Positions 1 through 64,000 of a stretch of DNA of 64,000 nucleotides are shown here, one piece after another; the stretch's first letter is position 1; each line of letters begins with the position of its first letter. Location: NCBI GenBank assembly GCA_037043015.1, contig CM073324.1, positions 19,422,097-19,486,096 on the forward strand. The letters are read 5' to 3'. Both the position numbers and the translations under genes were made by a program. The stretch comes from Bryum argenteum (taxonomy: Eukaryota > Streptophyta > Bryopsida > Bryales > Bryaceae). The notes beneath the pieces are model-generated. The model made no database searches and was not told the DNA's origin. It was given only the letters and a program-made list of their open reading frames with translations.

Positions 1-1601
1 CAACTTGTCTGATCATAGCTGAATCTCAGGTGCTCTCTTCAAGACTGATAATTATGATGGGCCTTAACAAATTCCTTCTAACCTCAACAAATTCCTTCTA
101 ACAAATTCAATGGAACAAAGTATAAATGTATGCAATGAAGTTCACGTTTTACTAGTTGCTTGCCTGTTCAACTTGTATCAAATTGTTCAACTTGATCAGA
201 GTCTGGAGCGCGCTCCCACACAACAAGTTATGTCGATCCTGCCTACCTCATTCACCTTGTTATTTACACAACCTGAAGCATGCACAATGAAACGTTCGCA
301 ATGTACAAGTAAACTGAATTGCGGTTCATCGATTCCGTAGAATGCTAAACATGAAGCAACTCCTAACTGTTCATCTTCAAACGAGTAGAGGAGCTCAAAC
401 CAGACTTGCAGTTGCGAATGGACGACTTCGGATGTTGTTGAGCAGACGATGGACAATGAGAAAGTACGGAACGCCAAGGAAGAATGTTGAAGGATCAAGA
501 GGACTGAATTCACCGTACCTCACCCTTTTCAGATTGAATTCGAAGCGAGCAACAAGGGTCTTTGTAGGGCTCCTACTCGTTCCGGTTACCGTACCGCGAA
601 GTGTGGATCTAGATGCATTCCAGACTGTCCACCGGGATATTAAGATCTGAGGTGCTTTTCCAAGCTGTCAAGCATGCGGTCGCATTCATTCCCTGTTTTT
701 TTTTAATTTTCGGTTTGGTGGCACTCTATTTTCTCAATTCTCGGTTTATATTGAGATTATTTATCCTGAAATTTGTTCTTGAAGGCATGGAATTTCTGTT
801 TTTTTTCGTTTGTTATTTTTGGAATTATTTAAGAACGAACCAACTATGGTGTCACAGTAGTCGTCCCTCCATTGGTATGATGACCTCCGGGCATACATCC
901 AAATATAGGTCAAACAAACATTTTAGTCACGTCGCCTCTACATAGGTTGGAGTTTCTCTTCTTCTAAGTTGATCAAGAATAAAATCCATAAAAGAAAAAA
1001 AAAAGTAAAAGTAAAAAATCAAAGAAAGAGATAAAAGAGCTACATTTGTGAATGCTAATGATTCCGTAAGAGCTCGTTAAGCATGCAAAGTGGCGGTATA
1101 AACTTGGAGCATGATCCCCTATTCCCACATGCCGGAGAGTGAAGTAGCGGAGAATCGGAGATTTTGGTCGATGATCCAAGAGCATATGCTCGATGCAAAG
1201 TTACCAGGAAGTGCATCTGGAACATCTCTTTTTGTTGTCCGAAGCGTGTCACTCAGATCACAAGCCCAGTGAGAGCTCCATTGTACGTACACAACTTTTT
1301 TGTAGTAGAATCGTGCAGGAATATCCATGAGCCCCCCCACCCACGATTGTCAAAGGGACAACGTAGCCGCTCTTAAAACTTCCTACCTGCCTGTGGTACA
1401 AAGTAATCGCTGCACTTATGACACCACCGTCATCAGCTGCAGGTAGAAGAGTTCGGTGACTTCCAAGGCACCCCTGATTGATTGATTGCTCTCCTCGATT
1501 CAATACGATCCCCTGATTGCTCTGCTCAATTCAATTGTCACGGACTCAACCCAGTTTGTCCATCGATCAGCTAACGTAATTTTACGTTTCCAGGTTTGAA
1601 G
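1..1601. other. 5' flank of the phosphatase gene, no clear gene
   Basis: No convincing gene is visible. Positions 533-643 follow a pyrimidine-rich acceptor-like site and read as a short cysteine-rich C-terminus ending at TAA, which could be the last exon of a gene lying to the left; this is weak. Positions 847-965 hold a copy of a dispersed repeat also found near 11.85, 24.38, 26.12 and 63.67 kb. The rest holds nothing I can name. Confidence 0.4.
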
Positions 1602-4600
1602 ATGGCCGGTGAGAGGAGTTTTATCGTTGCTGTGATTATTCTCCTTCTCGTTTTCGGATATGGAGGAGAAGCGGCGTTGCGGATTGATGAGCATCAGCCG
1701 CTGTCGAGGGTGGATATTCGGAACGCAAGAGTGCTGCTCGACAATTCCGTGAGCATCTCCGCCACCCCTGGGCTCCTGGGTTCGAAGGTATTTCTCATCT
1801 TCCTTGAGAAAACTGATTTTCTCATTATCTTTTTCGTGTCCAATCTCAACTTTGTAATGGTCTCGGCCTTCGAATAGTGGTAGCGTCGTTATTCTCAGAG
1901 ATCATTCAAGGCACAATGTGCGATTCTGGCGTGATTGTAAGATCATTTGTTGCTTCGTCACCTTTGCCAACTAGTTTGCATTCTCGTCAATGTCGGAAAT
2001 TCTGGGAGTTCCGAGTACTTTTGATGTATCGGAGGGTCTATGCTCGTCATTTTCCATGGCTCGATACGAGTAGCCACACCCAATCATCTGTGGTTTTTTA
2101 CGGGTGGAAATGGTGGAATTAACTGTTTCTTCCCTGTTGGTTGAAGAATCAATCGTTGCACCCTGTACGTATTTGTGTCCAGTCGGCAGAGTAACAATCT
2201 AGCTTGCTAACTTATCCAACTAGTTAGCGTTCCATTCTAAGCACTTGACATGGAATGCTCTGTGCTTGTTGTTTACCGTATGTCTCTGCTCGACGGCTCT
2301 TTCCTCGCTGTCCGTGTGACTGGACTGGTGAATGATGGTTGTAAGTTCACCACATGGGTGAATTAGGGTTTATCGGTGGCAATTGGTCCTTCAGTGCTTT
2401 CCTTGGAATTTTCTTCGGAGTACTCGATAATTCAATTGACAATCCAGGGATATAAATCCTTCTTGTTAGATTCTCTAACGATTCTCTAGTATTTTGCTCT
2501 GGGTATTCAGAAACATGAGTTGGCAGCCGGGTTTGGAGATACGACAGGCTAGGGTTACCTCAAACTAGAGCACAGTGATTACTGGAAGATTTTTTGCTAT
2601 GGAGTAGCATCTGTATTTTTGGGAAAATCAGCGAGCATGATAAATGCTTTGAATGCTGCCCACCCAAGTCTCGAGAGTCTTGTATTTGCTAACAGTGAAT
2701 TTGATGGCAGGGGCAAACGGCGGAGTACGTGAAGGTCACATTTGCACGGCCCCATGGCGCTAATGCTAGCGACTGGATTGGTGTCTTCTCGCCTGCAAAA
2801 TTCGAGTAAGAGTTTCTACAAATGCTCAAATTTGCTTTGTCTTTCTGAACTTCGGAGGCTCATTTACTTGTTTGATTGCAGCGCCAATGAGTGCCTTAAG
2901 GATACGGAGAACGGAACCATCAATTACAATAAGCCACCATACCTGTGCTCATCACCAATCAAGGTAACTATGTTCTCAAAATATGCAAAAACTCTCTTCG
3001 GAGGCTTTCCTGCTTCCTCATGTCTAACTATCACGTCCTTGAATCTTGCAGTTCAAATATGCAAACTCTGAATCCAAGGATTACTTGAAAACCGGAAACG
3101 GTTCATTGTCGTTCCGCCTCATCAACCAACGTGCTGATTTCGCATTCGGCTATTTCTCCGGCAATCTATCCGACGTAAGCTACTCATCATGCAAGCTTTT
3201 GAATTCTTACGAATGATGAATTGGTAATCAGTACTGACGTTAGTTTTGTTTTTGGCAGCCTGTGCTCCTTGGCCTGTCCAACACAATTACGTTCGCAGAT
3301 TTGAAAGCTCCTCAATGGCCTCGCCTTGCAATGGGAAAATCCTGGAACGAGGTACACCTACAACAACCAGAGATTCGTGAAATCTTCACCAAATCTTTTG
3401 AAACTTACATGGGTCATAACACAAGAGAATCTGCTGCGGTTTTGTTAGGATGAGAATGCATGTCTTTCAAATCGATGCTGAAGTTTGCCAGTTTCGATCT
3501 CTCTTATTTTTTATTAGATCGGATGATATTAATGGGTGTTTTTGTAGCTGAACTCAGGATTGATGAAATGAATTGTTGTTTTTGTTTTATACTTGCAGAT
3601 GACGGTGACATGGACAAGTGGGCATGGTATGAATGATGCAGTTCCAGTAGTTTTATGGGGGAATGAACACAATAAGCGGCAATCTATGTCACCTGCAATC
3701 ACACTCACATTCACCAGAAACGATATGTGCGGTAAGTTGCTCCAAGATTTACTATAATTTAAGTTGTTATACTAATTTAACTTGTAAGTTGTTACTTGAG
3801 ATTTAAGCTGTTATACTAATTTGAGTTGTCATACTAATTTAAGTTGTAAGTTGTTATTTGAGAGTAATTGTTGTATTGAGGACTGGATTTTTTATATTTT
3901 CTTCAATTGTGTACAGGGCCTCCTGCAAGTACAGTGGGTTGGCGTGACCCGGGCTTTATTCACACGGGATCTTTGTCATCCCTATGGCCAAGCACCAAGT
4001 ATGTTTTATTTATTTCTTTATTTTGTTTATGCTAGATCATTGGGAAAAAAAATATTTAATGTGATGTTGCTTGAAACTCCACCTATTGATGGTTATTGTG
4101 TTTTGTGATTTGTAATAGATACTATTACAAGATAGGCCACCAATTCAAGGATGGTAGTTTTGCTTGGGGACGAGAGAATAGTTTTGTTTCAGCACCTGCG
4201 CCTGGTCAAGATTCACTGCAAAGGGTAGTCATTTTTGGCGACTTAGGGAAGGTAAGCGTTAACTGATACAACCTTATGCTTGTTCAATCAGGATTTGATA
4301 AGTTTTGTCAACTTTTATTGTGATTTTGATTGAGTTTTATGTGAAATTTTATTGTGGGTTTCTTGATGCAGAAAGAGCGGGATGGATCCAACGAGTACAA
4401 CGATTATCAACCGGCGGCTCTTAATACCACTGACCAATTAGTCAGGGATATAAACAACTATGATGTCCTTTTTCTTAATGGTGACATAACCTACAGTAAT
4501 GGGTTAGTATATTTTCCATTCATCTTGCACAACCATACATTGAGATGAAGTGAATGGATCCGACTGATTCTTTTTGCTTTTGTATAGATATTTATCTCAA

Positions 4601-6094
4601 TGGGATCAATTTACGGAGCAAGTTGAGAACATCACCTCTCGCATCCCATTTATGGTTAGTAGGTATGTACATTTTCCATCCAATTGTGTGCTTTCTCAAT
4701 ACGTGATTCAACTCCTCACCCGATGATGTGCTCTCCATTAGAATCTTACAAAATGAAAAGAGGTTACTAGTGCTAAGAGGCTCTCTTTTGAACACTATCA
4801 AGAAATTATAGTACCCGCATGGCCATTTCAGCACTGTAGTTCCAAATAATTAATTATTTTTGCGTTGTTGAATTCAACAAACTTCTTTTCCTCGCGATTC
4901 TAGTTTTTTTGAACATAAATATGTCTAATGTATTTTTTAGATTTATTTCATTTTATTTTTTGGCACCTAAACATGGAACTTAATTTCTGTTGAAATGGCC
5001 ATGCTGATAAGGTATGTATTTTATGATTAGTTCTTAAAGTTACTGTTTACTGTTCTAAGTTATAGAAGTTATTGTTATTTAACTATTGGTATGATTTGGG
5101 TTTTGTATAGTGGGAATCACGAGCGAGATTGGCCTGGTTCGGGGTCTTTTTTCCAGAACCTTGATTCTGGAGGCGAATGCGGAGCTACAGCCGAAACATA
5201 TTTTAACATGCCATTGAAGAACAAGGACAATTTTTGGTATAGTGCAGATTGGGGTCAATTTCACTTTTGTATTGCTGACACAGAAAAAGATTGGAGGAAA
5301 GGCACCGAGCAATACACATTCTTGGAAGATTGTTTAAGATCGGTCAACCGTCAAAAGCAACCATGGTTGATTTTCATTGCTCACCGAGTTCTAGGATATT
5401 CATCCGGCTCATTCTATGCTAGTGAAGGCACCTTTGCTGAGCCTGAATCACGAGATCAGTTACAAGAACTATGGCAAAAGTACAAGGTTGATATTGCCAT
5501 GTATGGCCATGTTCACCAATATGAACGGACATGCCCGGTTTACGAGGTAATACATATATTTATGCATGAAAACTATGCACTTCATAGCATCATTGTTCTT
5601 TATAACATCATTTATAACATCATTTTTGTGTTATTTTTTATCGTTTTAAGTCATAAGTTGTTCTATTTAATTGTTCTTGGTCACATTGGATAGTAATTTA
5701 AGTGATATCTCTCTAGTAGTACTTGATGGATCTCTGGATGTTTTTCACCTTACACCTTACATGTTTTTCATTGCAGAATCAATGTATCAGCACCGAAAAG
5801 GATCTCTACTCTGGAAGGTATAATGCCACGATCCATGTTGTGGCTGGAGGTGGCGGTTCGGCGCTTGCACAATTTACAACACTGAATGAGTCGTGGAGCT
5901 TGGTGAAGGATTACGACTTTGGGTTCACAAAGTTAACTTCATTCAATAGCTCGAGCTTGCTCTTTGAGTACATGAAGAGTAGCAATGGCAAAGTCTATGA
6001 CCATTTTTGGATTCATAGAGAATACAAGGACGTACTTGGGTGTGATGCAACAAAATCGACAAAATTTTGTCCTGACTTTTTGTTAGCACATTGA
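1602..6094 (+). CDS. purple acid phosphatase, PAP27/PAP1-like subgroup (12 exons)
   Basis: Metallophosphoesterase of the plant purple acid phosphatase family, probably secreted, hydrolysing phosphate monoesters. Exons joined at GT-AG sites in frame: 1602-1787, 2711-2805, 2882-2963, 3052-3174, 3259-3351, 3599-3731, 3917-3998, 4119-4251, 4372-4502, 4588-4662, 5111-5546, 5777-6094, giving about 628 residues, usual for this subgroup. A signal peptide covers roughly residues 1-25 (charged start, then a VAVIILLLVF core). Next comes a fibronectin-like N-terminal domain, then the catalytic domain with the five metal motifs: IFGDLGK, GDITYSNGY, SGNHERDW, FIAHRVLGYSS and YGHVHQYERTCPVY. The seven ligand positions (D, D, Y, N, H, H, H) all look present. 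GDxGK-ERDGSNEYNDYQP is typical of the PAP1/24/27 group, some members of which are annotated 'probable inactive'. Start chosen for the signal peptide. A possible poly(A) signal AATAAA lies near 6355. Confidence 0.95.
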
Positions 6095-7129
6095 GGTGTG
6101 ATTTGCCCTTGAAGCTTTCACAACTTGGTACATGGTTTTGTGAGGAAGGTTACGTTGTAGAAACGGTATGGTATTAGTTTGTTCATATCATATGGTGACA
6201 TTTTGCAAGGTAAAAACGTCAAATTTGGAGTTTGTTCTTGGATCAAACTTTACTTTCATTCATGAACAGTCATGTTTTCCAATTCAAAGTCAGTGTAGAG
6301 ATTTTTTCACAAAACCCATTGTTCCAAAAACTCTCTTTGTTTATTTTTATTTTAATAAATTGATACATTATCTGTAGCAATTGACAAATGATTTTTTTTT
6401 TAAAAAAAGAAAAAGAAAAAAGGAGACTCCCAAAGACGAGAGGTGAATTTTTTTACACTCCTGATTTTTGAGTTGTTTTCATCTGGTTGCTGAATTTAAA
6501 CAATTTAAGACATGTTTATTACTCAATTATCCTGTGTTATCACTTCATGATCATTTAACAATGTAAACTTCGATCTGGTACATATATACCAAGATCATCA
6601 TGAAATACACAAAAAATTAAAAACCAAAATTAATTTTATGATTTATTGCACTAATATTGATTATTCATAATCAATATTAAATTATATTTTACACCCAATT
6701 AAAATTACTCTACAATCATAATTCCTTCCCAACTTTGGGTCATTTTGGGTCAATTAAAACTGCGTAACACGGGTTTGGGGGCTCGATGCACGGAGACAGG
6801 ACCAGTCAAACAACGATAGAAGACCTTCATCTTGGCCTTTACGCTTTTGGCATTCCCTTTTGCTTTCCGGTGCTCCTTGAGCTTTCAATCGATGCTTTTG
6901 CAATGGATTGCACAATTGCAATTCCTCGCTTGAATTCCGTTGGTAGCTGCCGCTTTTAGTAATTTCACTTCTCATAACACAACCTCTTGGAAAGAAGATG
7001 CAATCTTCCTTAGGGTTGTAGAACTATGCATCAACATTTAGGGTTTGAAGCAAGCATTGTGCTCTAATAGCGATGGAAGATAGTTTTGTGGTAATCCTTT
7101 AGTAATTTTATGAGAAGTCTCAAAGTTCA

Positions 7130-7450
7130 TTGCGGCAAGACAGCAACAACCAAGTGATTTATGTAAAAGGACTAGATTCAATCCGTCAATGGTTCGTTTC
7201 GAGGTCGTCACTTGTGTGTTGTTGCAGTTCCGCTCCTGAAGGTTCTGTTATTGCATCAAGACGACAACAACCAAGTAATTTATTAAAAAGACAAGATTCG
7301 ATCTTCGAAATGGTTCATTTCAAGGTTGTCACTTGCGTGTAGTGTAGTTCCGCTCCTTTCCGCTCCTCGAGGTTGTCACTTGCGTGTAGTGTAGTTCCGC
7401 TCCTCGGGGTTTTCACTTGCGTATTGATGTAGTTCTCCTCGAGGTTGTCA
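7130..7450. repeat. degenerate tandem repeat
   Basis: Two imperfect units about 125 bp apart begin with GACAACAACCAAGT-like sequence. They are followed by two or three shorter units built on GAGGTTGTCACTTGCGTGT and AGTTCCGCTCCTC. Probably non-coding. Confidence 0.6.
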
Positions 7451-7929
7451 TTTGCATGTTGGTGTCTTTCTGTCTCGATTTACATAACTTTCATTTTTCC
7501 AATTTAATAAGTATTGATCATAGTTGGAGGCATTATTTCTTGTTAATTAATTTGTAATTGGTTAATGGATGTAGAATTTGGTTTAAGATTTTAGTGGTCC
7601 AACAATAAGCGTATAAAATATATAGTTTTATCTAAATACAAAAATCTACAAGGAAAAACCTTTATCAATAGTACTTAGAAAGTTAACAAATGTTGCACAC
7701 CATTAAATTTAACCATAAAATACCTACAATCTTATAGGATATCAACAAATATACTGAAGATGAAGTGTATCTTGAACAAGTTAGAGTTTACTCAATTCCA
7801 CCAAGCAGCTTTAATTAAAAGCATAACCACAATTAAAAGCATATCCAAAATGAAGACAATATGTATATGTACCGAGGCTTAACCCCATCTGTTGTCACAA
7901 ACTTGCTTAAAAATCAAAACCAAATCCTT

Positions 7930-8160
7930 TTATTTCTAGGTCTTTAAACCTCAATCTAAGTTATAATTTAATTTTCAACCATTGGACAAGTTAGAAAGCA
8001 TAAATAAAAACCGAACTATTATATTTCTGGGCCTTTAAACCTCAATCTAAGTCATAATCTAATTTTCAACCATTGGACAAATTATTATAATTCCAGGCCT
8101 TTAAACCTCAATCTAAGTTATAATCCAATTTACAACCGTTGGACAAACTAGAAAGCGTGA
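7930..8160. repeat. three-copy tandem repeat
   Basis: Three copies of a unit beginning CCTTTAAACCTCAATCTAAG and ending near CCATTGGACAA, spaced roughly 95 and 75 bp apart, with a few substitutions each. Confidence 0.7.
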
Positions 8161-8474
8161 TCACAGATATTTCTAAGATTATTATTATAGCTTCCCAATC
8201 TCATTCACGTCGTAAAATATACACACCTGATAGTAAAAATAACGACATTCTATCCCTAAATGTAGGGATCGCTCTTTAAAACTGCTCCATAACAAAGCAT
8301 GTGAACCTTACATTAGTAAGACTGGAAACATTAAATGACCTCCACCGAAACATGAAGGTGCGAATAAAACTCCTAACTGCAGATACTGTAGTATGTCTAA
8401 AAGGCCGTTCACATCTGTATCAACAGATTATCAACAGCTTAATGTTGGGTCATTCCTTCTCTATTTTGATAACC

Positions 8475-8615
8475 TTATCCCTGAGTCCAAGGCTGTCAAA
8501 TTACACAAGATAGCCTTTAGCCCAAGGCTGTCAAATTACACAAAATAGCCTTCACCCTGAGCCCAAGGTTGTCAAATTACACAACATAGCCTTTACCCTA
8601 AGCCCAAGGTTTTCG
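8475..8615. repeat. short tandem repeat
   Basis: Three to four copies of a unit containing GCCCAAGGCTGTCAAATTAC followed by ACAAAATAGCCTTTA, about 35-45 bp per unit. Confidence 0.65.
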
Positions 8616-9233
8616 GATCACACTGGAACTCATGCCTGTCGGGCTTGCTTGGGCGTTTGCTAGAGCGTTCAAGGGTTAACAATCGGCAACAATGCGCAGA
8701 ACTTAGTCAACTTCAGAGCTGCAGAAGCACAGGGCACAAAGGGAACAAGCACCAAATGCAGTGCCGAAAATCAATCTTCCAAATAGAGTTAATTTTGATT
8801 TATATTGTTCAATGCTTTTGTTAGTTATTAAAGATTGAACTAATAATTTTTGTTCTCTGCGAGAAAGATCTAATCCTTTATTGTTGATTAATAATGTGTT
8901 TAATTTTTTTTTCGTAAATAAATGAATTTTACATTTTTTATATAATGTTTTAAATTTCTAAATAAATGCATTAGTAGATTTTCTGCTTTAGTAAATTGTA
9001 CTAAGTTATTATGCATTAAATTATTTAAATATTTTCCACGTGAAGAATGTATTAAAGATTGAATTATTTCAAAATATTTCCATAGTTCAAAATAATCTGA
9101 ACCTAATAAACTGGAAAAATATTTTTTAAAAAGAAAATAAATAAAAATAATAAAGCAAAGGAGAGCGAGGATTAATGCCAAATATATTGACTCGATCATA
9201 ACATCCAGATATACAATCTGGTGGACCACCATG

Positions 9234-11622
9234 CTACGTCTTTTTCTTCTTCGGCCTTCTCTTTCTCTTCGGTTTAGTTGGCTGCACGGCAGGCCCGTCT
9301 GAAACCGAGCTCTTGGCGTTTTCATAGCTTGTTGAACTGCTTGAAGGGCCACTTCGAGGCCTCCCAGGCTCAGCAGCAGCAGCAGCACTAGATGCGCCCT
9401 GGTAACGCGGTCTCTTGGATGTGGAATCTGGGAGAGAAGCTTGTCTGTTATTGTATTTGTTCTTGTTGCCACCATTGTTGTAAGTGTTGTTGTTGGTTGG
9501 GTCAGACCAAGTAGACGGGTTGTTGCTCTTAAATCTGTTGTTGCCACCATTGACGGTAGTGTCTGATAAATTTGCTGGCCGCTTGTTCCTGTTTTTGTTG
9601 TCACCATTGTAAGAGCTTTTTGATGAGGAAATCGGAGACTTGGAACTCGAAGGAGGTGGTGGCATCAGCGCCCTTGCAAACTTTTTGTTCTGCAAAATCA
9701 TAGACACACATATGAGTCGAAGTGCTCCTTCCAGATTCTTAAAGGGCTACCGAGAATATGGGAAAGTAACACTTCATGCAGACTTTTCTGTTTATTAGAT
9801 TATGGAGGGAATACCTGGTCTCCTGCGGCCTGTTTCCTTGGTTTCACAACCACGGCAGGTTTTCTTTGAGAACCAATCTCGCCATTTACAGGTGGTTGTG
9901 ATACTGGCAGTTCGGTGGCAGGTGGAGCCAACTCGTCTTTTTCTTCACCCGCCCTGTACATGCAACATATGTTAGGGATGATATGTTAGGGATTACACAA
10001 TACCATTTTGAGAAAAGCACAAGTTGACCTCACAGCACTCAGAGAAAGGTTGCTGGATATTCACATACAAAGAGATGTCTATTGTTATTGTTATTGTTAT
10101 TGGATGCGACAATAATCGTCATCGACAAATTTCCTACATGGCCCCGAGGAATAAAAAGAACATGACCACTGGAGCAGAAGACCTTACCTTGGGCTCTTAT
10201 CGGTCCACTCATCATCAGCATCGGCGTCATCACCGGATGAACCTGCCATGAAGAAGTCGTCTTCGCTCATGTCCATACCTTCTTCGTCACTGCCTGTCTC
10301 TGCACATTCGAAGTCGAATTTCCGTCAGTAACTGGACTTCGATAAAGCTAAACTGACCATGTCTTGAACAACCACAACAAAATGACATCAGAATGACAAG
10401 GCGTCAGAACAGTCTTCTTACCTTCTAAGTCATGTCCAGCAGCAGCTGCAGCAAGTAGGTTGTGTTTTATCCTCTCACGCAGCTGATCACGTTTTAGCTT
10501 GACCTCCGGGTCATCTTTACCCATGTACAGAGATATGTACTTCTCGGTCTTGGGAAAAAACTGAAACCCCAGCATAACATCACCACAAAATGAATTCTCC
10601 AGAAATTTCTGTCCTAGACGTGGCTACAAATTAATGCTCGTTTCAAAAGCACAGGGAAGCGACATGTATACCCGAATGTATTCAAGGTCTTCCTTCAGAT
10701 CATGAAGCTGATCAGCAACAGCAGTCAGCTGTGTTGTGTGGTCGTCAGACAGATTCTCCAACAATGCTCTTTGTTGCTTCTCCAGCCGTCTGATTCTGCG
10801 CTCGATTTTTCTTCTCTCTGAACGATAATACGTTCCATGAATACGATGTTGCCTTAACTACTAAGAATAATAAGAGAAACAGAAACCATGAAAACCTAAT
10901 CCTCCAGTGCAACCGTGTTACTCTAACCAACTCATACACTCGAACATGACATAGCTATATCAACTGACCTTCAATTGAATGAAGAAAAATCTAAAGTTCA
11001 ACAATTGCCTACAACAATTGCATACATACTCGGTCACAGAATTAAATAAAAGTGACCTCTTGAGGATTCCCAAGCATGACACTACTAAAAGTTTCACATT
11101 TAGTGCCCTCTACCTTAGAAACTCAAAACCTAACATCCAAATTCGGAAGCTCTGAAACCGCAACATCCTCCAAAGACTTGTGGGCTCACCGAAAAACTTA
11201 ACCCTCCGATACCGAAGGGCCATCTTGCGCTCAAGTTCAGCTCTAACGTGAGAGTCAGACTGAAGTTTGAGCTCTTCGAGTCGCTTCTGCTGCGCCTCTT
11301 TGACCTCAGCAGGCAATTCCTGCACAACCAACAACTACCTTTCAAATTAAAATAAAAAAACAAACGAAGCAGAAGCTCGCAAGAAAGAAGAATTGTGAAC
11401 TCACAATCAGAAAAAAAACCCAAACCTAAATCTCGTATGTACCTTTTTGAGAAGGCGCTCGATAGAACGGATCTGATTCTTGGTCGACATATGCTTGGCT
11501 TTCTTCTTCTCAACGCCGCCTGGGCCTTTACCGACACCTCGACCACGTCCTGCGCCGCGGCCACCTCCTCTGCCCAGAGGCGCCCTCCCTGTATGTTTCC
11601 GGCCATAGCTACCGTGCGCCAT
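9234..11622 (-). CDS. rRNA-processing protein EFG1 homologue (7 exons)
   Basis: Nucleolar protein of the Efg1 family, known in yeast to be needed for early 18S rRNA processing and 40S maturation. Exons on the minus strand: 11622-11443, 11319-11190, 10817-10672, 10560-10422, 10299-10188, 9953-9815, 9689-9234; all junctions are GT-AG and in frame, giving about 433 residues. The N-terminus has a GR-rich (RGG-like) stretch (residues about 12-36). The Efg1 core follows (STKNQIRSIERLLKK, then RKMALRYRRVKFFERRK, then YIRFFPKTEKYISLY), largely charged coiled coil to about residue 190. An acidic serine/aspartate region follows, then a long low-complexity S/N/G-rich tail ending in a basic cluster (KPKRKRRPKKKKT) that looks like a nuclear/nucleolar signal. 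The tail is longer than in yeast. ATG chosen because the GR-rich segment and core are in frame and no upstream ATG is better supported. Confidence 0.9.
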
Positions 11623-11844
11623 AGTTTCGCCTTCCTCCCTCCAAGAATTCAAAGCAAAATACTCCCAATCTTTCTTTTTGATTTAACTATGGTTAGGTTT
11701 CTCTCACTTCTTCTGCCGTACCGTAACCATAGGTCACTTCCTGCTTCCAAACAACGTGGTATGTCGACAATGTGACGACCAACAAAACCAAACCTCTACT
11801 TTTATACAAACATAATAGCTCACTAGTTCAAGGTCTTTTTTCAT

Positions 11845-11970
11845 GTAGTGTTCACCCTAAGAGGGGTTAGTAGTCCTATACCAGTGTTGTTAGGTCCTGT
11901 GGGCATATCATCAAGGGTAGGTCGAACGGACACTTTATTCACGCCAACCCTTACGAGTCTGGTGTTCTTT
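11845..11970 (+). repeat. dispersed repeat family, copy 2
   Basis: Shares GTTCACC, GAGGGGTTAGTAGTCCT, GGGCATAT, AGGGTAGGTCGAACGG and CACGCC blocks with copies at 847-965, 24379-24506, 26121-26256 (inverted) and 63669-63774. Class not determined. Confidence 0.75.
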
Positions 11971-12170
11971 CTTTCTTTCTTTCTTTCACTTCTTGCAATC
12001 ATGCAAAGTAGTATCACGAATGACAACCCCTTTAGCATATTTTTTCTTTTATGTTGAGTGATTATTATTTTTTACTTTTTAATAAATTTCATTATATAAG
12101 GCATATTTAATTACAGATAGGAGCATGGAAGGTTGAGCATCCAAATTGTATTTGAAACTAATTATTAATT

Positions 12171-12222
12171 TGACAACATGGTTGATTATATTAATGATTT
12201 AATATAATCAACCATGTTGTCA
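12171..12222. repeat. perfect AT-rich inverted repeat (hairpin)
   Basis: Left arm 12171-12194 begins TGACAACATGGTTGAT; the right arm 12199-12222 is its exact reverse complement. The loop is only four bases (TGAT). Could be a foldback/MITE core or a hairpin RNA source. Confidence 0.85.
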
Positions 12223-13249
12223 AATCAAAAATTAATTGCGTTGTCAAAATCAATACAAAACAATTAGAATATGGTATCTTCTATAACTTTTCCTTTTCAA
12301 TTTAAATCAATGTTAACGCTATTAGAATATGGTATCATCTATAACTTGTCCTTTTCAGTTTTTACATGTTCAACTATGCAAAATAAGTAGATAAATTAGT
12401 ATTACATCAAGATGCAATATTGCCAGATCATAAATTGTAATTTGAGATTACAAGTGGTGTTGCCATAAAGTTTCAAGGTCAAGCACCAATATTACAAATT
12501 GGCCTCTTTCAATTTAAATGCTGAGCTTATATAAAGCTTGCTTCAATAACTTTTGCTTATAGCTTGTTTTTTCAAAACCATGCTTGTTTGAGTTTGATGT
12601 GAAACTACTTGTCTTTGAAGCTGATGAGTCTTGCTTGAATAATACACAACATTCCAATTTCACTTATATAATAAATCTAGTCTATTAGGGTTTGAAGTAG
12701 CGCAACAAATTTATGAAGCTTAAATTTAGTTATTTTGCGGATGTGTGTTTGAAGTTTCAAGGACTCTAAGCTCTAGGGTATTAGGAATAATATCGAACTT
12801 CTCAACTCCAGTCCCACTTTTAGACTTTGAAGCTCGAGCTGTAAACATGGTTTGTGAATCAGTAAGGTTTGAAGCTAATGTATGGTAGAAATTTTGATTA
12901 TGGCACTAGCCTTTTGCTCGGATTATCACCAAGTGCAAGTTTCTTAATTGTAAATGTATAAGATTCAAGGCAAGTTCCAAGTGTGTCACTGAAACTAAGA
13001 TTTTGTACAAAGTCATATCTTTCCAATGTAAAAAGCAGGCATTTGAAGTATAAAATTTTGTTAGGGTTTGAAGCTAGATTGGCAAGCTTAGCCGATTTTT
13101 ATTCATTCGATAACTTCAATAACTTTATAACATTAATGCTTAACTCCTCAATGTCCTTGGGGTGTTTATATCCAAAACATTATTTAAAAAAGAGTGTCAT
13201 AGATGGAAATATAGATAAGCTATTTCGCTCAACCGTACAAACTTGTAAA

Positions 13250-14880
13250 AGACATGTTGTAGATCATGTCGACCAAACATTGATTGAAGAGATCTCATAG
13301 ATTGCAAGATTGTAATGTATTGGTGCGCAAAATAGATTACAAATTACCATCGGTTTTACTTTGAAGTAAAAATACTAGCAAAAAGAGATTTGGAATCAAA
13401 TAATCACCAACTAAAAAGTAGTTTATCTTCATCTCCAGAACACTCTCGTACCAAAAAATTAATCAAAACAATTTATTGGCTCTACTAACAACTTGCACAT
13501 GTGAAAAATGCCAAAAAATTTACAAAGGAAAATTAGTCCAACACTAGACCCCTTGCCATATCTTCAATATCTCTTTGAATGGGTCATGGTTTCCACTACT
13601 AAAACTAGATCACAATTTGAATTCATCCAAGAAAGTAAAGTCAAAATTCAAGGGTGGATGAATGAGCTATAGATCCTAAAAAATTCTCAATTTTTTCTCT
13701 TTTTTCATCATACAAACATCATTGCAAATCCAATACCAAAGTAATTTGGACCAAAAAACTTTCAACTCGAAATCTGTTGGAATGCATCTAAAAATCACAT
13801 CATGTAACAAAATTCATAAAGAACTACTTTGATTTCTCATAATTGGCTCGCAATAGTAAAACATGCCAAATGTTCGAAAACCCAAGAACCTAAGCTGCCC
13901 TCACTAAAATGCATGCCATTTATTCATACTTTATTGTATGGCTTCAAAATTTTTACGACACAAACTAGACTTGACTTGGAGCCCAACCCAAGTAATTACA
14001 TTAAGTTTTAAGTCTATATGAAGATGATATGACTCTTCAAAGTTTATGCTCTTCATCCAAAATGTTCTTTTTCAACAATAGAGACGTTTATGGGTTAAGC
14101 GGGCCAAATGTTGAAAAAAAACTTTTTGGATGGAAGAAAGAAACTTTGGAGAGCCACAACTACATCATCCGGAGTTTGCTTTGGAAAGAATTACTTGGTT
14201 TGGGTCCCAAATGAAGTCTAGTTCATGTGGTAAAAGTTGCACATCTATACAATGAAGTATGAATTAATGGAATGCATTTTACTGAAGGCAATTCTTGCTT
14301 TTGGGTTTTCAAACTATTGGCATGTTTTACCGTTGCAAGCCAATTATGTAAAGCCAAAAAATAGTTTTACATATAATTTTTTGGATTAATCATCATCTTC
14401 AAATGAATTCCAACAACTTTCTAGGTGGAAGATTTTTGATTCAAATGATTCTACTATTAGATTTGCTACAATGTTTCTATGATGCAAAAAGTGACAAAAT
14501 GAATTTTTTTTTAGGAGGCAGATGTCCTTCATCCACCGTTAGATTTAAATTTTTTATGTTGATTTTAATTCCAACTTGGATCTTGTTTTTGTGGGAAACC
14601 CTTGAATTCATCCAAGATGTTAGGAAATTATGGCATTTATTTTTGTACAAAAGGTCTAGTTTTGGACATGTTTTCCTTTTGAGAACTTATGGAAGTTTTT
14701 ACCATCACTAGGCCATTATTTGCACGAAGAAATTTTTCCCATAGTTTTTTGGTTGAAGGGGGTTATTGAGATAATATACATCTTTCTAGTAGATGACTTT
14801 TTCATTTCAATTGGTCTATCAGTAGCATTTTCCCTTCAAATTCAACCCCAACCTACCTACCACAATCCTTTCAAAGCACA
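13250..14880. mobile_element. degenerate transposon copy (unclassified)
   Basis: Blocks such as ATGAAGTATGAATTAATGG, GGGCCATTATTTGCAC-like and CCAAACTTTCTC-like (inverse) recur near 23750-24160, and earlier blocks recur near 18890-19620. Relative to the 23.75-kb copy, this copy is interrupted between about 14290 and 14650. No intact reading frame or protein family is recognised. Confidence 0.5.
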
Positions 14881-15359
14881 AAATCACTCATACAAATTGT
14901 GATTTGAATTCTAAAATTTCACTTTTTGAATGCATCAGAAGAAGGTGACCAGTTCGACATCAAAATATAAGTGAAAAGTTGAGTACATTGAGAGCTACAG
15001 AGGAGATTCTGTTGGAATATGACCCTTGGGGTCACCTCATGCATTTAAGGGTTAAAAACCTGCTAGTATAAGAATTCTCATTAGAACATACAAAAGACTC
15101 TAACTTGATTATCCACTATACCAACCTTTGGAATTAACATGCCCCTCAAAACTTTGATTTTGAGAATTTGGTTTCCAAAAATACAACGAACCGTGCTTGT
15201 AGAGTAAACTTAGACAAAAACGATAATACTACGCTAAGCCAACATGATGGGGTTTCATGGAAACTTAACCCCTAATAAAAATTCCTTGATGCAAATTTGC
15301 CTAAATTCTCATAAAACGACCTTCTACTATAGGAACAACAAAACATTAATATAACATTC

Positions 15360-15560
15360 CAAGTGTAGGATCTTGAAGGCAACTTGACCTCATACTCACT
15401 ATTCATATTTGAACGGCTGATTCTTCTTCATTTGTGAGATTATAATGATCAAAGTTGACTGAATTTTTTTCTTACATGACCCCTCAGAACCCATTTTTTT
15501 GCAAGACCCCTCAAAACCCATTTTGGGTTGTAAGGATCTTTAGGGGTTAAAGACCGAACC
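15360..15560. repeat. dispersed repeat arm, inverted relative to 20400-20620
   Basis: Contains TTCTTCATTTGTGAGATTAT, CAAAGTTGACTGA and AACCCATTTTGGG-like blocks that recur in reverse orientation around 20400-20620. A further relative may lie near 23200-23470 and inverted near 52500-52680. Confidence 0.5.
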
Positions 15561-16538
15561 ATGATCCAAAGGAGCATATTCTGAGCACAAAAAGGGACAT
15601 GTCCTGTAGAATGTCACCACATTCAAACCCCATTTCAATACCAGACATTTGGTAGTTGAGATCAATAGGTGCCGAATCGCCCTTTGTTGCCAGGGGCAGT
15701 TATTGTCACCCTCATATCTACCACCCCTCTAGATTGTACAACATCATCATAACATTGTGGTACCACCTTTCATGTACCTCCCCCTTAATTCCGTCAAGCT
15801 CATCCTTTCCTCCCATCTGTAGGATTCCCCTCCTGAGAACAAGTACCATGTACCCACAAAGCTTAATCTACTGCCATTTTTATAACAGAATGTTCTTGGG
15901 TTCCTTGTGCAATTTGTACACTGAAACTTAGATTGCCCCCACACAAATTAGTTGACATTATGGTAACTTCCACGAATAAACATTTTAGAATTTGACCCAT
16001 TCCACACAACACCTATTTTATGAACAAGTAAATCAATAAACAATCATGTTACATGTGCTTACACTCATGTAACTTCTCCTCAGTAAGGCAACATGATTCT
16101 TATGGCAACCTGATTTCACTATTTAGTGCAAATACTAGTTTTACACTACTAGGTGAAGAAGTCCATCAGTCAAGAAATTAAGTTAGATGTGATTGGTTGA
16201 AAATGAAATTCTTGACCGACTAGTGATCCAGTGTAAACCTGCCCACTTCATATGCTCAATAAAATATGAATATTTATCCCATAGTATCCATGAATGAATT
16301 CAGTTGTTGGAGTCCTAGTACATGGAGTTCACAAGCTAGCTATGATATGAATGCAGAATCCAATCCTGCTAACATTCTACAGATCGAAGAGAACCTCCAC
16401 ATTGAATTGACGCTATTCCCCAAGAGCATGAGCTGATCATCCTCCATCAAATATATAGATTATTTAGCACAGAGACTGATATTTTGACTTGCAATCCTAG
16501 ATTTTGGTTCAGAGTTTTTGCTTTAAACTTCCGACTTT

Positions 16539-17389
16539 ATGAAATTTTCGGACTTCTTACTCCTCTCGAAAGAGAAGAGGCCGCCACTTCTGAAGCTGCG
16601 GACGTATTGCAAGTCCACTGGGCCCAAGACTGAGTTGATGGTGTCGCTGCAACTTAGAACTCGCAAGGAGGTAAGCAATCCAGATTAATCTTGATCGATC
16701 ATGGCACCTGCACCAAATCTTTACTCTTGAACTAGTCTGCTTCTTTTGACATAATTACCATCCTCACTGAAGCCCTGAATCCTGTCTGTTTCATCATTGT
16801 GAGAATGTGATTGAAGATTGAAAAGTTGATAGATACCTGGACCGAGCAGCAGAGATCAATCGAGTACCAGAACTTTACAACCTCTGTTAAAATGACAAAA
16901 GTGAGTCAGAATCTAGAACCCCGAAATGGCGTTATTCCACTAACATGGCACTTAATTTTCTGAACGGCAGTCTAGAATCCACGTGACAGTCAGATTCCAT
17001 AAGAAAGAATGAGTGCTCTGTGATGATCTTTCTGGTAGCATAATCATACATGCCATCAAAAATAGCACTCTGCGGCGAGATCGTTGTTTCGTTCCATCAC
17101 TTGGAATATTGCTTGTTTGACGGAACTTTCCCATGAGAAGGAAAGATTGACAGCATAATTACAGTAGATAAGGAAGGGTGGTGCGTGGGACTTATGTTAG
17201 GTGCCTCCAGTTCGGAAGGTGAAGGATGAGGAGGAGGTTCAGATGATTCGGGCGAAGCTGGCCAAGAAGCTACGCTTTGACTTCCAAGAGGACAAGTCGT
17301 CGTCGACCAAAGATGTGCATTCCATTCAACACAGGCTCTGCAAGAGGCTCAACAGAGACGAAGCTGACTATGCCTGGGACGTTACATAG
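16539..17389 (+). CDS. tentative small two-exon gene with SAP-like segment
   Basis: Not firmly recognised. Exon 1 16539-16670 begins at an ATG and ends at a consensus donor (GAG|GTAAGC); exon 2 17201-17389 begins after TATGTTAG and ends at TAG. The phase-0 join gives about 106 residues. Residues about 3-36 read KFSDFLLLSKEKRP then LLKLRTYCKSTGPKTELM, which resembles a SAP-type helix-turn-helix (LxxYCKxxGxxxxKxELM). Exon 2 is highly charged with a KDEEEVQMIRAKLAKKL helix. Codon usage is more GC-rich than the flanks, which supports coding. The intron carries part of a repeat related to the MITE at 17988. It could equally be a gene fragment; the acceptor has a poor pyrimidine tract. Confidence 0.4.
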
Positions 17390-20300
17390 AGAATGAGTCT
17401 CTAACTTGCAATTTTTGCATCCTGTCAGTGTAATAAAGGACGTCGACAGATTCATTAACATGCTTTGAAAAGAAAATCTAAGAACAAAAGTATCATTGTA
17501 AATCCAGTAGTAGCTTGACAATTGATTATTTGTTAAGACTAGTTGAGTGAGTGCCTATACAATTTTGAACATGTTTTAGGTAGGTTTGTCTTACATGACA
17601 CACTTTCCGTAAATTGTTGTGTTCGACATGTTCTGTTCGTCTGACATCGAGTTCGAGAGTATTGTCTCATCATACTAGAAATTGCACAATTAAAACATGA
17701 ACATTTGCATCTTCAATGTTGTCTGCCTCCTCAGAGGGTGAATTTATGTGTGACTGTTGTGTCTGTTTAACATTTGGCAGTGTTGCATAAGACAACACTA
17801 ATACTAGGTGAGTAGGCCATTGTACCTTGAGCATGAGTTGAGAGGGTTACCTTTGCTCATATGAGAGTCAATTGCTCGACACATTTAATAAATTTGCCAT
17901 TATATTGAGGTGGAATTTTCAGCACCGAAAATCTACGGGATGTTACCAATGCATGCAATATTCGTGTATGGGGAAATTAGTATAAAGAACCCCAATTCCG
18001 TCAAAATGGCATTATTCCGGTAAAATGGCACACCTCAACTTTTTGAATTGTAGTTCAAAAACCATGTGACATAACAGAATTTTTAAGGTGATATTAGGGA
18101 AAATGAGTGACAATGTATATAAAGAAGTGATATTACAAAAAAAATGTGATATTAGAAAATAAATCATTTTATATGAGCACAAATGTAAGATCTAGTGTGA
18201 CAAAAATCACAAAATGGCACATGGTATAGTGCCATATTAATGGAATTGGGGTTAAAGATAGAGCAAGCGGAATCATTAGTTTGGACTCTTCTGTGATGAG
18301 TTGTGAGTTTCGAAGTTGGATATATAAGTCGTCCTAAAATGGTGCGCTAAAGCAACACCGTGTAATGTTTGCAATGAGTACATGGTACTGATATATGGAG
18401 AAGCTATTATGTATATTTAAGGGAAGAACACTAGAAATTCATGATGGCACCTACTCCATTTTGGACCACTCCACTATATAGATTGTTGTTTGTTAGAAAG
18501 ATTTAGCACAAAGTTGTATGGCTCAAAAAAAGAGTTATACCTCTTGACGATGTCTAAAGGGACATTGAACCTCAACCTCAACCAAGGTAGACACACTAGT
18601 TTCCATGTAATACCTAAGCCATGGTTTTTTATGGGTTTGATAGTATTCACGCCACTTCCATATTTCCTAACTCTATCATTATTTTTTGAGTTTCAAAACA
18701 CACAACGCAAGCTTGCAAAGCATGGAAGATAAGCATGTTCTTCTTTGGACCCCAAACTATGTCAACTCCTTAATTTCTTGATTTAATTTTAGTCTACAAA
18801 TATCGTTTCTTTTGACGTCATAAATGTTATAAGTGCAGATGAAGGTAAGTTATTCAAATCTAAATTGTACAATCTTGGAAGGAAACATATTGCAGGTGAT
18901 GTGGATCAAATTTAGAGTCATAAGGTTGCATAGATTGCAATGTTTTTGTTTATTTTACTCAAAGAAAATGAAAATTTACCATTATATTTTCAAAGTGGAA
19001 TTATATTAACACCGTCCGCATACAAAAAGTTACCAACTGGAAAGTTGTGGAACTTCTCTCATCTTAGAAAGACCCTTGTCGTGGAAATCTATCATATGTT
19101 TTTTTTAAGAAAGCTTGGTACAAAGAATAGCCTCGCAATAAAGAACCTTGCCCTAAGTTTTATGAAGGGAAAAGAGTCAAAAACTAGATCATGTGCACTA
19201 AAGTGCATGCATGCATGCCTTGTCTTCATAACATGTTGGATCAAGCATTTATAATTTTCATAGTACATCTACTACCAATCAAATTCCAATGAGAGAACTT
19301 TTAAGTAAAAAATTCTTGGACTTCATTCTAATATCACTCTTCGAGAACAAAAACTCATGACAAAAAATTCATTCAAATAATTGGCATGCGATGGCGAAGC
19401 ATGCTCCATGTTTCAAAACCCTAAAGGAAAAGTTGCTTCCACTAGAATGCATGTCATAAATTCCTACCATCTTGAATTCATTTGCAATTTATACCAGTGA
19501 AAGTAGAGTTGATTTGAGCTCTACTTTGGTACAAATCAACTCTACTCTCATTGGAATTTGAGTACCACCCCAACAAATCTGTTAAAAAAAAAGTCATTGG
19601 ATAAAGTTATGGTTCTTAAAGGTTTGAGCCCTTCATCTGTAATGTCAAACTGCAACATTGGAGATGTTTAAGAGTTAATAGAACTTGTCAAGGTTCTTTT
19701 TGGAGGGAGCAATGGTCATTGACAAGGATGGTCATTGGTTCTTATTATATTAGTTTTTCTTAACTTTGCATGAAAGTGGTGGTTTATCATTCATTTTTTC
19801 TTGAAAAGTGCCCCCATACTACAATATGGGGAGGCTAGTACATGCAAATGACAAAAGTTGGGGTATATTGTAGTGATTCTACCACTAAGGTAGAAAGAAG
19901 TTGCTTTTGTTGGCCTAGCTAGCAAATAGGGTCGAAACAAAAAAAAATAGAAAAAAACACCTATCCAAGTAATTTGCTATTTTGGTTTGTGATCGTACTT
20001 TTCTTGATTGATTGGTAACAATATGAGAACAAAATAAAATGACGAGACTAGGTAAGGGAGAGTGCTCAAAGTAGAGCAATATCAACAATAGAGTGCTAGG
20101 CTATTTCACCCATAAATACATGATAGTTGTGTTACTCAATAGTACCATGTACTTATCCCAAACATTACAGGGTTTCAAATTAGGGTGCCACTTCAGAAAT
20201 ACTTATGAGTTCACCTTCGAAATTTCATAACAAATTGTAAAAGAGTCCCAAAATGGTGAATCCACTTTGACCATCACTCCACTTATTTTCCCCGTGTATG

Positions 20301-20700
20301 AAGCGCTTCCACTATTATCTTCACTACATATTGGGAAACCTGAAATTTGATCCATTTTTTTAGCACTCTCCCTTATTTGACACTTTTGTTTTTAGACCCC
20401 CTTCCACTATCCCTAAATAGGACAAGACATTTAACCCCTAACTTTCTTTAAAACCCGAAATGGGTTTTGGAGGTTCCCGCAAGAAAAAACTCAGCCAACT
20501 TTGATTATTATAATCTCACAAATGAAGAAGAATGAATGGTTCAAATTTGATATGTGAGAAGAATGTCAAGTGAACTTTGAGATCCTACGGTTGAATCATT
20601 TATATTATGCTTAGATTGAGATTGTTTGAGCTTAATCTAAAAGAAGGTCAAATTTTGTTACTTAGATTGTTTTGCAAAAAGGAAATTTAGGAGTTAAACC
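17390..20700. other. repeat-filled intergenic region
   Basis: No gene recognised. Holds the 266-bp MITE at 17988-18253, a degenerate transposon copy (about 18890-19830) related to 13250-14880, a 14-bp-arm hairpin near 19503-19548 and a repeat arm at 20400-20620. Confidence 0.5.
17988..18253. mobile_element. MITE with ~25-bp imperfect TIRs
   Basis: Left end reads AACCCCAATTCC, then variable bases, then AATGGCA. The right end is the inverted complement with the same 12 terminal bases. The tetranucleotide AAAG flanks both ends (17984-17987 and 18254-18257), consistent with a target duplication. No coding capacity. A related fragment lies in the intron at about 16915-17000. Confidence 0.75.
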
Positions 20701-20894
20701 AGGGTTACCGAAGTACAAAGAATATACCATACTTGTTCTAGGATTCTTTCACATACATACAAATTTGACGTACTTCAAAATCTTCTGATGATGTACATTT
20801 CCAAGTACAGAAAATAGTTTGTAAGTACGTATAAATTTAGTAGCCAAACTTTGAAAATACACTCAGAAACATTCCTAGAGTACTCCGGTAACCT
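20701..20894. mobile_element. MITE, family with GGTTACCGAAGTAC ends
   Basis: Starts AGGGTTACCGAAGTAC and ends GTACTCCGGTAACCT, near-perfect terminal inverted repeats. The whole ~190 bp recurs in inverted orientation at about 21619-21815. No coding capacity. Confidence 0.7.
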
Positions 20895-21215
20895 CGATTC
20901 AAACAGGAAAAAAGCGGTGGTTCCACAGTACGTTCTCGTGCTTCTCCCGATCGCTCATGCCCCATGTCCACTCTCACGCAGCCTGTGGTGGAGCTCGTGG
21001 TTTGGAGCCAAGTCACCACACTGATAGCAAGTCTTGTTAACTCCAAGCCAAGAATAATCTGTCGGATTGTCTGTTTAAGGCATCCGTATCACGAGTGTGG
21101 GGGCAAAAGCAGTACATGTAGTACCTTCAAGCCACCTTCAGCTGAGCTCCGAGTCTCCTCTGTTAAGAGAGACAACTGTACCTCATTAACATTTGCGTCT
21201 CTTCATCCAGAAAGA

Positions 21216-21419
21216 ATGGAACACTCCGACGGAGGCTCACCAGGTAGTTGGAGTCCACCTTCGCTGTATCATTCGCCGCACTGGGATCCATCCACTTATC
21301 TTTCTCGATTTGATCGGAGATGCCAACCGCCGAACTACGGAGCCCAGACTTTCCGGCATGAGGTGCACCTGAATGATGTCCCGCGGATATTCTTAGCAGT
21401 TTGCAGGTTTGAATTCTAG
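21216..21419 (+). CDS. tentative short ORF or first exon between two MITEs
   Basis: Sixty-seven codons from an ATG, GC-richer than the flanking repeats, beginning MEHSDGGSPGSWSPPSLYHS. Not recognised. It lies in the only non-repeat segment between two inverted MITEs and could be a first exon or a relic; no downstream exon was found. A donor-like GCAG|GTTTG occurs at the end. Confidence 0.2.
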   Translation: MEHSDGGSPGSWSPPSLYHSPHWDPSTYLSRFDRRCQPPNYGAQTFRHEVHLNDVPRIFLAVCRFEF

Positions 21420-21618
21420 CATTTATTGCTTGATTGCCACTTCGAGTTCAGATCTGTGATGTGCAGTACAGTACCGGGAAACTGTGGGTATAGGGTGGTG
21501 GTCTATTGCCGAAGCTCTGGGCGGGACTTGCTTGGTTGTCATTGTGGATTGTGGTAATTTCAAAGTGAAAAGAGAAAATTTACCTCCTTTTAGGCTTTGA
21601 AAACTTGTGGTGTAGGGC

Positions 21619-21815
21619 AAGGTTACTGGAGTACAGGAATATTCCTGTATTTTTCAAACTTCGGCTGGCTTAATTTATGCAGACTATTTTTCGTACTTGT
21701 AAATACTCATCATCAAAAAATTCTTAATACTTTTGAAGTATGAAAAATTTGTATGTATGTGAAAGATTCTTGGAATAGATATGGCATATTCTTTGTACTC
21801 GAGTACCATGGTTTA
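21619..21815. mobile_element. MITE, inverted relative of 20701-20894
   Basis: Reverse complement shares ACAAAGAATATGCCATA-like, CTTTCACATACATACAAATT and GTACTCCAGTAACC-like blocks with the element 0.7 kb upstream. Ends are less well conserved. Confidence 0.65.
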
Positions 21816-21960
21816 GGGTTCCTACAGTAGAACCTCCAAGAATAATATGAACAGGTCTAGATACAAAGGTCAATTCCACTCACATATCAATTTTTTCAGC
21901 AGTTAATTTTTGATCAATTGAAACCAATACATCACGGACCAACGACTGACATATCAGTTT

Positions 21961-22480
21961 CTAAGGGTCACTACACACTATGGACCATGGAGAGTGACCA
22001 CGGCCTACAAAAATTTGTGATAGGAGAGTAGAGTGTTCTTCATCCCATTAGGCTTTACATTACCTTGAAACAAGGAGAATAGTGACCACCAACATTGACA
22101 TTCCCAAAGTACAATATGCTAATTTTTACATTAGGGATAATGCTTTAGTGGTCTCCTTGATTTGAAGCAAATGCCTTGGCTCAACTACAATCAAGAAGAC
22201 CATGAGGCTCAAAAGTCATCGATTGGCTAGTGTTCAATTATCTAAGGAGAAAGCAGGGAAAATGTGGGAGGGTAAAAGAGAGAATGATGAGGATTTATTT
22301 GAAAGAATTGAGTTGAGAATTGTCCCGATCCAAATCCACTTTACACTACAAGAGCGACCAAGCCACTCAAAAATCCTCTTTTGATTTATCATGGACACAG
22401 CGCTTGGCCAACAACCATGATCATAAAATTTTAATTTTCTTGATCATGACTCTTGGTCCATAGTGTAAACGGACCGTAAG
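21961..22480. mobile_element. Harbinger-like MITE, TAA target duplication
   Basis: Left end GGGTCACTACACACTATGG pairs with right end CATAGTGTAAACGGACCG as imperfect ~22-bp inverted repeats, flanked by TAA on both sides (about 21962-21964 and 22477-22479). The internal sequence carries a GGTCTCCTTGAT block shared with the hairpin at 52037-52104. Fragments of the same right end occur near 30835 and 52300. Confidence 0.65.
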
Positions 22481-23749
22481 AGAACGTCCGAAGGAAAAGA
22501 GCTGGTTTGGTTTGGTTTTCTCTTACAAGTGAGTGTGTTCATTCTCTGATTATATTACTGATGGCAAAGTCAATATGTCAATGACCGACATTAAAGTGAT
22601 AGTTCGGTTACATAATGGTTTCACTGTAGTGCTTGCTTATTTTTCAACATTCAAATAACTAATACAAAATTCCAACGAGCCACATTGAACACATGGTAGG
22701 AGGTTAATTCTGTCCTTGAAGTTTTTAAAGAAATTAACATGTGTCTCCGACACTGACCTCAGTTTGCTTTCTTGTGTCTCGTTTGACTGTTATTGGCCTT
22801 TTGAATGCACGATGAGTACGTGGTCCATGTCGGCCAATTTTTGAATTGTTGAAATTCATGATTTTAGGAAGGTGTCGGGTATCATATTTACAAAACAAAA
22901 TCAGCCCAAAATGGGTTTTCGTAATTTTGGGCAACCTAGATGAAGGGGTTGAAAGTAATGTGCTTGCCTAACTTTTTTACCGGGTGGTTCTTATATTGGA
23001 AAGTGTATGTGGTAGAATTTTCAAAGGCATATCCAAATTTTTGAACCTTCATTGAGAAATTATGGGTTTCGAGTCAAAAAAGGTCAACTCAGAAAAGTAT
23101 TTCTTTAGAAATCTCTTTTGTTTGGAATATGTTCATCACTAAATCGATACTGAATTTCTAAAGTGATTCAAGTCAAAAGGTTTACCAATTTTACAAGGGC
23201 AACCTCCAAAAAGTTCAAAATCGGTCTTCACAATATTGAGAATTTTTTTTGGAGACAAACTTTGGATGTTATGAATTTTCAAATGGTAAACATCCAACCG
23301 TTTATTTATGTAATAGAGATTAAGAACAGACTTAGGTACAAGATCTTACGATTGGAAGTTCAAAACAAAGCTAAAGAATTGGTTCAAACCTGGGAAGTAC
23401 ATGGAGGTAGGAAATCGCAATCTTGAGGTTTCAAGCTCCCAAAATACACCAAGGAGATTTAGGGGTTAACAAGTTGCAAAACCCTACAATGTCCAATCAG
23501 TCAGTTTATCTCCACTCATGTGGTGCCTAAATGCTCCATACAAATATATGTTTCAGAAAGGCACTAAAACATTCTTTGTCTTTCTATAGCACACTCAAGG
23601 ATACTTTATATGGGGTGGTTTTGGATTCCATTCCCTATGTTGGCATGGTCCTTACTACCATAGTTCACCCTACTATGATGGGGTCCTTGAACGCTTTTGT
23701 ATGTATACCTCATAGCCTATTGGGGAATACCGTGTGGAGTATCTTTAAC

Positions 23750-24160
23750 CCTTAAGCGGGCCGAATGTCGAAAAACGACATTTTGGATGACAGAAACTTT
23801 GGAGAGCCATAACTTCTTCATCCGGACTCCGTTTTGGACGAAATCACTTGGGTTGGGTCCCAAATCAAGTCTAGTTTATGTCATAAAAATCTTAGACCCA
23901 TACAATGAAGTATGAATTAATGGCATGCATTTTAGTGACAGCAGCCTAGTTTTAGACATTTTTTCCTTTGTAAAATTTAGGGCAGTTTTCACCAGTGCAG
24001 GGCCATTATTTGCACAAAGAATTTTTTCTCATGGTTTTTTTTTGTTCAAGGATGCTACTGAGATGAAGGTGAACAACATTCTAATTGGTGACTTTTTCAT
24101 TGCAATAAGTCTAACGGTAGCATTTTCACTTCAAAGTGAAAATGATGAAATTATGTGATC
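23750..24160. mobile_element. degenerate transposon copy (unclassified)
   Basis: Collinear with parts of 14080-14280 and 14650-14860 but without the intervening ~370 bp, so it probably shows the uninterrupted arrangement. Confidence 0.5.
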
Positions 24161-24378
24161 ATTTTTGAGTATTAATACATTATGATCTCGCAATCTATGA
24201 AGCCTCATGACTCAAAATTTGACCCACATGATGTTCAATATGTCTACGACAAGATTGTACGGTTGAGATTTGGATAACACACTTTTGCCTCCACCTATGA
24301 CAATGTTTTTGAGGATGTGTTCATTTTACTACAAATGAGTCAAACCATTTAGGGGTTAAGTCACTAGTCACTAGCCCA

Positions 24379-24506
24379 ATGTTCACTATGAGAGGGGTTA
24401 CTAGTCTTACTATTGGTGTGATGACCTAAAGGCATATGTTTAATGATAGGTTGAATGGACTCTCTTTTCATGCTATCCTCAAATAGGTTTGGGGTTTTTC
24501 TCTTGT
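24379..24506 (+). repeat. dispersed repeat family, copy 3
   Basis: Matches the 11845-11970 copy in GTTCACTATGAGAGGGGTTA, ATTGGTGTGATGACCT and AGGTTGAATGGAC-like blocks. Confidence 0.7.
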
Positions 24507-26120
24507 ACATTTTTCACTCGTTCAGACACACTCAATTTCCTCCCCCTCTGATGAACAAATAGAAAAGATGCCCCCCCCCCCACAAGGCTGAATTAACCAC
24601 CAAAGATCTTCAAAAGCCAAAATGGGTGCTCCCTATACTGCAAAGTGTATGTGGTAAAGTTTGTAAAGTCAAGTTTTCATTTTAAAACCTTTAACTGGAA
24701 ATTCTAAGTTTTAAACGGATAGTTTAAATTTAGAATATGGTTACAAACTCTTGATAATTATAAATGGATATAATTATTCTTTTTGAAAACATGTTCATAA
24801 TTAAACTATTACTCAAGTTTTAAAGTAAACCAAGTCAAAAAGTTTACCAATTTTACATGGGCAGCCTCCAAAAACATAAAAAACAATTCAAACAATTTAT
24901 TGTAATTTCACAATTCTTTCTTTCAAAATGTTTCAAATTTTTCAAAATTTGAGATTTAAGAATCTTTCCATTTTTTATTTTTTTTAAAAATCACATACTC
25001 ATAAAGCCACCTACTCATTGTTCAACATTTTTCAAAAACTAGATGTATCTAACATGGTGCATGTTTTTCTACATCATTGTTTTTAGACCTTCTTTTAGAA
25101 AACAAATTGCACGAAGGTCAAAAGAGCTTAATGATTCTCTAAAACTTTGAATGAGTGTACCCAACTTGATCACCTACATTGAAAGAAATATAACTAAGTT
25201 GTTTGGAATAACAATCTTTAAGTTTCTCTTTGTATCATGGAGACAATATCTCATGAGCAATGTCCAAAAAACTTTGGTACAACCGCTTTGGGTGCTATGA
25301 TCTTGCAAACAAAAAACATTCAACGGTCAATTTTTGAAAATAGTAGATACTTAAGCCTAGCTATAGTTGGAAAAAGCCCCTCGGGCTTGTTTCTACGTTT
25401 TAGGGTTAAGATTGAAATTGGGTGTTCTCATTAATTAATTAAAAAAAAAAAAAAAAACCTAACCTTCTTAAACAAATGCTATGAAATTTCACTTTTATTT
25501 CTACATAAATGTAATGAAACCCTATCCATGTCGGTGGTAGTAATGTACAAAATCAGCAGTGAGGTAGGCCCTCCATTTTCTTTGTTTTTTTTCCTTTACA
25601 CTCTCAAAAGATTTCTCACATAGCCTTACTCGATCTTGTACACATAGACTATTTGGCAAATAAAGACGCTATTCATAATGATCTACTTGACCATCCACGT
25701 CTTATGGATGTAGATAGATAGATACTCATTCCTTTTGGAAAGGGGAGCCCGCTGCCTTGCTAGTATATTGAGAAATGGACAAGACAAACACAAGATGACA
25801 AATGCTGGAGGGTAGACATGAATCCTCAATGGGCAATGTCAATTAGTGTGGCCATTTCAAAACGGAGGGTTGAGTGTTTCTTAAGTGAGGCTCTGCCATA
25901 GTCTTTGTGCACATGTCCTTGCTCCAACGGTGCAGGCTGATACGTTTTTGTGGTGTCCATTATTGAAGTGGCCTTTTTCTGAACTTGTCTTCTGATACAT
26001 GATTGTGCAACTCACCCAGCAAATGTTTGCTTGGTAAGGTGAAGTTTACCATTAGTTAGAGCATCACATTACTTATTACTATTGCGACCCCGTATTTTTT
26101 TGAGACCACCCATATGCAGA

Positions 26121-26256
26121 AAAGAGAAGAGAAACTCTAACCTATTTAGAGGTTGGCGTGAATAGAGTGTTCATTCGACCTATCCTTGAATGTATGTTCG
26201 GCGGTCATCACACCAATGGCAGGACTACTAACCCCTCTCGGGGTGAACACTATGCT
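26121..26256 (-). repeat. dispersed repeat family, copy 4 (inverted)
   Basis: Reverse complement gives GTTCACCCCGAGAGGGGTTA, ATTGGTGTGATGACCGCC and AACCTCTAAATAGGTTAGAG. Best preserved copy in the window. Confidence 0.75.
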
Positions 26257-27599
26257 AGTTCTTACCTAGCCACGAGTGCCTTAGAGATACCCGACATGGT
26301 ATCCCTCCAAAGGGCCCATAATATGCACTGGTGCAACAAGTAGGAGACACAAGCTCGTGCAGATCAAAACCGAGATGACAAACCAATAACACAACAATTG
26401 GAGCTGGAGAAGGTGGATTTAGGGCTTTGCCAAGATCATGTGCTACGATGAATTTTGAGCGGGTTTGGAGGACACATCCAATTGCAAGGTAAAGTGGCCC
26501 GTCTTCTCGAGCCTAGGTTCCAATGCATGAGTGTTTCTGTCATGAAGGTGTGAGTATGTAATTTGATGAGTTGTTTGAATTTAAAAATTCTAATTTGAGA
26601 TACAATGATTACACTAGAAAAACATAAATCTATTGTGTCTGAAAAGAACTCCACACTCATAGTGACATTGGTTTGCCTTCAATATTAGGTTGCTGTACTC
26701 CCAAAAAGTCATAGTCATGTATATCAACAAGTCTTGATTGATTCGAAAAAGCATAAAAAAAAATGTATCTAACTTCCCATCGTCTACACCACGCCCGCTT
26801 TCATACGTACTCCACGTGATGGTCATTTCAAATTTCACAAAAGGAAGCAATATACAACAGAATAGAACGCGCACTCAGACCGTTGGCGCCATGTCCACAG
26901 GACTGACTCCCACAGAGGCTGATGACGATGGGGAGCCACAGAAACATGGCAGACGATATGCATGTTCAGTAAAAAGTGAAGTTTCCATACCACTTGCAGA
27001 AACGTCAACATTTGCAAACCTGGTTTTCAACAAACCTGTCTGTGCACGAATGAATGAAACTCTGACAATGAACAGTACATGAGTGCACCACTTCGGCGAT
27101 CTCCAGTTTCCCAATCAAGGAGCAAATCAAGTAAACTAATTGACCATTACTTAGTAAATAGTACAACAGTACAACTTTCAAACGCAGAGAATTTTTAATA
27201 CTAACTTACTCCCTCCCGGTAACGAATGCAATCCCATTCGGTGGGTGGCAAATGGATAGAAATGTGAACTTGTCAGATGAAATCGAAATAATTTTAGTTT
27301 GGGTCAGCAAGTTCCATAACTTCTCCCTGACTGCAACAACACAATAATGCTGTCATGGTGAGTGAGTGGCTCTAATTGATTGAACCCACACTAATTGGGA
27401 AAACGCAGCTCGGCTCAAAGTTGACTTTGGCCCCTTCCAGTAACTTTTCCGCGAATAGCGAAGGAGCCACCAGGTGCGGAGGGGAGGAGGCTCTTTCGGA
27501 GGAGCTTAATAATGGAGCGTGAGTCGCTCATGTGCTTTGAAGCAAACGATTGTGTGAGCAGATAACATGTCCAGGAGTAGTAGTTGTGACTTACACAGT

Positions 27600-28333
27600 G
27601 CATATAAGTTACGGAAGAAGCAGCTGAATCTCGTCGACCATCTTGAAGCAGTGAAGCGGTCCTGCAGGTTCTGAACCACTCAGTTGCTCACTAGCTGGCA
27701 GTGGCGAGCAGCGAACTGTGGAGAGATCCCCGTAGATTCCTCCAAGTGCCGCTCATGCAGGAGTCCCTGGAATTTCACCGGCGCCTCAAGAAGCTGAGCT
27801 GAGATCTGACCTCGCAGGTATCGATCTTGTGTTCGAGCCCTTTTTGCATTCAAATATGTGATTCGCGGTGACATAGATCCGCTCGTAGAATACTAGTTTC
27901 GTAGCGGTTCTGGTTTCCGCTTTTCCAGATCTCTTGTTCGGAGCTTGCGGGTGCGTTCGAGTTCTTGTAGTGAGTGGAAATGGAAGAGAAAAATTGGCAG
28001 GAGCTAGCTGGGGTTTGATACGGAGTTACAGAGGCTGTTTGAGTGATGAGTTGTGTTTGAGGATCTTTGACATTGATCATTTAGGCGCGAGGATCCTGAG
28101 TAAGTGTTACGGGGTTGACTGGATCCAAGTGGATTGAGAGGTGCTTGTGTTGTCGAGGAGGGTTTTGAAGGTTTTTGAAACCGTTCAGGTTTGAAGCTCT
28201 GGAAGGCCGGTACGAGGTTCAGTGTTGGGTGGTGTCCCAGAAGGGGAGGGCCCCGGTGCACGCGTTCTGCGAGAAGCGGGGCGGGGGGCTCCCGATGCAC
28301 GAAGACTCCCCTAATAACGACCTCCTGACCAAG
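27600..28333 (+). promoter_or_regulatory. probable 5'UTR/promoter region of the epimerase gene
   Basis: GC content rises sharply from about 28180 and continues into the first coding exon. A TATA-like CATATAAG occurs near 27600. No other gene is seen on either strand. Exact transcription start not determined. Confidence 0.35.
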
Positions 28334-29951
28334 ATGGCGCCCTCCGTACTCGACCACGAATTCCCTTCGACCCCCGGCAAGGTAGATGATCAGATCCCCT
28401 TTCACATTCATCGAAATTCGCACTCTGAGCACACCATGGGTGTCATTGTCGAATCTTCCGTGAGCTGCATTCGTACATTTTCAAGTTTCTGGCTGTGATT
28501 TCAGTTTGAATTGTTAGATACCTAGGGTGGGGTAGAAGCTCGTGATCCTGAGCTGCCATTGTTGATATGCAGGTGAAGATGGAGAGGAGCAGCTACTTTG
28601 GGCGAGTGGCATCTCGATGGCACTCAAGCGCTTCCGCGAAGCTGGTCTGTCTCACGTCCTTGCTTCTGGCACTCACAGTGACGGTCTTCCTTCTAGCCAC
28701 CTGCCCATCAAGATCAGGTCCTGATAACTCCTTCGCAACCGCAATGCCAGTGTTCCAGCGTTCCCATCAATGGGAGAAGCGGGTCCGTTCATCATGCACC
28801 CCAAGTCGCGCGGACGACAACACCCTCATCGTGCTCGTCACGGGCGCCGGGGGGTTCGTAGGCACGCACGTTTCGCTGGCGCTGAAGAAACGGGGCGACG
28901 GCGTTGTGGGGCTCGACAACTTCAACGACTACTACGAGGTTTCCCTCAAACGTTCGCGTCAGGCACTTCTAGAGAAGCACGGCATCTTCGTCGTGGAAGG
29001 CGACATCAACGACAAGTACCTTCTGGAAAGCCTATTCGAAGTCGTCCAGTTCACGCACGTCATGCACCTCGCGGCCCAAGCCGGCGTCCGTTACGCTATG
29101 CAGAACCCACAGTCGTACATTCACAGCAACGTCGCTGGACTAGTGAACATCTTCGAGGTTTGCAAGGCCGCCAATCCGCAACCTGCCATTGTCTGGGCTT
29201 CTTCCAGCTCCGTCTACGGACTGAACACCAAGGTAGCACGACTCCCATCTGCTCTATGCACATTAGGGTTTAACTTTCCACTCTAGACCTAAACCATCCT
29301 CCATTACAGGTGCCATTCTCGGAAGCGGACAGGACCGATCAACCGGCGAGCTTGTACGCGGCGACGAAGAAGGCAGGAGAGGAGATAGCGCACACGTACA
29401 ACCACATCTACGGGCTATCGATCACAGGTCTCAGATTCTTCACAGTCTACGGACCGTGGGGGCGTCCGGACATGGCCTACTTCAGTTTCACTCGCGACAT
29501 TCTTTCCGGGAAGCCGATCAGCATTTACTCGGGGCCAGGAGGCAAGGACTTAGCACGCGACTTCACATTCATCGACGACATCGTCAAAGGGTGCGTGGCG
29601 TCACTCGACACGGCAGGGAAGAGTACAGGCAGCGGGGGCAAGAAGACGAAGCAGGCGATGCTGCGCGTCTTTAACTTGGGCAACACTTCGCCAGTCACCG
29701 TGCCCGCGCTGGTGGACATTCTGGAGAAGTATCTGGGAGTGAAGGCGAAACGTAACATCATCCAAATGCCCCGCAACGGCGACGTCCCGTTCACGCACGC
29801 AAACATCTCGTCCGCGCAGGCGCAGCTCCAGTATAGGCCCGTGACCAACCTGGACACAGGGTTGAAGAAGTTTGTAAAGTGGTATCTCAGCTATTATGGC
29901 GACAATACGAATCGGAAGTTGTGGTTGGGGAATCATGAGCAAATCATCTGA
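28334..29951 (+). CDS. UDP-glucuronate 4-epimerase (three exons)
   Basis: Type II Golgi membrane enzyme that interconverts UDP-glucuronate and UDP-galacturonate, supplying pectin synthesis. Exons: 28334-28381, 28573-29232, 29310-29951, giving 449 residues as expected. The 48-bp first exon reads MAPSVLDHEFPSTPGK; the PSTPGK signature near the N-terminus is typical of plant GAE proteins, so I prefer this over the in-frame ATG at 28579. A membrane anchor lies at about residues 40-59, then a short-chain dehydrogenase fold: nucleotide-binding VTGAGGFVGTHV (GxxGxxG), catalytic SSSSVYG, and YAATKKAGE (YxxxK). FFTVYGPWGRPDMAY and the C-terminal KWYLSYY are also family features. Donor GCAAG|GTAGAT and acceptor ATATGCAG|GTGAAG fit in phase 0. 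The coding exons are markedly GC-rich at third positions. The 5' leader upstream of 28334 is also GC-rich and open, probably 5'UTR. Confidence 0.94.
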
Positions 29952-32480
29952 TCGGACGTTGTGGGTTTGCAGGGGTCACTTCCATGAACATTCTTTTTGA
30001 ACGAACATTCTTATTAATTCTTTATGCGGGGTTATTCGCGACCCTTCTTGTAATTGTAGATTCCACACGTACCTTACTGGGAGGTACTATTACTACGTAG
30101 CATCCGTCACTATGCACAGGGAACTCTTGATTAGTGATTCGGCTGGTAATCGCAGCCGGTCACTCTTTGATAATTCTTTCTGCATACACTTCCTACTTCC
30201 CTCACCCAGTTGTATGTATTCTAACATGTTGCCATTGCGAACCCTCACAGCTGCCCGAAATGGGTGGGTTTGGAACAGTCCCATCAATGACTGTCTCATC
30301 ATACTTGTCATGGCAACCTCACACTTAAAACGGGAGGAAGCTGTTAATTGGAGATGGGAAGGTCAACAATAAACCCGTTAGAAAGGGACCCGAAAATTAT
30401 TTTACACGATGGACTATTGACATTGACCATAGCCTTCTAAAATGTCTGATTGAAGAGGAAGTCGCACTTGGTGCCATTTGTCTGAACATGTAGTTGAAAA
30501 AGAGAAGACCATTATCATTAGGGACCGTGGCAAGCTATGCGAAGTTCTGCGTAGTGCAGAATGTTTACATGGACACCCTGATTACAGATAAGTGGAAGAA
30601 AATACCTTGACTCAACGACAGACAAGGAGAAAATGAGTGAAGAACGATATCGAATGAGAAATGCCCAATTACTTAAGGAGAAAAGAGGAAAACTGGGAAG
30701 AGTATAGAAGAAAATAAAGAGAAATTACATCAGAAGATGAAACAGAATCTCGCTCCCGTCCGAACTGTCCCGACACAACAAGCTTTATGGACACTACTCT
30801 TCGCCAAAAGCTATGAACATTGAAAGGATTTTAATTTTCGTGGCCATGCGTCTTGGTCCAAGTATACTGTGAGGGGCCCCTGAAGAACGACAGAGAAGAA
30901 TGTCATTCCGCAGTCAACAAGAATGAAGGCATACGGGAGATGGCGGGACTGCATCAACACATTTCTTGTATGGAAGAGATATCTTGTTATAATTATTCGT
31001 CTTCATGACAGCGGTTGTTTGTTAAGTGGAGCACGTAAGCAATATGTCAATGAATGTACGATCAAATGCGATTCTCTTTTAAAAAGCAGAAATTCTGCAT
31101 GCTTATTCCGTACAGGCGACGGGTGTGGAAGTGAAAGGTATCTTCGAGTCGAAGAAACAAACACATAAAATTTTTAGCAGATAGGAAGAAAAATAGGTTA
31201 ATGTAAGAAGAGAGTGAATGTAGATGAAACAATTGGGATGCACAAGCAGAACACAGTACGGGCACATCCTAGACTCAACTACTTCGAAAAAGATGAGGGA
31301 ATCCACGTCCTGCACAATGTACAGGACGGTGTTCATTCGAGTGTTCAACTGAGCATAAGACCTGTCGAGAAGATTTTGTGATCATGCTACCACTCCCTGC
31401 CACCATCCTTGTGAGAAATAGATCCATTGCTTCAAATTGAAAAAGAAATTTATGCATGCTGCTCAGAGTATCCGAATTACAGACGTGACGTAAGAAAATT
31501 TAATCCCTAAGGGGCCCGAGGCCACATTTTGGTCGTATCCACACCCTATCCACACCCTCCTTGCTCTTGGAGAAGGGCTTTGGATTACCACCGATAGTGG
31601 GGTCCCCGAGCCTGTGTGCAACTTCAGGCGTTTCAGGGAGTGTCAGAGACAGGGCAGCGCCGCGATCGTCAGGAAAAGATGTTGCATGGCCAAACTGTAA
31701 TTTTTGATTCAGTATTGATAATTGCTGAATGCATTTCTTGTGCTTGGAGCTGAGGAAGGCGTTTCACATGCAGGTGTTGCTACGCGTCCATGGTGCAGTA
31801 AGCAAGCGGCGCAGGGCGTCGAGGGACATGTCGAGCGCTCTGAATCGTTACACAAAGTCGTATGTCCGCATAGAGAAGATGAAGATAGAACTTGCAAAGA
31901 AGCACCATGAGGCGGACATGAAGATGCAATGGAAAATTGCTCGTTCTCGGGAGGACATGACATGCAGAACGTGTAACGAAGATGAAGATGAAGAACGATG
32001 CTTTGCGGTCAATGTCATCTCAGCCGGAACGTGTAGCTGCTATGTTTGCGAATGTCATTCCGTCAGGACTATTTTAACCGCAGCAGGCACCCACAGAGCG
32101 TGCAGCTCCGATCCTTGAAGTTGTTAATCGAATAGAGCCATCTCAGCCACCTCAAATGTAAATACGATATCTTGTATACCATTCCATGCATTGCATTGAA
32201 ACCTTTGTATTCGTGAATCTACAGTTTCGATGTACATTTGAGTGTTAAATCTAATCTTTCATATTTCATTACTTTCGATAGAGTACACATGACAAGTGAT
32301 CATCGAATGCTCTCAAATATAATGCAAAGAATCTCACCTATCAGGTCATCAGTTAAAGAGTATAATTATGCTAATTATACATGAAGTATCTTAATCTATG
32401 AATGTATGTGGTGTAAAAAAGTGGAAAAGGATCTGAAATACTTCAAGTCATTCTGTGGGTGTACGGTTCGAGATCCGGAG
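29952..32480. other. intergenic, mostly unassigned
   Basis: Begins with the epimerase 3' flank. Positions about 30735-30880 resemble parts of the MITE right end at 22430-22500 and include AATCTCGCTCCCGTC, a fragment of the motif found in the 39-62 kb cluster. A short coding-like relic is at 31729-32118. Otherwise nothing recognisable. Confidence 0.4.
31729..32118 (+). pseudogene. coding-like relic with charged helix
   Basis: About 129 codons; the middle part (SALNRYTKSYVRIEKMKIEL and onward) looks like an amphipathic coiled-coil helix rich in K, E, M and R. Not assignable to a family. Start is not ATG-supported in context and the C-terminal third looks random. Could be the remnant of a gene or transposase-associated protein. 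Confidence 0.25.
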
Positions 32481-32485
32481 TAGAA
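32481..32485. repeat. target-site duplication TAGAA (left)
   Basis: TAGAA directly precedes the left LTR; the same pentamer directly follows the right LTR at 38930-38934. Confidence 0.85.
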
Positions 32486-32710
32486 TGTAGTGAATCGTTG
32501 CAAGAACTATCAAACAGATAGAATTCCATTATAAGACAATGCTTAAATACAGGCTTCAGTCAGCCATGTTGGTGCAATTACTTAATGGTAGTAATTGCTA
32601 GCTATCCACATTAGGTGGGCTAACTCCAACTAATACTGTTGGATATTAATGACGCTACATGGAAGAATCAATATGCTGTCCAGCCACGCTAGTCGTCCAC
32701 GTTGCCAACA
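32486..32710 (-). repeat. 3' LTR of the Copia element
   Basis: 225 bp. In element orientation it starts TGTTGG and ends CACTACA. It matches the other LTR apart from two nested insertions there. Confidence 0.9.
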
Positions 32711-32724
32711 CCCCCCCCTTGCTC
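32711..32724 (-). promoter_or_regulatory. polypurine tract
   Basis: On the minus strand GAGCAAGGGGGGGG directly abuts the 3' LTR, the expected plus-strand primer site. Confidence 0.75.
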
Positions 32725-32768
32725 GTGACCTCGTCAGTGAGCGAAACACGTATAGCAGAAATTCTTCG

Positions 32769-33428
32769 ATGATGTCGAACCCTAGGTCGAAATTAGCAGA
32801 GGCCCTCAGCTCGTTTGTTGAATCGTTGTCGCTGTGGCAAATGTTCCTTTTTTGCGGTTGGGTTTTTAGTCTTCTCGTTGAGAAATTCGCTGGTGCTGCA
32901 TCCTCATTGTTGTGGCGATGGTTTGTAGAGTCACTTATTGAGGACGATTCCTCTTTCTCCAAAGCATTATCAGTTGCTCTGCAAGAGAGGGAACAATTCG
33001 AAGAGAGAGGAAGCGGTAGATTGCCGGTTGGTAATCTCATTCCAACTTTGCCTGATGAGCTCGTTCGAGACAAACTATGGTCGTTACTTGCGCATACTCC
33101 TGTGCAATTGGTTCAATTGCGTTGCCTCAACACGAGGTGGAGGAGTTTTGTCGATACGACTCTTGAGTGGGTGGCGCTGGTGTTCGTGAAGCAAGATAGG
33201 CCGGTGGTGTCGATTCCTGCTCCAGCCAAGCTCGACACTGATTCGGCTTTCACCAATCGATGAAAGATCGAGCTAGATCATTTTAGGTATTTGCTATCAG
33301 AGGACTTAGAAGAGATAGATGCTAGGGTTAAGTATGTAAGTTTTTCTATCAAGGCTGTTCCTTCCTGTGTGCTAATCGATGGGTGTCCTCTTGATGTAGA
33401 GGAGTGCCCCGATAACTACGAGTTGTAG
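32769..33428 (+). pseudogene. F-box protein reading frame captured in the retrotransposon, antisense
   Basis: About 219 codons in one frame from ATG 32769 (or 32772), broken only by an in-frame TGA at 33261-33263, after which the same frame continues coding-like to TAG 33426. An F-box lies at about 33048-33170: LPDELVRDKLWSLLAHTPVQ, then LRCLNTRWRSFVDTTLEW, resembling F-box motifs of plant Skp1-Cullin-F-box adaptors. Upstream is a hydrophobic segment (LWQMFLFCGWVFSLL). The reading frame runs opposite to gag-pol and its stop lies only 12 bp from the RNase H stop, inside the element between pol and the polypurine tract. This is not part of a standard Copia element, so it is probably a captured host gene piece. 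Whether it is transcribed is unknown. Confidence 0.7.
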
Positions 33429-33440
33429 AGTTTTCTTCAG

Positions 33441-33970
33441 TCAATTTGAAAGCTGCGGTTTGTAAGAAACTGGTTCTATCTCCTTGTTTGCTCTGACTTC
33501 TACTAATCCAAGTTGGCATCGTATCCTTTCAAATGCTGTTCTTCCGAGTGCCTTTGTAAAGATGTCTGCCAACTGCTCACCAGTGGGTACAAATTTGAGG
33601 TTGACCTCTTTCGACAAAAAATTTTCTCTGATGAAGTGGTGACGTACCTCAACATGCTTCGTCCTGCCATGGTAGAGTGGATTATGCGCCAAGTTTATGC
33701 TCCCTTGATTATCACCATGAATTGTAGTTGGAATTTGCAGATTTTGAAGCTTCAACTCTCCAAACAGCCTTCTTAGCCAAATTGCTTCCTTTGTGCCCTC
33801 CGTGATTGCCATGTATTCTGCTTCGGTTGACGATAATACGACGATGGGTTGTTTTTTGCAACTCTAGGTAATCGGTGTGCTTCCAAGAAGGAACACAAAT
33901 CCTGTTGTAGATTTGCGGTCTTGGACGTCTCCGGCCCAGTCCGCATCAATGAATCCGCAAATGCTGTCAA
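33441..33970 (-). pseudogene. Copia RNase H domain relic
   Basis: Reads AITEGTKEAIWLRRLFGEL, HGDNQGSINLAHNPLYHGRT, KHVEVRHHFIRE and GEQLADIFTKAL, classical Copia RNase H motifs. The ADSD-like upstream part is in another frame with an in-frame stop. Confidence 0.85.
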
Positions 33971-34003
33971 CCCCCTTCCCCTCGTTTGTATTTTAGCGCA
34001 AAT

Positions 34004-35340
34004 TTAGAAGTACCTCTCAAATACCGATATATGTGTTTGACGGCTTGCAGATGGGCCTCCTACGGGTTGCTCATGAATCTGCTGACGAGGCTTACTGCGA
34101 AGGAGATGTCGGGTCAAGATTGTATGCATTAGGAAGATTAGTTTCCCCACCATGCGCTGGTAAGTTGTAGTGTCAGTGCTTGGAGCTGACATGTCTGGTT
34201 CCAAGCGGAGTTTGTCGATCATGGGCCTGTGAACTGGCCGGCAGTCTTGGAGGCCGAAATCTTCTAGCAGTTCACGTACGTATTGCCGTTGTGTCACAAG
34301 AATGCCATTGTTTGTGAACATAAACTCCAGTCACAAGGAGTAGGACAACAAGCCGAGATCAGACATCTCAAACTCAGTTTTGATTGCGGCTCCAATCTTA
34401 GTTTTATGCTCCACGTGATCACCTGTTATATAAACATCATCAACATATAAGATGAGCAATCTGAGTTTACATTGATCGCTGAAGTAATAGAGATTGCCGT
34501 CTGCGGAGGATTTTCGAAGTTCTTGGTTGAGAAGGTACGCATCAACCTTACTGTACCACGCCCTTGGTGCGTGTTTTAGCTCATATAGGGCCTTTTTTAA
34601 TTTGCACTCAAAATCTCAAATCCAGTTGGAGCGGAGCACTCGAATCCCGGTGGTGGAGTCACAAAGATATCCTCTTCAATCTCACCGTTAAGAAACGCTG
34701 TTTTGACATTGAGATGATATATTTGCCAGCCTCGGTGTCCTGCAAGCGCAACAATCCTCCGGAGTCCGGAGCGTATTCCATTAACACGTAATTCGTTATA
34801 ATTGGAATATTCAGATTATCAAATTGAGCTTGAGTTGAGCCAAATGTACTGTGTGGTTACATTTAGCTCGACTCCACCTAAACCCACATTTCTCAAAATC
34901 AGTGAATAATACCATTATAATGAATTACGTGTTCATTTCACAACTGGAGCAAAAGTTTCCGTGTAATTGGTGCCTGCTTGTTGCTGGAAACCTTTCGCGA
35001 CGAGGCGCGCTTTGAGTTCGGCAATGGAGCCGTCTGCGTTCGTCTTCACGCGATAAATCCACTTTGTTGATATAGCTTTTCTCCCTGGTGGCAACGCAAC
35101 AATGTCCCATGTGTCATTTTTGTGTATCGATGTGAGATCGTCGTGCATGGCACTACACCAACCCGGGTGGCGAAGGGCAGCATGGACACTGTCTGGTAGG
35201 GGCACTGACGAGGAGCTCTCTTCAGCAGCGTTGAGATGATAGTCTGAGAGACGAGGTGGCATACGACGCGGCGTGCTGTTTCGAGGAAGCGCTGGTTCAT
35301 CAATAATGGGGTCATCCGGGAGACCGGGACATAGTGATCA
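34004..35340 (-). pseudogene. Copia reverse transcriptase relic
   Basis: N-terminal motifs HKNDTWDIVALPPGRKAIST, KWIYRVKTNADGSI and ARLVAKGFQQ are present at about 34933-35190. The catalytic YVDDVYITGD motif is readable near 34430-34450, and the QRQYVRELLEDFGLQDCRPV block lies lower. Several frameshifts and stops prevent translation as one protein. Confidence 0.85.
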
Positions 35341-36053
35341 ATAAGAAGAGTCTCTGGGTTTGGGACAGGTCGACGATGGTACGTATGAAGAGGAACTTGA
35401 GCTAAGTGAGATACATCTGGATGTAACGGTAAGGAAATGCTGAAATCGCTAATGGGTTGGAATGGGTCGTTTATTGTGCTAGGTGATGACTGATGAGCTG
35501 AGTGTTGAACATGTAGTTTCCGATGGGATATTGGGAAGATGACTTGAGTCGTCTAAAGCTGGTATGGTTCTAGTTGTGCTCCTGACCTCTGGATCTAAAA
35601 CTCGTAGTGACAACTATGAGTTGATATCGGGTGATATGTGACCGTTGGAGTTTTTTGGATTGAAAGGAGGATTGGCGTTTCTAAGCGACGGTTCAGGCCA
35701 GATCGGCCACCTTTCTGATTCTACGTTGGTTTGAGAAAGTGAGGACGGACAAGGTGTGCAGGGAAATGTACGTTCATCAAACTCTACATCCTTGGATATT
35801 ATAATTCTACGAGAGGATTGATGATAGTTTCTGAAGCCTCGGGAATTGGGATCATAACCTAGGAAAATGCATTCACGAGATCTGGGAGCCCATTTCTTCA
35901 TGTCAGGACTCGTATCCAACACAAATGTTCGACAACCAAAAACTTTGAGGTGACTAAGAGAGGGCTTCTTGCCTGTAAACCTCTCGTAAGGGGTGTCACC
36001 TGAGTTAGCCCTTGTTGATTTTCGATTGATGAGATAGTTAGCTGTGGATACAG

Positions 36054-36141
36054 CTTCGGTCCACAGGTGCGCAAGTACATGGCTTTGGAATGCCAAGCTT
36101 CGGTCCACAGGTGCGCAAGTACATGGCTTTGGAATGCCAAA
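36054..36141. repeat. 44-bp tandem duplication in integrase
   Basis: Two near-identical 44-bp units, each containing CCACAGGTGCGCAAGTACAT. It repeats the peptide around SLAFQSHVLAHLWTEA and shifts the frame. Confidence 0.85.
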
Positions 36142-36444
36142 CTTCGAGCTTTGTCCAGTAGGCTTTTGTTCTTGCGCTCAGCGACTCCATTTTGATGAGG
36201 AGTGTAGCTTTGTGTAAATTGGCGTAAGATGCCATTGTCATCACAAAACTTTTGAAACTCCTTCGAAATGTATTCGCCGCCACGATCAGATTGAATAGCT
36301 TTCAGTTGTAGTCCTTCTTGCACTTCCATCAGGGACCTAAAGTGCTTCACTTGAACTTTTCTAGAGTTTCATCTTTTGTCTTAAGAAAATAGAGACAAGT
36401 GAACCTACTGTAGTCATCAATGATCGTGAGTACATAAAGGCGAT

Positions 36445-36683
36445 ATTCGTTACATTGAGACGATTTGGAGTCTCGTATTTGATCCGGGGATAAAAAAAAA
36501 CCGTTCAACATGTTCAATATTGAATTTCTTTTATAATTTGAGGCTTTTACGTATTAATATGCATGAATACCTCTAGTGCCCAAAGATTGCATTCAAGTTT
36601 TATCCCCGGCCCGGGGATAAATTCACTAGACCTAAAGTATGCTCAAAGTCTCAAAGTGCACATAATGTCTCAATGTAACGAAT
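36445..36683. repeat. rearranged segment with inverted ends and a 23-bp palindrome
   Basis: ATTCGTTACATTGAGAC at 36445-36461 recurs as its reverse complement at 36667-36683. Inside, TTATCCCCGG and CCGGGGATAA form a near-perfect palindrome (36599-36621), and CCGGGGATAA also occurs near 36490. It replaces part of the integrase. Confidence 0.6.
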
Positions 36684-37113
36684 ATGACCATATACCTCAA
36701 TCCAGAGAGTGATGGAGTCCAGAGTGGACCGCATAAGTCCGAGTGGACAAGTTCCATAGGTCTCGTTGTGCGGGTAGTGCCAGAGACTATGTCTGTTACT
36801 GCTAGTTGCTCCATCTTGGGCTTCAGTATTTTCTTTCGACTTTGTTTTCCAATGTGGCAACTTGAGCAGAAGGTGTCCTTGGAAGAGGTGAGTTGTGGCA
36901 ACCCAATTGCCTTGTGCTGTTGACTCATGTAAACGAGAGTTTTGAAGCTGGGATGGCCAAGTCGGAGATCTATGCCACAGAATATTGTCATTTTTTGTGT
37001 CTAAAACTGCACTATTGACGAGATGCCTTGGGGATTGAAATTTGTAGAGACCATTTCTTGTGTCACGTTTGCATGTAGCAATGATGTGATGATCTTCTGG
37101 TATTGAAGAAAGT

Positions 37114-37805
37114 TTATGAGAACCCACACTTGCTTTGATCTAAACAGAAGTTTGTAGTTGCTTGGAAGTTTGTAGTTGCTTGGAGTCCCGCCTCAATCTT
37201 GTTTTTGATCTTGCCCTGGAGTTGCTGTCCGCAACAATGGAGCAGGGTCATTGTGAGCTTGTTCATGGTTGGCAGTTTTTGCTGGTACGTGATGATGCTG
37301 ACGAGCCCTTCGAAGCTCTTAGGGAGTGCTAACAGTACGTGCTCCACGAGCTCAATTTCATCGATGATGATTCTCACCTGCACAAGCGAACTCATTGACC
37401 AACTCTTTTAGCTGCTGGAGGAAGGTGGACATGGGAGTCGCTTCTTCAATTTTTAGGTTAGCTAGTTTCCTCCTAAGCATCACTTTCCTAGTGTTAGAAG
37501 TGTTAGCATACATATCCTTGAGAACTTTCCAACATTGAGCAGGATCTGTGATGTTTGCAATATGAGCGATGACATTATCTCTCAGAGACTAATCGAGCTA
37601 TCATTGTAAATGCTTTCTTCTTCGAGGCTTCTAAGGCTGCCATGTCTTCAGGTGCGGTGGGCATAACAGTGCCGGGAGGCGAATCGATTAGTCTCCATGC
37701 ATCATCTCTCTCAAGCAAGTGTCGCATCTTAAAGGACCCGACACTATAGTTAGGATTACCCTCGAGTTTGGAGGACTCCCCCATGGGACCATCTCTAAAG
37801 GCCAT
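37114..37805 (-). pseudogene. Copia gag relic
   Basis: Starts MAFRDGPMGESSKLEGNPNY; later blocks include MRHLLERDDAWRLID and VEHVLLALPKSFEGLVSI, typical of Copia gag (UBN2/retrotran_gag). At least one frameshift near 37585. The CCHC knuckle is not seen. Confidence 0.8.
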
Positions 37806-37937
37806 CTCGGAAGGAGGTTAGTATCTTTACTGAAATGTTTCGAATAGTCTCTATCAATAGCTCAGAATTCTACTAAGGTTTCATGCAGCATGCTGAAAGA
37901 AAACCTCTGTCCAGAATGTGACGTCTATTGCTCTCTC

Positions 37938-37949
37938 GCTCTGATACCA
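37938..37949 (-). promoter_or_regulatory. primer binding site (initiator Met tRNA)
   Basis: Minus strand TGGTATCAGAGC directly follows the 5' LTR end CACTACA; this is the standard plant Copia PBS. Confidence 0.9.
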
Positions 37950-38009
37950 TGTAGTGAATCGTTGCAAGAACTATCAAACAGATAAAATTCGATTATAAGA
38001 CAATGCTTA

Positions 38010-38330
38010 TGCTTGAGCAGCCCAAAATGGCGCAGTGCCGAAAATGGAGCCCTAGTAATCTTCACTGCCACGTACATAATAGCTTCTCCATACAACAGTA
38101 CCATGTACACACTGCAAAGATTATAGGGCGTCACTTTAGGGCACCATTTTAGGAACACCTATATTTCCATCTTTAGAAATTCATTACTTACTGTAGAAGA
38201 GTCGAAAAATGATGATTCCACTTGTTCTAGTTTTCTACTAATTTTCCACATGCACAAAAATTGCTTGCACTGGCAACATTCCTCTAGATTTTCTGTGCTG
38301 AAAATTGCGCCATTATAGGACACCTTACCA
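38010..38330. mobile_element. 321-bp MITE nested in the LTR (TA target duplication)
   Basis: Flanked by TA (38008-38009, 38331-38332), absent from the other LTR. Imperfect inverted ends share a CCNAAAATGGCGCA-like core. Related sequence occurs at 54230-54285 with 54800-54995, and weaker copies near 18310, 20110 and 55000. Confidence 0.75.
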
Positions 38331-38410
38331 TAAATACAGGCTTCAGTCAGCCATATTGGTGCAATTACTTAATGGTGGTAATTGCTAGCTACCCACATTA
38401 GGTAGGCTAA

Positions 38411-38839
38411 AGGCCCCTTCCCACCTGGCCTTTGATAAGAGCATACATTAAAACTTAAGACCTCCACAATTTTGGGGAAATTCCTTATTCTTAGGGAAGG
38501 CCTCATCAATGAGGCTTGGAAAAGTGTTTTTAAAAGTAGCCTCAATTACATAATGGCTCCTCAAAGGCCCCATTAACTAAGACCACTCTTAAGTCTTCAA
38601 AACTTGAGAATATTTCTAATTGTGGTGCTTCCTTAACACTTGCCTACTAATGCTCAACTATCTTTTGTCCTCCCAAATACTAGCTAATATTTTTTTTGTC
38701 CTCCAAGTTTTAGAGTGTGCCATGTGGGCATCCATGTAGGATTGGTAATTACTAAAGAATGTAGGTGTGGACACACACTCTTTTAAGGAGATAAGACCAC
38801 CTTCTAACACCACCTCTAAGGCCAAGTGGGAACGTACCT
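38411..38839. mobile_element. 429-bp Harbinger-like MITE nested in the LTR (TAA duplication)
   Basis: Flanked by TAA (38408-38410, 38840-38842), absent from the other LTR. Inverted ends: left AGGCCCCTTCCCACCTGGCC, right complement AGGTACGTTCCCACTTGGCC. No coding capacity. Confidence 0.85.
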
Positions 38840-38929
38840 TAACTCCAACTAATACTGTTGGATATTAATGACGCTACAGGGAAGAATCAATCTGCTGTCC
38901 AGCCACGCTGGTCGTCCACGTCGCCAACA

Positions 38930-38934
38930 TAGAA
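38930..38934. repeat. target-site duplication TAGAA (right)
   Basis: Partner of the pentamer at 32481-32485, typical 5-bp duplication made by a retroelement integrase. Confidence 0.85.
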
Positions 38935-39010
38935 GGAATGTTCCCGTCCTGGAGCAACTGTGTAGAAGCTACAGTAACTGTATGCTCGCATTGAAACGAT
39001 CGACTGTGGT

Positions 39011-39816
39011 CTATGCAGTGATGAGGCAGTGGTGCTGCGTCCAAGAGTAGTGCACGACTTGCGCCTTGTCTCCCAGTTTGCGGTTCATCTGCTTGATGAG
39101 GCGGCGGTGCAGCTTGTACTTGGCCGCGGCAAATATCGGCGTCATGACCCAGCTGCTGTCGAAGGCGACGTTGGCTGCCAGCTCGGTGAGAATGTCCTTG
39201 AGAATCTCGGTCCACAGCCAGTCTCCCAGCCCGAACTTTTTCAGAATCTCCAGAACGGCCGCTTCGATGCCCGCTATGATGCTGTCCTTGGCGGCCCTGC
39301 TGATGCTGGTGCCAAGCTGGCTGGTCATGGCCTCCAATTCGTGCATGGTGGTCACATTGAGCACCGGAATGAGACCCAGTGCTGCAGAGAAGTTGATGCA
39401 CTCCATCACGGTGGCGGCCACCACTACTGGTATGCCACCTAAGGGGAGCACTGTGCTGGCCCCCACGGACGACACCGTCGTCAGGACGTCCATCTTGCGC
39501 TTGGCAGAAGCCTTGTCCACCTGGTCATCGATCTTCTTCTTGGTGTACTCATTGACGAGATGCAAACTCTCAGCCTCTGCAGATTGATCGAACCACCCTC
39601 GATGTCAAAGCCATTGCATGTGAGCCTGATGGGATGCATCCATTACGAGTTTCAGTAGCATCGAAACTCAGAGTTGAACTTACCGGTGGCATGCAGGCGG
39701 TGTTTCTCGAACTCCTTCTTGTACTCCACCTGAGACTTGCCGTCGATCAAAGCGGGCGGACCACCAGCGCCTTTGATCGCAACAGCATCGCAGGTTTCGC
39801 CCTTTCGCAGCCCCAT
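39011..39816 (-). CDS. gene C: unknown hydrophobic two-exon protein family, short form
   Basis: Exons 39816-39684 and 39576-39011, GT-AG intron in phase 1, 232 residues. Not a family I can name. Exon 1 (MGLRKGETCD...GAGGPPALIDGKSQVEYKKE) is soluble-looking. Exon 2 has a charged helix (EYTKKKIDDQVDKASAKRK), a hydrophobic stretch with a Pro-Gly turn (STVLPLGGIPVVVAATVMEC), then LGLGDWLWTEILKDIL-type helices, ending WTQHHCLITA. Three relatives lie at 51.2, 56.1 and 60.4 kb; this copy lacks their PQ-rich tail. The hydrophobic hairpin is loosely reminiscent of DUF697-type membrane-association segments (inference only). TATA at about 39984-39992. The Copia element ends about 80 bp past the stop. 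The MGLRK start is shared with gene B. Confidence 0.75.
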
Positions 39817-40110
39817 GATTGCAGCGAAAGATGTAAACTAATCGATCAGTTGGCACGGCGACGATCAAAGTACTCAACCGATCGAAGTACTGAACTGATC
39901 GAAGTGGAGCACTGCAAGTCCAATCGCTTGGCTGTCCTAGATCAAACTAGAACACCTCTGAATGATGAGGCACAAGGTTCATCTCTTTATACTGAGTTGC
40001 TGCATGTTCGGCCTTGGTGATCCTTCGACGGTCCCGATTGATGGAGAAGGATCCGATGGATGTCATATTACCGACGGGAGGCGAGATTCCGGGGTGTACA
40101 AGCGGGTGTT
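39817..40110 (-). promoter_or_regulatory. cluster-type promoter of gene C
   Basis: Contains TATA AGTATAAAG (minus strand, about 39984-39992), a downstream CTAGTTTGATCTAGGACA leader block, an AAGGATCACCA block, and the CGACGGG-GCGAGATTCCGGGG element (40068-40097). The same order occurs upstream of both lipase genes. Confidence 0.7.
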
Positions 40111-40205
40111 TACTTTTCAAACTGCTGGGCCCGAGTTTTGCAGCTTTTCATTTCTTTTCTATTCCTCTGAATCAATCAATGTATCATCAATTGGAAAAGC
40201 CTCGA

Positions 40206-40643
40206 CCATTTCTTCTTCGGCAAGCATCTTCTTCGTTCACTTGGCTAAAAAAGCCAAGTTGATACAGAATCTTTACCATGATCAAGATACAGAATTTTCA
40301 TCACCTAGTCTTCAATTTTCATTGAGCCCTCGGATACTACATTTTCCAATCGATAATACATAACAATCCTATTCTGCATGGACTCTTTTATAAGCTGCTA
40401 AATACTACATGCATGAGCTTTCGAATACTCCGTCTTATGCTAAATAGTAATGATTTCTTAATCTATATAACACTTGCATAGCTGAGAATCGAAGACTGAA
40501 AGGTATTCAATCATTAGTATCCGAGGGCTCAATGGAAATTGAAGACTAGGTAATGAAACGTCTGTATCTCAGTGATGGTAAAGATTCTGTATCAACTTGG
40601 CTTATTTAGCCAACGAAGAAGATGCTTGCCGAAGAAGAAATGG
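40206..40643. repeat. foldback inverted repeat, ~130-bp arms
   Basis: Left arm 40206-40337 (CCATTTCTTCTTCGGCAAGC onward) and right arm 40516-40643 are reverse complements with few mismatches around a loop of about 180 bp. Each arm contains CAGAATCTTTACCAT. Confidence 0.8.
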
Positions 40644-41521
40644 TTGAATTTGAGCATTCCACCATTTGAATGAGCAAGCATTTCTTTAGCATTTTTTTAG
40701 GATAAGTAGGTCACCATGAGGGTAAAATTTGTGTTTATTTAACATGTTCATAACTCATGACAAGAATTTGAAGGACCTTACATCAACAGTTGTACAAATG
40801 ATGATTCTTTTTGCCCTCAAAAAACTAGTTATTCATTTACCCTTTCTTTAACAAGGAAAATAAACTTTTTGTCTCTTTGCAAATTTAATAATTATTTAAT
40901 AATATCATCTAAGAATTTGTAAGGAATTTGAATCTCTGTTTTAACATATACATACTAGTTAGGTACTAGATCTTACAAAACTTGCATATCAAAAAATATG
41001 TCAAAATTTGAAAAAATCTACCTTCTTTATACGAGGGGAGTTTTTGGCTATGTTGAGGTATTTTGGTTCTGAGGTTTTTTGAGGCTAGTCGACTTTAAGG
41101 TTGAAAATAATGGGAAGAACTATTTCACTATTTCATTCTGGACATATACCAAGAAACACACTCCCTCTGTCCCAGGTTTTTTTCACTACAGGTGCCCTTT
41201 TTGAAATTTTGTCCCAAAATGTTTAATAAGTAAAAAATTGAGACTTTGATCACCATATTATAATGTATAGAGCCCTTTCATCACCTCATGGTGCTACTTC
41301 ACTTGTTCTGCAATTATGCATTATTAGCTCACAATTGAAAAAAACAAAATTGAACTCTCAATACCAATCCACAACATGCATAACATAAACATAATTGAAG
41401 GAGTTTTGCCCAACCATTGGCACGTCAAGATTTGACAACATTTGCTCTAGTAGTTCTTTGCATATCACTTTCTAACATCATCAATATTCTAGAACAATTT
41501 AGAACATTGTAGCCTCACCGT

Positions 41522-42340
41522 CCTCTTGCCCAAATGACCCAATTTCACATGTATGTGGTCATGTTTTATAAAATTCTGACCCATGATCTCTAACGACCAA
41601 TACCATTTTTTGCAGAATATTGCCACTTTGAGTTTTTGACAGAATTGAGGTTACTGGCAGGAAATGAAGCTCTTCTTTTTCTTTTGAGATCATGAGAGGG
41701 GGCCGGTCGGCAGGATGTGGAGCAGGTTTTATTACCGACAAGGAGGAAGTCGCAATGAGGCAAGTAGCGGTGATTCCATGGCTACTTGTGCCCGAAACAT
41801 AAATGGTAAAGATTCTGGCGGTTCAACTGGCCTACTTAGAATTCTTTTCGTAGGATGAAATATTTTTCAAGAATTAGTTTTGGAAGTACGTTCTTCCCAT
41901 CTGCATGGAATCAACAAGGTCGTAATCATTCAGGCCTGGCAAACAGTGATTGTCACTTGTCAATGGCTTTTGTAGCTTTATCACCTAGATGCTAATGGAA
42001 AGTCACCTCAAGTCTGTAAACATATTACCGACGGGGAGCGAGATTCCGGGGTTCATGAAGTATAATACTCGAACAGTTGTGTCTATTTTTCAAATTGCTG
42101 GGGCCTATTTTTGTTGCGAGTCGACCATTTCTACGTCTACCAGTGAGCTTACTTGAGAATACAAGTGGACTGGTTGTTGTAGTACTGTAGGCTTGCGGAT
42201 CTGTAAACCGCTAATGGATCAATGCCACTTGCGATTGCATTGGATCCCTTTACTCAGGATGACTATTTTCCACTTCTAGCGTATATATTGAAGAAGTGGT
42301 GGTTTTCAAGACATTTCCGATTTCAGGGACAGTCCATGAA
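41522..42340. repeat. left arm of large inverted repeat around the lipase gene
   Basis: Collinear in reverse with 45236-46016 over about 0.8 kb. Shared blocks include TGATTCCATGGCTACTTG-like, AATGGTAAAGATTCTG, GGCCTGGCAAACAGTGATTG and CCGACGGGGAGCGAGATTCC. Confidence 0.8.
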
Positions 42341-43200
42341 AGTCAAAGTCAGGTATCCATTGACTTGTACTCCGTATCAAATTGCACGTAAATACATCTG
42401 AACTGCATGCCGAGTAACCCAGCTTTGCTCGAAACTAATTCTAGGTTGATATCAATCGGAAACATTGCCCACTTGTTTACGAGTCTAGAAGGACCACCCG
42501 CGTAAGTTCTTGTGACAAAATCAGCCCGAAAAGGAATTCGAGAGTAACAAGAACCTGCACTGTCGGTGTGAGAAGGCAGGCTGCGGCCCTCGTTCTCGCA
42601 AAAGCCAAAATTCCACAAAAAATTCCACGGTTCTGAGGATCATTCTATATTTACTGGCTTAGCTGTGACCAGATAACAAGTTGTGAAGTTTCCTAACTGC
42701 AAGCGCTTCGTAAGATCTGCTACCGTTGTTTGTGCCTCACTAAATTTCACCGCTGCCATCCATTTTCAATTCAACTTCTGTTTCCATCGAATGAGATTGA
42801 CTAGTTGTTCGACTCACATCGAAGTGCGCAATCACAAGTAGTCAACTCGAATTTTCAACTAAAGACATTTTATCCCCTAAAAGAGGAGAGAGAAGCTCGA
42901 ATTGGGTCTATTCCCTCTAAAGAAATGCTCTGTTTTCGTAAAAACTGAAACTTTGACAATATATAGACCTCAAGGTCTGTATGGTGAAATATGATTAAAA
43001 AACTGATGATTGACTAATTAGACAGTTATAAACAAGATCCTAGAGTTGGATTCTCCGATATCAAGTTAAATAATAATTTGTTCAAGGATTTCAGATATAT
43101 ATATCCGGAGGGTCGCCGTGGAACTTCTCTTGTACGGGTCAACAAAGATGCAAAGAAAGGGTCGCAGCACAAGTAGGCCCAGCAATAGATAATTGCTTGA

Positions 43201-43505
43201 ATATAATACTCCATATATATCCCAGAATCTCGGTCCCCGTCGGTAAGTGCTAACAACCATCGATCCTGATCCCTCCCCACCGATCCTGAGCTGAGACCTC
43301 CTAAGTGAAAGGATCACCACGTCCGGACATGATTGCAGTAATTTGGTATAAAGAGCTGAACCTTCCGCCTCGACATTCATCAAGCATCTGAGCATCGTTC
43401 TAGTTTGATTCAGGACAAGTGATTAGTCTTCCGAAACTTGCACTGCTCAATTGAGCGCGCGTGAGCGCAGACTCTTTCTCTGTCGCTTTCCATCAAACAA
43501 TCACG
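43201..43505 (+). promoter_or_regulatory. cluster-type promoter of lipase gene 1
   Basis: GAATCTCGGTCCCCGTCGG (43225-43243), CCATCGATCC and ACCGATCC blocks, AAGGATCACCACGTCCGGAC, and TATAAAG at 43347-43353, followed by CTAGTTTGATTCAGGACAAG and AGTCTTCCGAAACTTGC. The TATA lies about 160 bp before the ATG. Confidence 0.75.
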
Positions 43506-44970
43506 ATGATAGGAGCTGGATACTTGGCGAAGCGCCTGGTGACGGGGACGGCGGGTTTGATTGGATGCAGCGACTACACGACCTCCGTCCTCGGTAAGGT
43601 TGCCGTAATCGGAGTGTCTGTTGTCACCCTGGATCCTTGCAGCATTTTTGCCGATAGCGTCATCGAGAGCGGCTTAGAGGCAGCACTTGCCGGTGGTAGC
43701 GGAACGGAAAGTACATCCCGAGGTACATATGTGCTCTTTAATCTCTGTATTGGCGAAAGATATCTATCCCCTTCCATGAATCGAATGACCGTAACCCTTG
43801 TGATCGATTGCAGAGTATGAAGACACCGACGCTGCAGAGGAGGAGGTCATCGCCGATGAGGAGTTGAATCCAGTCGATGAGGAGTTGTGTGCAGCCGATG
43901 AGGAGCTGTATGCAGTCGATGAGGAGCTGTATGCAGTCGATGAGGAGTTGTATGCAGTCGATGAGGAGTTGTATGCAGAGGAGTGCCCAGAACTCGCCCC
44001 CGGTGACACCCAAGCATGCGAAGACACAGAAGAGTGCGAGGGTGAAGTCACGGATGGGACCGAGCAGCTTCTTGAAGCTCTTCCCTACATGGCGATGGCA
44101 GTGGCAGCCTACAAGAGCAATAGCATGGTCGAAAGCATGAATGAAGCTGGGTTCAAAGATTTCGTGTTGGACAGCCAAATCATCCACAACGTGATCAACC
44201 CGACATATCTCTTCGGAGGCATAGGGAAGACGGACACCGAGGTTCACGTGAGCATCTTGCAAGACGAGACCGTGGTGTTCGCCTTCAGGGGCACGGAGCC
44301 AACAGAGTGGAGCACAGGCTTCGCGGATGTGTTGACCGATCTGGCGTGCAAGCAAGAGACTGTGAACCTTTACGATGGGAGCACGGAGCCAGTGCACACG
44401 TCGCCGTCAGATATCAAGGCACACCGAGGCTTCCAGCTCGGACTTAAAGATGTAACCGACAACCAGCACCCAGGACACAACCTGCGGATGGTGTTGCAAG
44501 AGATGGGGTTGGAGGCAGAGGAAGTAACGAATGTGGTGTGTGTGGGTCACAGCTTGGGAGGAGCGCTGGCCACGCTCTGTGCGAAATGGTGCAGAGATGT
44601 TGCATTTCCGGATGCCACGATCGGATGCGTCACCATCGGCTCGCCGCGCGTTGGAAATATTGCGTTTGCAGAGGATTTTAACAACCGAGTGGTAGATGGG
44701 CTGAACTACCGCGTGGTGAACAAGTGTGATGTGGTTCCTGCCGTCCCCAACCTCTTAAGTTACCCCAGCTTCGGGTCTGCTTACAAGCACGTCGGCGAGC
44801 CCATTTACCTGTTGGCTGATGAGCAAGAACAGATTTCAGCTTCCCTTGGAGGACCTCGCCCCACCCTGTTGAACTTGGGCTTCTTCGACCATTCGGGAGG
44901 TTCATACATGCAGAATGCTAAAGAAGTAATTATGGAGATTGCTGAGCAAAATGAATTGCCAGTGTATTAA
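43506..44970 (+). CDS. class 3 (fungal-type) lipase, copy 1, with acidic repeat
   Basis: Alpha/beta-hydrolase of the lipase class 3 family, probably acting on acyl esters. Exons 43506-43722 and 43814-44970 (phase 1, GT-AG), 457 residues. Catalytic triad readable by analogy with fungal lipases: Ser319 in VGHSLGGALA, Asp378 in NKCDVVPAVP, His432 in FFDHSGGSY. The first exon encodes a hydrophobic N-terminus (AGYLAKRLVTGTAGLIG, then VAVIGVSVVTLDPCSIF) not usual for this family. After it comes an acidic region with five perfect-to-near-perfect VDEELYA units (43873-43977), single in copy 2. An EQLLEALPYMAMAVAAYKSN helix precedes the lipase core. Paralogue on the opposite strand at 47311-48674. Start chosen for agreement with copy 2 (ACAATC before ATG). 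Confidence 0.9.
43873..43977 (+). repeat. 21-bp coding tandem repeat (5 units)
   Basis: Units of GTCGATGAGGAGCTGTATGCA type encode VDEELYA; the last units are nearly identical, so recent expansion by slippage or unequal exchange is likely. Confidence 0.9.
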
Positions 44971-45235
44971 GGTAGAGGTAGCTAAACTGGTGACTCTTGC
45001 AGATGTTCAGGATTATCGAATTGTTATATATCTTGGTAGGGTAGTGTAATAGGATTCTAACGTGCCAAAGAACATGCGATGTACTTCAATCCATTCAATT
45101 TGATTAGAGAGCATTTCAAGATATGGTGACTCTCAAATAAAGATTCAAAATCAAAATTAACTTTTTTTAACCTTGAAAAATCGGGCATGTTATACCTTCA
45201 TGGATTTTTGACCTTGAAAATTTGGACGATAGCCG

Positions 45236-46016
45236 TGAACTGTCCCTGAAATCGGAAATTTCCTGAAAACCACCAATTATTCAATATGTACGCTAGTCAC
45301 CCTGAGTAAAGGGATCCAATGCAATCGCCAGTGGTTATTGATCAGCGGTTTACAGATTCGCGCAAGCCTACGGTACTACAACAACCAGTCCACTCGTATT
45401 CTCAGATGAGCTCACTGGTAGACGTAGAAATGGTCGCAACAAAAGAAGGCCCCAGCAATTTGAAAAATAGACACAACTGTTCGAGTAGTGTACTCCATGT
45501 ACCCCGGAATCTCGCTCCCCGTCGGTAATATGCTTACAGACTTGAGGTGACTTTCCATTAGCATCTAGGTGATAAAGCTACAAAAGCCATTGACAAGTGA
45601 CAATCACTGTTTGCCAGGCCTGAATGATTACGACCTTGTTGATTCCATGCAGATGGGAAGAACGTTCTTCCAAAACTAATTCGAGAAAAATACGTCATCC
45701 TACGAAAAGGATTCTAATAGGCCTGTTGAACCGCCAGAATCTTTACCATTTATGTTTCGGGCACAAGCAGTCATGGAATCACCGCTACTTGCCCCAATGC
45801 GGATTCCTCCTTGTCGGTAATAAAACCTGCTCTACATCCTGCCGACCGGCCCATCTCACGATCTCAAAAGAAAAAGACGAGCTTCATTGTCTTTCAGTAA
45901 TCTCCATTCTGTCAAAAACTCAAAATGACAATACTCTGCAAATGGTACTGTTAGAGACCATGGGTCAGAATTCTACAAAACATGACCAAATACATGTGAA
46001 ATTGGGTCATCTCGGC
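45236..46016. repeat. right arm of large inverted repeat around the lipase gene
   Basis: Reverse complement of 41522-42340. A third, shorter relative in this orientation lies at about 50360-50755. Confidence 0.8.
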
Positions 46017-46103
46017 GATAAATTGGACAATGTGTCTTAAAAACCATATGTACACTTAGACTTTAGTGGATATACAATGGAAAATTTGTTAAATTTACAC
46101 AAA

Positions 46104-46106
<3 letters not shown>

Positions 46107-46178
<72 letters not shown>
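46107..46178. repeat. (TA)n microsatellite
   Basis: About 36 uninterrupted TA units. Confidence 0.95.
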
Positions 46179-46186
<8 letters not shown>

Positions 46187-46564
46187 GCTACCAAAGCCAT
46201 TGAGACAATCACTGAATGCTAGACCTAAATTATCACGACCATGATTATATGCAAATGCCAAATGGTAAGTAGTACCAAATCTAATCATTGAAAACTATGT
46301 CATCCTACGTACATGATTCTAAGTAGGCCAGTAGACCCAGAATCTTTACCATTTAGTTTTCGGGCACACGGAACCATGAAGTCATCGCTTTCAACAGCCG
46401 CCTCCCACATGACGAAAGACTGGGACTTCTTGCCCCATTGCGACCGCTTTCTCCCTGTCGATGATAAACCTGCTCCACATCCTGCCCGATCTCATGATCT
46501 CATAAAAATGATGAGCTTACTTTCTTCAGAGTATTCTAACGTCCGTCAAAATCTGAAAATGCAA

Positions 46565-46720
46565 CAACTCAGTAGAAAGAGATGAACCTTGTGCCTCATT
46601 ATTCAGCAGTGTTCTAGTTTGATCGAGGGCAAGCGATTAGACTTGCAGTGCTTCACTTTGGTTAGTTGAGTACTTATTTGATATTTGAGTAGTTGAGTGT
46701 GGCAACTCCACGAGGACGCA
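46565..46720 (+). promoter_or_regulatory. orphan cluster-type promoter/leader
   Basis: Closely matches the gene C promoter and leader: GATGAACCTTGTGCCTCAT, TGTTCTAGTTTGATCGAGG, CAAGCGATTAGACTTGCAGT. The TATA is decayed to AGTAGAAAG. No member of either gene family follows, so it marks a lost or moved gene. Confidence 0.65.
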
Positions 46721-47310
46721 CTAGATTACGAAGGAGTTCAAGAACGGTCATCGAACAAGCAAATTGTTGTGCAAATTTTACGACACAAACCAAGTTTGAT
46801 TTCAAATTTGAGTTCAAATCAAGTTAGAATCAGACTTGAGATGAAGAAGTTATGGCTTTCGAAAGCTTAAGCCATTCTTCCAAATGATCAATTTTTGACC
46901 ATGGGGACTTTTATGGGACGGAATGCAATAGAATATAAGCATGATTTAGCAATATAAAGAATGATTCCTGAAAATTATTGATCTAAATATAATAAAAGAG
47001 TATCAAACTAAGCTACAATAAGCTGCATTAGCTTTTCAAAAACCCTTCTCCTCGAGTACTCCATTGTGGTGGGCTCACCTGCTGTAGGTTATTTGATTTC
47101 GAACCTTGTTAGATATGAGATTTTTCACTTCAGTGAAACTTTCGTCAATTCACTGAATGTAAGTTTTGAAAACAAAATCTATACTATACATTCTCTTCAA
47201 ATTCCCTCTCACACTACTCAACTTGAGGTACAGAAGTCCTAAATGATCAACGGACATAATACATTCAAGGATAGGTTCAACAAACAGTCTATTCAGTTTG
47301 ACCTCAAGGC

Positions 47311-48674
47311 TTAAGGTTCTTCCAAGGCAACTATAACCCTCTTAGCAGACTCTATGTAGGAACCTCCCGAATGGTCGAAGAAGCCCAAGTTCAACAGGGT
47401 GGGGCGAGGACCTCCAAGGGAAGCTGAAATCTGTTCTTGCTCATCAGCCAACAGGTAAATGGGCTCGCCGACGTGCTTGTAAGCAGAGCCTAAGCTGGGG
47501 TAACTCAAGAGGTTGGGGACGGCAGGAACCACATCACACTTGTTCACCACGCGGTAGTTCAGCCCATCTACCACTCGGTTGTTGAAATCCTCCGCAAACG
47601 CAATATTTCCAACGCGCGGCGAGCCGATGGTGACGCATCCGATCGTAGCATCCGGAAATGCAACATCTCTGCACCATTTCGCACAGAGCGTTGCCAGGGC
47701 GCCTCCCAAGCTGTGACCCACACACACCACATTCTTTACGTCCTCTGCCTCCACCCCCATCTCTTGCAACACCATCCGCAGGTTGTGTTCTGGGTGCTGG
47801 TTGTCTGTCACATCCTTGAGTCCCAGCTGGAAGCCTCGGTGTGCCTTGATGTATGACGGCGACGTGTGCACCGGCCGCGTGCTCCCATCGTAAAGGTTCA
47901 CAATCTCTTGCCCGCACGCCAGATCGGTCAACACGTCCGCGAAGCCTGTGCTCCACTCTGTCGGCTCCGTGCCCCTGAAGGCGAACACCACGGTCTCATC
48001 TTCCAAGATGCTCACGTGAACCTCGGTGTCCGTCTTCCCTATGCCTCCGAAGAGATTTGTCGTGTTGATCACGTTGTGGATGATTTGACTCCTGTCCACC
48101 ACAAATTCTTCTGGCACAAAACCTTGACTCTGATAGTCTTGCATGCTAGTAACCATGTTATCAGTTTTGTAGGCTGCCACTGCCATCGCCATGTAGGGTA
48201 GAACTTCAAGGAGCTCCTCGCTCCCATCCGTAGCTTCGTCCTCATACTCGCCTGCGTCATTGCATGCTTCTGTGTCCTCGGGGCAGAGAGGTGGGCAATC
48301 CGCAGCGTACAACCCCTCATCGACGATGAGCGTCCCCGACTCTGCAGCGCCGATGTCTTCATAACCTGCGACCACAAAGATTCTCAGTAAGGGCTAACTA
48401 TGTTGGTTAGCAAGCAGAGGATAACTTTGAGCATATGTGTACCTCGCGCTGTAGACGTAGTTTCCATTCCGGCATCGGTAGCGGTTGAACCAGATTCTAG
48501 GAGTGTCTCTGCGCCGCTCTCGAAAATGCTATCGACGAGAATGCTGGCAGCATCGAAGGTGAATAGTGTTACTCCCCACTTGATATAACTGCCAATGGTT
48601 GAGGCCGTCTCATCGCTACATCCGATCATTTGCGCCGTCTTCTTCGCCGCGCGCCCAGACACGAATCCAGCCAT
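47311..48674 (-). CDS. class 3 (fungal-type) lipase, copy 2
   Basis: Paralogue of the gene at 43506-44970. Exons 48674-48443 and 48365-47311, phase-1 GT-AG intron, 428 residues. Hydrophobic exon 1 (MAGFVSGRAAKKTAQMIGCS, then WGVTLFTFDAASILVDSIF) has the same layout as copy 1 but diverged sequence, whereas the lipase core is nearly identical at DNA level. Triad: Ser296 in VGHSLGGALA, Asp in NKCDVVPAVP, His in FFDHSGGSY, all intact. It has a single VDEGLYA where copy 1 has five repeats, and a different C-terminus (ESAKRVIVALEEP). Arranged tail to tail with copy 1, 2.3 kb apart. The contrast between a conserved core and diverged ends suggests gene conversion or selection (inference). Confidence 0.9.
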
Positions 48675-48985
48675 GATTGTTTGATGGTTACGAGAGAGAG
48701 ATGCCAGCCCTCACACAGCCCAGATCCAGGAAGCGAAGTTTCGGAAGTGTAATCGCTTGCTCTCAATGAAACTAGAACACTACTCAGATGTTTGATGAAT
48801 ATTGAGACCCAAACTTCAGCTCTTTATATGGAGTGCTACATGTCCGGACGTGGTGATCCTTTGACTGGGCAGGCTCAGCTCGGGATCGGTGGAGAGGGAT
48901 CGATGGTTGAGATTTTACCGACGAGGAGCAAGATTCTGCCTGGGGGTATATGGAGTACTACAGTCATGCGGTTACGCAGCTATTG
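48675..48985 (-). promoter_or_regulatory. cluster-type promoter of lipase gene 2
   Basis: Minus strand: CATATAAAGAGC TATA at about 48820-48829, GTCCGGACATG and AAGGATCACCACG block, CCATCGATCC, and a TTACCGACGAGGAGCAAGA variant of the shared element (48915-48935). It closely parallels 43201-43505. Confidence 0.75.
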
Positions 48986-49308
48986 CTGGGCCCGCCTAGT
49001 TTTGATGCAGGCTATTTCTTCGCATCTTTGTATGAAAGTGTTACGAGAAGACGAGTTGACAACTTGAGATTGCGTACTTCTATCACTTCGAAAAAAATTG
49101 CAAACGGATGGCAGCGCTGAAATCTGGTGAGGGGTGCCAGCCGAATTATTCTTGACGAAGTATGAACAACATCAAAAGCTCTTACAAAGCGACTGCAGTT
49201 TAGGGCCCTTCTGAATACAATAGAATATCTGGTACCAATTACCAAATAAGCCATTCCATACAGAATTGTAACCCCTTAAGTCGAGGCCGATTTTACTTTT
49301 AAATTTCA

Positions 49309-49348
<40 letters not shown>

Positions 49349-51155
49349 TGGAGGAGAGGTGGTACAAGGCATGTTCAGATTTTCAATCCAATAAATTTTC
49401 ACATGCCTTTTTACATGGTAAGAAAGGTGCTTATGTATTTCAATTTTAGCATACCCTCATGTGAAAAATTAAACATTTCTATAGGTTTTATAGGTCCTAT
49501 AGGGGTAAAATTTGTGTAGACATATTCTAGACTGATAGGAGAACAAGAATGTGAAGAGCCTTACTTCATATTCACTTTCAGAAATGGTTATTTTGACCCT
49601 CAAAACATTGTTGTCCATTTTTACAAGTGAAAAAAACTTCCTAGTTTAATTTCAATTCTAAATGTTAATATGATCTCACATAGAGTGAGGAAAGTGAGTT
49701 TAAGATTCAATATACATGATATGATGATATAGTACAAGTTCAGTACGAGAACCAACGGTTTCATACTTCAAAATCCATAATAATTAGAAAAATGAAATAT
49801 CTCACTTTGCACTAAACTCCTAAAGATTCAAGGACTATCTGCATGACTATCTAGTTTTGAGGGTAAAGCATGCAGATAGTCCTTGAATAGGAGTTTAATC
49901 ATTAAGTTATTGATGGGTGGAGAGAAAGAGTCTCGTCGCGACCTGCCCTCTCACACCCACACAGCAGGTTGTTACTCACAAATTCCTTTCCAGCCGATTT
50001 TGTCGCAAGAATCCTTCTGAATCCTTGAACGATGTTTTTTCTTTTAAAATAAAATAAATTAATCAATTGAGAGAAGTACATACATGACCGAAGTAAAGAA
50101 CAACTCGGCGAGGACCTGATCGGGTTATGAAAGTAACCAGGGTACAAAATTGGGCAATCGTCGCAGGAATTATCGCAAGAATTCCATGAGACTTAAGAAG
50201 AAGTGAAATATGGATCTCTGCGATGTCAAAGATTGATTTTAACATAGGATTCCTAAAACAAATTAGCACGGCTGAGCTTTCCGGCATGCAGTTTAAGTTT
50301 ATTTTCGTGCAATTTGATGCACATGGTCAGGAATACGATACAATGAATGACTGACTTTGACTTACGTGGACTGTCCCTGAAATCGGTACCGATATTGCCA
50401 TCACCAGTTTAATTACTATTCTGGAGTTGAAGAAATAGTCATAGTGAGTCAAAGAATCGTAAAGAGCTCTGGACTGTCTGGAGTTGCTCCTGTATCACCT
50501 CACCGAATTTCACCTGTGCGATCCATTTGCAATCACAAGTTCGTGTTTGTTCGCGGTTCACATATAAGAAATTAAGCCTACAGTACTACAACAACCAGTC
50601 CACTCGTATTCTCGGAACATTGTCTTCTCAAACACGCTGGTAGCCTGGTAGACGTGGAAATTGTCGCAATAAGAGTGGAACCCAGCAATTTGAAAAGTAG
50701 AGAACTGCTTGATTACTATACTCCATATAACCCGGAATCTCGCTCCCGTTCTGCTCAGAGCATCGGCACTGCAAGCCCTTTGACCCTGGAACGTCGGAGC
50801 CCGTCACCGTGAATGATGAGGAAGTTGGAAAAATGATTTTGGATGTTCAAAGATTGTACAGTATGAAATCTCAAATCCATTCATCGGACATATTGCGTCT
50901 GCTTCAATGTTTTAGGGTTAAACAACCCCACCAAGTGGATAGTCAAGCTAGGGAGCTTTTTAGGGAGTGTTTCTAGGAAACTAGTTGAAGCCCCATCGTG
51001 TGACCTCTACTTAGAGTGTTTGGTACAGTGCCCTATGTTTAGAACCAAATGCATAGAGATTTTTGAGTGTAAATCCAAATGGCCAAATGTGTAAACTCAA
51101 ATCTTTAAAAACATATTTTTTTGAGTGTAAACTCAAATGCTCTCGTAATAGCATT
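48986..51155. other. intergenic within the cluster
   Basis: Contains a poly(T) tract (about 49311-49345), a dispersed repeat related to 40.7-41.0 and 55.65-55.8 kb (49370-49760), and a third relative of the large inverted-repeat arm (about 50360-50755) with a truncated shared promoter element at 50731-50752. No gene recognised. Confidence 0.5.
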
Positions 51156-51719
51156 CTAGGAAACCCCAATGAGAGCATGGAGATTCAAAATATGATTATG
51201 AAACCTTTGTTTAATCTTCTTGATGAGGTGGCGGTGCATCATGTACTTGGGCACACCTAGAACGGGTGTCAAGATAGAGGCGCAGTCCATGGCGGCGGTG
51301 CTAAGCGTCTCTGCCAGTATGTCCTTGAGGATCTCGTCATACAGCCAGGTTTTGAGCCCCAGGCCATGTTCCGATGTGAGGGCCTCGACAACAGCCTTTT
51401 CGACGCCCGCTTGGATGTTGCTCTGGTTGTCCTGGATGCGGTTGCCAATCTGGGTGCTCATGTTCTTCACAGGGCCCTCGGAGCATGTCACATCCTGGTG
51501 CTGCTTGATGAGCCCCAATGTGGCAGAGAAGTAGAGCTAGGCTCTGCATTATGGTGGCAGCCACCACCAGGGGCACGCCGCTGAAGGAGACGACTGAGCT
51601 GCTGGCGATGGCCGTGACCACCGTGGTGATGTCCATGACACGCTTGTGACAGGCTTCGTCGACAAGGCGATCCATCTTCTTCTTGATGTAGTCCTTGACG
51701 TGCTCCAAAACCTCGGCGT
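51156..51719 (-). pseudogene. gene D: frameshifted copy of the hydrophobic two-exon family
   Basis: Second exon only. It begins after an intact acceptor (CTGTAG|ACGCCGAG) at 51719 and reads VLEHVKDYIKKKMDRLVDEA, FSGVPLVVAATIMQSL. A net four-base gain (an extra AGCT near 51530) then shifts the frame; the shifted frame continues FSATLGLIKQH, STQIGNRIQDNQ, LGLKTWLYDEILKDILAE and PKYMMHRHLIKKIKQRF to a stop at 51156. No matching first exon or promoter is seen upstream. It lacks the PQ-rich tail, like gene C. Confidence 0.8.
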
Positions 51720-52036
51720 CTACAGATGGAACCACCCAGGCACCCACTAAGTCAGAACCGTCTGATGAGTTGCAATGAAGCATCATTCTCGCTGGTACGA
51801 GTATCATCATGCCATTCTGGTCTCGAAGAAGTGGAATCAGTCAGGGTTAAAAAATCCTCAATCATGCCGAACTAGCTCCAACTACTGCGTCCTTTTCTTA
51901 CCAGAGTCATGGAAATTTCGAAAGAGCATACCACGGGGTTGGCTTTCAACTCATGGACTGAATTGAGCACCAGCCAATTAATGCTTCCAACTCATGGACT
52001 GAATTGAGCACTAGCCAATTAATGATATTTGAGCCT

Positions 52037-52104
52037 CATGGTCTCCTTGATTGTAGTTGAGCCGAGGCATTTGCTTCGACTCAACTATAATTAAGGAGAC
52101 CATG
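52037..52104. repeat. 25-bp-arm hairpin
   Basis: Arms 52037-52061 and 52080-52104 (CATGGTCTCCTTGATTGTAG onward) pair with two mismatches around an 18-nt loop. Related to an internal block of the MITE at 21961-22480. Confidence 0.8.
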
Positions 52105-52781
52105 GAAACATTCTTCATATGGAGAATCTAGCATACTTTAGGGATCTCAAAGTTAGTGGTCATTCTCCTTTTTTCCATGTATTGTACAGCCAATAAAACC
52201 AAGAGCATTCTAATTAGAGAGTTCAAAAGGCCATGGTCAATCTTCATTTTACTCTTTAATTAGAGATTTCAAAAGGCCATGGTTAATCTTCGTGGTGCAC
52301 AGTGTAAAGTGACCCTAAGTTGGCAACAAGAAAACATATGTAGACCTCGTGGGTTGGCAATCCTTTTGGAAGCATTGTCATTACTCTGCACTCTGAAAGT
52401 GAAGAAATGTAATCTTAAATGATTTAAATCCTAAAGCTTGTTGTGTATTTATGAAAGATTATAACCTCATAACCATGAAGTACCACTTCTATGCATTCTC
52501 GGGGGGTGACAATCAAATATTTTATTTTATTTTCCAACCGTAAAATCTTGTACTTAAGTCTATTTTTAAATATTGAACATTCCAAAATTTGACCATTGGA
52601 TGTTTACCATTTGAGAGATCATAATATCCAAAGTTGATCTCCAAAGTTCTTTGAGCATTGTGAAGATTTTTGTTGAAATTTTGGGGGTGCCCTTCTTGAA
52701 TTGTTAATTGGACTTGGGCTACTTTGGAAATTGAACAATGGTTTGGTAATGAAAAATAATAATATGAATAATAATTATTAT

Positions 52782-52783
<2 letters not shown>

Positions 52784-52852
<69 letters not shown>
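52784..52852. repeat. (TA)n microsatellite
   Basis: About 34 TA units. Confidence 0.95.
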
Positions 52853-52856
<4 letters not shown>

Positions 52857-54229
52857 AGGGTTGTCACGTCGAGCGTGTTGAGGTGATCACGCAAGCATAT
52901 CGAGTGGACGAGATGTCCCCAGCATGCGGACGGGCGTGCCAGCCCTCCTTTATTGTAGGAGGCATGTAAGTTTTACGTGGGTAAAAAATCTTGCAGTAAA
53001 AAATTATATAGGATGTGACGTGTCCGTCCACCCTGGCGTCGAGGCAAGTGGCCGAGGGCACGGTGAGTGACTTGATGGCAGAGTGGATTCCTTCGATTAC
53101 CCGCCCCTTCAATTGGTATTCGCCCTGTCATCAGTCCCACCTGGTCCTTACGCGGCAGCCACGTAGCTAAGTCTCTTCACCTAAATCATTGCCACGTTGT
53201 CATTTTTTACCTCAACAAAAAGTCAACAGCCCGTTGACTACATCAGGCGGGCCAAGCAGACGAGTGGCCTGCTTGCCTGCTTGGCCTTTCTCACAACCTT
53301 GATATTTATTTTTTTATTTTTTTATTTTTTATTTTTTATTTTTTTAAGTAAAAAATTTCACTTTTTCAAGGTGTCATTTTCCAACTTAAAACATAAAATT
53401 TCTAAGTGAATGTTCTAAAATTGGAACTTGGCTTTAAATAATCTACCTTGCACTATGAGGAGCACCTAATAAAAATGAATAAAAATCTTAATCAAAACAA
53501 TTATTTTTAATCCCTTCATCTAACCTGCCCGATTACCCAACAAACGGATCTTGAATAAAAAGAGCTCTAGGGGAACTTAATACACCACATATTACACAAA
53601 TGATGATTGAAACATATAATGTATTAGAATAGAGTAAACTTGAGACGGAATCTGGTCAAAAGCATATTAGAAAGAATAATCTTTGAAAATCATCAAGATA
53701 AGGGTCTTTTAAGAGGCCTAGACTGCTGATATTTGATTACTTGACCCCATATAAGAGATTAAGACTTTAAAAAGGAGGGCCACTGTCCAAGCACGGAACG
53801 CAAAATCACTTCCGTGCCCACTCAAATTTGCCCTCTCGCGCTCTCCCGACCTGCATGCAACAGCTCCCTACAAGCTTCTCTTGAGGATTTCGACAACTTC
53901 ATGACAAAATTTGGCGAATGGAGCTCCAAAAACAAAGAGCCGTGAAAATGAAAGCAACAAGAGAAATGACAAAAGCTACAAGAGTGGTGGGAAACGGCGG
54001 AGGGGAACTTGTGTTTTGCGTGGATGGGTGGGGTATTGTTTCTTTTCTCGGCTCTCAACCACAAAAAGCCCACTGGATATGGTTTTCTCAGGGCAAGAGT
54101 GGCCAACTGGCCATGCCCTAAGCCATTATATGCAGAATCTTTACCATATAATTTCCAGTCAGACACAAGTAGCCTCATGCAGCATCAAGTTAGACGAGGT
54201 TCATCTACCCCCAAATCCACTCTTGTCAA

Positions 54230-54995
54230 TTGGTATGATTATGAATGATTCAACTTGTCAAGTAGCACCATTTTAGGTATACTTAGGGACGCTTTGCATG
54301 GGGAGTCAAGGCCAACGAATCTCCTCGCCAATTCACTCACATTTTAAGCCCAATTGGCTTCATGGGCCACTTGGAGAACATATTAAACAATTAATAAAGT
54401 GGAGGCAAATTCCTCCATGTGTAAAGCCCGTAGGGCTGATTTGTAGAAGGAAAAATAAGGCCACATGTGGGGGCCAATTCTAATAGTAAGTTGTACATTC
54501 CATGCTTTTGATTTGTTCACATTAAAATATTTGAGAGAAATAACATTCGATTTTGTATTGAAATTAAGCAATGGCCTCTAGGCCATGAATTGGCCTTCCA
54601 TTCTTGTATCTCTCAACTTTTGAAGTGCGGGTCATGTCATAACTTGTCCCCCACCCATTATAATATAATTTCAGAAAATTGGTCTTGACTCCTCATGTAA
54701 AGCCCTTCCGGCCAATTTCAAGAATTGGATCAATCACAAGGGAGGATTTGGCCATGAATTGGCCTCATCAATGGCTTTGCCCCTCATGTAAAGCGGCCCT
54801 TATATTTCTAACTTCGAAAATTTATAACTCACTCTACAAGAGTCCAAAAATGATGCTCTAACTTTTTACAAATTCTTCCCATGCACAAAAATTGCAAGCT
54901 TACATTAGTAGCATTCCTGCAGATTTCAATCATTTCATGTGTAGAAAATTGTGCCATTATTGGCCACCTTACTATTTGTGGAAGAATAATACATG
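54230..54995. mobile_element. relative of the 38010 MITE, split by another MITE
   Basis: The part before 54283 (AGCACCATTTTAGG) and the part after 54800 (TATATTTCTAACTTCG...GAAAATTGTGCCATTA) are collinear with 38140-38325; the 514-bp element at 54286-54799 interrupts them. Confidence 0.65.
54286..54799. mobile_element. 514-bp Harbinger-like MITE, TTA duplication
   Basis: Ends GGGACGCTTTGCATGGGG and (complement) GGGCCGCTTTACATGAGG; TTA on both sides (54283-54285, 54800-54802). Internal GTAAAGCCC and ATGAATTGGCC blocks repeat. Confidence 0.8.
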
Positions 54996-55850
54996 TGAAT
55001 TCATCATGTTTTGGACTCTTTTACAATTTGTCAAGAAAGTGAACTTGTAGGTGGTGCAGTTTAAAATGATGTCCTAATTTAACACCCTATAAAGTCTGCT
55101 ATGAGTCTGCTATGAGTACATGACAGTGTTAGATTTCGTAACTAAGTAAAGAAGTTCCATTTTAGAGCACTCAACTTTTTGTTCTTGAAAACCCGAAACA
55201 TTGTAACTTCCAACACCCGTACTTGAAGTAATTGGAAATTGTCACAGCAAAACTCGACCCAGCATCCCAAAGCTCCAAAGTTCCAATCATTCCCTCATTC
55301 TAGGTCGGTTAAATCCTTATGTCAAAAAGAGCCCAAACAAGACGTTTGAGGTCTCGCCAGCCTCGTACTTACTATATTTAGCTTGCATGAAATTGGAATC
55401 TTTTTCAAGTGTGGATATATTCCGTACCTTTTCGAAGGATAATTTCATGCTTCAAAATTCCTCATACTTTAGGAGCTTTAACATTCAAAGTTTGAAAACG
55501 CTATTTGAAATATGCCCAAAAATACCCAAACTGTAGTTTATGCTCATTTATTCTCAAAATCTGCCCACAATTAGTAAATCACAAAAACTTCAAAATTTTA
55601 CCAAAATCAAGATTTTACTCTTTTTCAAGTTTTATTTTTTGTACATGTACATAGGCAGGTCAGTATGTCACCAATCGGATTTTCAATCCATTTATTTTCA
55701 ATTCATTTATTTTCACATACCATTTTAATCGTGAAAGACCAGCCTTTGCATTTAAATTTCAGCATACCTCCATGCGAAAATTCAAGCATTTCTTTAGGTT
55801 TTAAAGAAGGTCGCATAGTCAAGTCTGAAGTCATAGGACCGACTTCAGAC

Positions 55851-56137
55851 TCAGCCCCTGTCGGTAGCATATTCGAGTATGAAGTCAACTATCTATCCCT
55901 GTTCTCCATCGCAGCCGTCCTATCACCCCGCGACTCAGCCTTCGCCAGTCAATGCCTCACCAAGTCCAGACGCGCAGCATCCCTCTATAAAGGATCCATC
56001 CTTTGCCTCATCTCCAGCAGGCATCAATCTAAGCAGTATTGTCACTTCGTACTTTGAAGCCAAGTTTTAGACCTCGGAGACGAGCAATTGCAGAGCTTGG
56101 GTGCTTTGTTGTCGATCGGCTTAGATCTTCTAGCGAG
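55851..56137 (+). promoter_or_regulatory. promoter region of gene A
   Basis: CTATAAAG TATA at about 55984-55991, about 150 bp before ATG. The upstream GCAGCCGTCC and AGTCCAGAC-like blocks and the downstream GAAGCCAAGTT leader are shared with gene B. A partial CCCCTGTCGGTA element lies near 55856. Confidence 0.55.
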
Positions 56138-57967
56138 ATGGGGTTGAGGAAGCTATTTCCAAGGACTCGGACGACGCATCGGATGCTCTCCCGGTTGCCG
56201 CACCACTCAAGGGTGCTGGTGGTTCGGCTGCCTTGATCGACGCCAAGTCTCAGGCGGAGTACAAGAAGCAGGTTGAGAATCACCGCCACCTGCACAGGCA
56301 TGCCACGGGTGAGATACTAATTCCGATTGTTAGCTCTCGACATGATGTGAGTCTGTTTTACTGTGAGATTTTGAGGAAGCGGTGATTGGAGCTTGTTCTG
56401 CATGTCTGAGAATGTTGAAGGGTTCCAATAATGTAACCACTAGAACGGAATTTGGCAACCGTTTCGTGAGGTGCTTATTGAAACGGCCGGTTCACAAGAC
56501 GCGTTTCTGGACATGTAATGTAAAGAAGCTCGTATGTACAATATTAATTTGGTTCTGATATCGGAGGTGAATTGTCCTGCAGACGCCGAGGTTTTGCACC
56601 ATATCAAGGAGTATATCAAGAAGAAGATTGATGGCATCGTTGACGAAGCCCAACGCAAGCGCGTCATGGACATCACCACCGTGGCGATGTCCGTGGCCAG
56701 CAGCACGCTCATCCCCTTCAGCGGCGTGGCAGTGGTGGTCGCTGCCACCGTGATGCAGTGCCTCAACTTCTCTGTTACTCTGGGTCTCATCCCGCTGCTC
56801 AATGTGCGCTCCGCGGGCGACGTCAAGGCCATGTCCAGCCAGATTGGCACCAGCATCAGCAGGGCCTCCAAGGATGGCCTCATGGCGGGCGTGGAAACGG
56901 CCGTTCTGGAGATTCTGAAGAGCCTGGGACTTGGAGACTGGCTGTGGACGGAGATTCTCAAGGACATTCTGATCGAGATGATCGGCAGTGGCGCCTCGGA
57001 CGGTGCGTGGATCATGACGCCGCTTCTCGCTGTGCCCAAGTACATGTTGCACCGTCACCTCGTGAAGAAGATGTACCGCAAACTGGGCGACAAGGCTCAC
57101 GTCGTGCACCACACTTGGACGGAGCACCACTGCGTCGCGACTGTCCAGACCACGGTCGTGACGCACGTAGCTGTTGATGCGAACGGGAACGTACAAGGCG
57201 CATACGTACAAACGCAGGAAGTGAACGGAGCTGGTGTGCAGCAAGTCTCGCAGACAAACGCATACTTCCAGCAACCAAACGGAGGCGCCCCACAAGCGCA
57301 GGTTACTCAGACCAATGCGTACTTCCAGCCGCAAAGTGGGCAAGTGCAAGTTACTCAAACAAGTGCATACTTCCACCCACAAGCTCCGCAGCAGGATATG
57401 TATCCACCTCCTGCTAACCAGGCTTTGCCAGGCATGGTGCCCGGCTACTCGCAAGCATATCCGGCTTCCACCCCGAATGCTTTCCAGCCAGCTCCGAAGC
57501 AAGGCGGAACCCTAGTCATGGGGTACACGCCACCGAAGAACTCAGACTTCTTTCAGCCTCAAGTACAGCTGCAAGGAACCCAAGCCATGGGATACACGGC
57601 TCCAGCAAACGCAGTCTATTTTCAGGGACAGGGAGGGGTTTATCATCAGGCCGCTGCTGCTGCGCAGGTTTACACTCCGCAACCAAGTGCAACGTACTCC
57701 CAGCTGCCGTATGGCTCACAAGCAATGAGTTATCCTCCAGCACAGGCGCAAGGGAATTCATACGCTCAAGTGGGAAATCACAACAGTCACCAGATCGGTA
57801 CTCCTGGGCAGCCTCACTTTTCGCCTTATGGTGAGGTCAGGACGCAAGGGGAGTCCAAGCGTGAGAGTACAACAGTGCCCAAAAGCAACGGCGGCCGCAG
57901 TTTCGGTCTCATGGTGAGGTCAAGATGCAAGCACATCCGCAAGCCGGAGCTAGTTACCGGCAGTTAG
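56138..57967 (+). CDS. gene A: hydrophobic two-exon family, long form with PQ-rich tail, first exon frameshifted
   Basis: Inverted duplicate of gene B. Exon 1 56138-56308 starts MGLRK but is 171 bp against 172 in B; the missing base (between CTATT and GACGCATCGG) throws the frame into an early stop. Exon 2 56583-57967 after TGTCCTGCAG is intact, 460 residues: helix HHIKEYIKKKIDGIVDEAQ, hydrophobic hairpin ASSTLIPFSGVAVVVAATVM, LGLGDWLWTEILKDIL, HRHLVKKMYRKLGDKAH, WTEHHC. A long Q/P/Y/N-rich tail with VTQTNAYFQPQ-type repeats follows. An ATG at 56534 inside the intron is in frame and could start a shorter product. The C-terminus differs from B (no 19-residue repeats). Function unknown. Confidence 0.6.
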
Positions 57968-58490
57968 CAGATTATCTAGCTGTGGACCCACACCGATTGC
58001 TCTTCCAACTTGAAGAGCACATGGAAGTGGTTCAAATAAGGTCATGGCAGCCATGTACGTATCATAACTTAATACTAGGTCATAGTGACCTTGTGAGTGC
58101 ATTGTAATCTGGAAGGGGTCAATCCCCACGAGATACAGAACATGGAATCAACCATTGTACTTCTAATGAACAACTACCAAATTTAGTTTCAGTCGATGTT
58201 GAGTGTCATGTTTCAAGCGGTTGGAAAGTGTGCAAATTCAAGGACGTGGTGACCTTAATAATATCAAAAGTAATACGTACTCGTCAATAGAGCTTCTGCA
58301 AAATACCTCGAATGTACTGTACACAAACCGAATGGAAATACTTTGTGTAATACTACTGTTTCCAGTGGAGAAGCATGGAGTGCGCGGCAAGCATCATCTT
58401 TTCATTCGAATTCATGGTACAGCAGGGAAGCTATATTTGTCAAGTGACCCTAACTTTTCTTATGTAAAATGTACTGTAATTTGTTGAAGT

Positions 58491-58584
58491 TTGTTGTCAG
58501 AAGGATGAGACACTTTCTGTAGCACTCCGCTTGATAGCAGACCTGTCAACATGATTAACAGTGTCTCATCCTTCTGGCAGCAAT
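58491..58584. repeat. 24-bp-arm hairpin
   Basis: CAGAAGGATGAGACAC at about 58498-58513 and its complement at about 58561-58576, extended outward to about 24 bp per arm with two mismatches; loop about 46 nt. Confidence 0.75.
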
Positions 58585-58990
58585 TTTTGCAATAAATCTT
58601 CGTTTGTGGACGTTGAATTTATGAGCACTTTGCGAGGTGATGGAGCTTGTCATCCCCTTTTGAAGTGGAAGCAGGCAGCTTATGGAGCAGGCATAATGCT
58701 CAGCAATCACGAGGATAAAGTCGCAGTGAAATGTATGCGGCGACTAAGCTCAGTATTCTATCACGTGCTTTGAAGGGCATATTATATAAGAAAGAGAAGG
58801 CGCCTTAACATTACTTCGCTTCGGTGATGTTTGTATTGTTACCATGATTGTAATGATACTTGCCATGCAATCTATAGCTTTCTTCTCGCTGCAACAAGAA
58901 GAGGAAACAGTAGAAATGCTTCCTGCAGCGGAAATATTCTGACAATATTGAAGGTTAGTGATAAAACCATTCATAAGTTGACTGATACCT

Positions 58991-59340
58991 CACTACAATA
59001 AGTCATGCCATTCTAAAGTTATTTCTGTATTGGTGACTACGTAGAGTCATGTATTGTTGACTATACTTAGTCACCTATACCATATGTCTGCCTAGGAATA
59101 GTCAACTATATATGACTTTACAGAGTCATATTTTCCCAAGTCCCAGCGCAGGTCCCTATTTGAGGTCCCAAAACACTGTGGGAACGCAGTATTGGGAACA
59201 AAAATTGTCCGATATGACTGCTAATCAGATTGTCCGAAGCGACTAAGTCCAAATGACTACAGATGGTGCTAGTCACATTTTGATTTATGCCTGATTTTAG
59301 TCATAAAACCTAGTCACATTGGGTTGGATTTGTTGTAGTG
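58991..59340. mobile_element. CACTA-like MITE
   Basis: Starts CACTACAATAAGTC and ends GATTTGTTGTAGTG, terminal inverted repeats of CACTA (En/Spm) type, with many subterminal TGACTA/TAGTCA hexamers in both orientations. The 3-bp target duplication is not clear. Confidence 0.6.
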
Positions 59341-60388
59341 TATTATCATTTCACTACATATGGGTACTATGACTACGGGCGTAATCATATTATTTGTAGC
59401 GGCTAAGAGTAAATGACTGAAAACATGATTCTTGATATTCATCTTTTAGTCATGTTTTGAGGATTTGTCATCACATGTCATTACAAACGATCATGTGTGA
59501 TATGTGACATGTGACCACAAACTATCATAACAATGATTGTAAGATGATTACTAAGTCATATTTTCTGTCATTTACTCAGACAATATGACTACGTCCATAG
59601 TTAATATCAAATATTGGAGTATCTGGAAGCACCCTGGAGTATACTGCCGAAGCAAGTGCTCTGGAGTAAACTGCCGAAGCTAGTGAAGATATGCTAATAC
59701 AAATTGCATTACTCTCACCTTCCATGATGTGGCAAACAATGTAAAACACAAGGTCTTATAATTCCTAGCAACGGCTCAAAGTTGTGAATCAACAATGTTA
59801 GAAAGGTCTGTCAAAAAGGTCTGGAGTTGAAACACATTCATTTTCTCAATGCGGTGCTTCAAGTAACGAGCTCGAAACAGGAAAACAGTTGAGTTCTGAG
59901 TAAAGAGATCGAATGGAGCATCCCAATATATTCGTCTCTCGTGAAGACTCACGCTCAATTTCATTCACAGCTGAACTAGAATGACATCTGACGTAGAAGA
60001 GAACAAAATATGAAAGTGCGATTGTGAATGTGAATGCACCGTTGCAAGATGTAACATTGGAACTTCCTATTTTGTGTAAATGACTGGGAGTTTGCCCACA
60101 CGTTGCTTCCTCTGGTGGGGATTTCCCCTTCCAGACAATGATACTTGAATACACTGACATCTCTGTAACTATACCTTTATCTATGATACACATGGCCGCT
60201 GTGACCTAATTTGAACCGCTTCCCTGTGCTCTCTCGACGTTGGAGAAGCAATCAATGCGGGTTCGCAGCTTAGTCCTATACCTTTTTCTTGCCTACTGTC
60301 GGAAACCAGCCCCTGCTTGCGGATGCACCTCACCCGAAGGCGGAAACTTAGACTGCCCAGGAGTGGCGATTTGGGCTCTGCTGTAATC

Positions 60389-62316
60389 TTACATGTGGAC
60401 ATAAGGATTTCCTTGCGGAGTACCGTTCTGGGCATTTTTGTAATCTCCCACTTGGACATAAGGATTTCCTTGCGGAGTACCTTTCTGGGCATTTCTGTAA
60501 TCTCCCACTTGGACATAAGGATTTCCTTGCGGAGTACCTTTCTGGGCATTTCTGTAATCCCCCACTTGGACATAAGGATTCCCTTGCGGCTGTTGTGGCG
60601 GATAACTCACCGCTTGTGAACCATACGGCTGCTGGAAGTACGTTGCACTTGGTTGCGGAGTGTAAACCTGCGCAGCAGCGGCGGCTTGATGATGAACCCC
60701 GGCCTGTCCCTGGAAATAGGCCGCATTGGCTGGCGCCGTGTATCCCATGAATTGGGTTCCTTGCACCTGCACTTGCGGCTGAAAAAACTCTGAGTTCTTG
60801 GGTGGCGCGTACCCCATGACTAGGGTTCCGCCTTGCTTCGGAGCTGGCTGGAAGGCCATCGGGGCGGAACCCGGATATGCTTGCGGGGAGCTAGGCACCA
60901 TGCCTGGCACAGCCTGGTTGGCAGACAGAGGTGGATACATTTCCTGCTTCGGAGCTTGTAGCTGGATGTACGCACTTGTTTGGGTGACTTGCGCTTGTCC
61001 ATTCTGCGGCTGGAAGTATGCATTCGTCTGAGTAACTTGTGCTTGTCCATTTTGCGGCTGAAAGTACGCATTGGTCTGAGTAACTTGTGCTTGTCCATTT
61101 TGCGGCTGAAAGTACGCATTGGTCTGAGTAACCTGCGCTTGTGGGACGCCTCCGTTTGGTTGCTGGAAGTATGCGTTTGTCTGCGAGACTTGCTGCACAC
61201 CAGCTCCGTTCACTTCCTGTGCCTGGATGTATGCGCCTTGTACGTACCCGTTCGCATCGACAGCTACTTGCGTCACGACCGTGGTCTGGACAGTCGCGAC
61301 GCAGTGGTGCTCCGTCCAAGTGTGGTGCACGACGTGAGCCTTGTCGCCCAGTTTGCGGTACATCTTCTTCACGAGGTGGCGGTGCAACATGTACTTGGGC
61401 ACAGCCAGAAGCGGCGTCATGATCCACGCACCGTCCGAGGCGCCACTGCCGATCATCTCGATCAGAATGTCCTTGAGAATCTCCGTCCACAGCCAGTCTC
61501 CAAGCCCCAGGCTCTTCAGAATCTCCAGAACGGCCGTTTCCACGCCCGCCATGAGGCCGTCCTTGGAGGCCCTGCTGATGCTGGTGCCAATCTGGCTGGA
61601 CATGGCCTTGACGTCGCCCGCGGAGCGCACATTGAGCAGCGGGATGAGACCCAGAGTAACAGAGAAGTTGAGGCACTGCATCACGGTGGCAGCGACCACC
61701 ACTGCCACGCCGCTGAAGGGGATGAGCGTGCTGCTGGCCACGGACATCGCCACGGTGGTGATGTCCATGACGCGCTTGCGTTGGGCTTCGTCAACGATGC
61801 CATCAATCTTCTTCTTGATGTACTCCTTGATGTGATGCAAAATCTCGGCGTCTGCAGATGAAATCACCCCCTCTATCAGAACAAAACACAAACGTCGTCG
61901 CACAACCGGTTCGTTGCACGTTTGGAAACTAATTACGTCTTGTGAACCGGCCGTTTCAATAAGCACCTCACGAAACGGTTGCCACATTCCGTTCTAATGG
62001 TTACATCATCGGAATCCTTCAATATTCTCAGACACACAGAACTAGCTCCAATCACTACTTTCTACCTGATCAGAGTCTTCAATATCTCGCAACAAGACAG
62101 GCTTAGATCACAACGAAAGCTACGAATCGAAGTGACAAACTCACCTGTTGCATGCCTGTAGAGGTGGCGGTGATTCTCGACCTGCCTCTTGTACTCCGCC
62201 TGAGACTTGGCGTCGATCAAGGCAGCCGAACCACCAGCACCCTTGAGTGGTGCGGCAGCCGGGAGAGCATCCGATGCGTCTCCCGAGTCCCTCGATAATA
62301 GCTTTCTCAACCCCAT
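60389..62316 (-). CDS. gene B: hydrophobic two-exon family, long form with PQ-rich tail
   Basis: Best preserved member: exons 62316-62145 and 61851-60389, phase-1 GT-AG intron, about 544 residues. Exon 1 (MGLRKLLSRDSGDASDALPA... KGAGGSAALIDAKSQAEYKR) is soluble and ends in a His-rich HRHLYRHAT. Exon 2: amphipathic helix to about residue 85, hydrophobic hairpin at residues 88-132 with an IPFSG turn, three helical blocks (SQIGTSISRASKDGLMAGVE; LGLGDWLWTEILKDIL; PKYMLHRHLVKKMYRKLGDK), WTEHHC, then from about residue 250 a low-complexity Q/P/Y/N/G tail with 16-residue VTQTNAYFQPQNGQAQ repeats and 19-residue GNPYVQVGDYRNAQK-type repeats. No family recognised. The hairpin might associate with membranes and the tail might self-associate, prion-like (inference). 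Promoter TATA at about 62461-62470. Confidence 0.8.
60396..60594 (-). repeat. 57-bp coding tandem repeat
   Basis: Units start at 60396, 60453, 60510 and 60567 (TGGACATAAGGATTTCCTTG on the plus strand) and encode PQGNPYVQVGDY plus RNAQKGT. Absent from gene A. Confidence 0.9.
60980..61140 (-). repeat. 48-bp coding tandem repeat
   Basis: Three to four near-identical 48-bp units encode VTQTNAYFQPQNGQAQ; gene A has only about two. Confidence 0.9.
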
Positions 62317-62610
62317 CTCGCTCGGCGTACCACGGCGGATCCAAAACTATCAACAACAAAGTACCTAATTGCGGTAGCTCGTCTCCGAAGTCTGATAACT
62401 TGGCTTCAATCAAAGCCACAACACTGCTCTGCTTTTTGCCGAAGATGGCGCAGGTTGAGCTCCTTATACTTGGAGAAACGCTGCAAGTCTGGACAAGGTG
62501 AGTTGAAAGTCGCAGGGATGATCGGACGGCTGCGCTGGGGGGACAGGCCTTGATGGTTGACTCTAGTAACCAGATTACCGACTGAGGCCGGGAATTCGGG
62601 GTGCAGAGAG
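62317..62610 (-). promoter_or_regulatory. promoter region of gene B
   Basis: Minus strand AGTATAAGGAG TATA at about 62461-62471, about 150 bp before the ATG, GCAGCCGTCC and GTCCAGACTTGCAG blocks shared with gene A, and a diverged form of the shared element (TTACCGACTGAGGCCGGGAA) at 62575-62594. Confidence 0.6.
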
Positions 62611-64000
62611 TACTTTACTATATTAAAGCGGTATCCTTCTCCTCAACCTGCCGCGGCCCATTTTTGCGGGTGACCAATTCCACGCCTGATTGCAAGCGTG
62701 TTTGAGTGGACTACTGATTCAGAGAGTGGTCTCGGGATGTGATAGTGGATTACTGATTGAATGGGAATCTATGTTCACAGAGTATGAAAGGAAAGCAGTT
62801 CTTTTACACCATTTGCAGTAAAGGAGCGAATCTGATTCAATGGTTTATGTTCACAAGTATTTCGGATAAGTGCCCAATTCGTTTAAATTCTTCTTTACGA
62901 CGACTTTTCTCCTTCCGTTCAAAATTGAAAGGAATACTTATTTTAAAATTAACCATTCCACTTTGGAGTCTGTAGTAAATGTTAACCCTTAAACGCCCAA
63001 GGAAGCTTGTTGAGTTTTTTTCCAACAAAATCTGTTGTGTAGCTCTCATTGTACTCAACTGTACCCAAAAGATGCTGTGATTCAATTTTGGGCTGCCTGT
63101 TTCAGACCCAATGGGCGTTTAAGGGTCAACCGTCATTTGAGTCGAACTAATCATCAGCATGCCTATTGACTATACAGTGTATAAAAAAGATGGCGGATAG
63201 GGTGATAAATGTGCGTCTCGCAAGTTGCCTGCATTACCACCATACTGTTCACCCTGCTGCCATGCCTTCCGTACTAAAACTATATGGTAAAGATTCTATT
63301 TTATCGGCTTAATTCGTATCAGTCGGACAGGTTCACGTACCGCACCCAGAATATACCGTAATTGTAAACACCTGATCACCGTAATCGAAACGAAAATTAG
63401 GGTGAAAAACAAAGTCGGGTCAAGCAAAATACTTTTATTGTCTTTTGTTTTCTTTTCTTTGGACACAAACACAGGGAATCTTTTACTGCAAAGATAAAAT
63501 ACAAGATACATTGAGTTAAAGTTTAGGTTTTTTGTAAGCATTTCGACCCCGAAAGGTTAATCTTCCTCCAAAAGGACCTCAAATGCAAGGAGCCATTGTT
63601 ACAATTTGCAAACCTCGTCATCTTTTAAACGCAGACGACAATATTACAGTGTTCGGTGAGAAAAATTTGGGCATATCGTCAAGGGTAGGTCGAACGGGCA
63701 ACTTATTCACGCCACCCCTACAAGGATGCCACCCCTACAAGGATGCCACCCCTACAAGGATCTGGTGTTCTCATTTATTAATTTACTCGGAAAAAAATTC
63801 AGACGAACCAGCCATTGCAGAAATCTTAACCGATTTTGAATCATTTCGACCTGCCTTTAAGCAATATTTGTGAATAAATTCCTATTTTATTCTTCAACAA
63901 GCCGATTTTTAGCCAGCACTTAGGCACTTCAACCGATTTTTTGTGAAGATCAACCGGCCGCCATTACACTAAACCCGATTCTCCCAGTATGTTGCCTATA
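62611..64000. other. intergenic, repeats
   Basis: No gene recognised. ATGGTAAAGATTCT near 63283 is another copy of a motif found repeatedly in the cluster. A dispersed-repeat copy is at 63669-63774. Confidence 0.45.
63669..63774 (+). repeat. dispersed repeat family, copy 5, with internal triplication
   Basis: GGGCATATCGTCAAGGGTAG and GGTCGAACGG match the 11845 copy; a 17-bp unit GCCACCCCTACAAGGAT is repeated three times (63711-63761). Confidence 0.8.

Follow-up and report, generated by a model that had tools for sequence, protein, structure and literature searches.

Evidence for one promoter type shared by class 3 lipases and an unrelated hydrophobic protein family in a gene cluster of Bryum argenteum

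Introduction

A plant biosynthetic gene cluster holds at least three non-homologous biosynthetic genes. The portions of PMC9298681 that we draw on here describe such clusters, together with gene pairs and arrays, in which common regulation has been proposed or shown, and cite Shoji's model, in which promoter evolution recruits genes to a regulon that already exists. It is an open question how unrelated genes of plant gene clusters acquire shared regulation.

We analysed a window of 64,000 nucleotides (the whole stretch of DNA under study) and found, at 39.0-62.6 kb, a cluster that likewise combines non-homologous neighbours with duplicates. It consists of two class 3 lipases (L1, L2) and four copies of a hydrophobic protein family (A, B, C, D, lettered left to right). 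One promoter type appears to be common to these two unrelated families, a reading that is well supported by the sequence comparisons below. Literature searches for liverwort lipases and for the sharing of promoters, made with fixed phrases and a liverwort focus, found no paper describing such a cluster, which does not prove its absence.

Results

Layout of the cluster

A preliminary description of the locus had two class 3 lipases alternating with four hydrophobic copies, all sharing a short first exon, a phase-1 intron and a long second exon. The membership was borne out; the order proved to be A-L1-L2-B-C-D, with the lipases nested inside the other array. A phase-1 intron is present in our models of both lipases and of A and D. 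No exon 1 was seen for B, and in C the exon 1 frame is broken in this assembly. The genes are as follows:

39011..39816, minus strand: gene A, hydrophobic family, 232 aa; exon 1 39816-39684, phase-1 GT-AG intron 39683-39577, exon 2 39576-39011
43506..44970, plus strand: lipase L1, 457 aa; exon 1 43506-43722, exon 2 43814-44970; acidic repeat linker; Pfam Lipase_3 E 6.1e-22
47311..48674, minus strand: lipase L2, 428 aa; exon 1 48674-48443, exon 2 48365-47311; Pfam Lipase_3 E 7.6e-21
51211..51738, minus strand: B, hydrophobic-family relic; exon 2 sequence only, in two frames
56138..57967, plus strand: C, hydrophobic family; exon 1 56138-56308, exon 2 56583-57967 open, long tail
60389..62316, minus strand: gene D, hydrophobic family, 544 aa; exon 1 62316-62145, intron 62144-61852, exon 2 61851-60389; Q-rich repetitive tail

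L1/L2 and C/D form convergent inverted pairs, tail to tail, with 2340 and 2421 bases between their stop codons. Within the hydrophobic family, A and D are open. Exon 1 of C is one base shorter than that of D, and in this assembly the frame from its ATG stops after 32 codons; B is a relic in which no exon 1 was seen, with no promoter match on its 5' side. Two of the four copies thus look dead, and the cluster may be in decay. Scanning the whole window for Rfam families and tRNAs gave no matches.

The two protein families

Both lipases score above the Pfam cut-off for Lipase_3 (PF01764; 78.5 and 74.9 bits against 22), which places them among class 3 lipases. Candidate catalytic triads, predicted by motif position and judged against typical Ser-Asp-His spacing, are S319/D378/H432 in L1 and S296/D355/H409 in L2. 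A structure model of the lipase (mean pLDDT 35.3) was too poor for triad geometry or fold search. Among PDB matches of the class 3 lipase were the lipase 1dt3 (E 2e-8) and, more weakly, plant PAD4 and EDS1. L1 and L2 resemble known class 3 lipases in the Lipase_3 domain, the GHSLGG motif, and plausibly placed candidate Asp and His residues, but are set apart by an N-terminal hydrophobic exon and an acidic linker. A search of the assembly with the lipase gave eight matches, with only L1 and L2 close; for the other six, identity was 37-46% across short segments, and one of these matches covers the linker only.

The hydrophobic family is new to the libraries searched. A single stretch of strong hydrophobicity (Kyte-Doolittle about 2.0 in both A and D) marks its members, which are probably helical; A is 61% identical to D over the exon 2 core and lacks the long tail present in C and D. 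The structure model (mean pLDDT 43.4) was too poor for use or fold search. Pfam gave no family above its cut-off for any of the four copies, NCBIfam gave nothing above a cut-off for A and D, the best PHROGs matches for A and D were no better than E 0.38, and a profile built from A, C, and D matched nothing in PDB up to E 10. Together with plasmid tblastn, which had no match, these searches rule out a known family within those collections. Two specific candidates were also rejected: DUF2062 (PF09835), for which A scored 15.6-15.9 bits against a cut-off of 27.4 and D was not listed, and DUF697, or the helical domain of immunity-related GTPases. At E up to 10 the latter was unlisted for exon 2 of both A and D, and it was likewise absent from the PDB profile search. 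In the assembly, five of six matches to the hydrophobic core lie inside the cluster, and the remaining one is a relic on C5.

The external collections comprised prokaryotes, plasmids, and viral contigs. Plasmid tblastn with the lipase found five bacterial lipases (29-37% identity). Scans of viral and genome contig collections found no relative of either family, using exact peptide seeds that say little about distant relatives.

A homologous promoter and leader before both families

A promoter and leader of about 250 bp is homologous between the lipases and the hydrophobic family:

39918..40130, minus strand: promoter and leader of A (L1+L2 profile E 1.6e-30; pattern match)
43177..43427, plus strand: promoter and leader of L1 (pairwise alignments, profile, pattern match)
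48748..48991, minus strand: promoter and leader of L2 (pairwise alignments, profile, pattern match)
55817..56072, plus strand: promoter and leader of C, the most diverged form (L1+L2 profile E 3.2e-7; pattern match)
62390..62655, minus strand: promoter and leader of D (L1+L2 profile E 5e-15; pattern match)

The elements named in it (from A, L1, and D) are a TCACC..GKCC block and a GTCGGTAA element. The profile of the two lipase promoters, which thus reached A, D, and C, had zero matches at E<=1 in the reversed or shuffled window. A reciprocal profile built from C and D recovered L1 (E 1.7e-15), L2 (E 4.9e-15), and A (E 7e-8). With all six promoter models taken together, four matches up to E 1 arose in reversed and shuffled windows, along with one at E 0.02, the best control; the promoter of A alone reached C only at E 0.019, which is at that level.

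Direct alignment of 400-bp upstream regions, with 200 shuffles per pair (shuffle maxima 24-30) and with start positions one or two bases off for L2, C, and D, gave scores clearly above chance for seven of ten pairs (L1-L2 215, C-D 78, A-L2 76, A-L1 62, L1-D 36, A-C 35, L2-C 35). L2-D was marginal (30 against its own shuffle maximum of 26), and A-D (26) and L1-C (20) were not above chance. These pairs, and profiles that work across the families in both directions, uphold the collinearity of promoters proposed in the preliminary description. Its placement of TATA about 150-170 bp before the ATG also agrees with our measurement of 148-175 bp in all five genes (A, L1, L2, C, D). It further reported weaker promoter forms at its genes A and B, letters that it left undefined; the ranking is right if C there denotes the 39-kb gene, and A and B the 56- and 62-kb genes.

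The similarity does not extend to the first exons, which align within families (A-C 102, A-D 102, C-D 276, L1-L2 48) and score inside shuffle ranges between them. A first exon shared by both families is thereby rejected, and the one-intron layout is no evidence of common descent. The introns align for C-D only and so are silent on common descent of the families.

Restriction of the promoter to this locus

A sequence pattern based on all five promoters had five matches in the 258.8-Mb assembly, all at these genes (control 0). A 24-base upstream element, allowing up to three mismatches, also had five assembly matches, all in the cluster (control 0): A, L1, L2, and two of the orphan fragments listed below, with C and D not reached. 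No further promoter copies were thus found elsewhere in the assembly with the patterns used; DNA searches are blind below about 75% identity, and the promoter of L1 failed to find that of A. A promoter type shared by two families, with no further copy found in the assembly, makes common regulation of the cluster genes fairly likely.

Promoter fragments and an inverted repeat

Four further pieces of the promoter lie in the cluster:

42019..42102, minus strand: orphan upstream promoter half (nhmmer E 3.6e-10; exact element match), inside a repeat of about 800 bp at 41528-42336
45451..45537, plus strand: orphan upstream promoter half in the other inverted-repeat arm (nhmmer E 3.2e-11; exact element match)
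46552..46642, plus strand: orphan downstream promoter half with leader (nhmmer E 5.5e-21, model of A, L1, L2)
50681..50748, plus strand: orphan upstream promoter half (nhmmer E 4.2e-8), on the opposite strand to B and beyond its 3' end

The repeat at 41528-42336 is 89% identical to 46016-45236, and the inverted arms flank L1. It recurs in part at 46.2-46.6 and 50.3-50.7 kb, and a DNA search of the assembly found no copies outside the cluster. The downstream half at 46552..46642 is closest to the promoter of A (88% identity over 122 aligned bases), with no gene recognised behind it.

Divergence and constraint

Divergence is uneven along the genes. Between C and D, dS is 0.053 in the core (dN 0.004, on 9 differences) against 0.400 in the tail. 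Between L1 and L2, dS is 0.07-0.22 in codon windows 160-399 and 0.44-0.65 in windows 0-159, with dN of 0-0.068 in the catalytic windows and dN near dS in the N-terminal windows. A-D has a dN/dS of 0.73. The homogenised protein cores look like the result of gene conversion and, taken with the orphan promoter pieces, suggest birth and death of cluster members through local inverted duplication. Because dN is below dS in the cores of both families between close copies, the proteins of both seem to be in use.

Constraint on the promoter is only suggested. The L1 and L2 promoters are 81% identical by one gapped method, compared with 78% over 72 aligned bases for their introns, and the unrelated intron pair A-L1 reaches 72% by the same method. 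The C and D promoters, at 63-76% identity, show no more conservation than the intron of this pair (78%). An unrooted promoter tree showed no conflict with the coding families, with a moderate L1-L2 grouping (82.6/79); in a tree of the downstream promoter half alone, L1 groups with C and D (76/73).

Discussion

We favour an explanation in which local, mostly inverted, duplication would have built a lineage-specific gene cluster, with one promoter and its leader either duplicated onto a second coding unit, unrelated to the first, or captured by it. The class 3 lipase and the hydrophobic protein would then both start from homologous promoters restricted to this locus within the assembly, and the cluster genes would answer to one regulator and be expressed together. 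Promoter copying plus common regulation is, in our judgement, likely. Beyond this, the lipase might hydrolyse membrane or stored lipid and the hydrophobic protein might act at the same membrane or droplet surface, to meet some requirement peculiar to the lineage, for example in a biotic interaction or in a special type of cell. Such joint action is doubtful, and we infer no more than that the hydrophobic protein could be the "membrane-active partner" of the lipase named in the preliminary description. A two-family regulon, with a private promoter passed between unrelated neighbours by duplication and conversion and co-expressing lipase and partly Q-rich-tailed hydrophobic proteins as a lineage-restricted two-part lipid or membrane system, is a tentative proposal, possible rather than probable.

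The shared promoter may instead be a by-product of local duplication and conversion, with no common task for the families; this agrees with our favoured explanation on promoter copying and departs from it on function, and we regard it as quite possible. The gene-less orphan pieces show promoter segments multiplying independently at this locus, and the conversion-like tracts in the cores, the two dead-looking hydrophobic copies, and the lack of clear promoter constraint all fit such an origin; the low dN relative to dS in the cores, which points to proteins in use, does not.

The inverted repeat bears on a different origin, namely that the shared stretch is mobile or repeat-derived sequence inserted upstream of several genes, since its arms flank L1 and hold half of the promoter, with partial copies nearby. 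Neither repeat nor promoter elements were found outside the cluster, however, by DNA searches down to about 75% identity or by the patterns, which speaks against a dispersed mobile element as the source. All five promoters face their own genes at a similar TATA-ATG distance, and no target-site duplication was seen by eye at the repeat ends, which are only roughly mapped; we therefore disfavour insertion as most improbable. The convergent pairs, about 2.4 kb apart with long similar arms, could also give rise to hairpin RNA by which both families would be silenced, in which case the promoter would matter chiefly for read-through double-stranded RNA. This too is very improbable, given that low dN in the cores points to protein use.

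Promoter copying with common regulation, our favoured explanation, sets the locus beside described plant gene clusters without making it one of the biosynthetic kind: two families were recognised in 39.0-62.6 kb and only one is an enzyme. The cases described in the portions of PMC9298681 considered here rest on a bidirectional promoter (pepper EAS-EAH) and on co-expression, while this cluster has homologous, duplicated promoters. How unrelated genes come under shared regulation may here be readable in the DNA, as about 250 bp of homologous promoter before non-homologous families plus leftover fragments, and recruitment by promoter duplication is directly testable at this locus. As in Shoji's model (as cited in PMC9298681), an unrelated coding unit would be brought under an existing control sequence, but the promoter looks to have been physically copied over its ~250 bp rather than evolved site by site.

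Cluster organization and window content

Two class 3 lipase genes (L1, L2) and four copies of a hydrophobic protein family (A to D, lettered left to right) occupy 39.0-62.6 kb of the window (C4:19422097-19486096; the assembly comprises 258.8 Mb in 25 contigs) in the order A-L1-L2-B-C-D.

A, minus strand: hydrophobic family; predicted two-exon model, complete, 232 aa
L1, plus strand: class 3 lipase; predicted two-exon model, complete, 457 aa
L2, minus strand: class 3 lipase; predicted two-exon model, complete, 428 aa
B, minus strand: hydrophobic family, relic; exon-2 sequence in two frames
C, plus strand: hydrophobic family; exon 2 open, exon 1 frame broken
D, minus strand: hydrophobic family; predicted two-exon model, complete, 544 aa

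The predicted introns of A, L1, L2, and D are GT-AG and phase-1. Exon 1 of C is one base shorter than that of D, and its frame from the ATG stops after 32 codons. Domain matches of plant type in the window (purple-acid-phosphatase-type domains, a sugar-nucleotide epimerase, and a copia-type reverse transcriptase) suggest that the DNA is plant.

Repeats and transposon remains were also observed:

34936-36177, minus strand: copia-type retrotransposon remains (RVT_2, SH3_retrovirus), perhaps spanning 33.4-37.1 kb
36052-36146: 44-bp tandem repeat in an open frame within these remains
13352-14848 and 23745-24267: 1.5-kb imperfect palindrome, foldback-element-like, with further partial copies
40202-40647: 446-bp imperfect palindrome, MITE-like, between the A promoter and L1

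Promoter homology across the two families

The promoters (about 250 bp with leader) of the lipases and of A, C, and D are almost certainly homologous. In the alignment, the matched stretch extends from a GCCCAGCA block across GTCGGTAA, TCACC..GKCC, and a TATA box into the leader. When 400-bp upstream stretches were compared in all ten pairs against shuffles (shuffle maxima 24-30), seven pairs were clearly above chance, L2-D was marginal, and A-D and L1-C were not above chance. Scores within families were 215 (L1-L2), 78 (C-D), 35 (A-C), and 26 (A-D); between families they were 76 (A-L2), 62 (A-L1), 36 (L1-D), 35 (L2-C), 30 (L2-D), and 20 (L1-C).

Promoter profiles were more sensitive than pairwise comparison. 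The L1+L2 model found A, D, and C (E = 1.6e-30, 5e-15, and 3.2e-7), and the C+D model found L1, L2, and A (1.7e-15, 4.9e-15, and 7e-8). Columns of these multi-sequence models derive from the alignment of all five promoters, a weakness that single-sequence models do not share. The L1 promoter alone found L2, A, and D (5.3e-38, 1e-18, and 9.1e-12), with C not found at E 1; the D promoter alone found C, L1, L2, and A (5.9e-17, 9.2e-12, 4.4e-8, and 1e-4); and the A promoter alone found L2, L1, and D (3e-20, 6.1e-20, and 6e-7), with C reached only at 0.019. In reversed and shuffled versions of the window, the six models together matched five times (E = 0.02, 0.26, 0.53, 0.8, and 0.89).

Within each family the first exons can be aligned (A-C, A-D, C-D, L1-L2), and no alignment was found between those of the hydrophobic family and the lipases. 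Introns are alignable for C-D only and thus do not bear on between-family homology.

Promoter and family matches across the assembly

The pattern TCACCNNGKCCRRACNNGN{10,15}TATAA had no match in the assembly beyond the five promoters (5 matches; backwards control 0); as it was derived from these promoters, its matches to them are not news. A 24-base upstream element (up to 3 mismatches) matched A, L1, L2, and two orphan promoter pieces (half-promoter fragments with no gene behind them), with no control match, and did not reach C or D. DNA searches of the assembly, blind below about 75% identity since the L1 query missed the A promoter, found no copies outside the cluster of the L1 promoter, the A promoter, or the 800-bp inverted repeat holding the upstream promoter half.

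Exon 1 of D matched only D, C, and A; the first exon of L1 matched nothing besides L1 and L2. With the D core as query, A, C, and D were each matched once and B twice; the sixth match is a broken copy on C5 (L024:4479-4739; G000:C5:486478-486735). Near this relic lies a DUF4218 gene, a type associated with transposons; a search of 9.9 kb around the relic found no promoter at E up to 1, and lipase matches there were at chance level only (E = 0.34, 0.71). Besides L1 and L2, the lipase query found six sequences with 37-46% identity across short stretches, one of them in the linker only. Lipase_3 (PF01764) had 46 six-frame matches in the assembly, which is not a gene count. Three weak ones (27.7-32.6 bits; open frames 449-669 aa) lie within 31 kb at G000:C10:6338288-6368942, possibly another lipase array.

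Duplication, probable conversion, and promoter descent

Both L1/L2 and C/D are inverted duplicates in convergent orientation, with homogenized tracts confined to their cores. The C-D core is 98.5% identical in DNA with dS 0.053, against 0.400 in the tail; L1-L2 dS is 0.07-0.22 in codon windows 160-399 and 0.44-0.65 in windows 0-159. Gene conversion between the arms is the simplest account; a difference in constraint by itself would leave dS unreduced.

Four orphan promoter pieces (42.02-42.10, 45.45-45.54, 46.55-46.64, and 50.68-50.75 kb) are remains as expected from lost copies. A repeat at 41624-41981, 45572-45786, and 46182-46561 sits between an upstream-half and a downstream-half piece, as though a roughly 1-kb insertion had divided a single orphan promoter (45451-46642).

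The A promoter is 69 and 73% identical to the lipase promoters and 51 and 61% to those of C and D; in 2000 column resamples it was nearer L1 than D in 98.6% and nearer L2 than D in 99.9%. The unrooted promoter tree grouped C+D firmly and L1+L2 moderately and placed A between them; a tree of only the downstream half did not group L1 with L2. Tree and distances are not in conflict with the coding families, so either family may have had the promoter first. Constraint on the promoter is only suggested: L1-L2 identity is 81% there and 78% over 72 intron bases, and unrelated stretches reach about 62-72% by the same gapped alignment method.

Possible role and comparison with known plant clusters

The shared promoters make co-regulation of the genes fairly probable. 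L1 and L2 carry a GHSLGG motif, a candidate triad, and an N-terminal hydrophobic exon; L1 also has a repetitive acidic linker (43% Glu plus Asp; protein net charge -59). Among close lipase copies dN is low in the catalytic part, and it comes close to dS in the N-terminal windows. In the hydrophobic family, a single stretch is strongly hydrophobic (Kyte-Doolittle about 2.0 in A and D), and C and D carry an extended repetitive tail (20% Q in D); the structure predicted for the family was mostly helical, of quality too poor for use. The mechanism we favor, very tentatively, is that the lipase would act at a membrane or droplet surface shared with the hydrophobic protein.

The A-L1-L2-B-C-D cluster lies outside the usual definition of a biosynthetic cluster, and no description of such a two-family cluster was found in the literature searched for it. 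One review describes a bidirectional promoter or co-expression for plant clusters of non-homologous genes and cites a model in which promoter evolution brings genes into a regulon (PMC9298681). The Bryum cluster fits this idea but has promoters that look copied.
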